A stretch of DNA of 64,000 nucleotides from Dokdonia sp. (GTDB taxonomy: Bacteria > Bacteroidota > Bacteroidia > Flavobacteriales > Flavobacteriaceae). Within the stretch, counting starts at the first letter, position 1. Every line of letters begins with the position of its first letter. The notes below the pieces were generated by a model. That model was not told the DNA's origin. It made no database searches and saw nothing but the letters and a program-made list of their open reading frames with translations. Location of the stretch: NCBI GenBank assembly GCA_020630915.1, contig JAHDIF010000005.1:434-64433 (forward strand). Direction: 5' to 3'. Positions 1 to 64,000 of the stretch are shown here, one piece after another. The position numbers and the translations under genes are program-made.

Positions 1-625
1 CGTCTGTGTAGGTTACTGTACCATCTCCGTTGTCTACAATAGTTGTGGTTGTTTCAAGACTAGCTACTAAATCTCCTAGGTTAAAAATGGTAGGGTTTCC
101 ATCTTCATCTGTATATGTTAACTCCGTAGAAGTTGGGTCGTAAGAGAGTATTGTAAGTGTTTCAAAGTCATCTACTATTTGAGCGATGTCTAACACGGTT
201 GGATTTCCATCTTCGTCTGTGTAGGTTACTGTACCATCTCCGTTGTCTACAATAGTTGTGGTTGTTTCTTGAAAATTGATGATTGTTTCATCACCATTTT
301 CATCTACATAAGTAAATGTTCCGTTGCCGTTATCTGTAATTGTTGTTACTGTTTCGTTGAGACTGTCGCATAGGCTTGACCAACTAGTCCCTGTATATTG
401 AAAAATACATAACTGATCAGTATTAAATACCATACCACCAGGTAAGGGTGTTATTGCATTCATTTGGGCATCGTTAACGCGGGTGAGCACCAATACTTTG
501 TCGGGACTTTCCAACTCTAAAATAGAAGTATTATCTATAGCATTTGGGTTGTCACCTATTTTGACTTGGCTTAAAAGATTAAGTGTTGAAAATAGCAAGC
601 ACAGAGAGAAAATAATTTTTTTCAT
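1..625 (-). CDS. Repeat-rich secreted protein, N-terminal part (cut by window edge)
   Basis: Open from an ATG at 625 down to the window edge, so the 3' end is missing; 208 codons are visible. Residues 1-20 form a signal peptide (Lys-Lys followed by a hydrophobic stretch ending LLSQ). Residues 20-85 resemble the head of flavobacterial surface proteins (VKIGDNPNAID, SILELES, LVLTRVN). From about residue 90 the protein consists of Asp/Gly/Thr-rich repeats of the form TTIVDNGDGTVTYTDEDGNP. Two 55-bp stretches (1-55 and 214-268) are identical at DNA level and 213 bp (71 codons) apart, so the repeats stay in frame. Such proteins are usually exported cell-surface or adhesin-like proteins; the specific function is unknown. 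The start is supported by the signal peptide. Confidence 0.85.
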   Translation of the reverse strand, partial: MKKIIFSLCLLFSTLNLLSQVKIGDNPNAIDNTSILELESPDKVLVLTRVNDAQMNAITPLPGGMVFNTDQLCIFQYTGTSWSSLCDSLNETVTTITDNGNGTFTYVDENGDETIINFQETTTTIVDNGDGTVTYTDEDGNPTVLDIAQIVDDFETLTILSYDPTSTELTYTDEDGNPTIFNLGDLVASLETTTTIVDNGDGTVTYTD

Positions 626-828
626 AACGTATGTGGATATCGTGATTTTCTTGAGAATGTATAATTTGATTTGGGGTGTAAATCACTTTTTAAAGATAAA
701 AATATCACTTATAGTATTACACTTGAGGGTTTTGAAACTTCCGTCGTTCTTAATAGTATTATATGCTTTTTACCGATAAATTATGTTTTTTGTCGATGGC
801 TATCCTATTTTTTTTCAAACAAAAAAAA

Positions 829-858
829 TTTGCTATTTAAAATATTGTGCTATTTTTG
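829..858 (+). promoter_or_regulatory. Promoter of tRNA-Gly
   Basis: TTTG at 829-832 and TATTTTTG at 851-858, separated by 18 bp, fit the Bacteroidota primary-sigma promoter (TTTG-N19-TAnnTTTG) with a spacer one base short. The tRNA starts 13 bp after the -7 element, as expected for a short 5' leader. Confidence 0.6.
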
Positions 859-870
859 CCGTGCTTTACT

Positions 871-943
871 GCGGGAGTAGCTCAGTTGGTAGAGCGTCAG
901 CCTTCCAAGCTGAATGTCGCCGGTTCGAACCCGGTCTCCCGCT
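871..943 (+). tRNA. tRNA-Gly, anticodon TCC
   Basis: A complete cloverleaf can be read. The acceptor stem GCGGGAG (871-877) pairs with CTCCCGC (936-942), with discriminator T943. The D arm contains GCTCAGTTGGTAGAGC. The anticodon arm is TCAGC-CTTCCAA-GCTGA with TCC at the anticodon positions. The T arm contains the GGTTCGAACC signature. CCA is not encoded. A T-rich hairpin follows directly. Confidence 0.97.
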
Positions 944-947
944 CAAT

Positions 948-977
948 AAAACCTCACTTTTTTAGTGGGGTTTTTTT
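948..977 (+). terminator. Intrinsic terminator after tRNA-Gly
   Basis: An inverted repeat (AAACCTCAC pairing with GTGGGGTTT, one G-T pair) is followed by a run of T, directly downstream of the tRNA. Confidence 0.8.
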
Positions 978-1018
978 ATATTATATTGAGGAGCTCTCTT
1001 TATGGTTGTAGTGGGTAT

Positions 1019-1032
1019 GCTTTCGCGAAAGC
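1019..1032. repeat. Iterated palindrome GCTTTCGCGAAAGC (intergenic copy)
   Basis: Perfect 14-bp copy lying 7 bp beyond the stop of peptidase E, between convergent transcription from the tRNA gene and pepE. The flanks (TAT on the left, GTATA on the right) partly extend the palindrome. Confidence 0.9.
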
Positions 1033-1038
1033 GTATAT

Positions 1039-1743
1039 CTAAAAATTTAAAATACTTCCAGAAGCAACTTCATAAGGTTCCTTAGTACTTTCAAAAATGC
1101 GGGCTTCTAGTTCTCCTTTGAGTTCAATCTTTTCATCTTTGACTTCTAGCCAGCTGCCTTCTCGAAGTCCAATAACAGGAATGTGGTTGTAAACATGAAA
1201 TTCTTTTATCCTGGTTTCTCTAGTTTCACCCATATGCGTATCTCCTTGTATAGGATCTAGATAGTGCGGATTGATATTGAAAGGTAAAAGCCCGAGTGTT
1301 TTAAAGCTAGAAGGATACACAATAGGCATATCGTTAGAAGTTTGCATAGTGAGACCGCAAATGTTACTTCCTGCACTGGTGCCTAAATAGGGAGTGCCAT
1401 TGAAAAGGACTTGTCGCAAGGTGGGTAAGACATTAGTTTTATAGAGCTGGTTTACGAGTTCAAAGGTGTTTCCTCCTCCGGTAAAAATACCTTGAGCATT
1501 TTCTAGAGCTTGTATAGGATCTGAGAATGTGTGAAGGCCTACGACTGTTAGGTTAATTTTTTGAAATGCTTTTTGAGCAATTGCGGTATAGTCATCATAA
1601 GAGACGCCTCCAGGTCTAGCATATGGAATAAAAATGACCTCTTTTATTTGATAAAAATGATCTTTAAGTGTAGGGAGTAGGTATTCTAGATAACCACTTC
1701 CATATACGGTAGAAGTGCTCGCAACAAGTAGGTTTTTTGACAT
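1039..1743 (-). CDS. pepE: Peptidase E (alpha-aspartyl dipeptidase), family S51
   Basis: Cytoplasmic dipeptidase that cleaves N-terminal aspartyl dipeptides. Length is 234 aa, close to the usual 230. The nucleophile motif GTSAGS is at residues 121-126 (Ser123). It is followed by TSNDMPIVYPSSF with Asp138 and NPHYLD with His160; these match the catalytic Ser120, Asp135 and His157 known for the Salmonella/E. coli enzyme. The FTGGGNTF glycine turn at 87-94 is typical of the class-I-amidotransferase-like fold. No signal peptide. Transcribed alone from its own promoter, convergent to the tRNA gene. Confidence 0.93.
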   Translation of the reverse strand: MSKNLLVASTSTVYGSGYLEYLLPTLKDHFYQIKEVIFIPYARPGGVSYDDYTAIAQKAFQKINLTVVGLHTFSDPIQALENAQGIFTGGGNTFELVNQLYKTNVLPTLRQVLFNGTPYLGTSAGSNICGLTMQTSNDMPIVYPSSFKTLGLLPFNINPHYLDPIQGDTHMGETRETRIKEFHVYNHIPVIGLREGSWLEVKDEKIELKGELEARIFESTKEPYEVASGSILNF

Positions 1744-1763
1744 CTGTGAGATCCTTTTGAGAA

Positions 1764-1793
1764 CAAAAATACATACAAAGCTGTATGAACAAA
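1764..1793 (-). promoter_or_regulatory. Promoter of pepE
   Basis: Read on the minus strand, TTTG (1793-1790) and TATTTTTG (1771-1764) are separated by 18 bp. This is the same arrangement and the same -7 octamer as at the tRNA-Gly promoter. The pepE ATG follows 20 bp after the -7 element. Confidence 0.55.
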
Positions 1794-1840
1794 AGTTTAT
1801 AGCAGTTTTAAGTTTTACTTGTGAGTGCCTGCTGTTTCTT

Positions 1841-1990
1841 TTAGAAGATTTTGTGTACTATGTTTATGAAGATGAAGAAGCTTTGAAGAAAGTAGATCAA
1901 AGTAATTTGTTAAAGTTATTAGAGTATATGACGATTAAACCAAAACAATATTTAGCTTTGAAACAACAAGAGAATACTCTAGATGATTAA
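1841..1990 (+). pseudogene. Remnant of a tandem duplicate of the following gene
   Basis: The frame ending at 1990 encodes LEDFVYYVYEDEEALKKVDQ and continues with NLLKLLEYM and YLALKQQE. It aligns over about 46 residues with the C-terminus of the next gene (IEDFVYYTFEDEKAKQYVD, then LGLLDFM and YRKLKAQE), with roughly 40% identical positions by eye. No matching N-terminal part precedes it; upstream sequence is the pepE promoter. It therefore looks like the 3' tail of a former paralogue truncated by a rearrangement that placed pepE here. Its stop overlaps the start of the downstream gene. It could still be translated as a short peptide, but no convincing start is present. Confidence 0.65.
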
Positions 1991-2774
1991 AAAACTACTA
2001 TTTATAGCACTTTTGAGTAGTGTTTCTTTTTTAAGCACAGACTTGCAAGCTCAAACTCCTATAGAGTTAAAAGGTCAGGTTCTTAATGATACTATAGAAA
2101 GATCTCAACTTACGGTGGTGAATATATCCCTAAGAGAGGGGACTATTACTAATTCAAATGGTGAGTTTACTATACTGGCAAGAGAAAACGACACCATAAA
2201 CGTAAGTGCAGTGCAGTATGAGTCACGACAGTTTGTGGTAAATAAAACGATGTACAACAGAAAGAAGATATCGCTATATCTTATTCCAAAAGTCACGCAA
2301 CTGGATGAAGTAAATATTAGTAATATAGATCTCACTGGAGATATTAAAAAAGATGTCGGGTCAACAAAGCTTCAAAAAATAGTCACCCCAAAAGAACTGG
2401 GCATTCCAGAAAACACGGCTCCAGAAAGAACAGTAGAAGAGAGGCGTTATTATACAGCAGTCACCAGTGGTGCAGGTATTCCCTTGGATGGATTGATTAA
2501 TGCTATGACAGGAAGATTAAAAATGCTTAAAAAACATATTGAAGTGTCACGTTTTGCAAAGAAGGTAGAGGATACTCGCTATCAATATTCAGATAGTATT
2601 TATATGGAAAAGCTTAAGATTCCTAAAGAACTCATAGAAGATTTTGTCTATTATACATTCGAAGATGAAAAGGCAAAACAATATGTAGATACAGGCGACG
2701 CCTTGGGCTTACTAGATTTTATGATTGAAAAAGCTGAAGTTTATAGAAAATTGAAAGCGCAAGAACGGGAATAA
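1983..2774 (+). CDS. Secreted carboxypeptidase-regulatory-like domain protein
   Basis: 263 aa with a signal peptide at residues 1-24 (hydrophobic core LLFIALLSSVSFL, end LQAQ). Residues 28-115 have the pattern of the CarboxypepD_reg-like beta-sandwich seen at the N-terminus of TonB-dependent receptors: IELKGQVLND, VNISLREGTITNSNGEFTI, then a DTINVSAVQYES strand and a LDEVNI linker. Here it occurs without a receptor barrel. The rest is charged and helical, with no recognised enzyme motif, and ends in EDFVYYTFEDE. Stand-alone proteins of this kind are common in Flavobacteriia and have no known function. A fragment of a paralogue lies immediately upstream. Confidence 0.7.
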   Translation: MIKKLLFIALLSSVSFLSTDLQAQTPIELKGQVLNDTIERSQLTVVNISLREGTITNSNGEFTILARENDTINVSAVQYESRQFVVNKTMYNRKKISLYLIPKVTQLDEVNISNIDLTGDIKKDVGSTKLQKIVTPKELGIPENTAPERTVEERRYYTAVTSGAGIPLDGLINAMTGRLKMLKKHIEVSRFAKKVEDTRYQYSDSIYMEKLKIPKELIEDFVYYTFEDEKAKQYVDTGDALGLLDFMIEKAEVYRKLKAQERE

Positions 2775-2805
2775 TGGCATATTTATTGGGAATATAAATG
2801 AGTAC

Positions 2806-2819
2806 GCTTTCGCGAAAGC
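2806..2819. repeat. Iterated palindrome GCTTTCGCGAAAGC (intergenic copy)
   Basis: Perfect copy in the gap before the DUF6702 gene. An in-frame ATG just upstream (2798) would translate it as LSRK, but the product has no leader-like features until the ATG at 2879, so the copy is best seen as intergenic. Confidence 0.9.
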
Positions 2820-2878
2820 ATATCAAAAAACACTCGCAACCGTCTAATGGCTACAGCAATAAAAAAAGACATATTCTC

Positions 2879-3382
2879 ATGAAAATACTTAGACTCCTTG
2901 TTTTTTTTATGATTCCACTGCTTAGTTCTTTTGCAGCTCATAAATACTATTTAACTGTAACAGATCTAGTGTATGATGAGGAAGAAAAAACGATCCAGAT
3001 GATTACAAGGATTTTCTACGACGATCTTGAAGATGTCCTGCAAGAACGATACGATGAGAATATTCTGGTAGACCAAACGGCAGATCAAGAAAAACTTGAT
3101 GCGTACATCACAAAATACTTTAAGGCAAAAGTTGTGATAGAAGTAAATGGAGTGTCTATGCCTATAAACTACTTAGGGAAAGAATATGAAGATGATTATG
3201 TTGTGTGTTATATAGAAGTATCAGATATTGAGTCTATTAGAGACTTCAAAATAGAAAACACTCTTTTAATGGATCTCTTTACAGAGCAAAAAAACATGGT
3301 GCATACTAACATCTTAGGAAAAAAGAAGAGCTTACTGCTGCGTGAAGGGAATACTAAAGCCTTGTTAAATTTTTCTGAATAG
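2879..3382 (+). CDS. DUF6702 family protein
   Basis: 167 aa from the ATG at 2879, chosen because it starts a clean signal peptide (KILRLLVFFMIPLLSSFAAH). An upstream ATG at 2798 would put a basic tail and the palindromic repeat in front of it. The mature part (KYYLTVTDLVYDEEEKTIQM, then RIFYDDLEDVL and an acidic linker) fits the small exported DUF6702 proteins. These are usually found next to an M1 metallopeptidase gene, as here, and are sometimes mislabelled peptidase E. It may be a partner or chaperone of the following protease; that is inferred from the conserved neighbourhood only. Confidence 0.75.
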   Translation: MKILRLLVFFMIPLLSSFAAHKYYLTVTDLVYDEEEKTIQMITRIFYDDLEDVLQERYDENILVDQTADQEKLDAYITKYFKAKVVIEVNGVSMPINYLGKEYEDDYVVCYIEVSDIESIRDFKIENTLLMDLFTEQKNMVHTNILGKKKSLLLREGNTKALLNFSE

Positions 3383-3442
3383 CCTGTCAAAAACCTGCTA
3401 TTTGGCTATTTTTAGGGCCGTTAACTAAATTAAAAAATATTT

Positions 3443-5743
3443 ATGATTCGTTTTAAGTATGCATTGTTGTCAATGCTCTTTCTTGCTGGACTGCAAGGGT
3501 TTGCTCAAGAAGAGGAAAAAGAAGAACGTGCTGGAGGGCACGAGAACACGAATAAATTTAGACAACTTTACAATGAGATGTCTACACCTAACTCTTACAG
3601 AACAGCTTCTGGAGCCCCTGGTCATGAGTATTATCAGAACGAGGCAGACTACAAGATGAAAATCTCAATTAACGATGATACACACATATTAAGGGGAAGT
3701 GAGACAATTACGTATAAAAATAACTCACCAGATGATCTTGAGTATCTATGGGTACAATTAGATCAGAATGTAAGAGAGCCAGAATCTCCAGCCAAAGATA
3801 AAAACGGAGATGGTGTATCTGCCGTGAGCCGTCCAGGAGGATTTATCTCTAGCTATATGGGAGCCCCTTTTGATGGAGGATTTAAAATTTCTGAGGTTTC
3901 TCAAAACGGTAGACCATTAAAATACACAAAAAACTGGACGATGATGCGCATCGATATGGGACAACCTTTAAAGTCAGGAGAATCCTATGAGTTCTCCATC
4001 AAGTGGAGTTACCTTATTCCGGAGCACACGGTAGACAGAGCAAGATCCGGTTACGAAACGTTTAATGACGGAAACAAAGGATATGTAATCGCACAGTTTT
4101 TTCCAAGAATGGCTGTGTATAATGACGTAGAAGGATGGCAGAACTATCAGTTTTGGGGTAATGGAGAATTTGCATTACCATTTGGAGACTACGAAGTAGA
4201 TATTACGGTGCCTGCAGATCATTTACTTGACGGAACAGGGGTTTTAATTAACCGTAAAGACGTATATAGTAAAGAAGAATACAAGCGGTGGGAAAGAGCA
4301 ACAAAATCGTATGATAAGCCAGTAATCATAAGAACACAGGCTGAGACAGAAGCTTTAGCTGCTGGAAGATCTACAAAAACCAAGACATGGAAGCTCAGAG
4401 CAGAAAACGTCAGAGATTTTGGGTTTGCCACCTCAAGAAGATTTTTAATGGATGCGCAGGCTGTCAAGTTTCCTCAGCGTGATGTGATGGCAATTTCTAT
4501 TTATCCGCCAGAAGGAAATCCATTATGGGAAGAGTACTCTACAAAAGCGGTTGTACAAACATTAGAAACGTATTCTAAGTTTACATTTGATTACCCGTAT
4601 CCTAAAGCAATTTCTGTACACGCAAAGGGTCAAGGAATGGAGTATCCTATGATCTGTTGGAATTATGGACGTCCTAATGAAGACGGTACCTACAGCGACC
4701 GTACAAAGTATGGAATGATATCCGTAATTATTCACGAAGTAGGGCATAACTATTTTCCTATGATTGTAAATAGTGATGAACGCCAGTGGGGGTGGATGGA
4801 CGAAGGATTAGACACCTTTATGCAATATCTTACAGAACAAGAATTCGGGCAGAACTTCCCAGAAGCAATAGGAGAAAACAAAGCATATCCTTCTAGAAGA
4901 GGAGCACCATCTAAGATTGTTCCTTATATGAAAGGGAATCAAGAATTCATAGCACCTATTATGTCTAATCCAGAAAATGCATTCCAGCTAGGAGCAAATG
5001 CATATGGTAAGCCGGCTACCGCACTTAATATTTTAAGAGAAACCGTAATGGGTCCAGAGCTGTTTGATCACGCTTTTAAAACATATGCACAAAGATGGAT
5101 GTTTAAGCACCCTACACCAGACGATTTCTTTAGAACTATGGAAGATGCTTCGGCAGTAGATCTAGATTGGTTCTGGAGAGGATGGTTTTATAGTACAGAA
5201 TATGTAGACATAGGGGTTAAAGAAGTAAAATCTTACTATGTAACAGATAAAGTAACTAAAGAAGGAAAGGAAATGCTTGCTCGTTTTGGAGTGACAGATC
5301 CTAGTACAATAGACGTTGTTTATGTTGTAGATGAAGAAAGCGAAGATTTTGACCCTAGTATGAAAGGAAAATCTATGTTAGAAAATGCTCCTAGTCTCAA
5401 AGAGTATATGATGGATAACTTCACTCCAGAAGAGAGAGCAAAAATTAAAGAGCCTAAGCATCTTTATAAAGTAGTTTTCGAAAAACCAGGAGGAATCCCA
5501 ATGCCTATTATAGTAGAATATGAATATGCAGACGGTACCAAGAAAAAAGTAACCTATCCAGCACAAATCTGGAGAAAGAACGATTCAGAAGTAAGTAAAG
5601 CAATTGCTTCAGATAAGGAAATTGTAAAAATTACACTAGATCCAGATCTCGAAACTGCAGATATCGATACAGAAAATAACAGCTGGCCTAAGCGCAAGAA
5701 GTTAGGGAAGTTCGATAAGTTTAAAGACAAGGTAAAAGGATAA
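3443..5743 (+). CDS. M1 family zinc metallopeptidase, secreted
   Basis: 766 aa with a signal peptide (residues 1-21, ending GFAQ). Residues about 65-330 form the N-terminal beta-sandwich of M1 aminopeptidases (MKISINDDTHILRGSETITY). The gluzincin site is intact: HEVGH at 431-435, then WMDEGLDTF with Glu454, giving HExxH-x18-E. A gluzincin helical domain follows (DDFFRTMEDASAVDLDWFWR near 555-575), and a charged C-terminal beta domain ends the protein. There is no type IX sorting domain, so it is probably periplasmic or membrane-associated, trimming peptides from extracellular protein breakdown. It follows the DUF6702 gene by 60 bp and is closed by a terminator. Confidence 0.93.
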   Translation: MIRFKYALLSMLFLAGLQGFAQEEEKEERAGGHENTNKFRQLYNEMSTPNSYRTASGAPGHEYYQNEADYKMKISINDDTHILRGSETITYKNNSPDDLEYLWVQLDQNVREPESPAKDKNGDGVSAVSRPGGFISSYMGAPFDGGFKISEVSQNGRPLKYTKNWTMMRIDMGQPLKSGESYEFSIKWSYLIPEHTVDRARSGYETFNDGNKGYVIAQFFPRMAVYNDVEGWQNYQFWGNGEFALPFGDYEVDITVPADHLLDGTGVLINRKDVYSKEEYKRWERATKSYDKPVIIRTQAETEALAAGRSTKTKTWKLRAENVRDFGFATSRRFLMDAQAVKFPQRDVMAISIYPPEGNPLWEEYSTKAVVQTLETYSKFTFDYPYPKAISVHAKGQGMEYPMICWNYGRPNEDGTYSDRTKYGMISVIIHEVGHNYFPMIVNSDERQWGWMDEGLDTFMQYLTEQEFGQNFPEAIGENKAYPSRRGAPSKIVPYMKGNQEFIAPIMSNPENAFQLGANAYGKPATALNILRETVMGPELFDHAFKTYAQRWMFKHPTPDDFFRTMEDASAVDLDWFWRGWFYSTEYVDIGVKEVKSYYVTDKVTKEGKEMLARFGVTDPSTIDVVYVVDEESEDFDPSMKGKSMLENAPSLKEYMMDNFTPEERAKIKEPKHLYKVVFEKPGGIPMPIIVEYEYADGTKKKVTYPAQIWRKNDSEVSKAIASDKEIVKITLDPDLETADIDTENNSWPKRKKLGKFDKFKDKVKG

Positions 5744-5750
5744 TTCTTTG

Positions 5751-5770
5751 TACGCTTTCGCGAAAGCGTA
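5751..5770. repeat. Iterated palindrome, full 20-bp form
   Basis: TACGCTTTCGCGAAAGCGTA, a perfect 20-bp palindrome 8 bp after the M1 peptidase stop. It is the longest form in the window. The 14-bp core GCTTTCGCGAAAGC starts at 1019, 2806, 5754, 8733, 12520, 14196, 18691, 26816, 30286, 32528, 33895, 37275, 47782, 51708 and 58111. A one-mismatch copy starts at 18862 and a two-mismatch copy at 54574. Confidence 0.95.
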
Positions 5771-5782
5771 ATTGCCATACTT

Positions 5783-5820
5783 AAAAGCCAGCTTATAAAA
5801 AGAGTTGGCTTTTTCTTTTT
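5783..5820 (+). terminator. Intrinsic terminator after the M1 peptidase
   Basis: AAAAGCCA (5783-5790) pairs with TGGCTTTT (5806-5813) and is followed by a T-rich tract. Confidence 0.75.
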
Positions 5821-5852
5821 AAGTAATTTTAAGTTATAAATGCGATTATAAT

Positions 5853-5860
5853 TATCTTTG
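5853..5860 (+). promoter_or_regulatory. -7 element TATCTTTG before tatA
   Basis: It matches the Bacteroidota TAnnTTTG element exactly, but its last base is only 2 bp before the ATG at 5863. No clear TTG is found 19 bp upstream. If used, the transcript would be leaderless or start inside the annotated gene. Confidence 0.35.
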
Positions 5861-5862
5861 TG

Positions 5863-6147
5863 ATGATGATACATCTTCCATTATTTATAAGCGGTACAGA
5901 AATAGCATTCATTATTTTTATAGTGATTATGGTTTTTGGTGCAGATAAAGTTCCGGAGATTGCAAGAGGTCTTGGGAAAGGAATGCGCACACTTAAAGAT
6001 GCTACTAATGATATCAAAACAGAGATCACTAAAACCGCCGAAAAACAAGGTGTAGATGTGGATCTTACAAAAGATATCAAGGCGCAGATAGATAAGGCTA
6101 AGGAAGACATCAATAAGATTACTGGACCTATAAAACGAGATCTATAA
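5863..6147 (+). CDS. tatA: Twin-arginine translocase subunit TatA/TatE
   Basis: 94 aa. A short periplasmic N-terminus and one transmembrane helix (SGTEIAFIIFIVIMVFGADK) are followed by the TatA hinge and amphipathic helix (VPEIARGLGKGMRTLKDATN) and a charged tail. It forms the protein-conducting element that lets folded proteins cross the inner membrane with TatC. GTG 5860, ATG 5863 and ATG 5866 are possible starts; an ATG is preferred because the GTG lies inside a -7 promoter-like element. The stop overlaps the start of the PAP2 gene by one base, so the two are likely cotranscribed. tatC is not in the window. Confidence 0.9.
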   Translation: MMIHLPLFISGTEIAFIIFIVIMVFGADKVPEIARGLGKGMRTLKDATNDIKTEITKTAEKQGVDVDLTKDIKAQIDKAKEDINKITGPIKRDL

Positions 6148-6704
6148 TGGAGCAACTTGCTCAATGGGATCGAGAATTATTTGTATACCTCAATACTCTT
6201 AACACAGGTTTTCTAGATAACTTCTGGTTAGTAGTCACTCAAATCGAGAACTGGATACCGTTATACCTTATTATTTTTATTCTATTCTGGAAAAATTTTA
6301 CGCAAAAGAAGGCGATGCTGGCTATTATGCTTACATTCAGTACGCTTGCAACGATACTTGTTCTGACTGGAGTTGTAAAAAGTTTTGTAGGTCGATTACG
6401 TCCTAGTAATACACCAGAGTTAGAAACGCTCATACGCGTATTACAAACGCCTACAGATTTTAGTTTTTGGTCTGGGCACGCTGCCACGTCTATGGCAATT
6501 ACAGTTTTTGTTGTGAGTGTTCTCAAGCATAAAATGCGATGGTCATACCTCTTTTTTATATGGCCTTTTCTCTTTACCACCAGCCGCATTTTTGTAGGAG
6601 TGCATTACCCTTCAGATCTTTTAGTAGGAGCTACCGTGGGTACAGTTATAGGACTATTCTTCTATAAGCTGTTTACTTCTTTAAATTCCAGACTAATGCC
6701 CTAG
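6147..6704 (+). CDS. PAP2-family membrane phosphatase
   Basis: 185 aa with about five membrane helices. The three lipid-phosphatase motifs are complete: K78-x6-R85-P86 (KSFVGRLRP), S109-G-H111 (SGHAATS), and S146-R147 through H153 (SRIFVGVHYPSD). They form the active site that hydrolyses phosphomonoesters of lipids such as undecaprenyl diphosphate or phosphatidylglycerophosphate; the substrate cannot be told from sequence. The gene starts on the last base of the tatA stop codon. Confidence 0.9.
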   Translation: MEQLAQWDRELFVYLNTLNTGFLDNFWLVVTQIENWIPLYLIIFILFWKNFTQKKAMLAIMLTFSTLATILVLTGVVKSFVGRLRPSNTPELETLIRVLQTPTDFSFWSGHAATSMAITVFVVSVLKHKMRWSYLFFIWPFLFTTSRIFVGVHYPSDLLVGATVGTVIGLFFYKLFTSLNSRLMP

Positions 6705-6777
6705 AATGCATTACTCTCAATAAAAAACACAATTAATTATTATTACTTTAGAAAATTAACCATATTTTTATGAATAA

Positions 6778-6799
6778 TATGCTATGCACGCATAGTATA
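6778..6799. repeat. Inverted repeat upstream of the S8 protease gene
   Basis: Ten-base arms (TATGCTATGC and GCATAGTATA, one G-T pair) flank the dinucleotide AC, 38 bp before the start codon at 6837. It may be an operator or part of the 5' leader; no T run follows, so it is not a terminator. Confidence 0.4.
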
Positions 6800-6836
6800 T
6801 GAAAATGTTTTTATTTCTAATCAAACCAAAAAAGAC

Positions 6837-8369
6837 ATGAGAAAACAATTTATTCTAGCCGTGGCCCTAGGGGGCATTATGGTGACTGGCTGTACAAAAG
6901 ATTCCCTAGAAGATTCTACAGACTATACATCAGAAAATTTACTTTTAGAACAACAGTCAGACGAGCTTCTTACCATTAAGGAGATTAATAATTATATTGA
7001 TCGAACATTTTATAAAAATGATGCTTTTGATTGGGCCGATGCTCCCGCAAATGTATTATGGAGTGCTACAGTACATGGTCATAATATTTTGACAATAGGA
7101 TATGGAGAGCAAGGAGATAGCTATCGCATACCTGGTGATAGACGTTTGGAAAATGATAAAGAAGAGATATTAAATATTGTAGCAAATACATCTAATACAT
7201 CTAGAAATGACCTAAATGTATCGGAGGATGAAATTCTCAACCTTGTAGATGTTGAAGTAACAGATCTTGCAACCATACGGGCATTAAGAGCAAGCCCTAA
7301 TGTTAGATATTTAGAACCTAATGGGTATTCATTTTATGAGTTAAAGCCATTGAGTGGAGCTACTCAACAACGTTCTAGTAGCGGTTGCGGTATGGGAGGT
7401 CAAACTGTACAAGGTGCAGATTATAGAACCGTAAGCCCTAATGCTAAGTTCTCTTGGACATACGATTATCACAATATAGAACAAGCTTGGTCTAAAAGTA
7501 CCGGAGCCGGTGTAACTGTAGGTGTTATTGATACAGGAATCTCGGATAGTCAGCCTTTGCTTTCGAGTAAATTTGATGATGCCGTTTCTATTAATAGTAG
7601 GACCGTACAGAAATACGGAACTTTTATAGATTCTCCTTGGTGGTGGTCTAATAATTATGATGGGCCTAATGATAAGTGCGGTCATGGTACAAGTATGATT
7701 AGCACTATTGCCGCGCCTCGTAATGACGAGAATAGAGCGGTAGGAGTTGCTTACAACTGCAACATTGTGAGCTATAGAGGTACAGAAGATGTATTATTAA
7801 ATGATTATCATGAGCGCAAAGGTGTTTCAAATGCCTTAAAAGCATTAGGAAATAGAAGTGACGTAAAAATCATTTCTATGTCTATAGGATATCCTTGGTC
7901 CATTGGTAATGTTAAGGATGCTGTAAAATATGCTAATAACAAAGGAAAACTCATATTTGCTGCGGGAGGAACCTCATTTGATTTAACCAATTGGTACCCT
8001 GTGATTTTTCCAGCAAGTATGTCAGAAGCAGTTGCGGTAACAGGTATTACGGATGCTCCGGGTTATAATCAATGTGATTCGTGCCACGATGGAAACGAGA
8101 TAGAGTTTACGGTTGTTATGCAAAGAGATACTAACAATAGTCGTACAGGTGTTACCTTGGGGTTTTATAATGGACAAGATGATTACGTAGGCGGTTCTTC
8201 AGTTGCAACAGCCACAACAGCAGGAATTGCTGCCTTAGTTTGGGCAAAATATCCTAATTGGTCTAAAGAGCAAGTCTTAAATAGGATGAGAGAAAGCGCA
8301 GCTTTATATCCTAATAAAGATAGTAACTATGGGTATGGTAATATAGATGCCAATCAAGCCGTGCAATAA
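6837..8369 (+). CDS. S8 (subtilisin-like) serine protease lipoprotein
   Basis: 510 aa. A lipobox (VTGC, Cys19) ends the signal peptide, so the protein is membrane-anchored. Residues 40-170 form a prodomain-like region. The catalytic triad is visible: Asp232 in GVIDTGIS, His283 in CGHGTSM, and Ser455 in GGSSVATATTAG. The usual oxyanion-hole asparagine (AAGN) is replaced by glycine: residues 375-380 read AAGGTS. Cysteines at 184, 281, 308, 413 and 416 suggest disulfides. A dedicated terminator follows. It is probably a surface or periplasmic protease; reduced activity because of the Asn-to-Gly change is possible. Confidence 0.88.
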   Translation: MRKQFILAVALGGIMVTGCTKDSLEDSTDYTSENLLLEQQSDELLTIKEINNYIDRTFYKNDAFDWADAPANVLWSATVHGHNILTIGYGEQGDSYRIPGDRRLENDKEEILNIVANTSNTSRNDLNVSEDEILNLVDVEVTDLATIRALRASPNVRYLEPNGYSFYELKPLSGATQQRSSSGCGMGGQTVQGADYRTVSPNAKFSWTYDYHNIEQAWSKSTGAGVTVGVIDTGISDSQPLLSSKFDDAVSINSRTVQKYGTFIDSPWWWSNNYDGPNDKCGHGTSMISTIAAPRNDENRAVGVAYNCNIVSYRGTEDVLLNDYHERKGVSNALKALGNRSDVKIISMSIGYPWSIGNVKDAVKYANNKGKLIFAAGGTSFDLTNWYPVIFPASMSEAVAVTGITDAPGYNQCDSCHDGNEIEFTVVMQRDTNNSRTGVTLGFYNGQDDYVGGSSVATATTAGIAALVWAKYPNWSKEQVLNRMRESAALYPNKDSNYGYGNIDANQAVQ

Positions 8370-8393
8370 AAGAAATTTCTCCAACATTAAAAG

Positions 8394-8419
8394 AGCCTCG
8401 CACAGCGAGGCTTTTTTTA
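8394..8419. terminator. Bidirectional terminator
   Basis: AGCCTCG (8394-8400) pairs with CGAGGCT (8406-8412). T-rich sequence follows on the plus strand and A-rich sequence precedes it, so it can serve both the S8 protease gene and the convergent methyltransferase gene. Confidence 0.8.
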
Positions 8420-9061
8420 TCATTTTATCCTACTCACAGTAAGCCCATCTCTTATGGGCAATAGTACCGTCTCTAATCTAGAGTCTTCATTAAGAAGCGT
8501 ATTGTATTCTAAGAGAACTTTGGTGTCTATATCTTTATCACTAATAGGTTCTACTACTTTACCACTCCATAACACATTATCAGAGAGAATGATTCCACCA
8601 GGATTCATCTTATCAATAATTGCATGAAAATAATGGATATAGTTTCTCTTATCCGCATCAATGAATACCAAATCAAATGTCATATCTAAACCTGGTATAA
8701 TATCCAATGCGGGTCCTAGGTGCTGGTGTATCGCTTTCGCGAAAGCTGACTTCTCAAAATGTTTTTTCTGAAAATCTACCAATTCTTCTTTAATGTCTAT
8801 CGTATGCAATTGTCCACCTTGTTGAAGTCCTTCTGCCAGACACAATGCGGAGTAGCCTGTAAAAGTCCCAATCTCTAGGATAGTTTTAGGATTCACGAGT
8901 TTAGAAATCATACTCAGCACACGCCCTTGATAGGCACCTGATAGCATACGAGGTTGTAGAATCTTTTGATAGGTCTCGCGAGTAAGTGCCTGCAAATGCG
9001 CCGGCTCTTCTGCTGAATGGGCCACAACATACTCGTCTATATTTTCTGGAAGGAAGTGCAT
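8420..9061 (-). CDS. Class I SAM-dependent O-methyltransferase (COMT-like)
   Basis: 213 aa, the usual size for Methyltransf_3 enzymes. The SAM loop is EIGTFTGYSALCLAEGL at about 63-79. Metal and catecholate residues are visible: Asp135 in FIDADKRNY, and Asp161-Asn162 in LSDNVLWSGKV. It is a soluble cation-dependent O-methyltransferase acting on catechol-like or similar hydroxyl groups; the substrate is unknown. As the last gene of the minus-strand run that degrades kynurenine it might act on an ortho-aminophenol or hydroxyanthranilate derivative, but that is inference. Its start overlaps the upstream stop by 1 bp. Confidence 0.88.
   Translation of the reverse strand: MHFLPENIDEYVVAHSAEEPAHLQALTRETYQKILQPRMLSGAYQGRVLSMISKLVNPKTILEIGTFTGYSALCLAEGLQQGGQLHTIDIKEELVDFQKKHFEKSAFAKAIHQHLGPALDIIPGLDMTFDLVFIDADKRNYIHYFHAIIDKMNPGGIILSDNVLWSGKVVEPISDKDIDTKVLLEYNTLLNEDSRLETVLLPIRDGLTVSRIK
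8733..8746. repeat. Iterated palindrome inside the O-methyltransferase gene
   Basis: Perfect 14-bp copy read as AFAKA (residues 106-110, KSAFAKAIH), in the surface region just after the SAM-binding part. Confidence 0.9.
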
Positions 9062-10254
9062 TAATTCAAATTAATTTTTTCAATAAATAGGTCAATTTCT
9101 ACTTTAAATTCAAAATTTATCCATTTTTCATTTATACCCGCAACAATATAAGAGTCATTAAACCTATTAACTTGATTTATTTCTGAATATGTGTCAAATT
9201 TATCTTCAGATGGAACTCCATTTATAGTTAAAGATTTGTTCTTAGATGGACAATATATAAAAGGTGATTTATTTGCACTTCCAAATACATAAACTTCTCC
9301 GATGTTATTTTTCAGTAAACCATTTATCTGATAAGCTCTACCGTCGGAATTGGCATTTCTAAATATAGTTGCGTCGTTTTTAGCCTCATTGAAATAGGCA
9401 TATTCCTGTCTACTATATGTAGTATTATATGGAAGTGAGAAATACTCAGTTCGTTTTTGAATTTTTAATGAATCTGTTAAAGAAACTATTGCATATTTGA
9501 AATGTGGAATAAAGTCCTCTACTAATAGAATTGTGGAATAATCATCTCTAATTAAACTCTTTATTTTACCAGAAATTTCTTTTTCTTTGGTAATTTTTTG
9601 ATGTTTATCAAGCTTGATAAGCATAGATTTATTTAATTCAGGATTATAAAAACCCAGTATAAAAGTAGTTTTATGAGAATTCAAAAAAATTAGATTCCAA
9701 TCGGGCAATTTTATATGCCCGTATTTTTCTGTTTTAATCTTTTTAATGCTCTTTTCTTCAGTTTTTATATTAAAAACAGTCGTTTGATAGGTACCCTTAT
9801 GAGGGTAAATATAATGGTTAGTACCTATTAATAATATCTCTGAGGAGTTAACAGTAGAGATATTGAGATTATATCTTTTTTGATAATCTTCTTCTAACGT
9901 AAATCTATTTATAAATTCACCTTTACTGCTAAAATGTAAAATCTCTTTTGAGGTGTTTAAAAAAATCTCTTCTAAGGTATTAACAGCTATGTATCCGTGT
10001 GTATTTCTCTTTACTGGAAGGCTATCATTAAGAAATCTAGTAGTTCCGTTACTATCTAACTTAATAAGTTTATTGTCCTGGGTGTAGATAACTAGATTTT
10101 GTTTGTCTACTACAAACTGTGCTGGAAATTTCTTGGAAGCATAGTTCGAAGAGTTGTGCGAATATTGGCTTAAATTTTTATGAAACAAAGTTTCAATTTG
10201 TCCAAACAATATTTGTCCAAATAATAAGGAAAAAAGTGTGAAAGTTATTTTCAT
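9061..10254 (-). CDS. Secreted protein of unknown function
   Basis: 397 aa, not recognised. A signal peptide covers residues 1-18 (MKITFTLFSLLFGQILFG). The remainder is Asn/Lys/Ile-rich with recurring short strands (VVDKQNLVIYTQDNKLIKLD, EEIFLNTSKEILHFSSKGEF, SEILLIGTNHYIYPHKG, GEVYVFGSANKSPF), which suggests a beta-propeller. Base composition is visibly more A+T-rich than the flanking catabolic genes. It lies between ACMS decarboxylase and the methyltransferase and overlaps the latter by 1 bp. The position and composition suggest a later insertion into the cluster; no link to kynurenine breakdown can be shown. Confidence 0.75.
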   Translation of the reverse strand: MKITFTLFSLLFGQILFGQIETLFHKNLSQYSHNSSNYASKKFPAQFVVDKQNLVIYTQDNKLIKLDSNGTTRFLNDSLPVKRNTHGYIAVNTLEEIFLNTSKEILHFSSKGEFINRFTLEEDYQKRYNLNISTVNSSEILLIGTNHYIYPHKGTYQTTVFNIKTEEKSIKKIKTEKYGHIKLPDWNLIFLNSHKTTFILGFYNPELNKSMLIKLDKHQKITKEKEISGKIKSLIRDDYSTILLVEDFIPHFKYAIVSLTDSLKIQKRTEYFSLPYNTTYSRQEYAYFNEAKNDATIFRNANSDGRAYQINGLLKNNIGEVYVFGSANKSPFIYCPSKNKSLTINGVPSEDKFDTYSEINQVNRFNDSYIVAGINEKWINFEFKVEIDLFIEKINLN

Positions 10255-10306
10255 AAATTATCTAAATTCGTCGCTCGCAACCTATATTCTTTAAGTGTCA
10301 GCGGTC

Positions 10307-11392
10307 TTAACTACCAAGAATCCTTTTCCTAAACGCTTCTTTCTTTTTCTCATCATCACCATATAACCAGCGCACAACATTATTATCCCATATCTTATCA
10401 TATTCTGACGCATTAATAATCTCACGTTCTAAAGCGAGGTCTAATATTTTGCCAGGGTAGCTACTTTGATTATCGCTTTCCATTTCACCTAGAGGATATG
10501 GGTCGTCTAGTCCCATTACTACTTGTTTGGACCCTTGATTTTCGATAACCATTTTAAGCGAATTTGTATCGTGCACAAGGGTATCAAAAAAGATATTAGG
10601 ATGGCCTACCGATTTACGAGGATGCGTCTTGCCTTCAAAAAGGTCTGGACGACCATCAAAACCTTGTATTCGCCTACCTAGATTTATCTGCGCTAGCTGA
10701 CCTCCATGTGCAAAGCAAACGCGCATTCCAGGATATTTGTCTGCATAGCCGTTAAGGGTTAAGAAGTGATAAGCATCGGCACATTGCGCTAGCATCCATA
10801 TCAAATGGAAACGCCAGTTTGTATTCTCTAGTTTTATGAATTTTTCACCGTCATAAGGATGAACTTCGACTGCAAGATTGTACTTGCTGGCTAGTTCAAA
10901 AATAGGCTCATTTTCTTCATCAAAAATACAACGCCACGTACCTATGGTATCCATATAGTGTGTAGGAAGGCATAATAAATCCATACCTAAAACCTCTACA
11001 CATCTTTCTATTTCCCACAAGGCACCGCGCACAAAACCAGGATGTACTACAAAACCAGTTGTAAACTTAGAAGGATGTTCTTTTTGTACACGTGCATTAA
11101 AGTCGTTTTGGAATCGTAACGCTTGTTTCATTTCTTCTAAACGTAGTCCGTTGCCGTACAATTGGGAAAGATTAAGCACGACGGCGTGATCAATCTTGTT
11201 GCGCTCCATCCATTCTAGTTTTTCATCAAGAAAAAAGCTAGAATCTGTAACAGGACGACTCCAATCTTTTTGGAGCATAAACTTACGATCTTTATCTACC
11301 CAAAAAATACCTTTGTCTTTCATAAACTGAGGTATTTGCTCTGGATAGGGAAGCAAATGTGAGTGACCGTTAATTCGTAATTTTTTTTTCAT
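10307..11392 (-). CDS. 2-amino-3-carboxymuconate-6-semialdehyde decarboxylase (ACMSD)
   Basis: 361 aa amidohydrolase-fold enzyme that removes CO2 from ACMS to give 2-aminomuconate semialdehyde in the kynurenine route. Metal ligands are visible: His10-x-His12 (NGHSHLLP), the His of AVEVHPYDG, the His of CFAHGG and the Asp of GLDDPYPLG. The length suits the ACMSD family (about 330-360 aa). The ATG at 11392 was chosen. An upstream ATG at 11419 would add MDEISAFAE, which is translated from a REP-like repeat that also sits in non-coding gaps elsewhere. Neighbouring dehydrogenase and deaminase genes encode the next two steps. Confidence 0.9.
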   Translation of the reverse strand: MKKKLRINGHSHLLPYPEQIPQFMKDKGIFWVDKDRKFMLQKDWSRPVTDSSFFLDEKLEWMERNKIDHAVVLNLSQLYGNGLRLEEMKQALRFQNDFNARVQKEHPSKFTTGFVVHPGFVRGALWEIERCVEVLGMDLLCLPTHYMDTIGTWRCIFDEENEPIFELASKYNLAVEVHPYDGEKFIKLENTNWRFHLIWMLAQCADAYHFLTLNGYADKYPGMRVCFAHGGQLAQINLGRRIQGFDGRPDLFEGKTHPRKSVGHPNIFFDTLVHDTNSLKMVIENQGSKQVVMGLDDPYPLGEMESDNQSSYPGKILDLALEREIINASEYDKIWDNNVVRWLYGDDEKKKEAFRKRILGS

Positions 11393-11417
11393 TTCCGCGA
11401 AGGCGGAAATCTCATCC
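11392..11417. repeat. REP-like hairpin, family A
   Basis: TTTCCGC-GAAG-GCGGAAA forms a perfect 7-bp stem with a GAAG tetraloop, followed by TCTCATCC. Sister copies are at 12856-12881 and 17295-17320, with a partial one at 17381-17412. This copy touches the start codon of ACMSD. Confidence 0.85.
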
Positions 11418-11496
11418 ACCGTTACTGTATAGGTTAGTTAATTCTTAAAAATACAAAATCTCTTTGGGAGTCCTATTACATTTTAGTGTGAACCTT

Positions 11497-11958
11497 CTAG
11501 GCGTTGTCAGCGTTTTTAAGTCGTACGAAATAAGCTATAAATAATACCATCAAGCCTATCCCTGTAAAAACCATCATAAAGCTAGAAATAGATGTTTTTC
11601 CAACAGCAATTGCCATAATACTATATACGCCTAGTGCGAGTAAGATACACGTAAACAAGGTCATTTCTGCCATAAAACGTTTGGTTATCTCTAATTGTGC
11701 TGGAGTTTTAGCACCATATTTATCGGGATTAATTTTCAGTGCTTTTTTAGAAATGAATCTAAAGAGTGTCCTCATTCCAAGACTCATTGCAGGAAGTACA
11801 AATAACTCACTTTTGCTTCCCCATCTATTTGCTTCCCCGGCGAGATTAAAATGCATAGGTACCTGTTCTGGTAGGTCACTCCAGTGTATACCTATCATTG
11901 CGCACGAGATGCCTATAACCACTAAGGATAGCGTCCAGAAAATTGTACTGCTTTTCAT
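11497..11958 (-). CDS. DUF1648 membrane protein
   Basis: 153 aa. The N-terminal helix (residues 6-24) is followed by the DUF1648 signature (SDLPEQVPMHFNLAGEANRW, then SKSELFVLP). Two further membrane helices lie at about 97-118 and 124-144. DUF1648 occurs at the N-terminus of SdpI-type immunity proteins, but here it is alone. Its function is unknown. It interrupts the catabolic run between the SDR gene and ACMSD, with repeats in the gap upstream of it. Confidence 0.8.
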   Translation of the reverse strand: MKSSTIFWTLSLVVIGISCAMIGIHWSDLPEQVPMHFNLAGEANRWGSKSELFVLPAMSLGMRTLFRFISKKALKINPDKYGAKTPAQLEITKRFMAEMTLFTCILLALGVYSIMAIAVGKTSISSFMMVFTGIGLMVLFIAYFVRLKNADNA

Positions 11959-11989
11959 ATAGTCATATTTTTATTTCATTATCGTCATT

Positions 11990-12050
11990 CTGAACTCGTT
12001 TCAGAATCACACAAGCTAAGTAATCGTGTACGAACCTGAAACAAGTTCAG
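11990..12050. repeat. REP-like pair, family B
   Basis: CTGAACTCGTTTCAG (11990-12004) and CTGAAACAAGTTCAG (12036-12050) are inverted copies with one mismatch, and each is itself nearly palindromic. Similar TTCTGAA..TTTCAG elements are widespread between genes in Bacteroidota. It can fold into one long hairpin in the gap between the SDR and DUF1648 genes. Confidence 0.75.
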
Positions 12051-12065
12051 GTTGACCAGATAGTA

Positions 12066-12845
12066 TTACAAACTTTTAGTTCTACCACCATCTACAGGTA
12101 CATTAATACCATTAATAAATGAAGCCGCCTCGCTAGCAAGAAATACAATCGCATTTGCCACTTCTTCTGGTTGTGCAAAGCGTTTTGCAGGCGATGCATT
12201 TGCCATCGCTTTAGATACCTCTTCAATAGTTTTACCTGATTTTTTAGCTTTATTTTCTATAATCTCAGAAAGGCGTCCTGTAGCGGTTGCTCCAGGAAGC
12301 ACATTGTTTACCGTAATTCCATATTGGCCCAGTTCGTTTGCCATTGTTTTGCTCCAGTTTGCCACGGCACCGCGTATGGTATTGCTTACACCTAATCCAT
12401 CAAGAGGCTGTTTTACTGAGGTAGATATCACATTAATAATGCGACCATACCCTTGTTTTTTCATTCCTGGAATCACAGCTTGTGATACAAGGTGATTGGT
12501 TTGTAAGTGTTGGGTAAACGCTTTCGCGAAAGCATCTACCTCTGCATCTACAATAGGTCCACCTGGAGGTCCTCCAGTATTATTAATCAGGATGTGGTAG
12601 TTATTCTTAGTCGCCAAAACAGCCGAAGCCACTTGCTGCGGATTTGTAAAATCTGCAACGATATAACTGTGGTTTTGGGAACCATTATTAGGAAGCTCTG
12701 CAAGAACAGCTTTTAGTTTTTCTTCTGTGCGTGCCGCTAGTGTAACATTTGCTCCTTCCTGCGCAAGGCCTATAGCTGCCGCTTTTCCTATTCCCGCAGT
12801 AGAACCGCAGACGAGGGCGTTTTTATTGTTGAGGTTGAGTTTCAT
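12066..12845 (-). CDS. SDR-family protein lacking the catalytic Tyr and Lys
   Basis: 259 aa Rossmann-fold protein. The cofactor motif is GSTAGIG (14-20), followed by the INNTGGPPGG strand in place of NNAG. Ser141 aligns with the catalytic serine, but 13 residues on, where the catalytic Tyr should be, the sequence is GVSNTIRGA (152-160). This puts Ser154 at the Tyr position and Arg158 at the Lys position. The C-terminal NVPVDGG is typical. It resembles the atypical 3-oxoacyl-ACP-reductase-like SDR group that lacks the full tetrad. It sits next to aminomuconate semialdehyde dehydrogenase, so a role in that pathway is likely, but the reaction is unknown. Confidence 0.85.
   Translation of the reverse strand: MKLNLNNKNALVCGSTAGIGKAAAIGLAQEGANVTLAARTEEKLKAVLAELPNNGSQNHSYIVADFTNPQQVASAVLATKNNYHILINNTGGPPGGPIVDAEVDAFAKAFTQHLQTNHLVSQAVIPGMKKQGYGRIINVISTSVKQPLDGLGVSNTIRGAVANWSKTMANELGQYGITVNNVLPGATATGRLSEIIENKAKKSGKTIEEVSKAMANASPAKRFAQPEEVANAIVFLASEAASFINGINVPVDGGRTKSL
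12520..12533. repeat. Iterated palindrome inside the SDR gene
   Basis: Perfect copy read as AFAKA in DAFAKAF (residues 105-109), in a helix distant from the cofactor motif. Confidence 0.9.
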
Positions 12846-12855
12846 ATTTCATTCA

Positions 12856-12881
12856 TTTCCGCGAAGGCGGAAATCTCATCC
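12856..12881. repeat. REP-like hairpin, family A
   Basis: Same 26-bp sequence as at 11392-11417, in the same orientation, located in the 56-bp gap between the dehydrogenase and SDR genes and again immediately upstream of a minus-strand start codon (ATG at 12845). Confidence 0.85.
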
Positions 12882-12901
12882 CGCTTTCTGAATTAATTTG
12901 A

Positions 12902-14347
12902 TTAATTATACTTTATACAAACATTCTTAGGTTCTGTAAAAAACCGAAGCGCCTCGAGTCCCCCTTCACGGCCTACGCCGCTGGCTTTCATACCACCAAA
13001 AGGTGTTCTAAGATCACGATTAAGGAAGGTGTTTATCCATACAATACCAGCTTCTAATTTTTTAGAGACGCGCATGGCTTTATCGATGTCCTTGGTCCAT
13101 ACGGTGGAGGCAAGGCCATATTGCACGTCATTTGCTAGGGAGACAACCTCTTCTTCTGTATCAAATGGCATAAGCGTGACGACTGGGCCAAAAATCTCTT
13201 CTTGATTTAAACGGCATTTGTTATCTGTAACTTCAATAATAGTAGGTTGCATATAATACCCATTTTCGGAGCCTGTTACTTTGAGCTGATTCCCGCCATA
13301 GAGTATCGTATAGCCTTCATTATCACGCGCGTGCTCCACATAGCTCAGTACTTTTTCTAAGTGACTTTTTGATACAAGTGCACCAAACTTGGTGTCTGCA
13401 TCCATAGGGTTTCCTACTTTATTCTTGCTTACAATGTCTACAAAGTGTGTTTTAAATTGCTTATAAATAGAACGTTCCACATAAATCCTACTCCCACAAA
13501 GACATATCTGCCCTTGGTTTGCAAAACTAGAACGTATAGATTCCTTAAGCATCTTCCCATAGTCACAATCTGCAAAAATGATATTTGGGTTTTTACCTCC
13601 CAATTCCAACGACAGCTTCTTAAACATAGGTGCCGCCGTTCTTGCAATATGTGCTCCAGTGGCTGTGCCTCCAGTAAAGGAAATCGCTTTAATATTAGGA
13701 TGCGCCACAATGGCTTGGCCCACACGTGCACCTTCACCGTGTACAATATTTAATACGCCTGCTGGAAGTCCGACTTCGGTTAAGATTTCTCCCAAAAGAT
13801 AGGCTGTTGCAGGTGTAACTTCACTAGGTTTTGCGACTACACAATTTCCCGCAGCAATTGCTGGAGCCACTTTCCAAGTGAATAAGTATAGCGGTAAATT
13901 CCATGGAGAAATACATCCTACGACACCTATGGGCTCTCGTAAGGTAAAATTCATCGTATTCGTACCTATGGTCTCATGTGCTTCACTCGAAAATTGAGTA
14001 ATGGCTTGCGCAAAAAATCTAAAATTAGCAGATGCTCTGGGTATATCTACTGCCTTGGCCAGCCACAACGGTTTTCCATTATCCCGGCTTTCGGCTGTTG
14101 CCAGTCGGTCGAGGTTAGCTTCTATGAGGTCGGCTATTTTAAGTAAGATTCTGCTTCGATGATCTAATGTGGTATTGGACCAAGAGGGAAATGCCGCTTT
14201 CGCGAAAGCGTACGCCTTTTCAACATCTTTTTGATTACTATTAGGGATTTGCCCATATACTTCACCAATAGAAGGATCGTAATTGTCGAGCCATTCACTA
14301 GAGTCATGCTCTTGGAAAGAACCGTTTATGTAGTTTTTTATTTTCAT
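12902..14347 (-). CDS. 2-aminomuconate (hydroxymuconate) semialdehyde dehydrogenase
   Basis: 481 aa NAD-dependent aldehyde dehydrogenase. Catalytic residues are in place: Asn150 (SPWNLP), Glu248 (LELGGKNP) and Cys282 (NQGQICLCGSR); the coenzyme turn FTGGTATG is at 224-231. Length and sequence fit the ALDH8/AmnC/NbaE group, which oxidises 2-aminomuconate 6-semialdehyde to 2-aminomuconate. Its neighbours, a RidA-type deaminase upstream and ACMSD downstream, support this substrate over a general aldehyde. Confidence 0.88.
   Translation of the reverse strand: MKIKNYINGSFQEHDSSEWLDNYDPSIGEVYGQIPNSNQKDVEKAYAFAKAAFPSWSNTTLDHRSRILLKIADLIEANLDRLATAESRDNGKPLWLAKAVDIPRASANFRFFAQAITQFSSEAHETIGTNTMNFTLREPIGVVGCISPWNLPLYLFTWKVAPAIAAGNCVVAKPSEVTPATAYLLGEILTEVGLPAGVLNIVHGEGARVGQAIVAHPNIKAISFTGGTATGAHIARTAAPMFKKLSLELGGKNPNIIFADCDYGKMLKESIRSSFANQGQICLCGSRIYVERSIYKQFKTHFVDIVSKNKVGNPMDADTKFGALVSKSHLEKVLSYVEHARDNEGYTILYGGNQLKVTGSENGYYMQPTIIEVTDNKCRLNQEEIFGPVVTLMPFDTEEEVVSLANDVQYGLASTVWTKDIDKAMRVSKKLEAGIVWINTFLNRDLRTPFGGMKASGVGREGGLEALRFFTEPKNVCIKYN
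14196..14209. repeat. Iterated palindrome inside the aldehyde dehydrogenase gene
   Basis: Perfect copy read as AFAKA (residues 47-51 of YAFAKAAFPSW), a helix that in most ALDHs carries a similar alanine-rich sequence. Confidence 0.9.
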
Positions 14348-14367
14348 AGTTGTTGTCTGTTCGAGCC

Positions 14368-14775
14368 CTATTCTAAAGGCTTATACGCCATCACTTTTAT
14401 CTCAACCACAAGATGGGGGTGGGGCAACTGATGCACAGCAACGGTGGTTCTTGCTGGTCCAGTCTCTTTGCTAAAAAACTCACCATATACCTTATTATAC
14501 CCTGCAAAGTCGTTCATGTTTACTAAAAAACTGGTTACGTCTACCACATCTGCCAGAGTAGCATCTGCGGAGGCGAGCGTTTTCTCAATATTCTGCAGTA
14601 CGGCTCTGGTTTGCTCCTCAATATTGAGATGCATCGTGCCCATCTCATCTATTACGTTTACTCCCGCAAACGTATTGTCTGCTTTACGGCTGCTGGTTCC
14701 TGAAACAAACAAGAAATCACCTGCTCTTCGTATATGAGGATAGGCTCCTCGTGGTGTTACTTTTTTATCACTCAT
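14368..14775 (-). CDS. RidA-family 2-aminomuconate deaminase
   Basis: 135 aa YjgF/RidA fold protein. Features are [20 protein letters not shown] near the N-terminus, the Arg of [13 protein letters not shown] (about 107-119) that binds the carboxylate in RidA proteins, and a C-terminal [10 protein letters not shown]. This sequence type matches the AmnD/NbaF deaminases, which convert 2-aminomuconate to 4-oxalocrotonate with release of ammonia. Gene order next to the semialdehyde dehydrogenase supports this over generic imine deamination. The gap to the dehydrogenase is 20 bp. Confidence 0.87.
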
Positions 14776-14793
14776 GTTCTTAAAATTGTCTGG

Positions 14794-14843
14794 TCGAGCG
14801 CAGTCGAGACCTGAATTGCTTTTAACCTCTCGACTGCGCTCGA
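14794..14843. repeat. REP-like long hairpin, family C
   Basis: TCGAGCGCAGTCGAGA (14794-14809) and its exact reverse complement (14828-14843) form a perfect 16-bp stem with an 18-nt loop between ridA and the kynurenine monooxygenase gene. TCGAC-TGCGC-TCGAG elements recur in intergenic DNA of many Flavobacteriia. It could attenuate or stabilise the transcript. Confidence 0.85.
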
Positions 14844-14862
14844 GGGGACATACTCTTTGTTT

Positions 14863-16260
14863 CTATAATCTTCCTACTTCGTCGTCATGCATGATTTCTG
14901 CAGTCGCTTCTTGTACCTTTTTTAATTTCGCTTTAAGCGAAAGAGAATCAGGTAGCTCACCATCATCTAGTAGGTTTAAAATCGCTTTATTTTGTGCGCG
15001 ACCTTTTATCATCGCTTCGCGATATCCAATATATTCATTAAAAGTAACTAAACTATATTTTGAGTAGTACTCCTCTGGAAACTCTGCTTCAAATGCCGTT
15101 TCTAGCTTGCGTTTTTCTTGAAACATAGGATGTGCGGTATGCTCTTTCATCTCGTGAAAATTATCTACCGCCAGGTCTGCAATTGCATCGGTGTCTGGTT
15201 TTCTAGCTTTTTCAAACTCCTTAAAAACGGTTGTCCATCCATTGTTTTTGTGTTTTTCTAAGATTTCGTCAAAGACGACCACATCTTCAAAACTGGCATT
15301 CATCCCTTGTCCGTAAAAAGGAACAATGGCGTGGCAGGCGTCTCCAATGAGACATACTTTGCCAAAGGCATTCCATGGATGACATTTTATGGTGCCTAAA
15401 GGCCCTACTGGATTTTCTTCAAAATCTTTTACCAGCTCTGGCATTAAAGGGATCGCATCTGGATACTGTCTCGTGAAGTACTCTGTAATAGCCTCTGGAG
15501 AATCCATACTCTCAAAGCTATCTGGGGCATCTTTATAATCTATAAATAAGGTTACCGTAAAACTACCATCCAGATTGGGTAGGGCAATGATCATATCTCT
15601 GCCACGTGGCCAGATATGTAGCGCATTTTTTTCGGTGCGATAGCCGCCATCTTCTGCTGGTGGAAATGTAAGCTCTTTATAGCCGTGACCCAAGTAATCC
15701 TGAGAAAAGCTAAATAGGAAATCGCGACTTATATACATACTTTTACGCACCGCAGATCCTGCGCCATCTGCACCCAGAATAATATCTGCTGTGATGGTTT
15801 GCTCTTCTTTCGTATGATACTTTACAAAAGTGGCAGTGGCGTTTGCCAGGTCTACATGAGTACAGCTTTGGTTAAAATGTATTTGTAGCGTATCATATTG
15901 GTCTGCTGCATCCAAGAGCATGATATTGAGGTCGGTACGTGAGATAGAATTAATATACTCATCTTTTCTACCAGAATAGGGACTGAATAAGGTGTTACCC
16001 TCTTTATCGTGCAGCATACGTCCATTCATGGGAATACAGAGCTTGCGTACTTCTTCTTCTAAACCCACCAATCGAATCCCTTTTAATCCTCTGTCTGATA
16101 GTGCCAGATTGATACTTCGCCCAGCATCTTGATGTACATCACGAAGGTCTGGACGGCGTTCCATAAGTGTTACTTTGTAACCACGCTGTGCCATTCTAAG
16201 TGCGAGCATAGAGCCGCAAAGTCCTGCGCCTATAATGAGTATGTGTTGGTTTTGATTCAT
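14863..16260 (-). CDS. kmo: Kynurenine 3-monooxygenase
   Basis: 465 aa FAD-dependent aromatic hydroxylase that turns L-kynurenine into 3-hydroxykynurenine using NADPH and O2. The FAD motif GAGLCG is at residues 11-16. The KMO-type stretch VHQDAGRSINLALSDRGLKG follows (about 41-60). The second FAD motif is GDACHAIVPFYGQGMNASFE in the middle of the C-terminal half. No clear C-terminal membrane anchor is present, as usual for bacterial forms. It lies with kynureninase in one minus-strand run, separated from it by two small genes. Confidence 0.93.
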   Translation of the reverse strand: MNQNQHILIIGAGLCGSMLALRMAQRGYKVTLMERRPDLRDVHQDAGRSINLALSDRGLKGIRLVGLEEEVRKLCIPMNGRMLHDKEGNTLFSPYSGRKDEYINSISRTDLNIMLLDAADQYDTLQIHFNQSCTHVDLANATATFVKYHTKEEQTITADIILGADGAGSAVRKSMYISRDFLFSFSQDYLGHGYKELTFPPAEDGGYRTEKNALHIWPRGRDMIIALPNLDGSFTVTLFIDYKDAPDSFESMDSPEAITEYFTRQYPDAIPLMPELVKDFEENPVGPLGTIKCHPWNAFGKVCLIGDACHAIVPFYGQGMNASFEDVVVFDEILEKHKNNGWTTVFKEFEKARKPDTDAIADLAVDNFHEMKEHTAHPMFQEKRKLETAFEAEFPEEYYSKYSLVTFNEYIGYREAMIKGRAQNKAILNLLDDGELPDSLSLKAKLKKVQEATAEIMHDDEVGRL

Positions 16261-16269
16261 TTTAAATTC

Positions 16270-16665
16270 TCAAATTAGTATTTGATTTTTAATATAAAGG
16301 TAAGCTAGTCTTCCTACAACTATTAATAAAAGAATGATTCTAAAAAATTTTTGTTGTTTAGCTTTTTTTAATCTTCCGTCTTTTTTTAATTCCCACGCAA
16401 ATAGTAATTCAAACAGAGTAGGTACAGGTCTTAAAATAAAGTCACAAATATCATATCCTTCATTTGCAATTGCTTTTGCTTCTAGTGTCTTTCTTTTTTT
16501 AGATAAATATCTAGCTGTTTCAATTTTCTTTGTGGGGATATTTCTTATTTCTAATTCTTTTTTAGCAAGAAGTACCGCTTTTTTATTCCATCCATCTGGG
16601 TTTCCAACAATGGTTAGTAACTCATCTGTGCTTCTATCTTTTATTGGTGGAATAAATTCAGACAT
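16270..16665 (-). CDS. Small protein with C-terminal membrane helix, unknown function
   Basis: 131 aa from the ATG at 16665 (an ATG at 16674 is also possible). It starts SEFIPPIKDRSTDELLTIVG and contains a basic helical part (KKIETARYLSKKRKTLEAKA). One hydrophobic helix (FFRIILLLIVVGRLAYLYI) lies near the C-terminus. I do not recognise a family. A+T content is higher than in the neighbours. The start overlaps the end of the PaiB-like gene by 8 bp, so it is translationally coupled inside the kynurenine cluster. Confidence 0.65.
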   Translation of the reverse strand: MSEFIPPIKDRSTDELLTIVGNPDGWNKKAVLLAKKELEIRNIPTKKIETARYLSKKRKTLEAKAIANEGYDICDFILRPVPTLFELLFAWELKKDGRLKKAKQQKFFRIILLLIVVGRLAYLYIKNQILI

Positions 16666-17284
16666 TTTTAGCATTCTTCATTGCTTCCATCTCATCTGCC
16701 ACAGCGTTTTCACCAGAATCTCCTTTTTTGCGTAAGTGGTTTACAACTGCCTTATAGTTTTTATCATCTCTATTTTGAGATAGTTTCTTAGCGGCGTGTA
16801 TTTCTGTAATCGCAATTTCAAAACCTACGATACCCTTTATTTGACGCATTGTTTTATCTGATAATTTATTGATATCAATTGGGTTTTCTTGGGGTGTTTC
16901 GTATTTGTTCATAAGCGCTTTTACAGACTTAAGTAGCCCTTCTGAATCTAATTTTTTGAGCGTACCTCGTATCTGAACAGCGATATAATTCCAGGTAGAA
17001 ACCTCTTCAAAATCATACCAACTTGCCGAAATATAACTATGGGGTCCATTAAAAATGCAGAGCACTTCAGTTCCATCTATAAGATGCGCGACCTGCTCAT
17101 TTGCCTTGGATATATGACCGTGTAGGATCTCTGTTCCATCTTCTTTTACAGCAAATTCTAAAGGAATATGTGTGGCACAACTTTTCCCATCTTTATGGGT
17201 CACCAGAATCCCAAAAGCATTTTCTTTAAGAAAGGCTCTTATTTCTTCTTGGTTTTCGTTTTTGTAGATTTCTGGTATGTACAC
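16658..17284 (-). CDS. FMN-binding split-barrel protein, PaiB-like
   Basis: 208 aa. The sequence YIPEIYKNENQEEIRAFLKE at the start, ATHIPLEF, LHGHISKANEQVAHL, VLCIFNGPHSYISASWY and the VSTWNYIAVQIRG motif are the hallmarks of the PaiB (FMN-binding negative transcriptional regulator) family. Members bind FMN or heme-like ligands; in Bacillus PaiB was described as a repressor, but most homologues are uncharacterised. The location between kynureninase and the monooxygenase suggests a role in the pathway, either regulatory or as a flavin-dependent enzyme (inference). Confidence 0.85.
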   Translation of the reverse strand: MYIPEIYKNENQEEIRAFLKENAFGILVTHKDGKSCATHIPLEFAVKEDGTEILHGHISKANEQVAHLIDGTEVLCIFNGPHSYISASWYDFEEVSTWNYIAVQIRGTLKKLDSEGLLKSVKALMNKYETPQENPIDINKLSDKTMRQIKGIVGFEIAITEIHAAKKLSQNRDDKNYKAVVNHLRKKGDSGENAVADEMEAMKNAKNV

Positions 17285-17294
17285 TTTCTTTTAA

Positions 17295-17320
17295 TTTCCG
17301 CGAAGGCGGAAATCTCATCC
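17295..17320. repeat. REP-like hairpin, family A
   Basis: Full copy of the family A hairpin directly upstream of the PaiB-like gene. It starts a 32-bp direct repeat (17300-17331) that recurs exactly at 17381-17412. Confidence 0.85.
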
Positions 17321-17349
17321 ACTCATTCGCAATTGTAATTGATTTACAA

Positions 17350-17452
17350 GTTTCCCACCTTCGTGGAAAATATTTGAAAAGCGAAGGCGGAAATCTCATC
17401 CACTCATTCGCATTTCTTCTTTTATTTACTAAGACTTCCGCCTACGCGGAAG
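17350..17452. repeat. Hairpin cluster between kynureninase and the PaiB-like gene
   Basis: This part of the gap holds a small inverted repeat (TTTCCCACCTTCGTGGAAA, 17350-17368), the second copy of the 32-bp direct repeat (17381-17412, family A without its left arm) and another hairpin (ACTTCCGCCTACGCGGAAGT, 17434-17453). On the minus strand none is followed by a strong T run, so a clear terminator for kynureninase is not evident. Confidence 0.7.
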
Positions 17453-17462
17453 TTTTTTGAAT

Positions 17463-18722
17463 TTAAAGTACTTTCTTCAAACGCTCTACCATCTCATATA
17501 CATCTTCAAAACTATTGTAGAGTGGAGCCGGAGCCACACGTATAACATCAGGTTCTCGCCAGTCTGAAATGACACCTGCTTCTGTAAGCTTTGTATGTAA
17601 TTTTTTATCTGCATTTTTTACTTGAATGCTTAACTGGCAGCCACGTTGTGTTGGATCACTGGGTGTAATGATGGATATATGGGCATTGTTGAGATCGTTT
17701 ACTAGGTACTCTAAGTATCCTGTTAACTTCTCAGACTTCGCTCGTATGTTTTTCATACCTGCCGCTGCAAAAATATCCAGACTAGCTTTTACAGCTGCCA
17801 TACTCAAAATGGGAGGATTGGATAATTGCCAGCCTTCTGCCGTTGGGATAGGATCAAAGCCTTTACGCATATTAAAACGGGTGTCTTTATTTTGTCCCCA
17901 CCATCCGGTAAAACGTTGTATGTTTTTATCTGTGTGATGGCGCTCGTGAACAAAGCAACCTCCTAAACTTCCTGGACCGCTGTTTAGATATTTATAGGTA
18001 CACCATACGGCAAAGTCAGGGCCATTCTCGTGCAAATTGGGCATTATGTTGCCTACACCATGTGCCAAGTCAAAACCTACTTTGCTGCCATGGTTATGAC
18101 CTAATTCTGTAATTTTTTTAATTGGGTAAAATTGCCCAGAATAATAATTAGTATTCCCGATGAGTAGTAAAGCAATACTATCACTGTGCTCTTGTACTAA
18201 TGCTTCTAGGTCTTCATAACGGCATAATTCTTCTCCCTCTCTAGGTTGCCATAACAGGAGGCTCGATTCTGGATCAAAACCACGTTGTCGTATCTGGCTT
18301 TCTACCGCATATTTGTCAGAAGGAAAGGCATCACTTTCTATAATAATCTTATGACGTTGTGGTGTAGGATTATAAAAAGAAACCATCATCAGGTGCAGGT
18401 TAGTGGTAAGGGTATTCATAATAACCACCTCACTAGGTTTTGCACCTACAATAGCCGCCATAGGCTCAGAAAGTTGCTCGTGATAGGGCATCCATGGGTT
18501 CTGGGCGTCAAAATGGCCTTCTACTCCCAGATTTGCCCAGTCTTGCAACTCTTGTTCTAAATAATTTGATACCGCTTTGGGTTGGCACCCTAAGCTATTC
18601 CCGCACATGTATATCAGTTCCTTATCGTCTTTATCAACAGGGATATAGAACTGCGCTCTATAGGATTTGAGCGTATCTTTTTCGTCTTGCGCTTTCGCGA
18701 AAGCGAGATTGTTTTCAAACAT
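17463..18722 (-). CDS. kynU: Kynureninase
   Basis: PLP enzyme splitting 3-hydroxykynurenine (or kynurenine) into 3-hydroxyanthranilate (or anthranilate) and alanine. 419 aa from the ATG at 18722, where the normal family N-terminus begins (MFENNLAFAKAQDEKD); an earlier in-frame ATG at 18779 would add an atypical basic stretch. Seen motifs are YMCGNSLGCQPK, MNTLTTNLHLMM (phosphate-binding loop), FDLAHGVGN (the Asp that contacts the pyridine ring) and the PLP lysine in CTYKYLNSGPGS (Lys245). It is the first gene of the minus-strand catabolic run. Confidence 0.95.
   Translation of the reverse strand: MFENNLAFAKAQDEKDTLKSYRAQFYIPVDKDDKELIYMCGNSLGCQPKAVSNYLEQELQDWANLGVEGHFDAQNPWMPYHEQLSEPMAAIVGAKPSEVVIMNTLTTNLHLMMVSFYNPTPQRHKIIIESDAFPSDKYAVESQIRQRGFDPESSLLLWQPREGEELCRYEDLEALVQEHSDSIALLLIGNTNYYSGQFYPIKKITELGHNHGSKVGFDLAHGVGNIMPNLHENGPDFAVWCTYKYLNSGPGSLGGCFVHERHHTDKNIQRFTGWWGQNKDTRFNMRKGFDPIPTAEGWQLSNPPILSMAAVKASLDIFAAAGMKNIRAKSEKLTGYLEYLVNDLNNAHISIITPSDPTQRGCQLSIQVKNADKKLHTKLTEAGVISDWREPDVIRVAPAPLYNSFEDVYEMVERLKKVL
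18691..18704. repeat. Iterated palindrome at the start of kynU
   Basis: Perfect copy read as AFAKA at residues 7-11, within the first helix of kynureninase. It lies only 158 bp from the single-mismatch copy at 18862, the closest pair in the window, flanking the kynU-MFS divergent promoter region. Confidence 0.9.
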
Positions 18723-18841
18723 GAGGTGAACCAATTTTATTGTCCTAAAAATACGCATTATGATAGGATTATGCGCCAAGGTTGTTAATGAAAAATTGTG
18801 CCCAGATGGGATATGATTTCTTTTTCAATTAGCTTTACCGG

Positions 18842-20008
18842 ATGGAATCATTTCGACTTATTCTTTCGCGAAAGCGGTATTTTGCTCCGGTCTGGGTGTT
18901 TGCCTCTATTAATATTATGGTGGGAACATGGGTGCTGTATATACCAAGAGTAAAAGAGAAATTACAGATAGATGATGGTGATATTGGGATTGCGCTTTTT
19001 TGTTATGCCGTAGGAGGATTGCTGGCCGTTACCTTTTCTTCCAAAATTATTGATGCCTTAGGAGCAGGTAGAGCCACTTTATATGGCATAGTAGTATTCT
19101 CATTATTGTTTTTATTTCCCATCGTAGCGCCATCTTTTCTTTTGTTGTGCGGGAGTCTGGTGCTAGCCGGAATGAGCAGTGCCTTTACAGATATCGCCAT
19201 GAATGCGCTTGTGTCTGAGTTAGAAAAGAAAGATGAGGTACATTTTATGAGTGCCGCACACGCTTTTTTTAGTCTAGGCGGTGTGCTAGGTGCGGGTATT
19301 GGGAGTTTACTTATAGGGTATGTAGCCCTTCCTTTTGTGCACGTTCTTGGTGTGGCATTAGTACTTATTACTTCCAATATCTTGCTTGCGCCCCATTTTA
19401 TACAAATTAAAGGGCTACCATCAGAAAAAGAAGAGACAGGATCAGTTCTTAGATTAATCAAACCTTTAATAGGTCTTACGCTTATTGCCTTTATAGTTAT
19501 GGGTAGTGAGGGTTCTTTAGAGCAATGGAGTAAGCTATATCTAGAAGATATTGTAAACGTGAGCACTGAGTGGCTGGCTGGTTTTGGGTTTGTAATTTTT
19601 AGTGCGGCTATGACTTTAGGACGCTTTTTTGGAGATGGAGTAAGCGCACGATTAGGCTCTTACCGCATTATTATTTACGGTTTGCTAATTGCTATTTTAG
19701 GTTATGGTGCTATATTATCAGGACTTCAGGCCTGGAGCCTAGTAGGCTTTGGGTTGGTAGGTATAGGATTTTCAGTCATTATTCCAGAACTCTTTAGACT
19801 AGCAGGTAAAGCAAAGGGAATGACATCTTCTCAAGGTATTTCTCTAGTTGCAGGAATGGGATTTGTGGGGTTTATGGCGGGTCCAGCTATTATGGGCAGC
19901 CTGGCAGATGCCTTTACGCTTTGGGCGAGCTACCTCGCATTGGGTATTGCATGTGCCATTGCCTTAATTGCAGCACTAGTTTTGTATAGCAAAAGAAAAA
20001 GAGCCTAG
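18842..20008 (+). CDS. MFS transporter (YbjJ-like)
   Basis: 388 aa with about 12 membrane helices, transcribed divergently from kynureninase. The N-terminus (YFAPVWVFASINIMVGTWVL, then YIPRVKEKLQIDDGDIG) and the later stretches AAHAFFSLGGVLGAGIG and FGDGVSARLG fit the MFS subgroup containing E. coli YbjJ. The substrate is unknown; divergent pairing with kynU makes a tryptophan-derived compound conceivable but unproven. Its stop overlaps the convergent lipoprotein gene by 4 bp. Confidence 0.85.
   Translation: MESFRLILSRKRYFAPVWVFASINIMVGTWVLYIPRVKEKLQIDDGDIGIALFCYAVGGLLAVTFSSKIIDALGAGRATLYGIVVFSLLFLFPIVAPSFLLLCGSLVLAGMSSAFTDIAMNALVSELEKKDEVHFMSAAHAFFSLGGVLGAGIGSLLIGYVALPFVHVLGVALVLITSNILLAPHFIQIKGLPSEKEETGSVLRLIKPLIGLTLIAFIVMGSEGSLEQWSKLYLEDIVNVSTEWLAGFGFVIFSAAMTLGRFFGDGVSARLGSYRIIIYGLLIAILGYGAILSGLQAWSLVGFGLVGIGFSVIIPELFRLAGKAKGMTSSQGISLVAGMGFVGFMAGPAIMGSLADAFTLWASYLALGIACAIALIAALVLYSKRKRA
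18862..18875. repeat. Iterated palindrome, one mismatch, inside the MFS gene
   Basis: TCTTTCGCGAAAGC, differing from the consensus only at the first base. It is read as LSRK in the cytoplasmic N-terminal tail (ILSRKRYF). Confidence 0.85.
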
Positions 20009-20397
20009 TTTACAGGAAAGTATCTTTCTGAACATTCTTCAAAACACCCAAAATTATTGAGAAACATGCGATCTTCTTCTACAAAGAAAAAGACAGGCAT
20101 ATCACAATCTTCTATAAATAACCGGTTATTATTAAATGTTCCCGAAGCCGGATTCGTGGTATTATTTCCAAAAACCACACAGCCTAAGCCATTAGAGGTA
20201 AACGTACTATCGGTATTAAAAACAATGTTTTTCTCGCTATCTACATTTTGAAAAGTGCCACTGCCATCACCTGGATCTGCCAGAACGGCTTCTAGTTGCC
20301 ACGTCCCGAAAAGAGATACTGGTTCTGTAATCTCATCTTCGCTACACTGAAATTGCAGCAATAATGACCCTAGCACCAGTACCAAAAACCTTTTCAT
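20005..20397 (-). CDS. Lipocalin-like lipoprotein
   Basis: 130 aa from the ATG at 20397, which starts a lipoprotein signal (MKRFLVLVLGSLLLQFQC, Cys18). The mature part has the pattern LFGTWQLEAVLADPG, NIVFNTDSTFTSNGLGC and then short strands, as in small lipocalin-like proteins of Bacteroidota. Four further cysteines suggest disulfides. Its function is unknown. It is convergent with the MFS gene and divergent from queE. Confidence 0.75.
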   Translation of the reverse strand: MKRFLVLVLGSLLLQFQCSEDEITEPVSLFGTWQLEAVLADPGDGSGTFQNVDSEKNIVFNTDSTFTSNGLGCVVFGNNTTNPASGTFNNNRLFIEDCDMPVFFFVEEDRMFLNNFGCFEECSERYFPVN

Positions 20398-20474
20398 AGC
20401 AATCTTTTTTAGTAAGACGCAGGAGCGAGCAAAAAGTTGCGTGTAATCCTCAAGTATTTGCATAATTAACTTCC

Positions 20475-20482
20475 TATCTTTG
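20475..20482 (+). promoter_or_regulatory. -7 element TATCTTTG before queE
   Basis: An exact TAnnTTTG match ending 6 bp before the queE ATG, so transcripts would begin at or next to the start codon. No TTG is seen at the ideal distance. Confidence 0.4.
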
Positions 20483-20488
20483 TGCCCT

Positions 20489-21121
20489 ATGACAAAAGAA
20501 GCACTACAATCACAAGTAGATCTTGGTGAGATGCTCCCGTTAATGGAGGAGTTTTACACAATACAAGGTGAGGGCTATCACAAAGGAACGGCAGCATATT
20601 TTATTCGTGTGGGCGGTTGTGATGTGGGTTGCCATTGGTGCGATGTTAAGGAGAGTTGGGATGCAAATATACATCCACCTACCAGTGCCGATGCTATTGC
20701 AGAAAACGCAGCAAAATATTCTGACACCATTGTAGTAACTGGCGGCGAACCTCTTATGTGGGATATGAACCCGCTTACGCGAAAATTAAAAGCGCTAGGA
20801 TTACAGACACATATTGAAACCTCTGGTGCATACCAGCTGTCTGGTGACTGGGATTGGATCTGTCTATCTCCTAAAAAACGTATGCTTCCTACGGCTAAAG
20901 TACTAGAAAAGGCAAACGAACTAAAGGTGATTGTTTACAATAAATCTGATTTTGATTTTGCCGAAAAGTATGCCAAGCAAGTAAACGATCGCTGTATTTT
21001 ATACTTACAACCAGAATGGTCTGTACGTGATAAAATGGTGCCGCTTATTGTAGACTACGTTATGAAAAACCCCAAGTGGAAAGTGAGTTTACAAACGCAT
21101 AAGTATTTGAATATCCCTTAG
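20489..21121 (+). CDS. queE: 7-carboxy-7-deazaguanine synthase (radical SAM)
   Basis: 210 aa from the ATG at 20489. It makes the 7-deazaguanine core for queuosine from 6-carboxytetrahydropterin. The sequence YTIQGEGYHKGTAAYFIRVG is followed by the QueE-type cluster CDVGCHWCD (Cys-x3-Cys-x2-Cys) that binds the 4Fe-4S centre. VVTGGEPLMW is the SAM-contacting GGEP motif and ICLSPKKR is typical of QueE. Other queuosine genes are not in the window. Mur ligase follows after a 145-bp gap. Confidence 0.92.
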   Translation: MTKEALQSQVDLGEMLPLMEEFYTIQGEGYHKGTAAYFIRVGGCDVGCHWCDVKESWDANIHPPTSADAIAENAAKYSDTIVVTGGEPLMWDMNPLTRKLKALGLQTHIETSGAYQLSGDWDWICLSPKKRMLPTAKVLEKANELKVIVYNKSDFDFAEKYAKQVNDRCILYLQPEWSVRDKMVPLIVDYVMKNPKWKVSLQTHKYLNIP

Positions 21122-21266
21122 AAATCGAAATCGAAGTCGAAAATTAGCTGAGGCAATTGCTTAAATTGCATTTTTCCTCATCCCTCATCCCACAAAATCA
21201 ATTCTCTTTTTTCTATATTCTCTTATTACGAAGCATTATTTTTAAGGCAGCTTATAAAACACAAGG

Positions 21267-22619
21267 ATGAGAGTACATTTTATAGCCATAGGAGGTGCGG
21301 CAATGCACAATCTCGCACTAGCATTGCATCACAAAGGTGATACAGTTACAGGAAGTGACGACACGATATTTGATCCTTCAAAATCTAGACTCGAGAGGTA
21401 CGGATTATTACCGGATGCTTTTGGATGGTTTCCAGAAAAGATTACGAGAGACCTAGATGCTGTAATTCTAGGAATGCACGCCAAAAAAGACAATCCAGAA
21501 TTGCTCAAAGCCCAGGAATTGGGTCTTGACATATTTTCATATCCAGAATATTTATACGAGAAAGCAAAGAATAAAACCCGCGTAGTTATCGGTGGATCTC
21601 ATGGTAAGACAACTATTACCTCCATGATATTGCATGTGATGCATTATTGGGATAAGGAAGTAGATTATATGGTAGGTGCGCAATTAGAAGGATTTGAGAC
21701 GATGGTTCGTCTTACAGATGATGCAGATTTTATGGTGCTAGAAGGAGACGAGTACCTAAGTAGTCCAATAGATAGACGTCCTAAGTTTCATTTATACAAA
21801 CCGAATATTGCTTTACTAAGTGGTATCGCTTGGGATCATATTAATGTCTTCCCGACTTTTGAAAACTACGTAGAGCAGTTTCAGATTTTTGTAGATAGTA
21901 TGACTAATGGTGGTGCTATGGTGTATAATACGGAAGATGCTGAGGTTGTGAAAGTAGTAGAAAATGCCACGGCACACATTAAAAAATATCCGTATCAAAC
22001 TCCAGAATATAATGTAGAAGACGGAGAAACCTTATTGGCAACTCCAGAAGGCGATATGCCTATTGAAGTTTTTGGAAAGCACAATCTCAATAACCTTGCA
22101 GGCGCCAAGTGGATTTGCCAGCATATGGGTGTGGTAGAAGAAGATTTTTATGAAGCCATAGCCACTTTTAAAGGCGCAAGCAAACGCTTAGAAAAAATAG
22201 CCGAAAGTTCGAATACTGTGGCTTATAAAGATTTTGCACACAGTCCGTCTAAAGTAGCCGCAACCACAAGAGCGGTAAAAGAACAATATGCTCATCGAAA
22301 CCTGCTCGCATGTCTAGAATTACATACCTACAGTAGTCTTACGCCAGAATTTTTAAAGGAGTATAAAGGAGCCTTAGATTCAGCAGATACTGCGGTGGTA
22401 TTTTATTCACCTCACGCGGTGGAGATTAAAAAATTGGCTCCTGTTTCTAAAGAGCAGATAGCAACGGCATTCCAAAGAGATGATTTAATTATTTATACAG
22501 ATCCCGCAGCCTTTAAAGAGTTTCTTTTTGGGCAACAGTTTGAAAATACGGCATTACTGCTTATGAGTAGTGGCAATTATGGAGGGTTAGATTTTGAGGA
22601 GGTGAAAAGTTTAGTTTAG
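21267..22619 (+). CDS. mpl: Mur ligase, Mpl-type (UDP-MurNAc:tripeptide ligase)
   Basis: 450 aa ATP-dependent ligase. The N-terminal nucleotide-binding domain starts HFIAIGGAAMHNLALAL. The ATP P-loop GGSHGKTT is at 109-116, EGDEYLSS and GIAWDHINVFPT form the middle-domain motifs, and FGKHNLNNLAGAKW and YKDFAHSPSKV are in the C-terminal half. The features fit Mpl, which joins recycled murein tripeptide to UDP-MurNAc, better than MurC, which has different substrate motifs; the bacteroidal branch is often simply called peptidoglycan synthetase. It overlaps functionally with cell-wall recycling. Confidence 0.82.
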   Translation: MRVHFIAIGGAAMHNLALALHHKGDTVTGSDDTIFDPSKSRLERYGLLPDAFGWFPEKITRDLDAVILGMHAKKDNPELLKAQELGLDIFSYPEYLYEKAKNKTRVVIGGSHGKTTITSMILHVMHYWDKEVDYMVGAQLEGFETMVRLTDDADFMVLEGDEYLSSPIDRRPKFHLYKPNIALLSGIAWDHINVFPTFENYVEQFQIFVDSMTNGGAMVYNTEDAEVVKVVENATAHIKKYPYQTPEYNVEDGETLLATPEGDMPIEVFGKHNLNNLAGAKWICQHMGVVEEDFYEAIATFKGASKRLEKIAESSNTVAYKDFAHSPSKVAATTRAVKEQYAHRNLLACLELHTYSSLTPEFLKEYKGALDSADTAVVFYSPHAVEIKKLAPVSKEQIATAFQRDDLIIYTDPAAFKEFLFGQQFENTALLLMSSGNYGGLDFEEVKSLV

Positions 22620-22621
22620 AG

Positions 22622-23254
22622 ATGTTAAAGTGGTTACTCTTTTTTATAGGTTTCTCTGCGTTCGGGCAAGTGGAGTATGAGTTTGATACGGTTTTTACCT
22701 ATGAAGGCGAGATTCAAAATGTGAACAAGGAGAACATAAAAGTAACAAGGCATTATTTTATTAAAAGCCGATTACCTGATTATTTTTTAGTGATTAGCAA
22801 AACTGAAGGGCAAAATACAATAGCGGTGTTTAGAGATGACAAGAAAGGATTGATTGCTGAATTTGAACCAATGCTATTAGATTTAGATAATGATGGACTT
22901 TTAAATGTTTCGAAGAATATTTTAGTGCGGAACAAGTATACCAACCCTTTATCCATACGTCATTTTTCTAAAAGAGAAGAAATTTTGGACGGAAGTATTA
23001 AGAGGTATATTTATGAAGTGGATAGAGGTAAAAAGTTTAAGGGCACTATCTATGGGATAGATGTAGATACCTTAAAAAAGCATATTCCTTTAGGAGTTGG
23101 TTTTGGAGATTATTATTCCCTTTTCCCATTAGGAAAGTATCAGCCAGACGGTTTAGTTTTACATACTTCTATTACTGAAGGAGTAGAGGTGATTCTAAGC
23201 AATTCGAGCCTTAAGAAAACAGAAAAGTGTAATTTGAATTTACGTTTTTTATAA
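22622..23254 (+). CDS. Secreted protein of unknown function
   Basis: 210 aa with a short signal peptide (MLKWLLFFIGFSAFGQ). The mature part is rich in beta strands and charged residues (VTRHYFIKSRLPDYFLVISK, GKKFKGTIYGIDVD). No recognised domain. It follows the Mur ligase gene by 2 bp, so it may be cotranscribed. A role in the envelope is plausible only from the signal peptide. Confidence 0.65.
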   Translation: MLKWLLFFIGFSAFGQVEYEFDTVFTYEGEIQNVNKENIKVTRHYFIKSRLPDYFLVISKTEGQNTIAVFRDDKKGLIAEFEPMLLDLDNDGLLNVSKNILVRNKYTNPLSIRHFSKREEILDGSIKRYIYEVDRGKKFKGTIYGIDVDTLKKHIPLGVGFGDYYSLFPLGKYQPDGLVLHTSITEGVEVILSNSSLKKTEKCNLNLRFL

Positions 23255-23364
23255 AATTATTTCTTTAGATAGTTCTATAATAACGCTGTTGAAAATTTAA
23301 TTTAGTAAATATTCGTAACAATATATATTTATCGCTACTAACCCCTGAAACAACTTTTAATATT

Positions 23365-24507
23365 ATGAATCATAAAAAAATAGTCTTTTTATTCGGAGCG
23401 TTATTTTTATCATTAGGTGCTATGGCACAAGAAGTAAGAGAAGTTTCTCGTGAATGGACTTCGTTTTCTCAATCTTTAGAGGTGGCTACAGAGACTTCAA
23501 GAAAATTTATTTTTAAGGGTGCCGTCAAAACTGTGACCGATGATAGTATTGCTTGGGCAGGTTTATGGGCTCGAGTTGATACTAAAGGTGACGAAAGAGG
23601 TTTTTTTGATAACATGGGTGATAGACCCGTAAAAAGCCCCGTATGGAATGAGTATACAATAGAAGGGACTTTTGATAAAAATGCAGATAAACTTGTCTTT
23701 GGAGGTTTGGTTCTTAATGATGGAGATTTTTATTTTGATAAGCTCTCTTTGCAAATAGAAAATGGCCAAGGAATAATGGAAGATGTGCCACTTGGAAATG
23801 CAGGTTTTGAAACTGCTGTGGCAGACAATATTGTTGAAGAGTGGACACCTGGTATTACTCAAGAGCGAATCACCATTGTGAAAGAATATACTATGAGTTC
23901 CAGTAAAGACGCTTATGATGGAAACTATTCTTTATGGATAAAAGGTGAAGGCACTGAGCCTGGATGGTCACCTACAAGAATAGGTGAAATAGATGGTTAC
24001 ACACCCCAAATAGGGGTTCTTATTACCATGCTTGATGATTTAAAAGGCAGGGTAAAGGATAGAGTTAAAAACCTCTCCACCTATGAATTAGATCATTTAC
24101 ATGATGAAGAAGCAAACCGTATTGGAGCTCTTGTTATGCACTTGGCCTCTGCCGAAGTTTTATATCAAAATATGACTTTTGAAAATAGGCGTTTTAATGA
24201 AGAGGAACAGGAGAAATGGGGTGCGGCTTTGAGTTTAGGTGATGAAGGTAGAAAAAAGTATAAAGGAAAACCAGTGAGCTATTATCTTCAAGAATATGAA
24301 AAGGTAAGAGAACGCACAAAAGAACTCTTCAAAACAGTAGATGATGCTTGGCTACAAAACGATATTCCCAGTTCTGGAATGACCAATTATTTTGGATGGT
24401 TTCATGTGATAGAACACCAGTCTAGTCATTTAGGTCAAATATTATTCCTTTCTAAACGTATTCCGCCGGAGCCTACCTTAGAAAAGAAAGAAGAGATAAA
24501 AAATTAA
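23365..24507 (+). CDS. Secreted DinB-fold protein with N-terminal sugar-binding-like domain
   Basis: 380 aa. A signal peptide ends AMAQ (residues 1-21). Residues about 30-175 resemble the jelly-roll domain found before some S41 peptidases and DinB proteins (SIAWAGLWARVDTKGDERGF, FGGLVLNDGDFYFDKLSLQI). Residues about 215-375 are a four-helix DinB domain. Metal-ligand histidines are plausible in DHLHDEEANRIGALVMHLAS and EHQSSHLGQI. DinB proteins are usually cytoplasmic metal-dependent transferases or hydrolases, so export and fusion to a binding domain are notable. The substrate is unknown. A strong terminator follows. Confidence 0.75.
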   Translation: MNHKKIVFLFGALFLSLGAMAQEVREVSREWTSFSQSLEVATETSRKFIFKGAVKTVTDDSIAWAGLWARVDTKGDERGFFDNMGDRPVKSPVWNEYTIEGTFDKNADKLVFGGLVLNDGDFYFDKLSLQIENGQGIMEDVPLGNAGFETAVADNIVEEWTPGITQERITIVKEYTMSSSKDAYDGNYSLWIKGEGTEPGWSPTRIGEIDGYTPQIGVLITMLDDLKGRVKDRVKNLSTYELDHLHDEEANRIGALVMHLASAEVLYQNMTFENRRFNEEEQEKWGAALSLGDEGRKKYKGKPVSYYLQEYEKVRERTKELFKTVDDAWLQNDIPSSGMTNYFGWFHVIEHQSSHLGQILFLSKRIPPEPTLEKKEEIKN

Positions 24508-24512
24508 CTAGA

Positions 24513-24541
24513 AAAAGAGCTGCAATTTTGCAGCTCTTTTT
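24513..24541 (+). terminator. Intrinsic terminator after the DinB gene
   Basis: AAAAGAGCTGCA (24513-24524) and TGCAGCTCTTTT (24529-24540) form a perfect 12-bp stem with a 4-nt loop. Confidence 0.9.
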
Positions 24542-24598
24542 AGTAACGCCTTTTTCTTTTATTGTAACGAATTATAATCGAAGTCTACCAATATATGT

Positions 24599-26011
24599 AT
24601 GAATAGATTTACAAATCACAAACCTTTAAATATTAAAGATATTTCCAAAACAAGACTTTTTATTGGTTTTGTTTTAGGAATAGGAGCGAGTGTTCTATTC
24701 TATTTTTTTCAACAATATCTATTTGTTTTATATAGAACAGTTGTACTCAGTTTGCAGTTCAATATTAATCATGAACTTAATACTAAGTTAGTTGTATTGT
24801 TGAGGTTTATTTTCGCTGGGAATGCAGTGATATTGGGGAATTCCTTAGTTTTAAGTTTTCTTTTTTCTGGACCAATAGGAAATATTACAAAGCGCGGAGC
24901 CAAAAGAAATGTAGTTAACAATCAGTCATTTTTTGTTGGTAGCTATTTTTTTTGGTTTTTAGAAATAGGAAGTCTGGTAGGAGGTGTAGCTATTGATATA
25001 GGACTTGTAGATTTAAGTAAACTAATTTTTATAATTTATCCACTACTTTTTGCCGTTCTCTTTTTAGAACAAGTCAAGTATTTGAGGAAAGATTTTGAAA
25101 ATTATTCTATTAAGAATTGTTTATACCATTTCTTTGTTTTGATAGTTATATCTTTTTGTATTTCAAACCTAAAAACATCTAATTATTTTAAAGTAGGAAG
25201 AACTCTTAATAAAATTCATCCTTACGCGAAAGTTCCAAAAGTTTCATTTGAAGACAAAGATTCTTTCCAAGCCATTCGATATGGATTTCGTAATCTTCAA
25301 ATTAAGATGTTAAGAGAGAAAAATAGGGTTGTATATAGAGTTGGAGATCGCAATTTATCATTAAGAGAGGTGTCCATTGCGGCAGTTGAGACATTAACCT
25401 ATAGAGGAAGACCAAGAAGGGGGCAAATAATAGTTTATGCAGATGATAATATCTTTATGAAAGATATTAGAGCGTTAGAACGTGAGTTGATTTCTGTAAA
25501 CGCTATGAGAATAACTTATAGCTTTGATAAGAAACCAGAATATCGAGATTATCATAAATCAGGTGCGGAAAAATATCTTTTTCCATCTCAAGAAATAGTA
25601 CTTTCTAGTGCTGTAAAACATCCAATATCGCGGTCTATCGACTTTGAAAATTATGGTACAAAAATTATGTCTAGTAAAATTATTAATGTAAGTATTAAAG
25701 CTTTTGATAAACAAAAGAATAGGCCATACGAGTATTTCAAATCCAAAATTGGTAGCGACATATTTTTTAATTTTCAGTATGACGGCACAGAGTCTTTTAG
25801 TCAGTATTTGAAGGTTTTCGCTTCGTATAAGCAAGCGGTTTATGATTTAAGGAAAGAGAATGAGACGATTGATGAATATTTCATTAATTATTTTGATTCA
25901 ACAAGTGAGGAAAAATCAAAACATCAATTACTCTGGAAATCAGAGCAAAAGTTGTTAAAGAAAAAATATCCTTTGCATTATGTTGATAATTATATTCTAG
26001 ATATACTTTAA
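24599..26011 (+). CDS. Membrane protein of unknown function
   Basis: 470 aa. The N-terminal half holds about five hydrophobic segments (residues 25-45, 50-70, 75-97, 118-160, 176-195). The second half (about 205-470) is soluble, with a repeated biopolymer-transport-like pattern (IVYADDNIFMKDIRALEREL) reminiscent of ExbD-type periplasmic domains, but I cannot assign a family. It is A+T-rich with many Lys/Asn/Ile codons, unlike the queE-mpl region. It lies between terminators, is convergent with the DUF1569 gene and abuts it. Confidence 0.65.
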   Translation: MNRFTNHKPLNIKDISKTRLFIGFVLGIGASVLFYFFQQYLFVLYRTVVLSLQFNINHELNTKLVVLLRFIFAGNAVILGNSLVLSFLFSGPIGNITKRGAKRNVVNNQSFFVGSYFFWFLEIGSLVGGVAIDIGLVDLSKLIFIIYPLLFAVLFLEQVKYLRKDFENYSIKNCLYHFFVLIVISFCISNLKTSNYFKVGRTLNKIHPYAKVPKVSFEDKDSFQAIRYGFRNLQIKMLREKNRVVYRVGDRNLSLREVSIAAVETLTYRGRPRRGQIIVYADDNIFMKDIRALERELISVNAMRITYSFDKKPEYRDYHKSGAEKYLFPSQEIVLSSAVKHPISRSIDFENYGTKIMSSKIINVSIKAFDKQKNRPYEYFKSKIGSDIFFNFQYDGTESFSQYLKVFASYKQAVYDLRKENETIDEYFINYFDSTSEEKSKHQLLWKSEQKLLKKKYPLHYVDNYILDIL

Positions 26012-26455
26012 TTAAACCCCAAACTGCGTCAAGTGATGATCCAGATGTTTATACTGCATTTTGCCCCATTGCTCTTTAGTAAGTTCTCCAAAGGTAGGAT
26101 GCGCCTGCCAGTTATCTCGTTCTCTTTGCGCGTTAAGTTCTTCAAGTAAAGCTACGAGTTTTGTCTTTTCCTTTGTAAAATCTTTGGGTTCTGTTTGCTT
26201 CATTCCTGGTACCGTGGGTAAATTTTTACGCCAGGGCTTATCATTGTACATAGATTTTTTAAAAAATGTTTTGATGAGCCAATTAGGTTTTAGCCCATAA
26301 TCATTTTTTTCTAAGATAATATGAAGAGGAGATTGACAATGACAAAGCATTTGTCCAGGTGTCATTTTCCCCCATTGGCGTTCGCTGTCTTCGGATAATG
26401 CATTGAGTCTTGACCTAATCTCATCGTAGCTGTCTTGGTCAAAGAGTGATTTCAT
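26012..26455 (-). CDS. DUF1569 protein (DinB-like)
   Basis: 147 aa from the ATG at 26455 (an ATG two codons upstream is equally possible). The sequence WGKMTPGQMLCHCQSPLHII and the C-terminal HPTFGELTKEQWGKMQYKHL plus DHHLTQFGV match DUF1569, a branch of the DinB/YfiT metal-binding four-helix fold; the two His-rich ends supply the presumed metal ligands. The reaction is unknown. It is the second DinB-fold gene within 2 kb. Confidence 0.82.
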   Translation of the reverse strand: MKSLFDQDSYDEIRSRLNALSEDSERQWGKMTPGQMLCHCQSPLHIILEKNDYGLKPNWLIKTFFKKSMYNDKPWRKNLPTVPGMKQTEPKDFTKEKTKLVALLEELNAQRERDNWQAHPTFGELTKEQWGKMQYKHLDHHLTQFGV

Positions 26456-26504
26456 AACCATTTATTTTAGACTACTAAAAATACAATCTTTATATTTAAC
26501 TCAT

Positions 26505-27200
26505 ATGTCAGAAAAGAAACCTTTTTCTATTAAAAACTGGTCTGAGGATGATCGCCCTCGTGAGAAACTTTTGTCTAAAGGGAGGTCTGCACTTTCAGAT
26601 GCAGAGCTCATTGCCATACTAATAGGCTCTGGGAATAGAGAAGAAAGTGCGGTAGGGCTGAGTAAACGTATTCTTGCCTTGGTAGAGAACAATCTTTCAG
26701 AATTAGGGAAAGTTTCGGTTAAAGATCTCATGAAATTTAAAGGGATAGGAGAGGCAAAGGCAATATCTATTGCGGCAGCCTTAGAACTAGGGAGGAGGAG
26801 AAGTGGTGGAGAGGCGCTTTCGCGAAAGCAAATTACTTCCAGTAAATCCATTTTTGAAATCATGCAACCCATTATAGGAGATCTTTCTCACGAAGAGTTT
26901 TGGGTTATTTATATGAATAATTCTAATAAGGTTCTAGATAAATTGCAATTGAGTAAAGGTGGAATGACCGGGACACTTGTAGACACTCGTATTGCGATTA
27001 AAAAAGCTTTGGAAGTAGGGGCGATTTCGCTGGCATTAGTGCATAATCACCCTTCTGGTACTTTGCGGCCTAGTGAAGCAGACAAGCAAGTAACACAAAA
27101 GTTAAGTACCGCTGCTAGCAGTTTAGATTTGCGAGTGATTGATCACTTGATAGTTACTGAAAAGGGGTATTTTAGCTTTGCAGATGAAGGTATTTTATGA
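26505..27200 (+). CDS. radC: RadC family JAB-domain protein
   Basis: 231 aa, the standard length. The N-terminal helix-hairpin-helix (MKFKGIGEAKA, 77-87) is followed by a JAB/MPN metalloprotease-like domain with LVHNHPSGTLRPSEAD: His180, His182 and Asp193 form the JAMM zinc site. Named for DNA repair, but its true role is unsettled. It overlaps the next gene by 4 bp (ATGA), starting a tightly coupled three-gene unit. Confidence 0.9.
   Translation: MSEKKPFSIKNWSEDDRPREKLLSKGRSALSDAELIAILIGSGNREESAVGLSKRILALVENNLSELGKVSVKDLMKFKGIGEAKAISIAAALELGRRRSGGEALSRKQITSSKSIFEIMQPIIGDLSHEEFWVIYMNNSNKVLDKLQLSKGGMTGTLVDTRIAIKKALEVGAISLALVHNHPSGTLRPSEADKQVTQKLSTAASSLDLRVIDHLIVTEKGYFSFADEGIL
26816..26829. 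repeat. Iterated palindrome inside radC
   Basis: Perfect copy read as ALSRKQ (104-109), exactly in the linker between the HhH and JAB domains, where extra residues would be tolerated. Confidence 0.9.
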
Positions 27201-28489
27201 ACCAAGAGCTACTAGTTTATACACAAAAAATCTCTCCCAGAGTACGCTATGTATTTAAGCACGTATTTACTAGAGTACTTCATGTTTCTATCTCTTTTAC
27301 AAACGAGGTAAATGAGTTTATTGCTCACGAAGGTCCCAAATTGTCCTATACGCAAAAGCAACTGGGTAATGAATTACATTTTAGGAGTGTAGAGTTACTT
27401 TTTGAACAAGGAATAAATGACGCTGCTATTCAAGTAACGGATTGGGACGGAGTGCCTTGTTTTTTTGCGGTAAAGGATCAATCTTCTGCACTGCCGTATG
27501 ATATATTTGCGGCTAGTTTTTACCTGCTGAGTAGGTATGAAGAGTATTTGCCACACGTTAAGGATAGGCTAGGGAGATTTCCTTCTGGTGAAAGTCTCGC
27601 GAGTGAGCATGGGTTTTTACAATTACCTGTAATAGATATTTGGATTCTTAGAGTGCAAGAGATTTTCTGTGAGCACTATCAAGAAGTTCAAACTAGACAT
27701 TCGTCTTTTAAGCTAGATGTTATTATTGAAGTTTCGCAAGCATTTCTTTACCGAAAGGTTGGTTTTTTAAGAACTGTGGGAGGATATGTACAGGATCTGG
27801 CTAAGCTTAGGTTACGAAGTGTTTTTAATAGAACTCGAGTTATTTTAGGTTTGCGCAAAGATCCATATGATATTTTTACCTGGCTTATTAATGTTCAAAA
27901 GCAGACAAAACATACCTTTAAGGTGCTCTTCGAATTAGGTGATCAGACAGGGGAGACTACAAATATAAAGTACAGCAAGGCAACCTTTCAGTCTCTTATT
28001 AAAATGGTTGGTGACTATTGTAACGTGGGATTACTCGCATCTACTGTTTCTTCTGAAAATGTTACCGCGCTAAAAGTTGAAAAAAGCCGGCTGGAGTCTA
28101 TTGTAAATAGACCTCTCGAGGTTGTTCAATTTGCCGACTATCAATTTACAATTCCCAATAGTTACAGGAATTTATTAGACCAAGAAGTTTCGCAAGATTG
28201 TAGTTTGGGTTATTCTGGTGAGATAGGGTTTAGGGCGAGTACGTGTAGATCTTTTCTTTTTTATGATCTTGATTATGAGATGCAAACTCCGTTAATTCTC
28301 GTTCCTACATCTTTGCCTTTAGAGGCTGTGGTTGATGAGAATAATAAGACAATAAATTTAGTCGAGGTGAATACTTTAAAAAGCGTCATACGTGATGTAG
28401 GAGGACTCTTTGCTATAAGTTGTTCTAACGAGTTTCTTGCGATGCCACATTGGAGAAAATTATTAAAAAAATTAATAGTAGACATATGA
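27197..28489 (+). CDS. Degenerate polysaccharide deacetylase-like protein
   Basis: 430 aa. The whole length aligns by eye with the flavobacterial DUF7033 plus polysaccharide-deacetylase family: VYTQKISPRVRYVFKHVFTR, WDGVPCFF, FDIFAASFYLLSRYEEYLPH-like text (here YDIFAASFYL), FRLRS.., LGYSGEIGFRASTC and DLDYEMQTPL. The metal-binding and catalytic positions appear lost. Where family members have a DVD motif this protein has IIEVSQAF (177-184); the HPS-type motif is replaced by GLLASTVS (278-285); and the RQH motif by VQFADY (310-315). It therefore probably keeps the fold but lacks the usual deacetylase chemistry. It overlaps radC and the HAD gene by 4 bp each. Confidence 0.72.
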   Translation: MNQELLVYTQKISPRVRYVFKHVFTRVLHVSISFTNEVNEFIAHEGPKLSYTQKQLGNELHFRSVELLFEQGINDAAIQVTDWDGVPCFFAVKDQSSALPYDIFAASFYLLSRYEEYLPHVKDRLGRFPSGESLASEHGFLQLPVIDIWILRVQEIFCEHYQEVQTRHSSFKLDVIIEVSQAFLYRKVGFLRTVGGYVQDLAKLRLRSVFNRTRVILGLRKDPYDIFTWLINVQKQTKHTFKVLFELGDQTGETTNIKYSKATFQSLIKMVGDYCNVGLLASTVSSENVTALKVEKSRLESIVNRPLEVVQFADYQFTIPNSYRNLLDQEVSQDCSLGYSGEIGFRASTCRSFLFYDLDYEMQTPLILVPTSLPLEAVVDENNKTINLVEVNTLKSVIRDVGGLFAISCSNEFLAMPHWRKLLKKLIVDI

Positions 28490-29169
28490 AAAATATAACA
28501 GATGTTTTTTTTGATTTAGATCATACCTTGTGGGATTTTGATAGAAATTCTGCATTGGCATTTAAGGCAATTTTTGAGCTTAATGCAATAGAGGTGTCCT
28601 ACGATAATTTTTTAGAAGTCTACAGCCCTATTAATTTTACATACTGGAAATGGTATAGAGAGGAGAGAGTAACTAAGGCTCAGCTCCGGTATGGCAGGTT
28701 TAAAAAAACCTTTGATGCACTTGGCGTAAAAATTACAGATGATATTATAGACAAACTGTCTGAAGATTATATAGAATACCTGCCTAATAATAATTATTTA
28801 TTTGATCACGCAGTAGATATATTATCATATTTAACGACCAAGTATAAGCTACACATTATAACGAATGGTTTTGAAGAGGTACAGACAAAAAAACTAGTAA
28901 ATTCAAAAATCGATCATTATTTTAAATCGGTAATTACCAGTGAAGCAGCGGGTGTTAAAAAACCACATCATAAAATTTTTGAAATGGCTCTTGGAGATAG
29001 TGGGGCCACTAGCGCGACAAGTGTGATGATAGGAGACACCTACGAGGCAGATATCATTGGGGCTCAAAATGTAGGAATGAAAGCTATTTGTTTCAATTAT
29101 CATAAACTAGATATTCCTGACGATACCATTTTTATAGATAGTCTAGCAGAAATAAGAAATTACCTTTAG
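28486..29169 (+). CDS. YjjG-type HAD nucleotidase
   Basis: 227 aa from the ATG at 28486, which overlaps the preceding stop (ATGA). Phosphatase motifs are DLDHTLWDFD (Asp10, Asp12), IITNG (motif II), KKPHHKIF (lysine) and IGDTYEADIIGA (motif IV). The spacing and the helical cap fit YjjG-family noncanonical pyrimidine nucleotidases, which dephosphorylate nucleoside monophosphates such as dUMP or damaged bases. An upstream ATG at 28450 would extend it into the previous gene and is unlikely. Confidence 0.88.
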   Translation: MKNITDVFFDLDHTLWDFDRNSALAFKAIFELNAIEVSYDNFLEVYSPINFTYWKWYREERVTKAQLRYGRFKKTFDALGVKITDDIIDKLSEDYIEYLPNNNYLFDHAVDILSYLTTKYKLHIITNGFEEVQTKKLVNSKIDHYFKSVITSEAAGVKKPHHKIFEMALGDSGATSATSVMIGDTYEADIIGAQNVGMKAICFNYHKLDIPDDTIFIDSLAEIRNYL

Positions 29170-29216
29170 CAATATTATAAGAAATAAGTGCGTTTTGAAT
29201 TAAAACAGTATTCTCA

Positions 29217-29768
29217 ATGTATATAAGACTTAAATACGCTTGCGGTTTTCTTCTAGCCTGTTTACTAGCTTCTTGCTCGAGTGAGCTGGATTTTGATCAA
29301 GCAGATGAGGTAGTGTTAACCCCTAAAGTAGATGCCAACCTAGTTTTCTTTACGTTGGGCACCGAGACTTTTTTAGATGAAACGATACCTGATACTACTG
29401 TCGTAGTGAGAGATACAACTAGGCTTGAGTTTTTGGATGATAGCTTTGTAAGAGATAATATTAAGGAGATAGAGCTTACGTTTCAAGTAGATAATACGTT
29501 TTTGCAATCCTTTACGAATAAGTCTGTATTCTTAAATGCTAATGGTGTCGAGCAGTATGTGTTAGAATTTAGCGTGGAATCATCACCAGACGGGACAACT
29601 GCAAGAACTACCGTAGTTGAGATGCTAGATGAAAATGAAATAGAAGCCATTCGTAACTCTACACAACTAGCAAATGAGCTCATGCTTAACACCAACGGCA
29701 GCTTTATTGACGGCATGATTTCTTTACAAAGCAAAGCGCTTTATTCATTAGAAATAGGAGATTTATAA
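29217..29768 (+). CDS. Lipoprotein of unknown function
   Basis: 183 aa. A lipobox in LLASCSS (Cys20) follows a hydrophobic signal. The mature region consists of short strands (EIELTFQVDNTFLQSF, GVEQYVLEFSVES) and resembles small domain-of-unknown-function lipoproteins. It is the first gene of a four-gene plus-strand run with gaps of 2, 6 and -1 bp, so the four are likely one envelope operon. Confidence 0.7.
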   Translation: MYIRLKYACGFLLACLLASCSSELDFDQADEVVLTPKVDANLVFFTLGTETFLDETIPDTTVVVRDTTRLEFLDDSFVRDNIKEIELTFQVDNTFLQSFTNKSVFLNANGVEQYVLEFSVESSPDGTTARTTVVEMLDENEIEAIRNSTQLANELMLNTNGSFIDGMISLQSKALYSLEIGDL

Positions 29769-29770
29769 TT

Positions 29771-31171
29771 ATGAAAAAGTGCTTACTATTACTTTTCTGC
29801 TGGGCGGCAGCAGGGGTTGTTGCACAAAATAAGCAACTATTATATGGTGTAGATGATCTTCCACAATCCTTACTTCTCAATCCTGGTGCCTCTTACAATT
29901 TTGATACATATTTTGGGATTCCGTTAGTTTCTGGTTTTTCTGTTTCTGGTGGATCTAAAGGGGTAAGCGCGTGGGATATTTTTCAAGTAGGTGGAGATAT
30001 TAATGGACGTATTAATAACGCTGTTAGGAGATTGGATAATAAAGACGTGTTTACTGCAAATCAACAGTTAGAGATCCTTTCTTTTGGATGGCTAGGTAGA
30101 GATAAAGAATCTTTTTATTCTGGAGGGATGTATCAAGAGACAGATGTCCTGCTTTATTTTCCTAAGGACATTGCGGTTCTGGCCTATGACGGTAATGCCC
30201 CTTATATAAATAGACCTTTTCAATTCTCTGATATTTCGGTAACTGCGGAGTTGTTATCTGTTTATCATTTTGGAATAAATAAGAAGCTTTCGCGAAAGCT
30301 TAGACTAGGCGCACGTGCCAAGTTATATATGAGTATGGCGAATGTAAATAGTACCGGAAATGAAGGTTTTTTCAGAACCCGAGATACGCCAGAGGGGCCT
30401 AACTTTTATACCCATGAAATAGTAGGGGCTAACGTAGAGGCAAATACATCCGGACTGGCGGGAATCATAGATGACGATGGTGACATCTCCAGTATTACAA
30501 AGAATGCTATTTTAAGTCCTAATATAGGTCTAGGCATAGATATAGGAGGTACTTACAATTTTTCCGATCAACTATCTGTTAGTGCGAGTCTACTGGATAT
30601 AGGATTTATTTCTCATACTAGAGATGTAAGAACCTATGGCCTTTCTGGATCTTATGAGTTAGATGGGTTAGAGCTAGAATTTCCTGCATTATTAGCAGGA
30701 GAAAGCACGACTGATTATTGGGATGAGTTTATAGACGAAGTAGAGGAGCAACTGCCATATAAAGATGGTCAGGAAGAATCTTATACCACATGGAGACCAG
30801 TCAAGTTTAACGGGGGGTTCAATTATGGGTTTAGGGAGGATATAGATGGAGGGTGCAATTGTACAGATAAAAGCGGTAGAAGGTTTACAAGTAATGTAGG
30901 TCTTCACATTAATGCGATTAAGCGACCAAAAAGTGTTTTTACCGCCGCAACTATATATTACGACAGAGCTTGGAATTCTTTTTTAAGAACAAAGATTACT
31001 TATACAGCAAACGCTTTCTCACAAAAGAATATAGGGCTCTTATTTTCTACAAAAATTAAGAATTTTAATTTCTATCTTGCAGCAGATAATCTATTGGAGT
31101 ATACAGATGTATCAAAGGCTAGAGAGCTTTCACTACAAATGGGAATGCAAGTGGTTATCAACCCTAAATAA
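29771..31171 (+). CDS. DUF5723 outer-membrane protein
   Basis: 466 aa, signal peptide (ends VVAQ). The opening LLYGVDDLPQSLLLNPGASY and the alternating strands that follow (FGIPLVSGFSVSGGSKG, KLSRKLRLGARAKLYMSMAN, NIGLGIDIGGTYNFSDQLS) mark the DUF5723 family, predicted PorV/FadL-like beta-barrels. A Cys pair (GCNCTDKSG) lies in a loop around 359. Its role is unknown; it is placed directly after a lipoprotein gene. Confidence 0.8.
   Translation: MKKCLLLLFCWAAAGVVAQNKQLLYGVDDLPQSLLLNPGASYNFDTYFGIPLVSGFSVSGGSKGVSAWDIFQVGGDINGRINNAVRRLDNKDVFTANQQLEILSFGWLGRDKESFYSGGMYQETDVLLYFPKDIAVLAYDGNAPYINRPFQFSDISVTAELLSVYHFGINKKLSRKLRLGARAKLYMSMANVNSTGNEGFFRTRDTPEGPNFYTHEIVGANVEANTSGLAGIIDDDGDISSITKNAILSPNIGLGIDIGGTYNFSDQLSVSASLLDIGFISHTRDVRTYGLSGSYELDGLELEFPALLAGESTTDYWDEFIDEVEEQLPYKDGQEESYTTWRPVKFNGGFNYGFREDIDGGCNCTDKSGRRFTSNVGLHINAIKRPKSVFTAATIYYDRAWNSFLRTKITYTANAFSQKNIGLLFSTKIKNFNFYLAADNLLEYTDVSKARELSLQMGMQVVINPK
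30286..30299. repeat. Iterated palindrome inside the DUF5723 gene
   Basis: Perfect copy flanked by A and T (AGCTTTCGCGAAAGCT, 16-bp palindrome), read as LSRK in KKLSRKLRL, a periplasmic turn between two strands. Confidence 0.9.
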
Positions 31172-31177
31172 AACTAT

Positions 31178-32032
31178 ATGAAATTAATATACACAATACT
31201 TTTCATCACCTTAGTACAGGTAAATACCATTGCTCAGTCTGTTAACGAGTTTAAATATGTTATAGTTCCTGATAGATTTTCTTGGACAGATGAGGCAGAT
31301 AAATTTCAGGTAAATTCCTTAACAACTTTTTTATTCAAAAAATATGGTTTTGATGCATATCAACTGGGAAGTATTTTACCTCCAGATATGAATGCTGGAG
31401 GATGTAATGCCTTAACGGCAGACGTAGAGGAGTCCAGTTCATTTACAAGTACAAAACTAAAAGTTATTCTTAAAGACTGTAAAGGGCGCTTTGTTTTTGT
31501 ATCTGAGCAAGGTACAAGTAAAGAAAAAGATTACAAGCGTGCTTATCACGAGGCATTAAGAGATGCTTTTATTTCTATTAGAGATTTAGAATATAGGTAT
31601 AATGGTAATAATGATCAAAAGCAAGCTCCACACAAGATTCAAGAGGAGAAGGTGCAGGAGGTTGCTGTGGTTAAGAAAGTTGAGGAACAATCTATCATTA
31701 AGAAACCGCTAGCTCAATCTCAAAAAGAAAAAGCTTTAGAACAAGAGGTTGCTGTGGAAACTCCAACAAGAGGGATTGTTAGTCAAGAAAAGAATGCGGG
31801 TCTCTATAGAAGTTTAGACGGATCTTATTATATGGAGGTAGATGAGGAGAAGATGGTATTTTCTGAAGGTGATAAAATAATAGGTGTTATGGTTACCAAG
31901 GCTGCTGCCACTTATGATGTAGAGACAAATGAATTTTCTGGCAAAGGGTATTTTTCAAATAATCAATTTATTATCAATAGAAAAATAAAGGGATTACAGG
32001 GTACGGTACAAATGATTTTTGAAAAACAATAA
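31178..32032 (+). CDS. Secreted protein of unknown function
   Basis: 284 aa with a signal peptide (ends TIAQ). The conserved N-terminal part reads YVIVPDRFSWTDEADKFQVN, TFLFKKYGFDAYQLG and KLKVILKDCKGRFVF, a pattern seen in uncharacterised flavobacterial proteins. A Lys/Glu/Gln-rich linker (about 147-205) precedes a C-terminal beta domain (GLYRSLDGSYYMEVDEEKMV). Its stop overlaps the start of the next gene by 1 bp, so both are translationally coupled. Confidence 0.7.
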   Translation: MKLIYTILFITLVQVNTIAQSVNEFKYVIVPDRFSWTDEADKFQVNSLTTFLFKKYGFDAYQLGSILPPDMNAGGCNALTADVEESSSFTSTKLKVILKDCKGRFVFVSEQGTSKEKDYKRAYHEALRDAFISIRDLEYRYNGNNDQKQAPHKIQEEKVQEVAVVKKVEEQSIIKKPLAQSQKEKALEQEVAVETPTRGIVSQEKNAGLYRSLDGSYYMEVDEEKMVFSEGDKIIGVMVTKAAATYDVETNEFSGKGYFSNNQFIINRKIKGLQGTVQMIFEKQ

Positions 32033-35000
32033 TGCGTTATCTACTTCTATATTTACTGATCATCTTTTTAGGGTGCAAAGAAGAAAATACCCAAAAAGAC
32101 AATATCACGAAGTCAAATTCTTCAAAGATAGAGACAAAATTGTTTGAGCGAATCTCTAGTGATGTGAGCAATATCACTTTTTCGAACAACTTAAAAGAAG
32201 ACGTCTCTACTTTAGCAAATTTGTTTGATTTTGACTATTTCTACAATGGCGCCGGCGTGGGTATTGCAGATATTAATAATGATGGGCTTCAAGATATCTT
32301 CTTTGCCGGGAATCAGGTTCCCAATAAGCTTTACCTTAATAAAGGAAATCTAGAATTTGAAGATATTTCCCAAACTGCGGGAATAAATGATGGGAAGCAA
32401 TGGGCAAATGGAGTCACATTTGCAGATATAAATGCAGATGGCTTGCTGGATATCTATGTATCGCAAGGAGGACCTAAGCAAGCAACAGATCGAAAGAATT
32501 TATTATATATTAATTTGGGCAATAATCGCTTTCGCGAAAGCGCAACACAATACAACCTTGCAGATACCGGAATAAGCACACAATCTGTATTTTTTGATTA
32601 CGACCAAGATGGTGATTTAGACGTTATTGTTTCTAATGAAAATGAATTGTACGGCTTAGATCCTCAACGATTTTTTGCCAGTATGGAACTTCAGAAAAAT
32701 CTAGAAAAAAGTAGCGTGCAGCTTTACGAAAACAAAGGGTATCGTTTTGAAAAAGTAACTAAAAAGGCTGGTTTGCTCAAGCCAGCTTTTGGGTTAGGGA
32801 TAACAGTAAGTGATATCAATAACGACGGTTTGCTAGATATATATGTGGCAAACGACTACTATGTTCCAGACGCATTGTACATTAACAATGGCGATAAAAC
32901 ATTTACAGACAAAATAAAAGAGTATACAAACCAGGTATCCTTCTATGGTATGGGGGTGGATATTGCAGATATAAATAATGATAGATTACAAGATATTTTC
33001 GTGTTAGATATGGCTGCTAGCGATCACGTAAGGTCCAAGACTCTTATGGCGAGTATGAACGAGTCACGTTTTGATTTGCTTACAAAAGATCTAGCTTTTC
33101 AATATCAATATATGTTTAACTCCCTACAGCTCAATACCGGTAATAATAGCTTTATAAATGTCGTGCAACAATCAAAAATGGCAAAAACAGATTGGAGCTG
33201 GGCAGGACTTCTGGCTGATCTTGATAATGATGGAGATCGAGATGTGTATGTCACTAATGGATATCGTAGGTATGCTTTAGATAATGATTTGCAAAACCAA
33301 GTAGCAGAAACTCAGAGAGCCTTTAATGGTAATGTGCCAGTTGCGGTAAAGCAAAAGTTGTATGATGCTATGCCTACTGAAAAATTGAGTAATGTAGTAT
33401 TTGAGAATAAGGGAAACTTAAGTTTTGAACAGAAAGGATATCAATGGGGATTGTCTACACCTTCCTACTCTAACGGCGGCGCATATGCAGACTTGGATAA
33501 TGATGGGGATCTGGAACTTGTAGTAAACAATATAGATGATGAAGCTTTGTTGTTTAAAAACCTGAGTGTAGAAAACAAGGTGGGCAATTACTTAAGAGTA
33601 GAGGCTAGAGGCAAAACATCAGAACCTTTTGCAAAGATCACTTTAAACTATGGTGACCAGACCCAAGTATATGAGTCTAAAAGAACAAAAGGCTACCTGT
33701 CCTCTACAGAGGATATAGCGCATTTTGGGCTTGGTGATGAGGAGAAAGTAGATGAGGTTGTGGTTACCTGGCTTTCTGGAAAGCAAACTACCTATGCTAA
33801 TGTTGAGGTGAATCAAACACTTGTATCAAAAGAAGAAGAGGCAATGGTTAAAGCACTGCCGGTTTTTGAAAATTTTTATGATACCGACACGTATGCTTTC
33901 GCGAAAGCAACATCAACAAAAGGAATCAATTTTATTCATAGAGAAAATGACTTTAATGATTTTAAAAAGGAAGTCTTACTTCCTTATAAGCAATCTACTC
34001 TGGGCCCTTTTATGTCTAAGGGAGATGTAAATGGAGATGGTCTAGAAGATTTTTATGTAGGTGGTGCCAGTGGTCAAAAAGGGGTGCTATATACTCAAAA
34101 TGAGAAAGGATTTGAAGGTGTAGCATTACCCAAGTTTTCGGAAGTACAGGAAGATATGGAATCACTCTTTGTTGATATAGATGGCGATAAAGATCAAGAT
34201 CTAATAGTGCTTAGTGGGGGGACTGAGTTTAATGAATCCAGTAAAGCATACCAAAATAGGCTATATAGAAACACCGGATCTGGTGTCTTTACCCTTGAGC
34301 CGTTAGATACGGCTCTCTTTAATAGTAAATCTATTGCGGCTATAGATTTTGATCTAGACGGAGACCAAGATTTGATTATAGGTAATAGAATACAGCCGCA
34401 ACACTATCCAGAATTCCAGCCTTCTCAATTATTAGAAAATAGAGATGGGAGCTTTGTAGATGTGACTAAAGAAAAGGCAAAAGGGTTGTTAGATTTTGGC
34501 ATGGTTAATAAGGTTATTGCTACAGATTTTAATAGTGACGGAAAGACAGATTTTATAGCTGTAGGGGAGTGGTCTGGAATTGGTTTATTTAAGAATGACA
34601 ATGGTGTATTTTTTAATGTGGCGGGAGATTATGGTCTAGACAAAGAAAAAGGATGGTGGTATACTATTACTGAGACAGATGTAAATAAGGACGGATTACT
34701 AGATTATGTTTTGGGTAATATAGGAGAAAACATAAAATACAAAGCGTCACGTAAGAAACCATTTAAAGTGTTTGCATCAGATTTTGATGATAACGGAACC
34801 TTTGATTTGGTTTTAAGTAATGATTACAACGGTACTTATGTTCCAGCTAGAGGTAAAGAATGCTCCACGCAGCAAATGCCTTTTATTTCAGAAAAATTTG
34901 AGACATACGAATCATTTGCAAATGCCACTCTAGATGAAATTTATGGAGAAGGTCTAAAAGAAGCCTACAGTGCTGAGGTAAGTACTTTCTCTTCACTTTT

Positions 35001-35361
35001 ACTTCTTAATAATGGCGAAGGCTCTTTTAAGGTAAGTAAGCTTCCTGCATATGCCCAAAGCTCACCCATATTGAGTTTTATAACCTTAGATGTGAACAAT
35101 GATGGTTATGAAGATTTAGTTGCCACGGGTAATATTTTTGAAACCGAAGTAGAAACACCTCGTTACGATGGAGGGAAAGGTGTTGTGCTTATTTCAAATA
35201 CTAAAGATGGGTATAATGTATTAACCCCAGCGCAATCAGGTATATATATACAAGGGAACGCAAAGAGTTTGTTACAGATTTCGGGTAAGGCTGGAAATCA
35301 AAACACAGTGGTTATAGGAGTGAATGATGCACCACTTCAACTATTTGAAATGAAGAAATGA
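32032..35361 (+). CDS. FG-GAP/VCBS-repeat lipoprotein with ASPIC/UnbV domain
   Basis: 1109 aa. A lipobox (FLGC, Cys15) anchors it to the outer membrane. At least ten calcium-loop repeats of the form DINNDGLxDIxxxN (for example DINNDGLQDIFFAGN, DYDQDGDLDVIVSNE, DVNKDGLLDYVLGN) build two beta-propellers on either side of an ASPIC/UnbV domain near residues 520-600 (ITLNYGDQTQVYESKRTKGY, then AHFGLGDEEKVDEVVV). Such proteins usually sit on the cell surface and bind polymers or partner proteins. It is the last gene of the envelope operon and abuts the convergent rarA. Confidence 0.85.
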   Translation: MRYLLLYLLIIFLGCKEENTQKDNITKSNSSKIETKLFERISSDVSNITFSNNLKEDVSTLANLFDFDYFYNGAGVGIADINNDGLQDIFFAGNQVPNKLYLNKGNLEFEDISQTAGINDGKQWANGVTFADINADGLLDIYVSQGGPKQATDRKNLLYINLGNNRFRESATQYNLADTGISTQSVFFDYDQDGDLDVIVSNENELYGLDPQRFFASMELQKNLEKSSVQLYENKGYRFEKVTKKAGLLKPAFGLGITVSDINNDGLLDIYVANDYYVPDALYINNGDKTFTDKIKEYTNQVSFYGMGVDIADINNDRLQDIFVLDMAASDHVRSKTLMASMNESRFDLLTKDLAFQYQYMFNSLQLNTGNNSFINVVQQSKMAKTDWSWAGLLADLDNDGDRDVYVTNGYRRYALDNDLQNQVAETQRAFNGNVPVAVKQKLYDAMPTEKLSNVVFENKGNLSFEQKGYQWGLSTPSYSNGGAYADLDNDGDLELVVNNIDDEALLFKNLSVENKVGNYLRVEARGKTSEPFAKITLNYGDQTQVYESKRTKGYLSSTEDIAHFGLGDEEKVDEVVVTWLSGKQTTYANVEVNQTLVSKEEEAMVKALPVFENFYDTDTYAFAKATSTKGINFIHRENDFNDFKKEVLLPYKQSTLGPFMSKGDVNGDGLEDFYVGGASGQKGVLYTQNEKGFEGVALPKFSEVQEDMESLFVDIDGDKDQDLIVLSGGTEFNESSKAYQNRLYRNTGSGVFTLEPLDTALFNSKSIAAIDFDLDGDQDLIIGNRIQPQHYPEFQPSQLLENRDGSFVDVTKEKAKGLLDFGMVNKVIATDFNSDGKTDFIAVGEWSGIGLFKNDNGVFFNVAGDYGLDKEKGWWYTITETDVNKDGLLDYVLGNIGENIKYKASRKKPFKVFASDFDDNGTFDLVLSNDYNGTYVPARGKECSTQQMPFISEKFETYESFANATLDEIYGEGLKEAYSAEVSTFSSLLLLNNGEGSFKVSKLPAYAQSSPILSFITLDVNNDGYEDLVATGNIFETEVETPRYDGGKGVVLISNTKDGYNVLTPAQSGIYIQGNAKSLLQISGKAGNQNTVVIGVNDAPLQLFEMKK
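32528..32541. repeat. Iterated palindrome inside the FG-GAP gene (copy 1)
   Basis: Perfect copy read in the third possible frame as FRES (NRFRESATQ), between two FG-GAP repeats. Confidence 0.9.
33895..33908. repeat. Iterated palindrome inside the FG-GAP gene (copy 2)
   Basis: Perfect copy read as AFAKA (YAFAKATSTK), 1367 bp from copy 1 in the same gene but in another frame, in the linker after the ASPIC domain. Confidence 0.9.
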
Positions 35362-36639
35362 TTAGTAACCGTATTTCCCTTTCCATCTAGATTTTAAAAA
35401 TTCTCTGAGACCCTTTTCTCTTGAATTATTTCCTGGATCGTACAGTTTTGTATTAGAGACTTCATCTGGTAAGAATTCTTGGGCGACAAAATTATTCTCA
35501 TAATCATGAGCGTATTTATAATTATCTCCGTAGCCCAAATCTTTCATAAGCTTTGTAGGGGCATTTCTTAGATGCAGGGGTACAGATAGATCGCCAGTTT
35601 CTTGAACAAGTTTCTGAGCCTTCCCTATGGCTTCATAGGATGCATTACTTTTGGGAGAAGACGCTAAGTAGGTAACGCATTGGCTTAATATAATACGTGA
35701 CTCTGGATAACCAATGGTGGATACGGCCTGAAAGCAGTTATTAGCGACCACCAGTGCCGTAGGATTTGCATTTCCTATATCTTCTGAGGCCGCTATGATA
35801 AGTCTGCGAGCAATAAACTTTACATCTTCTCCTCCCTCAATCATACGTGCGAGCCAGTAAACAGCCGCATTAGGATCGCTACCTCTTATAGATTTTATAA
35901 ATGCAGAAACAATATCGTAGTGTTGCTCGCCAGTTTTATCGTATAACACAGTGTTTTGTTGCACTTTGCTTAGGACTAACTCATTAGTGACCGTTACTTC
36001 TTCTGATGTTTCAGTGGTAATAATCAGCTCAAAGATGTTAAGTAGTTTTCGTGCATCTCCGCCGCTAAGTCTAATGAGGGCTTCTGTTTCTTTTAAGGTT
36101 ATTTTTTTTTGATTGATCACCCCATCTTCTTTTATAGCTCTGCGGAGCAGTGCTTCCATATCCTCTTTGTTAAAGGGGTTGAGAATATATATTTGACACC
36201 TACTTAGGAGTGCGGGTATTACTTCAAAACTTGGATTTTCTGTCGTAGCCCCAATAAGGGTGACCCAGCCTTTCTCTACAGCGCCCAGTAACGAGTCTTG
36301 TTGAGATTTGCTGAATCTATGAATCTCATCAATAAATAGAATAGGGTTTTTATGGGTAAAAAGCCCACCACCTTTTTTAGCTTTTTCTATCACCTCCCGA
36401 ACGTCTTTAACACCGCTACTTATAGCGCTTAGAGTGTAGAAGGGTCTGTTAGATTGTACTGCAATGATAGAGGCAAGAGTAGTTTTGCCTACTCCTGGTG
36501 GTCCCCAAAAAATTAATGAGGGTATAATCCCTGCATCAAGAGCTTTGCGCAAAGAGCCATCTTTACCTAATAAGTGTTTTTGACTAAGATAATCATCAAG
36601 TGTTTTGGGTCTCAGTCTTTCAGCAAGAGGTGTGTTCAT
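35362..36639 (-). CDS. rarA: Replication-associated recombination protein RarA (MgsA)
   Basis: 425 aa AAA+ ATPase related to clamp-loader subunits. It acts at stalled forks. Walker A GPPGVGKT is at 46-53, Walker [10 protein letters not shown] around Asp104-Glu105, sensor 1 is [10 protein letters not shown], and the arginine-finger region is SRCQIYIL. The C-terminal tetramerisation domain ([20 protein letters not shown], then [17 protein letters not shown]) is typical. It is convergent with the FG-GAP gene with no gap, and divergent from the rhomboid gene. Confidence 0.95.
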
Positions 36640-36724
36640 AGATTAAAAGTACGTATTTCATTTATGAATCGTGACAATATTGCACCTTTGATTTTTTGGA
36701 TAGATTTTTGTCTTTAACCCACTA

Positions 36725-37462
36725 ATGAAAACCACAAAAGAATCGTTTACTTTTTATAATGGAGTCCTTTTGTATCCATTACTTTTTGCCCTTTTAATGT
36801 GGGGTGTGTATTGGTTTGAACTGCGTTTTGGAGTAGATTTTACTTCTTGGGGAGTGCGACCTAGAAATGCGCTAGGCTTGCGAGGTGTTTTATTTTCGCC
36901 TTTTATTCATTCTGGTGTAAAGCACCTATGGCACAACACTGTGCCTATATTGGTTCTGAGTGCTGCATTATTTTATTTTTATAAAAAGATTAGCTGGAGG
37001 GTCTTGTTCTGGGTATTAATATTAAGCGGCTTAGGTACTTGGATAATAGGAAGAGCTTCCTTTCATATTGGGATGAGTGGTGTCATCTATGGACTGGCGT
37101 CTTTTTTATTTTTTAAGGGAATACGTACCAGGCATTATAGGTTGATGGCATTGTCTTTTTTAGTAGTGTTTTTGTATGGTAGTTTGGTATGGGGTACGCT
37201 CCCTATGGACGCTAAAATTTCGTGGGAGGGGCATTTGTCAGGATTTTTAGCTGGAGTTTTTTTGGGTTTATTTTGCTTTCGCGAAAGCATACCAAAAAAT
37301 CCTCAATTCCTATGGGAAAAAGAAAACTATATAGAGGATGATGATCCTTTTATGCGCCAGTTTGATGAAAATGGAAATTTCTTTGAACTGCCTAAAGAAC
37401 TGCCTGAAGAAGAAGCATTTTTCTTTAATTATGAAATTAGGGATACAGACTCTGAAGAATAA
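36725..37462 (+). CDS. Rhomboid-family intramembrane serine protease
   Basis: 245 aa with six hydrophobic helices and an acidic cytoplasmic tail (residues 200-245). The catalytic Ser118 is in GMSGVIYG and His170 in SWEGHLSGF. The HLWHNT motif (67-72) supplies the oxyanion residues. It cleaves transmembrane helices of unknown client proteins. It is convergent with rlmB with one base between the stops. Confidence 0.88.
   Translation: MKTTKESFTFYNGVLLYPLLFALLMWGVYWFELRFGVDFTSWGVRPRNALGLRGVLFSPFIHSGVKHLWHNTVPILVLSAALFYFYKKISWRVLFWVLILSGLGTWIIGRASFHIGMSGVIYGLASFLFFKGIRTRHYRLMALSFLVVFLYGSLVWGTLPMDAKISWEGHLSGFLAGVFLGLFCFRESIPKNPQFLWEKENYIEDDDPFMRQFDENGNFFELPKELPEEEAFFFNYEIRDTDSEE
37275..37288. repeat. 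Iterated palindrome inside the rhomboid gene
   Basis: Perfect copy read as FRES (CFRESIPKN), immediately after the last membrane helix at the start of the cytoplasmic tail. Confidence 0.9.
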
Positions 37463-37463
37463 A

Positions 37464-38198
37464 TTAACGACGCTGTCTTACGGCTTCATAAAGAAATGCG
37501 CCACAAGCAACAGATACATTAAGTGAGGCTATTGTACCTAGTAAAGGCAATTTAGCCTTATGGTCTACAATTTTTAATACACCAGGTGATACGCCACTAT
37601 CTTCACGTCCCATCACAATAGCAACAGGTTCGTTGAGTGGAATGTCATATAAAGTATTTTCGGTCTTCTCTGTAGCAGCTATTACTTTAATTCCTGAGCC
37701 CTGTAGATGATAAATGGCATCTTTAATATGGTCAACTTTCACTATAGGAATATTAAAGGCCGCTCCCGCCGAGGTTTTTACGGCTACCCCATTAAGAGGG
37801 GCTCCTCCTTTTTTAGGTATAATAATTCCAGCTACTCCCGTGCACTCTGCCGTACGAATGATCGCCCCAAAGTTACGTACGTCTGATAAGTGGTCTAGAA
37901 TGATAAAAAGCGGTGGATGTTCTTTGGATATACTCGTTTCTACCACAGCTTCTAGATCTTGATACGTGATAGGAGAGATAGTAGCAACGGCCCCTTGATG
38001 ATTTTTGGAAGTCAGTCTATTAAGCTTTTCGACTGGAACATAGGAAACGTTGATGCTATTTTTCTTTATAAGCGTATTTAGCTCACTCGAGAGTGGGTTT
38101 GATACTCCTATCTGGAGAAATACCTTGTCAATTTCTTTTTCTGCCTCTATGGCTTCTATAATAGCTCTGGTTCCAAAAATTTGTAGGGTGTTTTCCAT
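37464..38198 (-). CDS. rlmB: 23S rRNA 2'-O-methyltransferase, RlmB/TrmH (SPOUT) family
   Basis: 244 aa. An N-terminal substrate-binding domain (residues 1-75) is followed by the SPOUT fold with NFGAIIRTAECTGV (motif 1), AIVMGREDSGV (motif 2) and LPLLGTIASLNVSVACGAFL (motif 3, the trefoil-knot SAM site). It methylates the ribose of 23S rRNA, in E. coli Gm2251; the exact position in this organism is inferred from the family. Confidence 0.9.
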   Translation of the reverse strand: MENTLQIFGTRAIIEAIEAEKEIDKVFLQIGVSNPLSSELNTLIKKNSINVSYVPVEKLNRLTSKNHQGAVATISPITYQDLEAVVETSISKEHPPLFIILDHLSDVRNFGAIIRTAECTGVAGIIIPKKGGAPLNGVAVKTSAGAAFNIPIVKVDHIKDAIYHLQGSGIKVIAATEKTENTLYDIPLNEPVAIVMGREDSGVSPGVLKIVDHKAKLPLLGTIASLNVSVACGAFLYEAVRQRR

Positions 38199-38202
38199 AG
38201 GG

Positions 38203-38230
38203 CAAAGATATAGTAAAAAACGATCCTCAA
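38203..38230 (-). promoter_or_regulatory. Promoter of rlmB with a start-proximal -7 element
   Basis: On the minus strand TATCTTTG (38210-38203) ends 4 bp before the ATG at 38198. TTG (38230-38228) lies 17 bp further upstream. The layout TATCTTTG-CCCT-ATG closely matches queE, suggesting leaderless or very short-leader transcripts. Confidence 0.45.
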
Positions 38231-38271
38231 GGGATGGTTTTGATTTAGATATCGAACCAAAAGAGACTGAC

Positions 38272-39918
38272 TTAATTCTTTATAATTTTTTTAGTTAGAG
38301 CTTGGTCTCCTCTAGTGAGTTTAACGATGTATATTCCGCTACTTAAATGTGATATGTCTTGTCTTGATTTTTGAATGGATGTTATGAAACGACCTTTTAA
38401 ATCATATAGTTCAATACTATCAAAAGAATCTTGAGATTGAATTTCTAGATAGTCAGATGCTGGATTAGGCCACATTTGAACAGTGTTCGAGTCAATAAAG
38501 TCTTCGGTATTTAATATTGAGCAATCAAAGTCTGCAGGGTTTAATTCAATAACACCTTGGGGGGTTAAATCCCTACCGTCAAATGCGGGATAATCTGTAG
38601 GGTAACGAAGTGCTCTAAATACAAAGGTCTGTACTAAAGAGGGATCATCACCATCTGATAATACACCTCCCGCAGAAACGGGGTTTTGATACTCCCATAC
38701 TGTTTCATTATTTGAGGAAGGATCAATTTCAAAAAGGAATCCCGCTGGACCATTATCTATTAGGATGTTTCCATTAGGTAATTCTTGTGCTCCTGATAAA
38801 AAGGCTGCAAAAAAATTGGAAGGATCTGTAGGATCGACATATTCATAATCTACAGTATCGGGGCCGTAGGCTCCACCATTATATACGTAGTTGCTAGTTG
38901 TTTCATCGTATTCAGGGTTGATGATTTGAATTGAGGTAAAACCCAGTTGAGGTTGGTTGTTAAAGATTAAAATCTTGCCCTCATTAGGTGAACCCGCAGG
39001 TATAAATTGGACATTATGTTGTGCATTTAGTTGCCTGTCATCTATAGTACCTTGATCATATGCTTCAGGATTGCCATATCTGTATAGTATATTTCCTCCT
39101 CTATTGCTATTGCCACCTGTATTTGTTGCGGCTTCTGCTGTGGTTGTAGAGTGGTCAATAATTATAAACTCATCAAGGTCTCTATTACTTATAATTACTT
39201 GATCTCTATCTGAGTTATAAGATATCGCGTTTGAGTGCCACCAGTCTGCTTCGCCTGCCGCTACTGCATAATTTATATTTACTAGCCCTGGATTGTTAGC
39301 AATAATTCCAAAATTTTGCTTAGTGTTATCAAAGTCCTGAATTAAATGGTCCCAAGATTTCCATTGCCATACTATATTAAATTGATCTTGTCCTACGGGT
39401 TCTATCTCGACTAGTGTTTCTTCATATAATTCATTCGTAGCTATCGTAGACGGATCTCTTCCATTTTCAATGGCTTCTGCTGCAGATCTTCTCTCGGCTA
39501 CAAGCATTATAATGTTGCCATTTTCAAGAACTTCAAAGTCGTGATGAAAACTAAAATCTGTATCAGAATAGGTCAAACCCCAAATAAGTGTTCCATCCCA
39601 ATCTAAATGTTCTATTCTTCCTGTATTTCCGGGAATGTTAAGAGTAGATTGATTGTCTACCACACTTCTATAAAGGGTGCCGTCTTCCATAAGTAGATCT
39701 TTACTAAACAAGGGGAATTCTGATTCCCATGTATTAATAATTTCTCCGCAGTTGTTTATTAAATATGTGAAACGAGGGATTTCGTTCGTTCTAGGGGAGT
39801 ATAGAGTGTAGCCGTCAAATGAGCCAGATGTATTGACCAGAGTGCCTACTGTGTTCTGAGATGAAACTGCAAAGGGTAAGATAGAAAGTAGGATTAAAGT
39901 AGATTTTAGAAAATGCAT
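38272..39918 (-). CDS. Arylsulfotransferase-like protein with type IX sorting domain
   Basis: 548 aa from the ATG at 39918, which starts a signal peptide (MHFLKSTLILLSILPFAVSS); an in-frame ATG at 40038 would run through the terminator hairpin of the preceding gene. The body is a beta-propeller with the arylsulfotransferase pattern: HLDWDGTLIW, SFHHDFEVLENGNIIM, IVWQWKSWDHL, DWWHSNAISYN, GGNILYRYGNPEAY, and NAQHNVQFIPAG. The His residues of HSNAIS and QHNVQF are candidates for the sulfuryl-transfer site. The C-terminus (MWPNPASDYLEI to the end) is a type A T9SS domain with ELYDLKGR and LSSGIYIVKL. It is exported to the surface or medium. It is the last gene of the SusC/D locus, but separated by a terminator. 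Confidence 0.8.
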   Translation of the reverse strand: MHFLKSTLILLSILPFAVSSQNTVGTLVNTSGSFDGYTLYSPRTNEIPRFTYLINNCGEIINTWESEFPLFSKDLLMEDGTLYRSVVDNQSTLNIPGNTGRIEHLDWDGTLIWGLTYSDTDFSFHHDFEVLENGNIIMLVAERRSAAEAIENGRDPSTIATNELYEETLVEIEPVGQDQFNIVWQWKSWDHLIQDFDNTKQNFGIIANNPGLVNINYAVAAGEADWWHSNAISYNSDRDQVIISNRDLDEFIIIDHSTTTAEAATNTGGNSNRGGNILYRYGNPEAYDQGTIDDRQLNAQHNVQFIPAGSPNEGKILIFNNQPQLGFTSIQIINPEYDETTSNYVYNGGAYGPDTVDYEYVDPTDPSNFFAAFLSGAQELPNGNILIDNGPAGFLFEIDPSSNNETVWEYQNPVSAGGVLSDGDDPSLVQTFVFRALRYPTDYPAFDGRDLTPQGVIELNPADFDCSILNTEDFIDSNTVQMWPNPASDYLEIQSQDSFDSIELYDLKGRFITSIQKSRQDISHLSSGIYIVKLTRGDQALTKKIIKN

Positions 39919-39940
39919 ATAACTAGTTTTGAGAATAAAA

Positions 39941-39967
39941 AAAACCGCCAGTAAAACCGGCGGTTCA
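39941..39967 (-). terminator. Intrinsic terminator after the SusCD-linked lipoprotein gene
   Basis: On the minus strand AACCGCC (39965-39959) pairs with GGCGGTT (39949-39943) and is followed by a T run (plus-strand A run 39936-39944). It lies 21 bp before the arylsulfotransferase-like start and should limit read-through. Confidence 0.75.
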
Positions 39968-39988
39968 AATATATAATAAATGTATTTA

Positions 39989-41440
39989 TTATTGTTTGTC
40001 GAACTGAATCGAAGCAATATTAGATAGAGGATCTCCACAAGAACCTAAAACATCTTCAGCAAATGCAATAGTGAACATAGTATCATCATCTACATCAAAA
40101 GGTCCTCCACCCGCTGGATCTGGAGCTCCAAAAATACTTGGCCCAGAACATTGCCATCCAGTGAAGTTTCCTATTGGAGCAGCATCTTCTACTAACGTTA
40201 CATTCTGACAGTTAAAGTCTGCTATGTACGTCTGAAGTGGAACACTTCCAGGACCTAGATCATTTAAGTAGTTTGCGTCGAACGCTCTTTGAGTGGCAGT
40301 AAGAGTAACTGGATCTCCACTTAAAATATCTACAGCACCTTCTGATACGAAAGTAACTTCAACACCATCACCAAAAGTTGTATATCCAAAAATAGTTGGA
40401 GCAATTTGCGTTGTAACATAGGTGCCAACAAAAGTACTTAAGTCAGAAAGAGGAAGTACAGGACAGTTAATTACAGGCATTACATCTGTGAATGGCTCAT
40501 CAAAAGAGCTAATTGCTTGACCGCAAGAGTTATTGAAAGAGTAACGAATATTTATTGCATCTCCTTCAGCCATATCAGAAATAGATAAACCTACAGCACC
40601 TGAAAGTGTTGCAAAATCAAACATGAAATCGTTTTCCAATGTGTTTGCAATATCATTACCGTCGTCGTCAACAGATTGTGTAAAATCTGCCCTTGTGAAA
40701 GTTGCTACAGAAACTCCTTCAGAATTGTCCTCCGAACCTGCTACTGAGTAAGAAACAAATACTTCACCATCTGCCCATAAATCTGGAGCAGCTTCAGTTA
40801 CCTGTATAGTAGCTTCATAATCTCCACCACCAGATGCGATGTTAACAGAATTCACACCATCAATTGCAAGATCTAAACCTCCTGTAACTGTTTGAACGTG
40901 TTGAAAAGGTGAATTAAAAAACCCTCCAGTAATAATACCTCCAGCGTTGTCTACGGAGAATATACGTCCATCCGTTAATATAAGCTCTTCTCTAAAAAGG
41001 AACGTGTCTCCAACATAAATCTCATCAGAAGATCCACCAACGGCAGCAACAAGCTCATCTAAGGAGTATGTCAAAGTAACTCTTGGTAACCCAAAAGGTC
41101 CTGGAGCAAACTCCGCTGCAGTTACATTATCTAATAATACTTCACCTGTGTTAAAAGCTGCAGTATTTCCAGCTATGTCAGAATTGTCTGTAAAAGTAAC
41201 ATATACATTTACATTATCTAACAAAGCTCCTTCTTCGATATCCTGCTCTTCAAGTTCCATAGAAAATTCTAAGGGACCTGCACATAATAGCATTTCATCG
41301 CTAAAATCTATTGTTCTAAGAACAGCTCCTCTCTCGATATTATCTTGAAGAGTTACTGTAATATTTTCTTCATCATCTTCACAAGAACCTAGAAATAAAG
41401 CTAGCGCTCCAACAAAGAAATATTTTAACATTGTTTTCAT
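39989..41440 (-). CDS. SusCD-linked surface lipoprotein of unknown function
   Basis: 483 aa with a lipobox (LFLGSC, Cys20) followed by acidic residues (EDDEENIT), a pattern linked to surface export of lipoproteins in Bacteroidota. Long beta-rich body with Asp/Gly-rich turns and few helices; no enzyme motif is seen. The C-terminal part holds paired cysteines (CGQAISSF, INCPVLPL, FNCQNVTL, WQCSGPS, GSCGDPL). It sits 17 bp after the SusD gene and is probably a substrate-binding accessory protein of the SusC/D pair, like SusE/SusF-type proteins; this is inference from position. Confidence 0.75.
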   Translation of the reverse strand: MKTMLKYFFVGALALFLGSCEDDEENITVTLQDNIERGAVLRTIDFSDEMLLCAGPLEFSMELEEQDIEEGALLDNVNVYVTFTDNSDIAGNTAAFNTGEVLLDNVTAAEFAPGPFGLPRVTLTYSLDELVAAVGGSSDEIYVGDTFLFREELILTDGRIFSVDNAGGIITGGFFNSPFQHVQTVTGGLDLAIDGVNSVNIASGGGDYEATIQVTEAAPDLWADGEVFVSYSVAGSEDNSEGVSVATFTRADFTQSVDDDGNDIANTLENDFMFDFATLSGAVGLSISDMAEGDAINIRYSFNNSCGQAISSFDEPFTDVMPVINCPVLPLSDLSTFVGTYVTTQIAPTIFGYTTFGDGVEVTFVSEGAVDILSGDPVTLTATQRAFDANYLNDLGPGSVPLQTYIADFNCQNVTLVEDAAPIGNFTGWQCSGPSIFGAPDPAGGGPFDVDDDTMFTIAFAEDVLGSCGDPLSNIASIQFDKQ

Positions 41441-41457
41441 AATTATTTTTTAAAGTT

Positions 41458-43101
41458 TTAATTAGATGCTGGGAATCCTCCGTTTGCAGAAGAGGCTGGA
41501 TTAGTATCCCAGAAAACTTGACCATTAAGATCCGCTTTTTGTGCTACATTAGGATTAGCAATAACTTCTCCAGTTGCATATGGGAATGATCTTGGGAACG
41601 GTCCTGGATCTGGCTCTAAGTTTGGTTGTAGAGTTGTTGGATATCCTTGTCTTCTGTAGAAGTTATAGGCTTCCATTCCTCCACCAAACATAGCTACCCA
41701 GTATTGTTCAGCTAATACATTCCATTTATCATCTGTAGATCCAGAATTAAATTCAGACTCTATGTCTGCAATAAATGCATCTACATCAGCACTAGCAGCT
41801 TCAAAGCTTGCATCACGATCAGCATCTACAGCTGAAAAAGCAAATACTTTATTCATCGATTTTTCAATACCATCAGTAATAAAGCCAAGAGCACCATCTG
41901 TATCTCCAGCAATCATTGCTCTTTCTGCTCTCCAGAAATCAACATACGATGCTAACATAATTGGACGGATACCTGCTCCAGCTCCACCTAGTCCAAGACC
42001 TACGTTTCTAAAGCTATCGTCATCAAAGAAACCAGCGGCAGGATATACACCCCAAGCAGTTCTAAAGAATGCGTCTGGAGGAGTTCCCTCTTGGTTACCG
42101 TGGTCACGACCCCAGTATCCATTTTCTAAGTAACAAAATGTAAATCCAGCATAGTGAGGAGGAGCACTTTGTAAAGAACAACCTAAAGTCTCACCATTTC
42201 CAGCAGGATTACAAGAAGCACCTGGAGTACAGTCATTCATTCTAGTAAAATAGTAACGAATTCTTGGGTCATTAGTTTCTAACATTAAGTTCATGAACCA
42301 GTTAGACTGGTAAAAGTTTGCTCCAGATGGTGTGTAATCACCCGCATAACGAGGATGTCTTTCATCAGGATTCACTTCTGAAGTACCATACTGCCATTGC
42401 ATATCATCAGCTGTTTCTGAAATGAACGGTTGCGTATTAATGATATTATCAAAGGTTGCCAAATCTCCAGTTGTAATAGCTGCTTTTAAGGCAACCGTAT
42501 TCATAAACTTGATCCAGCTATCATTATCACCATCATAATAAAGGTCACCTCCATTTGCAGTATCACTTTGCATTAAAGATTTAGCTTCAGCTAAAAGTGC
42601 AAGTGCTCCAGCATAAACGTCAGCATCATCATCTAATGCAGGATTAGGAAATTCTAAAGGATTGTTTGTTTGAGAGAACGGTATGTCTCCAACAAAATCT
42701 ACCATCATTAAGTAAGTGTGAGCTACTAAAGCTTTACCTACAGCTTCCTGATAGTTCAAAGAACCATCAGTATTTAACGCTTCAATATTGGCAACATCAG
42801 GAATCATGTTTGCATATAAGGCAGTCCAAGTACCATCAAGAGTACCTCCGTTAAGGCCAGCAAAATAATTTCTATTACCAAAGTATGAAATTCTAGTAAG
42901 ATCCTCACTATTGTTAAGGAAGGTACCCATAGCATTTCTATAGTTCAATTGAATCGAATTCAAAAGTAGTGCAGGATCGGCTTGATCTGAACTTAATGCA
43001 TTCGGATTCGCCAATTGCTCTAATTCTATCGTTTCACATGAGGTGAACAAAAATGCACCTGTGAAAAGAAGTGGTAGAGCGTATTTAAATATATTTTTCA
43101 T
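41458..43101 (-). CDS. SusD/RagB-family nutrient-binding lipoprotein
   Basis: 547 aa with a lipobox (LFTSC, Cys22). Helical SusD-type repeats carry conserved stretches: ALLLNSIQLNYRNAMGTFLN, ALVAHTYLMMVDFVGDIPFS (the TPR-like pair with the G-D-I-P-F motif), DSWIKFMNTVALKAAI and EQYWVAMFGGGMEAYNFYRR. It is the lid protein over the SusC channel and binds the imported oligomer at the cell surface. Loops rich in Asp/Asn and the CTPGASCN pair suggest calcium or disulfide stabilisation. The ligand is unknown. Confidence 0.92.
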   Translation of the reverse strand: MKNIFKYALPLLFTGAFLFTSCETIELEQLANPNALSSDQADPALLLNSIQLNYRNAMGTFLNNSEDLTRISYFGNRNYFAGLNGGTLDGTWTALYANMIPDVANIEALNTDGSLNYQEAVGKALVAHTYLMMVDFVGDIPFSQTNNPLEFPNPALDDDADVYAGALALLAEAKSLMQSDTANGGDLYYDGDNDSWIKFMNTVALKAAITTGDLATFDNIINTQPFISETADDMQWQYGTSEVNPDERHPRYAGDYTPSGANFYQSNWFMNLMLETNDPRIRYYFTRMNDCTPGASCNPAGNGETLGCSLQSAPPHYAGFTFCYLENGYWGRDHGNQEGTPPDAFFRTAWGVYPAAGFFDDDSFRNVGLGLGGAGAGIRPIMLASYVDFWRAERAMIAGDTDGALGFITDGIEKSMNKVFAFSAVDADRDASFEAASADVDAFIADIESEFNSGSTDDKWNVLAEQYWVAMFGGGMEAYNFYRRQGYPTTLQPNLEPDPGPFPRSFPYATGEVIANPNVAQKADLNGQVFWDTNPASSANGGFPASN

Positions 43102-43123
43102 TTCTTAATTTTATTTAAAGTTA

Positions 43124-46100
43124 TTAGAATGATGCTTTAACGCTTACTCCATAACGTCTTGAAGATGGACCATTGATGTAGTCAAAACCACGACCGTTAC
43201 CAATACCAACACCAGCTACGTTAGGATCAAAATTCGCTCCATCAGGCGTATTGTAGGCATCATACCATAAGTTGAAACCACTAGCCGTAATACTAAATGA
43301 ACCAAAAGGAGTCTTATCTAAGTATTTCTTAGGTACACTATATCCAAGAGATACTTCTTGTAATCTTAATACAGATGCATCATAAATAGATAATTCTTTT
43401 GGGCCAAACAATACATTTGAGAAGTAGTATTGTGAGTTATTAATCTGAGTTTCATTCGGAGAACCATCTGCCTGTACTCCAGGAAGAATATATGTGTTTT
43501 CACGATCTTCAGTTTCAACAATTAGACCACGTCCTAAAAGCACACCAATAGTAGATGACGCTATATCACCACCTTTTGTATGATTGAATTGGAAACCAAA
43601 GTTGAAGTTTTTGTAGCTCATTGTGTTAATCCAGTTAAGAACATAATCTGGTTGTGGATTACCAATGATAGGAGTAATGTTTCTTCCATCATCAAGGGTG
43701 ATGTTATCTTCAGCAACATAATTACCTGCAGTATCCACTACAAAATTACCGTTGTCGTCACGAAGAATTCTTCGACCTACGATTACACCTAACTGCTCGC
43801 CTTCTATAGCGGCATTACCTCCAAGAATTGGGTTTGCTGATCCTGCAAATACAATTTGATCCTGCTCTAATTCAGTTACGATTTGCTCACTTTTTGTAAA
43901 GTTTGCTCTTGTATTCCAAGTAAATCCATTATCATCAGATCTGAATACGTCTACTCCAAGATCAATTTCAATACCATCACCTTCTACTTTACCAATGTTT
44001 TCAGTAGTAAATGTAGATCCACTTGATGGAGAAAGGTTAGAGCCAACTATCTGATCAGTAGTTTCTCTTGTAAAGTAGGAGAAATCAATGTCTACTCTAT
44101 TATCAAATAAACGAGTATTGAAACCTGTTTCAAATTCAGATATTAAAGCTGGTTTAAGATCTGTATTTGCAATAGTATTACTCACAGAGTTTGTTGCTAA
44201 ACCAGTAATACCAACATTGGTGTTTTGGTTAACGTTCTGAGAAACAGGGAATCCACTAGGAAATTCTGCAGATGTTCCAATACCAGCTCTTAACTTTAAG
44301 TAGTTAAGTGTGCTGTTACCTTTTAAACCTTCAATTGCAGCTGTAGGAATGAATGATATACTAGCAGAAGGATAAAACTGAGAATTGTTTTCTTTAGGTA
44401 GGTTAGAAACCCAGTCATTACGACCTGCTAAACCTAAGAATAAGAAATCTTTATAATCTATATCAGCTTGTGCAAGTACACCAACGATGTTTCTGTTCGT
44501 TGAGAATTGAATAGGCGTTTGTGTCAAGAAATTAAAGTGACGTTGTACTCCAAATACAATTTGCTCAGTACTTGTAACACCTTGTTGATCAAAATCTCTA
44601 GATCTAGAAGTTGCACCAGCTATAAAGCTTACACCAAAATTATCACCTATATCATAATCACCAGATAAAGCTAAGTAGTGATCCCAGATACGAGCATTGT
44701 TATCCCAAGTCCAGTAATATCCACGAATGTCATCACGAGCAGCCCCAAGAACCCCTCCTTTATTTGAGTATTCAGTATTTCTTTCATTATAGAAATCAAC
44801 ACCAGCACGATATTGCACATTAAGGTTGTCATTAAGCTCATACGCTAATGTAGCTGTACCATTCACACGATTTGTAAGCTGATTTGATCCAGCATTACGA
44901 ATAATCCAGTTTGGATTGTTAATGTCGTTACCATTACGGTAATAAATACTACCACCTGTTTCAGGAAGCTCAAAAGGAAGACCTGCTAAATCAACATTAC
45001 GTGGTGTAAAGAATACGTTTGCAAATACAGAGAAACCTAAGGTACCATTACCTCGAGAGGCAGCTACTGGTGGTGTCTCAAAGTCTGTTCTTGAGAAGTT
45101 AAGTGTTCCAGAGATCGTAAACTTATTTGTAAGTTTAGCTCTTCCTCCCAAAGACAAGTTATTTCTTCTTAATTGATTTCCAGGAGTAAATCCTTTATCT
45201 TCTAAATGACCAAAGTTTACGTTATAATTAACGTTACCATCACTAGAAGAACCATTTAAGTTCACACTTGTATTAGCAACTCCTCCAGTTCTGAAGAAAT
45301 TTTCTACTGAGTTATAGGGTCTCCAATCATAACGTTGATTTGCAAATTGTTGTGCAAGAATACTAGAACCTGTATTTGCACCATCAGGATTCAAGAAAGC
45401 TGAAGTAGAATAAGGGTGAGGAACTGTTCCATTCTCATCAATTACACCAGCGGGATCATTTAAATATCCATCAACTCCACCGGCTGCAAAAGCAGGACCC
45501 CAGTTAGAGAAGAACCATCCAAATGATTGATCAAATCCACCTCCATACTTATCTTGGTAATCTGGTAACGAAGCTATTTCATTAACGAAATAAGATTGAG
45601 AAACAGTAATTTCTGTTTTCTTAGGACCTTGAGCTCCAGAAGCACCAGCTTTAGTAGTAATAACGATTACACCATTACGACCAGCAGTACCATATAAAGT
45701 TGCAGCGGCAAGACCTTTCAGTACATTCACACTCGCAATATTATTTGGATCTAAATCTAAGAAACGAGAAGAACCGTTGTTACCGTTAAACGCACTACCA
45801 GCAGCGTTAGTATCGCTACTAAATGGTACACCGTCTACAATAAATAATGCTTGGTTATTTCCGTTGATAGAGTTTTGACCACGAATTATAACGTTCGTTG
45901 CAGAACCCGATGTTCCAGAAGCAGATGTAATGTTTACACCGGAAGCTTTTCCAGAAAGAACACGAGCAACATCCCCTTCGGTACGTCCTTCTATTTCTTC
46001 TTGAGCAACTTCACTTACAGCATAACCAAGAGCTTTTTTCTCTCTTTTTATACCTTGTGCTGTTACAATTACTTCATCCAGTTGATTGTCTGAAGCAAGA

Positions 46101-46375
46101 GTTACATTAATTGTAGATTGTCCACCTACAGTGACCTCTTGAGTTGAATAACCTACATAACTAAAAACAAGTACATCCGTTGGACTTGCGTTAATTGAGT
46201 AGTTACCATCAAAATCGGTTTGAGCTCCGGTAGTAGTTCCTTTCACAAGAACACTCGCCCCTGGAAGAGGTCCGTTTTCTTCAGAAACCGTTCCGGAAAC
46301 TGTTGTTTGTGCAAGCGATACTTGCACTACAAACGCTAACAATAGCGTTAAAATTCCACTAAACTTTGTTTTCAT
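43124..46375 (-). CDS. SusC/RagA-family TonB-linked outer-membrane transporter
   Basis: 1083 aa with a signal peptide (ends VSLAQ). Residues about 24-100 are a CarboxypepD_reg-like domain (TVSGTVSEENGPLPGASVLV). The plug begins near LDEVIVTAQGIKREKKALGY, has the SusC signature NVLKGLAAATLYGTAGRNGV near residue 225, and is followed by a 22-strand barrel ending in Phe (SVKASF). The transporter imports ligands delivered by SusD using TonB energy. No glycoside hydrolase, protease or sensor genes lie in the locus, so a sugar substrate cannot be claimed. Confidence 0.95.
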   Translation of the reverse strand: MKTKFSGILTLLLAFVVQVSLAQTTVSGTVSEENGPLPGASVLVKGTTTGAQTDFDGNYSINASPTDVLVFSYVGYSTQEVTVGGQSTINVTLASDNQLDEVIVTAQGIKREKKALGYAVSEVAQEEIEGRTEGDVARVLSGKASGVNITSASGTSGSATNVIIRGQNSINGNNQALFIVDGVPFSSDTNAAGSAFNGNNGSSRFLDLDPNNIASVNVLKGLAAATLYGTAGRNGVIVITTKAGASGAQGPKKTEITVSQSYFVNEIASLPDYQDKYGGGFDQSFGWFFSNWGPAFAAGGVDGYLNDPAGVIDENGTVPHPYSTSAFLNPDGANTGSSILAQQFANQRYDWRPYNSVENFFRTGGVANTSVNLNGSSSDGNVNYNVNFGHLEDKGFTPGNQLRRNNLSLGGRAKLTNKFTISGTLNFSRTDFETPPVAASRGNGTLGFSVFANVFFTPRNVDLAGLPFELPETGGSIYYRNGNDINNPNWIIRNAGSNQLTNRVNGTATLAYELNDNLNVQYRAGVDFYNERNTEYSNKGGVLGAARDDIRGYYWTWDNNARIWDHYLALSGDYDIGDNFGVSFIAGATSRSRDFDQQGVTSTEQIVFGVQRHFNFLTQTPIQFSTNRNIVGVLAQADIDYKDFLFLGLAGRNDWVSNLPKENNSQFYPSASISFIPTAAIEGLKGNSTLNYLKLRAGIGTSAEFPSGFPVSQNVNQNTNVGITGLATNSVSNTIANTDLKPALISEFETGFNTRLFDNRVDIDFSYFTRETTDQIVGSNLSPSSGSTFTTENIGKVEGDGIEIDLGVDVFRSDDNGFTWNTRANFTKSEQIVTELEQDQIVFAGSANPILGGNAAIEGEQLGVIVGRRILRDDNGNFVVDTAGNYVAEDNITLDDGRNITPIIGNPQPDYVLNWINTMSYKNFNFGFQFNHTKGGDIASSTIGVLLGRGLIVETEDRENTYILPGVQADGSPNETQINNSQYYFSNVLFGPKELSIYDASVLRLQEVSLGYSVPKKYLDKTPFGSFSITASGFNLWYDAYNTPDGANFDPNVAGVGIGNGRGFDYINGPSSRRYGVSVKASF

Positions 46376-46493
46376 TTTTATAAATTATTTGAATTAGCCA
46401 ATGCCAAAAATCACAATAAAAAGTTAATTACACAACTATTTGTTCCTAAAATTTAGTTTTTTTTAAGGGAATGTTACCCTTGTGTTAACAGTG

Positions 46494-48188
46494 CTAGAAG
46501 CGTACCCCTAATTGAAAGTGTAGTTTGGTGTTGTTAAAATCAAAGTTTTGTTTTTCATTTTTGCCGTTAGCTATAATAATCTTTAAAACTCCAGCCTTAG
46601 TTCTTATTCCTGCACCGAGACCGAAACTAAACAGCGATAATCGTTGCTCGGTTAATTGATTTTCGAAATATCCCAAATCTATAATGCTCTGAACATAAAG
46701 ACTTTGATTGAGAATGTAACGATACTCTGTGTTAAGTGTGGTTACAAAATTTGCAAATATGCTGTTCTCTTCAAACCCTCTTATGCTTGTAATCCCTCCA
46801 AAGCGATAAAGCTCGTTAGTTAAGTAATTATCCGACCATAAAGATTGGGTTGTATTATGTACATAAACCGAATTTTTTTCATTCAGATTAATTATAGCGC
46901 TACCGCTTATAGAAAGTCCTATTTGCCGTTCCTTTATATCGGTCTCTCTATTACCTAGACTGGCAGTTAACGAAAAGGTTGCTTTTGTCGGAAAAAAATA
47001 AGCATCCTGAGGTTTTAGATAGGAGAAGTTTGTTGTAAACTTAGTGGTGTTGTAATCTAGAGTATTATTGATATTGATGAAGTCGTCTTGCAAATCTTCA
47101 GATTGGATGCCCGCGTAACCTACTCCAGTAGTTATATGGGGTGATATTTGATAATAAATATGGGCGCTTTGTGTCGTGGTGGCAAATGTGCTGTCTTTTC
47201 TAAATAGTGAAAGGTTTGCTTCTATGCCCAGGGGGCTTTTAAGGATATAAGGAAGTTTTACAGTTGCGTTTAGTTGAGATTGGTCTTCTCCATCACTTTT
47301 GTAGTTGAGCAATAATGTTTCTCCATAGTTTAAATTATTGGTCAATTGTAAATCTATATAGCCATCAAGTCGAAGGTTGTTAGTTTCTTCATTGGTTGCA
47401 AAACCTAAAAACCCATCAAATCGATTGGTGTTTTGTCTTTCTAAATAGAAGTAAACGATCGTGCTGTCTTTTTTAAATAAGACTTCGGGCTCTTTAATGC
47501 TTGAGGTGAATGAAAGTGAGTTGAGGCGTTGGTTTTGGTCGAGAAGTTCCTGCTGGTTAAAAGTGCTTCCTTTTTTTATGTTTGCATATCTTTTTAAAAA
47601 AGTATTAGGAAAAGTTTCGTAACCTTTAATTACAATGTTATCAATAGTTCGTTTGTTTTTTGATGTGAATAGGAGTTGAGAACTCAGGTTGTTATTTTTA
47701 TTCTTAGATATATTCTGAAGTTGAAAAGTTGCAAATGGATTTCCGTTGTTTGCAGCTATTGAAGTAAGTTTTTTTAAGTACGCTTTCGCGAAAGCGGTCT
47801 CTATTGTAATAGTATCTCCTTTTATGGCAATCCCTGTTTGAGTAACATATTCTTTTAGAATAGCATTGTCTGGTAAATTAATTTTGAGGTATTTGTAGAA
47901 ACTTTTAAGTTCCAGTTGAGCTAGATAGTAGGTAGAATCCTTTTTCGCTAATTTCTTGAGATGAGTATCTACATACCCTTTTGCGACTAAAGTATCTATT
48001 ATAGAGGATGTGTGTTTTTTTAAGGAATTGAGATCTTGGAATACCCTGGTGCGATTTAGGCTATCTATGACCAAAGTTTGAGAGGGTGTTTCTCCCTTTA
48101 TTTCGAGTACCAAATTACTCTCCTGTCCTGCTGCAGAAAATATAGTATAAATATTAAGGACAACAATAAATAAAGTTTTTAGTCTCAA
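46494..48188 (-). CDS. Omp85-superfamily outer-membrane protein (POTRA plus barrel)
   Basis: 564 aa with a signal peptide (ends SAAGQ). Residues about 25-240 look like POTRA-type domains (KKHTSSIIDTLVAKGYVDTH; IDNIVIKGYETFPNTFLKRY). The C-terminal barrel contains FGGITSIRGFEENS (463-476) with IRGF at 469-472, the loop-6 (V/I)RG(F/Y) signature of BamA/TamA/ShlB proteins, and ends in Phe. It is shorter than BamA, so it may be a TamA-like or two-partner-secretion-type factor. It is transcribed towards susC with a 118-bp gap, so it may form a separate unit. Secreted partner unknown. Confidence 0.82.
   Translation of the reverse strand: MRLKTLFIVVLNIYTIFSAAGQESNLVLEIKGETPSQTLVIDSLNRTRVFQDLNSLKKHTSSIIDTLVAKGYVDTHLKKLAKKDSTYYLAQLELKSFYKYLKINLPDNAILKEYVTQTGIAIKGDTITIETAFAKAYLKKLTSIAANNGNPFATFQLQNISKNKNNNLSSQLLFTSKNKRTIDNIVIKGYETFPNTFLKRYANIKKGSTFNQQELLDQNQRLNSLSFTSSIKEPEVLFKKDSTIVYFYLERQNTNRFDGFLGFATNEETNNLRLDGYIDLQLTNNLNYGETLLLNYKSDGEDQSQLNATVKLPYILKSPLGIEANLSLFRKDSTFATTTQSAHIYYQISPHITTGVGYAGIQSEDLQDDFININNTLDYNTTKFTTNFSYLKPQDAYFFPTKATFSLTASLGNRETDIKERQIGLSISGSAIINLNEKNSVYVHNTTQSLWSDNYLTNELYRFGGITSIRGFEENSIFANFVTTLNTEYRYILNQSLYVQSIIDLGYFENQLTEQRLSLFSFGLGAGIRTKAGVLKIIIANGKNEKQNFDFNNTKLHFQLGVRF
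47782..47795. repeat. Iterated palindrome inside the Omp85-like gene
   Basis: Perfect copy read as AFAKA (TAFAKAYLKK), in a POTRA helix. It is the first copy after a 10.5-kb stretch without any (37289-47781). Confidence 0.9.
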
Positions 48189-48287
48189 AATGACGTATTT
48201 GGATACGTAAAGCTAACGGTTTTGGACTTCTCTAAGTATAGTGTAACGTTTTTATTAGTGATGAATTGGAAAATAAGTTATTTAAGA

Positions 48288-48318
48288 TTTGATTAACTTA
48301 AAATAATACGTACCTTTG
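48288..48318 (+). promoter_or_regulatory. Promoter of the ribosomal superoperon
   Basis: TTTG (48288-48291) and TACCTTTG (48311-48318) are separated by exactly 19 bp, a perfect match to the Bacteroidota consensus TTTG-N19-TAnnTTTG. A small hairpin (CCCTA-TTT-TAGGG, 48324-48336) would lie at the very 5' end of the transcript, 38 bp before rpsL. Confidence 0.85.
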
Positions 48319-48373
48319 CACGCCCTATTTTAGGGGAAATTATATTTTTTTAATAAATATTAGGTAGAAAGAA

Positions 48374-48748
48374 ATGCCAACAATTTCACAATTAGTACGA
48401 AAAGGAAGAGTCAAAATTACCAAGAAGAGTAAATCGGCTGCTTTAGATTCGTGTCCACAACGCCGTGGAGTATGTACTCGTGTTTACACGACTACGCCTA
48501 AAAAACCTAACTCAGCGATGCGTAAAGTTGCACGTGTACGTTTGACAAATGGTAAAGAGGTGAATGCATACATAGGTGGTGAAGGTCACAATTTACAGGA
48601 GCACTCGATAGTATTGGTAAGAGGCGGAAGGGTAAAAGATTTGCCAGGAGTTAGATATCACATTGTACGTGGAGCTTTGGATACCGCAGGTGTTCAAGGA
48701 AGACTACAAGCTAGATCTAAATACGGTGCAAAACGCCCAAAAAAGTAA
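48374..48748 (+). CDS. rpsL: 30S ribosomal protein S12
   Basis: 124 aa decoding-centre protein. [11 protein letters not shown] (41-51) and [12 protein letters not shown] (86-97) are the loops near the decoding site. Lys43 and Lys88, the sites of streptomycin-resistance mutations, carry the wild-type residues, and Asp89 (methylthiolated in E. coli) is present. First gene of the superoperon; A-rich start context (AAAGAAATG). Confidence 0.98.
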
Positions 48749-48774
48749 TTAAAAAACACTTTTAAAAAGAAGTA

Positions 48775-49251
48775 ATGAGAAAAAGACAGGCCAAAAAGAG
48801 ACCACTTTTGCCGGATCCACGTTTTAACGATCAGCTAGTAACGCGTTTCGTTAACATGATGATGTGGGATGGTAAGAAATCGGTAGCCTTTAAAGTATTT
48901 TACGATGCTATTGATATCGTAGAAGAAAAGAAAACAGACGAAGAGAAAACAGCTTTAGAAATATGGAAGGATGCGTTATCTAACGTTATGCCTCACGTAG
49001 AAGTTCGTAGTCGTCGAGTAGGAGGAGCAACTTTCCAAATCCCTATGCAAATCCGTCCAGATCGTAAGATTTCAACTGCTATGAAGTGGTTAATCGGATA
49101 TGCTAGAAAAAGAAACGAAAAATCTATGGCTTCTAAGCTTGCGGCAGAAATATTAGCTGCTTCAAAAGAAGAAGGTGCAGCTGTTAAAAAGCGTACTGAT
49201 ACGCATAAAATGGCTGAAGCAAATAAAGCATTTTCACATTTTAGATTCTAA
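48775..49251 (+). CDS. rpsG: 30S ribosomal protein S7
   Basis: 158 aa, primary 16S 3'-domain binder at the exit site. Starts [20 protein letters not shown] and holds the family stretch [20 protein letters not shown]. The usual length is about 156. The gap to rpsL is 26 bp, to fusA 3 bp. Confidence 0.98.
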
Positions 49252-49254
49252 GAA

Positions 49255-51378
49255 ATGGCAAGAAATTTAAAATTCACTAGAAATATTGGTATTGCAGCGC
49301 ACATTGATGCTGGAAAAACCACTACTACAGAGCGTATTCTTTATTACACAGGTGTGAGTCATAAAATTGGAGAAGTGCACGATGGTGCTGCTACAATGGA
49401 CTGGATGGAGCAAGAGCAGGAGCGTGGTATTACCATTACTTCTGCGGCTACAACTTGTGAGTGGCAGTTTCCTACAGAAAACGGAAAGCCTGTTGCAGAT
49501 ACTAAAGGGTATCACTTTAATATTATTGATACTCCTGGTCACGTTGATTTTACGGTTGAAGTGAACCGTTCTTTACGTGTACTTGATGGATTAGTGTTCC
49601 TTTTTAGTGCAGTAGATGGTGTAGAGCCACAATCAGAAACTAACTGGAGGCTGGCTGATAATTACAAAGTGCCACGTATTGGATTTGTAAATAAAATGGA
49701 TCGTCAAGGATCTAATTTCCTTGAGGTTTGTCAGCAAGTAAAAGATATGTTGGGTTCTAATGCAGTGCCTATTGTATTGAATATTGGTGATGAAGAAGAT
49801 TTCAAAGGTATTGTAGATTTAGTTAAGAACCGAGCTATCGTATGGCACGAGGAAGGAATGGGATCTACGTTTGATGTTATTGATATTCCTGAAGACCTTA
49901 AAGAAGAAGCAAAGGAACTTCGTGGTAAGCTTATAGAAGAAGTTGCTGCGTATGATGAGGATTTGCTTGAGAAATATATGGAAGATGAGGAGTCTATTAC
50001 AGAAGAAGAAGTGCACGCTGCGCTTCGTGCTGCTGTGATGGATATGTCTATCATTCCTATGATCTGTGGGTCAGCCTTTAAAAACAAAGGTGTACAGTTC
50101 TTGTTAGATGCTGTATGTCGTTACTTGCCTTCTCCTACGGATAAGGAAGGTATTGTTGGGGTGAATCCTAATACAGATCAAGAAGAATTACGTAAGCCAG
50201 ATGTAAAAGAGCCATTTGCTGCTCTTGCATTTAAGATTGCTACAGATCCTTTTGTGGGGCGTTTAGCATTCTTTAGGGCTTATTCTGGTCGTTTAGACGC
50301 AGGATCTTACGTTTTAAATAATCGGTCTGGTAAAAAAGAGCGTATCTCACGTATCTATCAAATGCACGCTAATAAGCAAAATGCCATCGATTTTATAGAA
50401 GCTGGAGATATCGGTGCTGCTGTTGGATTTAAATCTATCAAAACAGGAGATACCTTAACAGATCAAGAGCATCCTATCGTATTGGAATCTATGAACTTTC
50501 CAGATCCAGTAATCGGTATTGCTGTTGAGCCTAAGACCAAGGCAGATGTAGATAAATTGGGTATGGGCTTAGCTAAATTAGCTGAAGAGGATCCAACATT
50601 TACCGTGCGTTCTGACGAGGCTTCTGGTCAAACTATTATATCTGGAATGGGTGAGCTTCACTTAGATGTAATTGTAGATCGTCTTAAAAGAGAATTTAAA
50701 GTAGAAGTAAATCAAGGACAACCACAGGTTGAGTATAAGGAGGCTATTACTGCAAGAGCAGAACATAGAGAGACTTATAAGAAACAGTCTGGTGGTCGTG
50801 GTAAATTTGCAGATATCGTATTTACACTTGAGCCTGCAGAGGAAGGTGCAGTTGGACTGCAGTTTGAGTCTGTGATTAAGGGTGGTAACGTGCCAAAAGA
50901 ATTTGTTCCTTCTGTAGAGAAAGGATTCAAAATGGCTATGGTGAACGGGCCTCTTGCTGGTTACGAAGTAGATGCTATGAAGGTAACATTAACAGATGGA
51001 TCGTATCACGATGTAGATTCTGATCAGTTATCTTTCGAGCTTGCTGCAAAACTTGGTTTTAAAAATGCTGCAAAAGCAGCAAAAGCTGTGATAATGGAGC
51101 CTATTATGAAACTTGAGGTAATTACTCCTGAAGAGAATATGGGTGATATCGTAGGTGATTTGAACCGTCGTCGTGGACAAGTATCTGATATGGGTGACCG
51201 TGCAGGTGCAAAAACGGTGAAGGCTACAGTTCCACTTTCAGAAATGTTTGGTTACGTAACTACATTACGTACACTTTCTTCTGGACGTGCAACATCTACA
51301 ATGGAATTTTCACATTATGCAGAAACTCCTTCTAGTATTTCAGAAGAAGTGATAGCAGCAGCAAAAGGAACAAACTAA
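49255..51378 (+). CDS. fusA: Elongation factor G
   Basis: 707 aa translocation GTPase. G1 is AHIDAGKT (15-22), switch I contains [14 protein letters not shown]3 is DTPGHVD (92-98), and G4 is NKMD (146-149). The later domains carry [11 protein letters not shown] and [20 protein letters not shown]. In many bacteria tuf follows fusA; here rpsJ follows directly (12 bp), so tuf must lie elsewhere. This fusA copy is inside the str operon and is the likely housekeeping EF-G. Confidence 0.98.
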
Positions 51379-51390
51379 TTTACTAAGGAT

Positions 51391-51696
51391 ATGAGTCAAA
51401 AAATAAGAATCAAATTAAAGTCTTACGATCACAACTTAGTAGATAAGTCTGCTGAGAAGATTGTAAAAACAGTAAAAACAACGGGTGCTGTTGTAACAGG
51501 TCCAATACCATTGCCAACACACAAGAAAATTTTTACAGTACTACGTTCTCCACACGTAAACAAGAAGTCAAGGGAGCAATTTCAATTAAGTTCTTACAAG
51601 CGTCTTCTTGATATCTATTCTTCTTCATCAAAAACGATTGATGCTTTGATGAAGTTGGAGTTACCATCTGGAGTAGAGGTAGAGATAAAAGTGTGA
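51391..51696 (+). CDS. rpsJ: 30S ribosomal protein S10
   Basis: 101 aa; [20 protein letters not shown] and [20 protein letters not shown] are diagnostic. S10 also serves as NusE in transcription antitermination, so its place just before a terminator-like hairpin (51787-51816) may matter. Confidence 0.98.
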
Positions 51697-51707
51697 TAGG
51701 TAAGTAT

Positions 51708-51721
51708 GCTTTCGCGAAAGC
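51708..51721. repeat. Iterated palindrome between rpsJ and rplC
   Basis: Perfect copy flanked by TAT/GTA (GTATGC...GCGTAC), in the only large gap of the superoperon besides rpsN-rpsH and rpsK-rpsD. It stands 66 bp before the terminator-like hairpin. Confidence 0.9.
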
Positions 51722-51786
51722 GTACTAAAGACCACCGCACTAAAATGTCCTAAGCTGCGAGCGAGGGAAAAACGGAAAAACACATT

Positions 51787-51816
51787 CAAGGTCGAACGTG
51801 TTCGGCCTTGTTTTTT
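51787..51816 (+). terminator. Terminator or attenuator inside the ribosomal superoperon
   Basis: CAAGGTCGAAC (51787-51797) pairs with GTTCGGCCTTG (51800-51810, one G-T pair) around a 2-nt loop and is followed directly by TTTTTT. This is a strong intrinsic terminator shape in the 152-bp gap between rpsJ and rplC. It could end part of the transcripts or be the regulated element for rplC-rplD and the following genes, by analogy with L4-controlled attenuation in E. coli; the analogy is inference. Confidence 0.7.
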
Positions 51817-51848
51817 AGAATTGAATTTTAATAATTAATTATATAAAT

Positions 51849-52460
51849 ATGTCTGGGTTAATCGGAAAGAAAGTAGGGATGACTAGCATCTTTGACGAGA
51901 ACGGAAAGAACATTCCTTGTACCGTTATAGAAGCAGGTCCTTGCGTAGTTACCCAAGTCAGAACCAAAGAAACTGACGGGTATGAAGCCCTTCAACTTGG
52001 TTTCGATGACGCGAAAAAGGCAAACAAAGCTGCTAGCGGTCACGCTAAAAAGGCAGGTACGGTTGCAAAACGCAAAGTTGTCGAGTTTCAAGGATTTGAA
52101 GGAGAGTTTAAATTAGGAGACGCGATCACTGTAGATCACTTTGAAGAAGGTGAGTTTGTAGATGTATCTGGTACGTCAAAAGGTAAAGGTTTTCAAGGTG
52201 TTGTTAAGCGTCACGGTTTTGCCGGGGTTGGACAAGCAACGCACGGTCAACACAACCGTTTGAGAGCGCCAGGATCTATTGGTGCTGCTTCGTATCCTGC
52301 GCGTGTATTCAAAGGAATGCGTATGGCAGGTCGTATGGGTGGAGATCAAGTGAAAGTGCAAAATTTAAGAGTTTTAAAAGTAGTTGCTGAAAAGAACCTA
52401 CTTGTTGTAAAAGGAGCAATTCCTGGTCACAAAAACGCTTATGTAATCATTGAGAAATAA
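51849..52460 (+). CDS. rplC: 50S ribosomal protein L3
   Basis: 203 aa; starts [20 protein letters not shown] and holds [20 protein letters not shown] followed by [14 protein letters not shown], the extension that reaches the peptidyl-transferase centre. Its stop overlaps rplD by 1 bp (TAATG). Confidence 0.98.
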
Positions 52461-53089
52461 TGAAAGTAGCTGTTGTAGATATTAAAGGAAAAGAAACAGG
52501 TAGAAAGGCAGACCTTTCTGACGCTGTATTCGCAATAGAGCCTAATAATCATGCGGTTTACTTAGATGTAAAGCAATACTTGGCAAATCAACGTCAAGGA
52601 ACGCATAAGGCAAAAGAAAGAGCAGAGATTGCAGGGTCAACCCGTAAGATTAAAAAACAAAAAGGTACTGGTACGGCTCGTGCTGGTAGTATTAAGTCTG
52701 GTGTATTTAAAGGTGGAGGTAGAATGTTTGGTCCAAGACCTAGAAACTACTCGTTTAAATTGAACAAAGGACTTAAGAGATTAGCGCGTCGTTCTGCACT
52801 TACTATGAAGGCAAATGACAAAGCAATCACTGTTGTAGAAGACTTCAATTTCGAAGCTCCAAAGACCAAAGATTTTATTAATGTTTTAAAGGCATTAGGT
52901 CTTGAGAATAAAAAATCTTTGATAGTGTTGGGAGAGTCAAATAATAACGTATATTTGTCGTCACGCAATTTAAAAGCCTCTGAGGTTGTAACTAGCTCAG
53001 AATTAAGTACTTACAAAATTATGAATGCTAATAATGTTGTTTTACTTGAAGGTTCTTTAGAAGGCATTGAAGCAAATTTAGCTAAATAA
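52460..53089 (+). CDS. rplD: 50S ribosomal protein L4
   Basis: 209 aa; the extended loop [20 protein letters not shown] and [20 protein letters not shown] line the exit tunnel. In E. coli L4 controls its own operon. Here the only terminator-like hairpin of the region lies two genes upstream, before rplC. Confidence 0.97.
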
Positions 53090-53095
53090 CGCATC

Positions 53096-53386
53096 ATGAG
53101 TATTTTAATAAAACCTGTGATTACAGAAAAAGCGACAATGGATAGTGAGGTAAATAATCGCTACACATTTGAAGTGAAGAAAACATCGAACAAGGTTGAA
53201 ATTAAGAAAGCGGTAGAAGCTGCTTATGGTGTTTCAGTTGAAAAAGTTCGTACAATTAATGTCCGTCCAAATCGCAAATCTCGTTACACGAAATCTGGGG
53301 TTATTACTGGTAAAACAAATGCTATTAAAAAAGCAATTGTACAGGTGGCGGAAGGTGATACAATAGATTTTTATAACAACATTTAA
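53096..53386 (+). CDS. rplW: 50S ribosomal protein L23
   Basis: 96 aa; ILIKPVITEKATMDSEVNNR and VRTINVRPNRKSRYTKSG fit L23, the tunnel-exit docking site for trigger factor and SRP. The gap to L4 is 6 bp. Confidence 0.97.
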   Translation: MSILIKPVITEKATMDSEVNNRYTFEVKKTSNKVEIKKAVEAAYGVSVEKVRTINVRPNRKSRYTKSGVITGKTNAIKKAIVQVAEGDTIDFYNNI

Positions 53387-53395
53387 GACAAAAAA

Positions 53396-54220
53396 ATGTC
53401 AGTAAGAAAATTAAAACCTATCACTCCTGGGCAGCGATTTAGAGTTGTAAATGGTTTCGACCAGATTACAACTGATAAGCCGGAAAAAAGCCTTTTGGTT
53501 CCGAAAAAACGCTCTGGAGGTAGAAATAATACGGGTAAGATGACAATACGCCAAGTAGGTGGTGGTCATAAGAAAAGATACCGTATTATCGATTTTAAAC
53601 GTAACAAGACAGGTGTGCCTGGTACGGTTGCGTCAATTCAGTATGATCCTAATAGAACTGCATTTATAGCACTTCTTAACTATCAAGATGGTGAGAAGCG
53701 TTATATAATTGCACAAAATGGTCTTCAAGTAGGTCAGAATTTAGTTTCTGGATCTAATGTAGCTCCAGAAATTGGTAATGCTATGCCATTATCAGACATT
53801 CCTTTAGGTACTATAATCTCTTGTATAGAGTTGCGTCCAGGTCAAGGAGCTGTTATGGCTCGTAGTGCCGGTGCATTTGCTCAGTTAATGGCAAGGGATG
53901 GGAAGTTTGCTACAGTGAAGTTGCCATCAGGTGAGACAAGATTGATTCTTGCGACTTGTATGGCTACTATAGGAGCTGTATCAAACAGTGATCATCAATT
54001 GCTTGTGTCTGGTAAAGCAGGTAGAAGTCGTTGGTTAGGTCGTCGTCCACGTGTACGTCCAGTAGTGATGAACCCGGTAGATCACCCAATGGGTGGTGGA
54101 GAAGGGAAGTCTTCTGGAGGACATCCGCGTAATAGAAATGGTGTGCCTGCTAAAGGGTATAGAACACGTTCTAAGACGAAAGCGAGTAATAAATATATTG
54201 TAGAACGTAGAAAGAAATAA
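53396..54220 (+). CDS. rplB: 50S ribosomal protein L2
   Basis: 274 aa; [20 protein letters not shown] and [20 protein letters not shown] are typical. The C-terminal loop reads [15 protein letters not shown], with Met where many bacteria have the second His of HPHGG; the first His is kept. Confidence 0.98.
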
Positions 54221-54226
54221 TAAGAT

Positions 54227-54508
54227 ATGGCACGTTCATTAAAAAAAGGACCTTACGTTCACTATAAATTAGAGAAGAAAGTAGCTGCAAACGTTGCGGG
54301 TAACAAGAAGACAGTGATCAAGACTTGGTCAAGAGCTTCTATGATTACTCCAGACTTTGTTGGTCAAACGATAGCAGTTCATAACGGAAGACAATTTGTT
54401 CCAGTTTATGTAACAGAAAACATGGTAGGGCACAAGTTAGGTGAATTTTCACCTACTCGTTCATACCGTGGTCACGGAGCAGATAAGAAAAATAAAGGTA
54501 AAAAATAA
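54227..54508 (+). CDS. rpsS: 30S ribosomal protein S19
   Basis: 93 aa; starts [18 protein letters not shown] and holds [20 protein letters not shown], then [12 protein letters not shown]. It contacts the 16S 3' domain with S13. Confidence 0.98.
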
Positions 54509-54516
54509 CAGAAGTC

Positions 54517-54927
54517 ATGGGAGTTCGTAAAAGAGAAACAGCAGAAGCTCGCAAAGCTGCAAATAAGCAAGTAGCTTTCGCGAAATTGAATAACTGCCCG
54601 ACCTCTCCTCGCAAAATGCGTCTTGTAGCAGATATGATACGTGGTGCAAAAGTGGAGAGAGCACTTCAGTTATTAAAGTTTAGTAATAAGGAAGCATCTC
54701 GTAAAGTTGAGAAGCTTGTTCTTTCTGCCATTGCAAATTGGGAAGCAAAGAATGAAGATGCCAGCCTAGAGGATGCAGATCTTTTTATTAAAGAGATAAA
54801 AGTAGATAGCGGAGCGATGCTTAAGAGGCTTCGTCCAGCACCACAAGGTCGTGCACACAGAATAAGAAAGCGCAGCAATCACGTAACAGTCGTGCTTGGT
54901 GCAAACGATAACACACAAAGCAATTAA
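54517..54927 (+). CDS. rplV: 50S ribosomal protein L22
   Basis: 136 aa; the core reads [20 protein letters not shown] and the beta-hairpin reaching into the exit tunnel contains [20 protein letters not shown]. At codons 20-24 (VAFAKLN) the DNA holds AGCTTTCGCGAAATT, a palindrome copy with its right end altered. It is the only trace of the motif inside a ribosomal protein gene of the window. Confidence 0.97.
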
Positions 54928-54931
54928 TTAG

Positions 54932-55648
54932 ATGGGACAGAAGACAAATCCAATCGGGAATCGCCTAGGTATCATTAGAGGTTGGGAATCCAACTGGTAC
55001 GGAGGCAACGACTACGGTGATAAACTTGCCGAAGACGACAAGATTAGACGTTATATTCACGCTCGTTTAAGTAAAGCTAGTGTGTCAAGAGTAATCATAG
55101 AGCGTACTCTTAAACTTGTAACCGTTACTATCACTACGGCTAGACCTGGTATTATTATCGGAAAAGCTGGTCAAGAGGTAGACAAGTTAAAAGAAGAGCT
55201 TAAAAAGATTACAGATAAAGAAGTACAAATTAATATTCACGAGATCAAACGACCAGAATTGGATGCCCATCTGGTAGCAGCGAGTGTCGCTCGTCAGATT
55301 GAAGGACGAATCTCCTTCAGACGTGCGATTAAAATGGCAATTGCTGCAGCAATGCGTATGAACTGTGAAGGTATTAAGATCCAGATTTCTGGACGTTTGA
55401 ATGGTGCTGAAATGGCACGTTCTGAGTCTTATAAAGATGGTCGTATTCCTTTATCAACATTTAGAGCCGATATTGATTATGCTTTAGTTGAGGCGCATAC
55501 TACGTATGGTCGTTTAGGTATTAAAGTGTGGATCATGAAAGGTGAAGTATATGGCAAGAGAGAACTTTCTCCTTTAGTAGGCTTACAAAAGAAGGCTGGT
55601 AAAGGTGGTGGTCGTAAGGATAACCGCGGAAGAGGTCGTAGAAAGTAA
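54932..55648 (+). CDS. rpsC: 30S ribosomal protein S3
   Basis: 238 aa with an N-terminal type II KH domain ([20 protein letters not shown]) and the C-terminal [20 protein letters not shown] part that lines the mRNA entry channel. The tail is basic ([19 protein letters not shown]). Confidence 0.98.
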
Positions 55649-55669
55649 TCTTAAAAAGAAACAGAAAAC

Positions 55670-56092
55670 ATGTTACAGCCTAAGAAAACAAAATTTCGAA
55701 AGCAGCAGAAGGGACGTATGAAAGGTCTTTCTCAAAGAGGACATACGCTTTCAAATGGAACCTTTGGAATTAAGTCTACAGACTCTAATTTCATCACTGC
55801 TCGTCAGATAGAAGCAGCTCGTATTGCAGCTACACGTTACATGAAAAGGGAAGGTCAATTATGGATCAAAATATTCCCGGATAAGCCTATCACAAAGAAG
55901 CCTTTAGAGGTACGTATGGGTAAAGGTAAAGGTGCAGTTGAGTATTGGGCGGCAGTAGTAAAACCAGGAAGAATATTATTTGAAGTAGGTGGAGTGCCGG
56001 AGCCAGTGGCTAAAGAAGCACTTAGACTTGCAGCTCAAAAGCTCCCTGTAAGAACAAAATACATTGTAGCTAGAGATTTTTCAGCTGAATAA
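55670..56092 (+). CDS. rplP: 50S ribosomal protein L16
   Basis: 140 aa; starts [19 protein letters not shown] and contains [20 protein letters not shown] and [20 protein letters not shown]. It lies at the A-site tRNA elbow of the large subunit. Confidence 0.98.
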
Positions 56093-56103
56093 ATTTTAAG
56101 AAA

Positions 56104-56292
56104 ATGAAACAATCAGAGGTAAAAGGATTATCTGTAGCAGAATTACAAGAAGAACTTGGAAAAGCTAGAAGATCATATTCAGATCTAAAAATGGCTCATA
56201 CCATTTCTCCATTAGAGAATCCTATTCAGTTACGAGGATTGCGTCGTACTGTCGCTAGATTAGCAACTGAATTAACTAAAAGAGAACAATAA
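56104..56292 (+). CDS. rpmC: 50S ribosomal protein L29
   Basis: 62 aa, two long helices; [20 protein letters not shown] and [19 protein letters not shown] are diagnostic. Confidence 0.96.
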
Positions 56293-56303
56293 CTCTGCTA
56301 AAG

Positions 56304-56561
56304 ATGGAAAAAAGAAATTTAAGAAAAGAGCGTATAGGTGTAGTAACCAGCAACAAAATGCAGAAGTCTATTGTTGTCGCAGAGGTTAAGAAAGTAAAGC
56401 ACCCTATGTACGGAAAGTTCGTTTTAAAAACGAAGAAGTATGTAGCGCACGACGAAACAAATGACTGCAACGAAGGAGATACAGTTAGGATTATGGAAAC
56501 TCGTCCTATGAGTAAATCCAAGTGTTGGAGATTAGTAGAAATCATAGAAAGAGCTAAGTAA
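56304..56561 (+). CDS. rpsQ: 30S ribosomal protein S17
   Basis: 85 aa OB-fold protein; [20 protein letters not shown] and [19 protein letters not shown] are typical. Its stop overlaps the rplN start by 1 bp. Confidence 0.97.
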
Positions 56562-56929
56562 TGTTACAGCAAGAATCAAGATTAAAAGTAGCAGATAACA
56601 CAGGTGCAAAAGAAGTTTTGACTATTCGTGTGTTGGGAGGTACTAAAAGAAGATATGCTTCTGTAGGAGATAAAATAGTTGTTTCTGTTAAAGATGCTAC
56701 TCCTAACGGTCAAGTAAAGAAAGGTGCGGTTTCTACTGCAGTAGTAGTGCGTACTAAGAAAGAAGTGCGTCGTCCAGATGGATCTTATATCCGTTTTGAT
56801 GATAACGCTTGTGTTCTTTTAAACGCTCAAGGTGAAATGCGCGGTACACGTGTGTTTGGTCCTGTAGCGAGAGAACTTCGTGATAAGCAATTCATGAAGA
56901 TTGTATCATTAGCGCCAGAGGTGCTTTAA
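56561..56929 (+). CDS. rplN: 50S ribosomal protein L14
   Basis: 122 aa; [20 protein letters not shown] and [20 protein letters not shown] are diagnostic. It forms an intersubunit bridge. Confidence 0.98.
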
Positions 56930-56939
56930 TACATTTAAG

Positions 56940-57251
56940 ATGACAAAGCTTAAGATAAAAACTGGAGATACTGTACGAGTAATTGCTGGAGACCATAAAG
57001 GTCAGGAAGGTAAAGTTGTAAAAGTACTTATCGAAAAGAATAAGGCTATCGTTGAGGGCGTAAATATGGTGAAGAAGCACGAGAAACCAAGTGCGGCTAA
57101 CCCTCAAGGTGGTATAAAGGAAAAGGAAGCGCCGCTTCAAATCTCTAACCTATCTTTAGTAGATGGGAATGGAAAGTCTACAAGAGTAGGGTACCGTATG
57201 GAAGGAGATAAGAAAGTACGCTTTGCAAAAACAACAAACGAAATTATATAG
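56940..57251 (+). CDS. rplX: 50S ribosomal protein L24
   Basis: 103 aa; the KOW motif [20 protein letters not shown] starts the protein, followed by [20 protein letters not shown]. It is an assembly initiator of the 50S subunit. Confidence 0.97.
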
Positions 57252-57253
57252 TC

Positions 57254-57805
57254 ATGGGATACGTACCAAGATTAAAGCAAGAGTTTAAAGATCGCGTTAC
57301 GCCTGCTCTTATAGAGGAGTTTGGCTACAAGAACGTTATGCAGGTTCCTACACTTAATAAGATCGTTGTATCTAGAGGTGTTGGTGCGGCTGTGGCAGAT
57401 AAGAAACTTGTGGAAAACGCAGTTGATGAATTAACACTTATCACTGGTCAAAAAGCAGTATCGACTATTTCTAAGAAAGATGTCGCTACGTTTAAGCTTC
57501 GTAAGGGTATGCCTATTGGAGCAAAAGTAACATTAAGAGGAGAGCGTATGTATGAGTTTTTAGATAGACTCATCACATCTGCATTGCCACGAGTTCGTGA
57601 TTTTAATGGTATTGAAGCTTCTGGTTTTGATGGAAGAGGTAACTACAATATGGGAGTTACAGAGCAAATTATTTTTCCTGAGATCAATATTGATCGTATT
57701 AAGAAGATAGACGGTATGAATATTACCTTTGAAACTTCTGCAGGAACAGATAAAGAAGCAAAATCATTATTAACGGAACTAGGTTTACCTTTTAAAAAGA
57801 ATTAA
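57254..57805 (+). CDS. rplE: 50S ribosomal protein L5
   Basis: 183 aa 5S rRNA-binding protein; starts [20 protein letters not shown] and contains [20 protein letters not shown] and [20 protein letters not shown]. Confidence 0.98.
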
Positions 57806-57807
57806 TT

Positions 57808-58077
57808 ATGGCTAAAGAATCAATGAAAGCCCGCGAGGTGAAAAGAGCAAAAATGGTTGAGAAGTATGCTGAGAAACGTAAAGCTTTAAAAGAAGCTGGT
57901 GATTACGAAGCATTACAGAAATTACCGAAGAACGCATCACCTATTCGCAAGCACAACCGTTGCAAGTTAACGGGTCGTCCTAAAGGGTATATGAGACAGT
58001 TTGGTATCTCTCGTGTTATGTTTCGTGAGATGGCTAATAAAGGTCTTATTCCAGGAGTGAGAAAAGCTAGCTGGTAA
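57808..58077 (+). CDS. rpsN: 30S ribosomal protein S14, zinc-free form
   Basis: 89 aa. [20 protein letters not shown] and [20 protein letters not shown] identify S14. Only one cysteine is present, so the zinc-binding CxxC pairs of the short form are absent and this is the long, zinc-independent type. Confidence 0.97.
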
Positions 58078-58097
58078 CATAGTATAAACTGGAGGAA

Positions 58098-58132
58098 GGT
58101 TTTGCTTTAAGCTTTCGCGAAAGCGGAAAACC
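58098..58132. repeat. Hairpin with iterated palindrome between rpsN and rpsH
   Basis: The perfect palindrome copy (58111-58124) is enclosed by GGTTTT (58098-58103) and AAAACC (58127-58132), giving a two-part stem of 7 and 6 bp in the 74-bp rpsN-rpsH gap. No T run follows, so it would be an RNA structure or DNA site rather than a terminator. Confidence 0.75.
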
Positions 58133-58151
58133 ACCCCCGAAACACAAATAA

Positions 58152-58550
58152 ATGAATACAGATCCAATTGCAGATTATCTAACTAGAGTTAGAAACGCTG
58201 CCGCAGCAAACCACAGAGTCGTTGAGATTCCTGCATCTAACCTTAAAAAGGAGATGACAAAAATCTTATTTGACCAAGGTTACATCTTAAGTTACAAGTT
58301 TGAGCCAGGTAAGGCTCAAGACACGATCAAGATTGCTTTAAAGTATGATCGTACGACAAAAGAGTCGGTAATAAGAGATATTCAAAGAATAAGTAAACCT
58401 GGTTTACGTAAATACGCATCTTCAACAGAAATACCTCGTGTATTGAATGGGCTTGGAATTGCAATCGTGTCTACTTCTAAAGGAGTAATGACAGGAAAGC
58501 AAGCACAACAGCACAATGTAGGAGGGGAAGTACTTTGTTACGTTTACTAA
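58152..58550 (+). CDS. rpsH: 30S ribosomal protein S8
   Basis: 132 aa; starts NTDPIADYLTRVRNAAAANH and ends with GIAIVSTSKGVMTGKQAQQH plus GGEVLCYVY. In E. coli S8 is the translational regulator of the spc operon; here rpsH follows a structured gap. Confidence 0.98.
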   Translation: MNTDPIADYLTRVRNAAAANHRVVEIPASNLKKEMTKILFDQGYILSYKFEPGKAQDTIKIALKYDRTTKESVIRDIQRISKPGLRKYASSTEIPRVLNGLGIAIVSTSKGVMTGKQAQQHNVGGEVLCYVY

Positions 58551-58570
58551 TCAGTTAAAGAGATAAGGAA

Positions 58571-59113
58571 ATGTCAAGAATAGGAAATAACCCAATCACA
58601 GTGCCAGAAGGCGTTACCGTAAGCATAGCTGACGGTGTAGTGACTGTAAAAGGAAAGTTAGGAGAGCTTACTCAAGAAGTGTCTGGTGTAGATGTAAAGT
58701 TGGAAGACGGTACATTAACACTTACGCGTCCTAACGATAAGAAAGATGTAAGAGCAAAACACGGTTTATATCGTGCGCTACTTAATAATATGATACACGG
58801 TGTAGCCACTGGATGGTCTAAGGAATTAGAGCTTGTTGGGGTTGGATATCGTGCTAGTAATCAAGGAAACAAATTAGATTTAGCTGTTGGTTTTTCTCAC
58901 AATATTGTTTTGGACATCGCTCCAGAAGTAAAAGTTGAGACGGTTTCTGAAAAAGGAAAGAATCCAATAATTAAGTTAAGTTCTTTTGACAAGCAATTGG
59001 TAGGTGCTGTAGCTGCAAAAATACGTGCCTTCCGCAAGCCAGAACCTTATAAAGGGAAAGGAATTAAGTTTGTAGGAGAAGAGATAAGAAGAAAAGCAGG
59101 TAAATCTGCATAA
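58571..59113 (+). CDS. rplF: 50S ribosomal protein L6
   Basis: 180 aa, two similar alpha/beta domains; SRIGNNPITVPEGVTVSIAD at the start and the KPEPYKGKGIKFVGEEIRRK signature at the C-terminus. Confidence 0.98.
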   Translation: MSRIGNNPITVPEGVTVSIADGVVTVKGKLGELTQEVSGVDVKLEDGTLTLTRPNDKKDVRAKHGLYRALLNNMIHGVATGWSKELELVGVGYRASNQGNKLDLAVGFSHNIVLDIAPEVKVETVSEKGKNPIIKLSSFDKQLVGAVAAKIRAFRKPEPYKGKGIKFVGEEIRRKAGKSA

Positions 59114-59123
59114 TACATAGGAT

Positions 59124-59477
59124 ATGGCATTATCAAAAAGTGAAAAGAGAAATAGAATTCATTTAAGAATTCGTAAGACTATTTCTGGAACTGCAGAGCG
59201 CCCTAGACTCTGTGTATTTAGAAGTAATAAAGAAATTTACGCACAACTTGTGGATGATTTAAGCGGTAAGACTGTTCTTGCAGCTTCAAGCAGAGACAAA
59301 GGAATTGCGGGTGACGGAAGTAAAACTGAAGTTGCAAAACTAGTTGGAAAAGCGATTGCTGAGAAAGCTACTAAAAAAGGTGTTGAAACTGTTGTTTTTG
59401 ACAGAGGTGGATACCTGTATCACGGAAGAGTAAAACAACTTGCCGAAGGAGCAAGAGAAGGAGGACTTAAATTCTAA
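59124..59477 (+). CDS. rplR: 50S ribosomal protein L18
   Basis: 117 aa 5S rRNA-binding protein; [20 protein letters not shown] and [20 protein letters not shown] are typical. The gap to rpsE is 7 bp. Confidence 0.97.
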
Positions 59478-59484
59478 AGAAATT

Positions 59485-60009
59485 ATGTATCAAGATTATA
59501 AAAACGTAGAGCTAGTAAAACCTAGTGGTTTAGAACTTAAGGATCGTCTAGTAGGAGTGCAACGTGTTACTAAAGTAACTAAGGGAGGTAGAGCATTTGG
59601 ATTTTCTGCTATCGTAGTTGTAGGAGACGAGAATGGTGTAGTTGGACAAGGATTGGGTAAATCTAAAGAAGTTGCATCTGCTATTGCAAAAGCAGTTGAA
59701 GATGCTAAGAAAAATTTAGTACGTATTCCTCTTAATAAAGCAACGATACCTCACGAGCAAAAAGGTAAATATGGTGGTGCGAGAGTATTACTTATGCCAG
59801 CTGCAGCGGGTACAGGAGTAATTGCTGGTGGTGCTATTCGTGCAGTATTAGAATCAGTAGGTATACATGATGTACTTTCTAAGAATCAAGGGTCTTCTAA
59901 CCCACATAATGTGGTAAAAGCTACTTTTGATGCTTTATTAAGACTTAGAAGTGCTGAGCAAGTTGCTAAGCAACGTGGTATCTCACTAGAAAAAGTATTT
60001 AAAGGATAA
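59485..60009 (+). CDS. rpsE: 30S ribosomal protein S5
   Basis: 174 aa from the ATG at 59485 ([20 protein letters not shown]), the normal flavobacterial start; an earlier ATG at 59440 lies inside rplR. The double-stranded-RNA-binding part holds [20 protein letters not shown] and the S5 signature continues with [10 protein letters not shown] and [20 protein letters not shown]. Confidence 0.97.
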
Positions 60010-60020
60010 ATAATATAAAC

Positions 60021-60200
60021 ATGGCAAAGATCAAAGTAACAAAGGTGCGCAGCGCAATTAATCGTCCTGTAGACCAGAAAAGAACTTTAGAAGCTCTTGG
60101 ATTAAGAAAGATTGGCCAGGTTAAGGAGCACGATAATACTCCTAATATCCTTGGTATGATAAATAAAGTAAGTCATTTAGTTTCTGTAGAAGAAGCTTAA
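60021..60200 (+). CDS. rpmD: 50S ribosomal protein L30
   Basis: 59 aa, ATG at 60021 and TAA at 60198-60200. Reads AKIKVTKVRSAINRPVDQKR, then TLEALGLRKIGQVKEHDNTP and GMINKVSHLV, the complete L30 pattern. It lies 11 bp after rpsE and 13 bp before rplO, the standard spc order. Confidence 0.96.
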   Translation: MAKIKVTKVRSAINRPVDQKRTLEALGLRKIGQVKEHDNTPNILGMINKVSHLVSVEEA

Positions 60201-60213
60201 ATAAAAATAAGAG

Positions 60214-60666
60214 ATGAATTTAAGTAACTTACGACCTGCAAAAGGTTCGGTTAAAAAGAATGATAGTCGTCGTGGACGCGGTGAGGCTACTGGTAACGGT
60301 GGTACTGCTGGTCGTGGTCACAAAGGACAAAAGTCTCGTTCTGGATATTCTAAGAAGTTAGGTTTCGAAGGTGGGCAAATGCCATTACAACGTCGTGTGC
60401 CTAAATTTGGTTTTACAAATGTAAATCGTAAAGAGTACACAGGAGTAAATTTAGATACATTACAAGAGTACGTAGACGCTGGTCGAATTAAAGATGAAGT
60501 GACTATGGAAGTTCTTGTAGAAAATAGATTAGCTCGTAAGAACGATTTAGTTAAAATATTAGGAAGAGGTGAGCTTAAAGCGAAATTAAAAGTGACTGCT
60601 CATAAATTTACTGCATCTGCACAGAAAGCTGTTGAGGCTGTCGGAGGAGAAGCTGTAACTCTTTAA
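60214..60666 (+). CDS. rplO: 50S ribosomal protein L15
   Basis: 150 aa; the Gly/Arg-rich start (RPAKGSVKKNDSRRGRGEAT, GRGHKGQKSRSGYSKKLGFE) leads to a globular C-terminal domain. It is followed by secY after 14 bp. Confidence 0.97.
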   Translation: MNLSNLRPAKGSVKKNDSRRGRGEATGNGGTAGRGHKGQKSRSGYSKKLGFEGGQMPLQRRVPKFGFTNVNRKEYTGVNLDTLQEYVDAGRIKDEVTMEVLVENRLARKNDLVKILGRGELKAKLKVTAHKFTASAQKAVEAVGGEAVTL

Positions 60667-60680
60667 TTAATATTTACAGG

Positions 60681-62030
60681 ATGAAATTTATAGAAACAAT
60701 TAAAAATATCTGGAAGATTGATGAGTTGAAAAACAGAATTCTGTTGACACTCACGCTTCTTCTTGTATATAGATTTGGTGCACAAGTAGTGCTTCCCGGT
60801 GTGGACGCTTCTAAACTTGGTAGCTTTGCTGCTAACTTTGAAGGTGGTCTAGGGGGGTTACTTAATGCTTTTACAGGAGGTGCTTTTTCTAATGCATCAG
60901 TTTTTGCATTAGGAATTATGCCGTACATATCTGCTTCTATTGTGGTGCAGTTAATGGGTATTGCCATTCCTTATTTACAGAAGCTTCAGAAGGAAGGAGA
61001 AAGTGGAAGACGAAAGATCAATCAAATCACACGTTGGTTAACAATAGGTATTTGTTTGTTACAAGCGCCAGGTTATCTAGCCGCACTTCCTTCATTAGGA
61101 GTGCCTACGGAGGCTTTTGTGTTAGGTTTAACACCTACTTTTTATATTTCTTCTGTATTAATTCTTGTGACAGGTTGTGTATTTGCAATGTGGTTAGGAG
61201 AGAAAATTACAGACAAAGGTATTGGTAACGGTATTTCTCTACTTATTATGGTAGGTATTATTGCGACAATGCCCTTATCATTTGTTCAGGAATGGGTCGC
61301 CAGAGTAACGGAGTCTAATGGAGGTCTTATTATGATCTTAATAGAGTTAGTTGTTTGGTTTGTAATTATACTTCTTTGTATTTTCCTAGTGATGGCAGTT
61401 CGTCAGATACCAGTATCTTACGCTAGAAGAACGGCCTCTGGAGCTTATGAGAAAAATGTTTTTGGAAACAGACAGTACATCCCATTAAAGTTAAATGCTT
61501 CTGGGGTAATGCCTATAATTTTCGCGCAAGCTATTATGTTTGTACCTGGATTAATTGGAGGCGCTAGTTTTCTCGAAAACACAGGAGCTGGCGCGTGGTT
61601 ACAAACTAACTTCAGTAATATTTTTGGTTTTTGGTATAATCTTGTATTCGGGTTATTAATTATAATTTTTACGTATTTCTATACGGCTATTACAGTTCCT
61701 ACCAACAAAATGGCAGATGATTTAAAAAGAAGTGGTGGTTTTATCGCTGGTATTAGACCAGGGACGGAAACTGCAGAGTACTTGGACAAAATTATGTCAC
61801 AGATTACATTACCGGGATCGATATTTCTTGCTCTCATTGCTATTTTTCCTGCTATTGCAGTGAATGTATTAGGTATGCAGCAGGGATGGGCATTGTTTTA
61901 TGGAGGTACATCTTTACTTATTATGGTTGGTGTGGCAATAGATACAATGCAACAAGTAAATTCTTACTTGTTAAACAGGCATTATGACGGTCTTATGAAA
62001 TCGGGTAAAAATCGTAAAGCAGTAGCATAA
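60681..62030 (+). CDS. secY: Protein translocase subunit SecY
   Basis: 449 aa with ten membrane helices forming the protein-conducting channel. Diagnostic stretches are [36 protein letters not shown] (plug-proximal region), [14 protein letters not shown] and [20 protein letters not shown]. Its stop overlaps infA by 1 bp. The usual adk and map genes between secY and infA are absent. Confidence 0.98.
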
Positions 62031-62245
62031 TGGCAAAGCAAGCAGCAATAGAACAAGACGGTTCCATCATAGAGGCTTTATCTAACGCAATGTTTAGAGT
62101 AGAGTTAGAAAATGGTCACGTAGTAACCGCACATATATCAGGTAAGATGCGTATGCATTATATTAAGTTATTACCTGGAGACAAAGTAAAATTAGAAATG
62201 AGTCCTTACGATCTAACGAAGGCTCGTATAACATACCGTTATTAA
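62030..62245 (+). CDS. infA: Translation initiation factor IF-1
   Basis: 71 aa single OB-fold protein; [20 protein letters not shown] and [20 protein letters not shown] are typical. It occupies the A site during initiation. It overlaps the secY stop by 1 bp. Confidence 0.97.
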
Positions 62246-62263
62246 CGGTTTAATAGCTTTATT

Positions 62264-62380
62264 ATGAAAGTAAGAGCATCTATAAAGAAAAGAAGTGCCG
62301 ATTGCAAGATTGTACGTCGCAAAGGCAGATTATACGTAATAAATAAAAAGAACCCTAGGTTTAAACAAAGACAAGGTTAA
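62264..62380 (+). CDS. rpmJ: 50S ribosomal protein L36, zinc-free form
   Basis: 38 aa, ATG at 62264 and TAA at 62378-62380. Reads [20 protein letters not shown], then [17 protein letters not shown]. Only one of the four zinc ligands of the classical form (Cys14) remains; the first Cys, the Cys after VI and the His are replaced, so it does not bind zinc in the usual way. It lies between infA and rpsM, as usual. Confidence 0.96.
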
Positions 62381-62385
62381 TAGTT

Positions 62386-62760
62386 ATGGCTAGAATTGCA
62401 GGGATAGATGTCCCAAAACAAAAGAGAGGTGTAATTGCATTAACATACATCTTTGGAATAGGAAGAAGTAGAGCTAAAGAGATTTTGGCAGCTGCTAACG
62501 TATCAGAAGATAAAAAAGTAAACGAATGGGATGACGATGAAATCGGTCGTATTCGTGAAGCTGTAGGATCTTATACAATAGAAGGTGAATTACGTAGTGA
62601 GGTATCTTTAAACATTAAGCGTTTAATGGATATAGGATGTTATAGAGGTATACGTCACCGTACAGGTCTTCCTTTGAGAGGTCAGCGTACTAAGAACAAC
62701 TCTAGAACGAGAAAAGGAAAGCGTAAAACTGTTGCAAACAAAAAGAAAGCAACTAAATAA
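62386..62760 (+). CDS. rpsM: 30S ribosomal protein S13
   Basis: 124 aa; [20 protein letters not shown] at the start and [20 protein letters not shown] in the C-terminal tail that touches the P-site tRNA. Confidence 0.98.
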
Positions 62761-62772
62761 TAAGGTCTTACA

Positions 62773-63156
62773 ATGGCAAAGCAAAGTACAAAAAAGCGTA
62801 AAGTTGTTATTGAATCTGTTGGTGAAGCACATATCACCGCATCTTTCAATAACCTAATTATATCTCTTACTAATAAAAAAGGAGATGTGATCTCTTGGTC
62901 GTCTGCTGGGAAAATGGGCTTTAGAGGTTCTAAAAAGAATACTCCATATGCAGCTCAAACAGCAGCAGAAGATTGTGCAAAGGTTGCACACGAAGCAGGT
63001 CTTCGTAAGGTTAAAGTATATGTAAAGGGGCCTGGTAATGGACGTGAGTCTGCTATCCGTACGCTACATAATAATGGTATAGAGGTTACAGAAATTATTG
63101 ATGTTACTCCAATGCCTCATAATGGTTGTCGTCCACCAAAAAGACGTCGCGTTTAA
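62773..63156 (+). CDS. rpsK: 30S ribosomal protein S11
   Basis: 127 aa; [20 protein letters not shown] and [20 protein letters not shown], ending [14 protein letters not shown]. It lines the mRNA exit channel. Confidence 0.98.
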
Positions 63157-63170
63157 TTTAATTAATATCT

Positions 63171-63219
63171 TGAGGGAATACGGTTTGCAAAGGATTGACC
63201 TTAATTTCTAACCCCCTCA
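63171..63219 (+). ncRNA. Possible S4 leader structure before rpsD
   Basis: In the 79-bp rpsK-rpsD gap TGAGGG (63171-63176) can pair with CCCTCA (63214-63219), enclosing a smaller stem GGTT/GACC. The structure ends 17 bp before the rpsD ATG. S4 is a translational repressor in several bacteria, so an autoregulatory leader is plausible; only the base pairing is seen here. Confidence 0.35.
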
Positions 63220-63235
63220 CAAAACACTTTAAGAA

Positions 63236-63841
63236 ATGGCAAGATATACCGGTCCTAAAACTAAAATTGCTCGTAAGTTTAGCGAAGCAATTTTTGGGGA
63301 AGACAAATCATTCGAAAAAAGAAATTACCCACCTGGGCAACACGGAAACAACAGGAGAAGAGGTAAAAAATCTGAGTACGCAGTTCAACTAGCAGAAAAG
63401 CAAAAAGCAAAATATACATATGGTATATTAGAAAGACAATTTAGAAACTTATATGATAAAGCTAACCGCGCACCTGGTATTACGGGTGAGGTGTTATTGC
63501 AATTATGTGAGCAACGTCTTGATAATGTAGTGTACAGAATGGGAATAGCCCCTACTCGAAGTGGAGGTCGTCAATTAGTTTCTCACCGTCACATTACTGT
63601 GAATGGAGGAATTGTAAATATCCCATCATACCAGGTAAAGCCTGGAGATGTAGTTGCCGTAAGAGAGAAGTCGAAATCTTTAGAGGTTGTACAGAATTCT
63701 TTAGCAAATGCAAGTCACGTGTACGAGTGGATCACTTGGAATAACGATAAGAAGGAAGGTACTTTCGTAGCCGTACCTCAACGTTTACAGATCCCAGAGA
63801 ACATTAATGTTCAGTTCATTGTAGAATTGTACTCGAAGTAA
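63236..63841 (+). CDS. rpsD: 30S ribosomal protein S4
   Basis: 201 aa; [40 protein letters not shown] and the S4-type RNA-binding part ending in [20 protein letters not shown]. The N-terminal zinc knuckle is absent. It initiates 30S assembly. Confidence 0.98.
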
Positions 63842-63867
63842 TATTAACGAACACTAGAAAACAAGAT

Positions 63868-64000
63868 ATGGCAATATTAAATTTCCAGAAGCCGGATAAA
63901 GTCATTATGATTGACTCTACTGATTTTGAAGGTAAGTTTGAATTTAGACCTTTAGAGCCAGGTTATGGTTTAACAGTGGGTAATGCATTAAGACGTGTGT
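63868..64000 (+). CDS. rpoA: RNA polymerase alpha subunit, 5' part (cut by window edge)
   Basis: 44 codons from the ATG at 63868 before the window ends. [20 protein letters not shown] and [20 protein letters not shown] plus RRV match the alpha N-terminal domain, which carries the dimerisation and assembly determinants. It is the expected next gene after rpsD in the alpha operon. Confidence 0.95.

Follow-up and report, generated by a model that had tools for sequence, protein, structure and literature searches.

An evenly spaced 14-bp palindrome of Dokdonia genomes as a possible symmetric self-DNA site

Introduction

The reader is known for few of the short motifs that recur genome-wide; those for which it is, namely Chi, uptake sequences and organiser sites, have taught us how cells discriminate self from foreign DNA or arrange their chromosomes. 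The stretch of Dokdonia DNA analysed here (the window, 64,000 nucleotides) is strewn with a perfect palindrome of 14 bp, GCTTTCGCGAAAGC, and raises the question of what reads such an element and why it is kept. The motif combines length and exactness with symmetry and even spacing, its strand-asymmetric flanks make a sharp mechanistic prediction, and the genus has cultured members.

Results

The first-pass annotation of this DNA had listed 15 perfect copies and one copy with a single mismatch, starting at 18862. Every start position proved exact, and the mismatched copy is the only one in the window. The features are as follows (window coordinates, gene strand in brackets).

1019..1032, perfect site, intergenic, 6 bp past the 3' end of ORF 1039..1743 (-)
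2806..2819, perfect site, LSRK frame, at the start of ORF 2798..3382 (+); a true start further downstream would make it intergenic
5754..5767, perfect site, intergenic, 10 bp past the end of ORF 3443..5743 (+)
8733..8746, perfect site in O-methyltransferase-like gene 8420..9061 (-)
12520..12533, perfect site in short-chain dehydrogenase gene 12066..12845 (-)
14196..14209, perfect site in aldehyde dehydrogenase gene 12902..14347 (-)
18691..18704, perfect site in kynureninase-like gene 17463..18779 (-)
18862..18875, one-mismatch copy (first G to T) in MFS transporter gene 18842..20008 (+)
26816..26829, perfect site, LSRK frame, in RadC-family gene 26505..27200 (+)
30286..30299, perfect site in DUF5723 gene 29771..31171 (+)
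32528..32541, perfect site, FRES frame, in FG-GAP/ASPIC gene 32032..35361 (+)
33895..33908, second perfect site in the same FG-GAP/ASPIC gene 32032..35361 (+), AFAKA frame
37275..37288, perfect site in rhomboid-family gene 36725..37462 (+)
47782..47795, perfect site in POTRA-domain gene 46494..48188 (-)
51708..51721, perfect site, intergenic, between the 101-aa ORF 51391..51696 (presumably rpsJ, by operon order) and the ribosomal protein L3 gene
58111..58124, perfect site, intergenic, in gap 58078..58151, which we take from operon order to be rpsN-rpsH

The 14-mer is far more frequent than chance allows, as had been claimed: 100 dinucleotide shuffles of the window gave 0 matches (mean 0.00, largest 0), and 300 synonymous-codon shuffles left on average 0.05 in-gene copies and never more than 2, where 11 are observed. 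Our ORF caller places 11 copies in ORFs and 4 between them where the annotation had 10 and 5, a difference that fits the copy at 2806, located 8 bp into its ORF. Six copies are read as AFAKA and two as FRES, as reported, and three rather than two as LSRK. In-gene copies occupy all three frames, and the inference of a DNA-level cause, with no protein motif behind it, stands; so do the inferences that this is not the operator of a single regulon and that the site is non-polar, its core and flanks being symmetric. The palindrome is a selected, symmetric DNA element.

Genome-wide, we counted 685 perfect copies in 2.97 Mb and none of the pattern read backwards. A second Dokdonia genome holds 899 in 3.29 Mb, which puts the density of the two at about 230–275 per Mb, and 369–905 copies were found in each of the 18 Dokdonia genomes searched. 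The annotation would have given the element up had the genome-wide count lain near expectation or had there been no enrichment outside the window, and neither is the case. Among 395 genomes of the family, six are motif-rich, from Dokdonia and two other genera, and a 392-genome sample of the phylum yielded no further motif-rich genome. No other iterated palindrome appeared in 20-kb samples of motif-poor genera at the thresholds used. In the literature searched, on over-represented or evenly spaced motifs, HIPs and Dokdonia palindromes, the 14-mer is not printed and the motif not named; TTTCGCGAAA does occur in the literature, under no title relating to the motif.

Exact DNA is retained at homologous gene positions, sometimes across genera. 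Seven in-gene site groups have homologues in other Dokdonia, and four of these are complete (12/12, 12/12, 7/7 and 4/4 species). Counting the window's own species among those with a homologue in the sample, the sites at 26816..26829 and 37275..37288 are each present in 12 of 12, that at 32528..32541 in 7 of 7 (20-kb sample; lost in G006, L221), that at 33895..33908 in 5 of 7 and that at 18691..18704 in 2 of 3. The site at 30286..30299 is confined to 1 of the 12 sampled species that have a homologue and is by that measure young; base substitutions separate it from its relatives, with two amino-acid changes relative to the closest. To the annotation's question of whether copies arise by substitution or insertion, alignment of homologues thus answers substitution. 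Between genes, the place of 51708..51721 is occupied in G003 and in G178, a member of another genus. The site at 58111..58124 recurs in G003, and its G178 counterpart is seemingly interrupted by a hairpin insert of 19 bp.

Sites coincide with g1 sites at the exact position in 5 of 11 cases for g162 and in 3 of 13 alignable cases for g10, so that most g10 sites with a g1 homologue (10/13) are unshared. A quick ribosomal-protein tree separates g10 from the others (AU p 0.033 against a single rich clade) and suggested independent gain there, a possibility that we rejected on the strength of the three exact coincidences. We read the motif-rich genera as sharing a common ancestry followed by losses, with the long g10 branch perhaps distorting the tree. 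Among the best 45 matches listed for the samples there was no clear case of horizontal transfer linking g1 with g10 or g162. One lineage with seemingly decaying copies, g126, together with motif-poor relatives, offers material for comparison.

The core is close to exact. In 800 kb of G001 there are 226 perfect and 17 one-mismatch copies, with mismatches at half-site positions 1 to 7 numbering 5, 3, 0, 0, 4, 4 and 1, and in 400 kb of G223 there are 89 perfect and 8 one-mismatch copies. The preferred extension is TTAC-core-GTAA, and a strand-asymmetric flank of about 25 bp lies on each side, depleted of C on the strand that leads toward the site: from -15 to -5 the frequency of C on this strand is 0.06–0.07 compared with about 0.19, and that of G is about 0.3. 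This bias is alike in genes, in gaps and in G223. A mixture fit for hidden site orientation gained 131, compared with 106–129.5 in 10 null sets, and is not clearly above null. An apparent avoidance of perfect palindromes of at least 24 bp in G001 (1 against 10.9) was dropped because G223 has 6 against 4.6.

We searched for a candidate reader with family profiles in 8 of the 22 known motif-rich genomes and in 16 motif-poor genomes. None of the ParB_N, C5 methyltransferase, ComEC and N6/N4 methyltransferase families tracks the motif. A HIP-like origin, in which part of the site is the target of a methyltransferase and methyl-directed repair makes copies accumulate, would suit an element that is palindromic, highly iterated and substitution-born, as has been proposed for cyanobacterial HIPs (PMC4390886). 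However, the inner pieces are rare outside the 14-mer (87 of 313 occurrences for TCGCGA and 47 of 499 for the half site GCGAAAGC), the C5 family PF00145 is present in only 5 of the 8 rich genomes and missing from 3, and the N6/N4 family PF01555 exceeds its cut-off in only 2 of 8. We therefore regard this origin as very improbable, and the annotation's suggestion of a modification-enzyme target or a true HIP1-like element as disfavoured. The rarity of GCGAAAGC outside the palindrome likewise makes a one-strand reading of that octamer unlikely.

ComEC bears on a second suggestion, that of a DNA uptake sequence of the kind found in Pasteurellaceae and Neisseriaceae. Competent cells would prefer site-bearing DNA, and uptake with recombination would spread and keep the copies; density, exactness and substitution origin are like those of uptake sequences, and the coverage spacing suits the uptake of fragments. 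All 8 rich genomes tested have ComEC (PF03772), but so do all 16 poor ones, and the gene thus does not track the site. Known uptake sequences are, to our knowledge, not palindromes, and the present site also occurs in some viral contigs. From no mismatch to one, its over-representation falls by a factor of about 630 in the G001 sample, 265 in G000 and 140 in G178, which is sharper, if not by much in G178, than the 92-fold of H. influenzae and 82-fold of N. gonorrhoeae reported in PMC1939737. Natural competence is described for two Riemerella species of the same family, and Flavobacterium johnsoniae as not competent, in PMC7965970. Taken together, we consider an uptake role unlikely, if less so than a HIP-like one.

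The spacing of copies is regular, averaging about 4 kb in Dokdonia and g10 and just under 8 kb in g162. Of 186 gaps, 9 are shorter than 1 kb, where a null that respects in-gene and intergenic placement predicts 55. G223 has no gap under 1 kb among 69 (14.6 expected; Fano 0.18; smallest gap 1871), and the first 81 sites of G178 leave none of 80 gaps under 1.3 kb (12.9 expected). Close site pairs were also considered as an autoregulated promoter, and two of the pairs looked at gave nothing convincing. Copies are enriched between genes, where they lie near stop codons, at a median distance of 29 bp and with 44 of 107 no further than 20 bp away. This placement is what would commend an element acting in RNA or transcription, for instance a hairpin, a terminator or a regulator-binding site; yet about half of the copies lie in genes, in all three frames, the even spacing persists against the placement-matched null, and the arms show no general pairing covariation of the sort expected of an extended hairpin. 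Single arm columns do deviate from shuffled ones, -5 and -4 matching less (z -4.3 and -2.0) and -2 more (z 2.6). Of all the explanations weighed here, we think this one the least probable, and hardly credible.

A plot of density against origin and terminus, as the annotation had proposed, is nearly uniform round the chromosome, with 6.1 sites per 20 kb in the origin half, 5.2 in the terminus half and a weak trend (rho -0.32, p 0.047). Such chromosome-wide spread, together with perfect two-fold symmetry, a near-exact core, long retention and even spacing, is consistent with a chromosome organiser, in which a dimeric nucleoid or condensation protein would bind every few kilobases and anchor or space the chromosome, the sites being kept for structure. 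This reading does not predict the C-poor strand toward the site or the presence of the site in some viral contigs, and the organiser sites known so far, such as those of matS, Noc and SlmA type, have fewer copies and a zoned distribution. A single ParB_N gene (PF02195) was found in each of the 8 rich genomes tested, with no ParB or Noc-like paralogue; this ParB is of ordinary sequence, and in an alignment of 23 of the 24 proteins its DNA-binding region differs very little between rich and poor genomes. The single ordinary gene and the near-uniform density disfavour the annotation's nucleoid occlusion by a Noc-like ParB paralogue. An organiser of some other kind is a doubtful but serious contender.

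Viral records also carry the palindrome, with 51 perfect copies in 17 chosen records (414 kb) and 0 in the control. Some viral contigs hold several copies at several-kilobase spacing, and some copies lie within head-protease and primase-like genes. The records bear only a distant likeness to flavobacterial phages, one viral stretch found no near match, and a search of named phages and plasmids for the extended site returned weak, unrelated matches only. The records may be prophages, in which case their copies could reflect selection on the host chromosome.

Discussion

Some cell machinery probably reads the palindrome as a mark on DNA. We infer from the core and the spacing that a protein recognises the whole palindrome, that one copy is needed within a few kilobases of any point and that a second copy within about 1 kb brings no gain. 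We find no support for a single regulon, for strong zoning toward origin or terminus, or, in the rich genomes tested, for a ParB paralogue or a common C5 or N6/N4 methyltransferase. The annotation's four suggestions thus divide, an uptake signal and a chromosome-organising site keeping some plausibility and a modification or HIP1-like target and nucleoid occlusion being disfavoured.

We tentatively prefer, by a narrow margin over the organiser and at well short of an even chance, a reading absent from those suggestions: a putative symmetric, Chi-like recombination or self-DNA site that would serve in the processing of breaks. A machine for recombination or DNA-end processing would reach the palindrome from either side and recognise it, halt destruction of the DNA there and leave a 3' single strand for recombination. 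Whichever direction the machine came from, that strand would be the observed C-poor, G/T-rich flank, and viruses bearing the site would pass for self. RecA has a preference for GT-rich strands, and the action of Chi is on the 3' strand. Several points count against this Chi-like reading: the Chi sites that are known are polar and short, g162 shows a weak flank bias, the g10 sites with a g1 homologue are mostly unshared, and scanning the sampled part of G001 with a crude Walker-A pattern gave no candidate. The fullest form of the proposal is doubtful in our estimation: a new genome-wide self-DNA mark, a ruler-spaced 14-bp palindrome with a strand-asymmetric footprint of 60-odd bp, adopted by viruses and read both ways by a putative DNA-processing machine that would treat unmarked stretches as foreign or broken.

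Among known systems, the sites of ParB (parS), Noc, MatP (matS) and SlmA are symmetric palindromes of similar length, zoned near the origin or terminus. The present element shares their duplex symmetry, in core and flanks alike, but has hundreds of copies, evenly spread and hardly zoned, and lacks a ParB paralogue; neither zoning nor a dedicated ParB-like reader was found (8 rich genomes for ParB). DNA uptake sequences have a directional, non-palindromic core. Like the USS of Haemophilus and the DUS of Neisseria, our motif has hundreds of near-exact copies, enriched between genes and distributed as if for coverage; it differs in being a perfect palindrome without clear hidden orientation or directional core, in its sharper loss at one mismatch and in its presence in some viral contigs.

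With HIP1 of cyanobacteria (GCGATCGC) it shares strong genome-wide over-representation as a short palindrome iterated in genes and gaps, substitution-born and lineage-specific. Its core is 14 bp rather than 8, its density lies below the 1000–2000 per Mb given for HIPs in PMC4390886, no methyltransferase is shared in the two families searched, and it has long strand-asymmetric flanks and a strong exclusion of close pairs. Compared with Chi of RecBCD/AddAB, a polar, short, one-strand motif, the palindrome is two-way, far longer and not enriched as a half site; like Chi, it is over-represented and dispersed over the whole chromosome, covers it at kilobase range and has a G/T-rich strand on what would be the 3'-tail side.

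Site copies in the window and across genomes

The window holds 15 perfect copies of the 14-bp palindrome and one copy with a single mismatch (18862), all at the positions listed in the first-pass annotation. Dinucleotide shuffling of the window gave zero matches, and synonymous codon shuffling a mean of 0.05 in-gene copies. The annotation's division into ten in-gene and five intergenic copies shifted slightly with our own ORF caller, to 11 in ORFs and four between them, a difference that is reconciled if the copy at 2806 is scored as intergenic. The longest site-free gap of the window (37289-47781; 10.5 kb) contains a SusC/RagA-type outer-membrane gene.

The enrichment that had been proposed from this stretch extends to its whole genome (G000), where 685 perfect copies were counted and none of the reversed control (the same pattern read backwards), and to related genomes, with 369–905 copies in all 18 Dokdonia members searched, five of which are less than 90% complete. 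Site density in two Dokdonia records is 0.21–0.28 per kb, and copy number is not tied to genome size, a 5.5-Mb and a 3.3-Mb genome of the genus carrying 903 and 905 copies. In a sample of 395 genomes taken from a larger set for the family, only six exceed 400 copies (two Dokdonia, three of genus g10 and one of genus g162), and the next highest has 19. Across the phylum, none of 392 genomes (partly overlapping the family sample) exceeds six copies, except the window's own. In whole site-rich genomes, perfect copies outnumber one-mismatch copies by 685 to 123 (G000), 664 to 74 (G223), 578 to 87 (G026) and 408 to 128 (G178, of g162).

Conservation and ancestry of individual sites

The site at 32528 has identical 14 bases in the window and nine of ten other aligned Dokdonia genomes (same-contig rows counted once) while the codons around it vary; it is absent from G006, another Dokdonia genome. 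The site at 30286 occurs only in the window's species among the aligned rows, and arose by substitution, since relatives have ordinary codons there with no insertion; relative to the closest of them it entails I-to-L and K-to-R changes. Pooled, 340 of 363 ordered site-homologue pairs are exact, as against 1.4–2% of same-phase control 14-mers (60–80% protein identity), although the pairs are not independent because all belong to 14 site groups. Seven of these groups have homologues in other species, and the site is present in 12/12, 12/12, 7/7, 4/4, 5/7, 2/3 and 1/12 species, counting its own.

Across genera, 5 of the 11 g162 sites that could be aligned, and 3 of the 13 such sites from g10, lie exactly on Dokdonia sites, and one of nine g10 sites lies on a g162 site. 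Non-coinciding sites show at least four mismatches at the homologous place, indicating that a site is either whole or lost. The window site in the rpsJ-rplC gap (51708; genes named from operon order) has its place occupied in G178 too. At the G178 homologue of the rpsN-rpsH gap site (58111), a 19-bp hairpin, CCTGCCTGCGAAAGGCAGG, is present and seems to have split the site, like a small repeat inserted into it. In several site-poor genera, the rpsJ-rplC gap (L189-L207) has other short inverted repeats right after rpsJ, for example TTCCCGCTTTCGCGGGAA in G056.

Site positions common to genera argue for common ancestry followed by losses. Three genomes of genus g126 carry 6–10 perfect copies and 23–29 within one mismatch (controls 0–1), as would be expected of decaying remnants. 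On a quick ribosomal-protein tree, g126 (one sampled genome) is sister to g162, the site-rich label changes three times and g10 is set apart. The non-shared majority of g10 sites leaves room for much independent turnover in that genus.

Core, flanks and spacing

The Dokdonia genome G001, a single 3.29-Mb contig, was sampled as 40 stretches of 20 kb, yielding 226 perfect and 17 one-mismatch copies. Beyond the core the consensus is symmetric (TTAC-core-GTAA). On whichever strand approaches the core 5′ to 3′, the C fraction drops to 0.06–0.07 from 0.19 and that of G reaches about 0.3 between 15 and 5 bp away, a bias that fades by about 25–30 bp. It is the same in and out of genes and upstream and downstream on the sense strand in this sample, recurs in 400 kb of G223 and is weak in G178. 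Tests for general covariation between the arms found none, and no hidden orientation of the site was clearly above null.

Of the perfect copies in the same sample, 114 fall within ORFs, with all three frames represented, and 112 partly or wholly outside; the non-coding share of the sequence is only 7.6% by the caller used, which probably over-calls ORFs. For intergenic copies the median distance to a neighbouring stop is 29 bp, and to a start 77 bp.

Site spacing is far from random. In G001 the Fano factor is 0.30 per 20 kb, and 9 of 186 gaps are shorter than 1 kb vs 55 in a gene-context-matched null. The smallest of 69 gaps in G223 is 1871 bp (Fano 0.18; CV 0.39 vs 0.84). None of 80 gaps among the first 81 sites of G178 is below 1.3 kb (12.9 expected), a separate 400-kb sample of that genome has 1 of 31 below 1 kb (vs 4.8), and G000 has none among 47 listed gaps (vs 9.7). 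Plotting density round the chromosome, as the first-pass annotation suggested, gave a nearly flat profile for G001, in which sites are slightly denser toward the skew-minimum side (rho -0.32, p 0.047) and also where GC content is higher (rho 0.40, p 0.01). One 34-kb stretch (287-322 kb; L235, L236) has a single inner copy and is mostly taken up by two giant ORFs (4431 and 5060 aa).

The exact DNA is under selection regardless of frame, strand and gene, and copies cover the genome at kilobase range; both features suggest a reader for which some site must be close by wherever it is on the DNA. Two readings of the sequence patterns fit best. A dimeric protein that organises the chromosome would account for the even spacing and the symmetry of the site, but does not predict the flank asymmetry. 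In the other reading, which we narrowly favour, a putative DNA-end-processing or recombination machine would read the palindrome on arriving from either side, and the strand left as a 3′ tail would in both directions be the G/T-rich, C-poor one. Such a tail suits RecA loading. Viruses would benefit from carrying a site read by such a machine.

Copies in metal islands and viral contigs

Site-poor genera hold a few copies, several of them clustered, with site-like flanks, in heavy-metal efflux islands.

Heavy-metal efflux islands with the site (RND pump, CusB-like and P-type ATPase genes)
L001, in genome G091
L003, in genome G086
L004, in genome G199
L008, in genome G301

L002 and L006 are also islands of this kind in poor genera; other clusters, such as L009 and L010, are not of metal-efflux type or matched no family. 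We read the island copies as probable imports from rich hosts. G091, G086, G199, G103 and G153 all have two sites with the same spacing of exactly 933 bp, which suggests the spread of a single operon, probably out of a rich host.

Separately, G103 has a second ParB_N gene (C1:2364602-2366734), a 616-aa frame, and behind it lies a ParB_N stretch interrupted by three stops; G400, G142 and G050, all site-poor, have long ParB_N frames too.

At least 120 stretches of viral contigs carry the pattern, many flanked like background. Twenty loci chosen by site number and context gave 17 records (414 kb), in which 51 copies are perfect and 15 have one mismatch (control 0); as a record had to carry a site to be chosen, 34 of the perfect copies are in excess of that requirement. 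Several records are interrelated (a common 4480-bp spacing; two with identical positions), and the flank statistics of viral sites are partly biased by this choice. Ten site-bearing viral ORFs were scanned: the named families were head-protease or head, HNH-endonuclease and primase-like, and the rest matched no family or ones of unknown kind. Phage-collection relatives, at less than 60% identity to these records, infect Flavobacterium, Cellulophaga and others.

The viral copies bear on a third reading, that the site may be a DNA uptake sequence, against which stand both its presence in viral contigs and its palindromic form. ComEC was found in all 24 genomes tested (eight rich and 16 poor). 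A methylation-based origin of the site we consider unlikely, judging by the two methyltransferase families searched (C5 and N6/N4) and by how rare the tested pieces of the palindrome are outside the 14-mer.

Comparison with known systems

The site is a real element that is under strong selection throughout the genome. It shares single features with HIPs, with uptake sequences and with Chi, but none of their definitions fits it in full.
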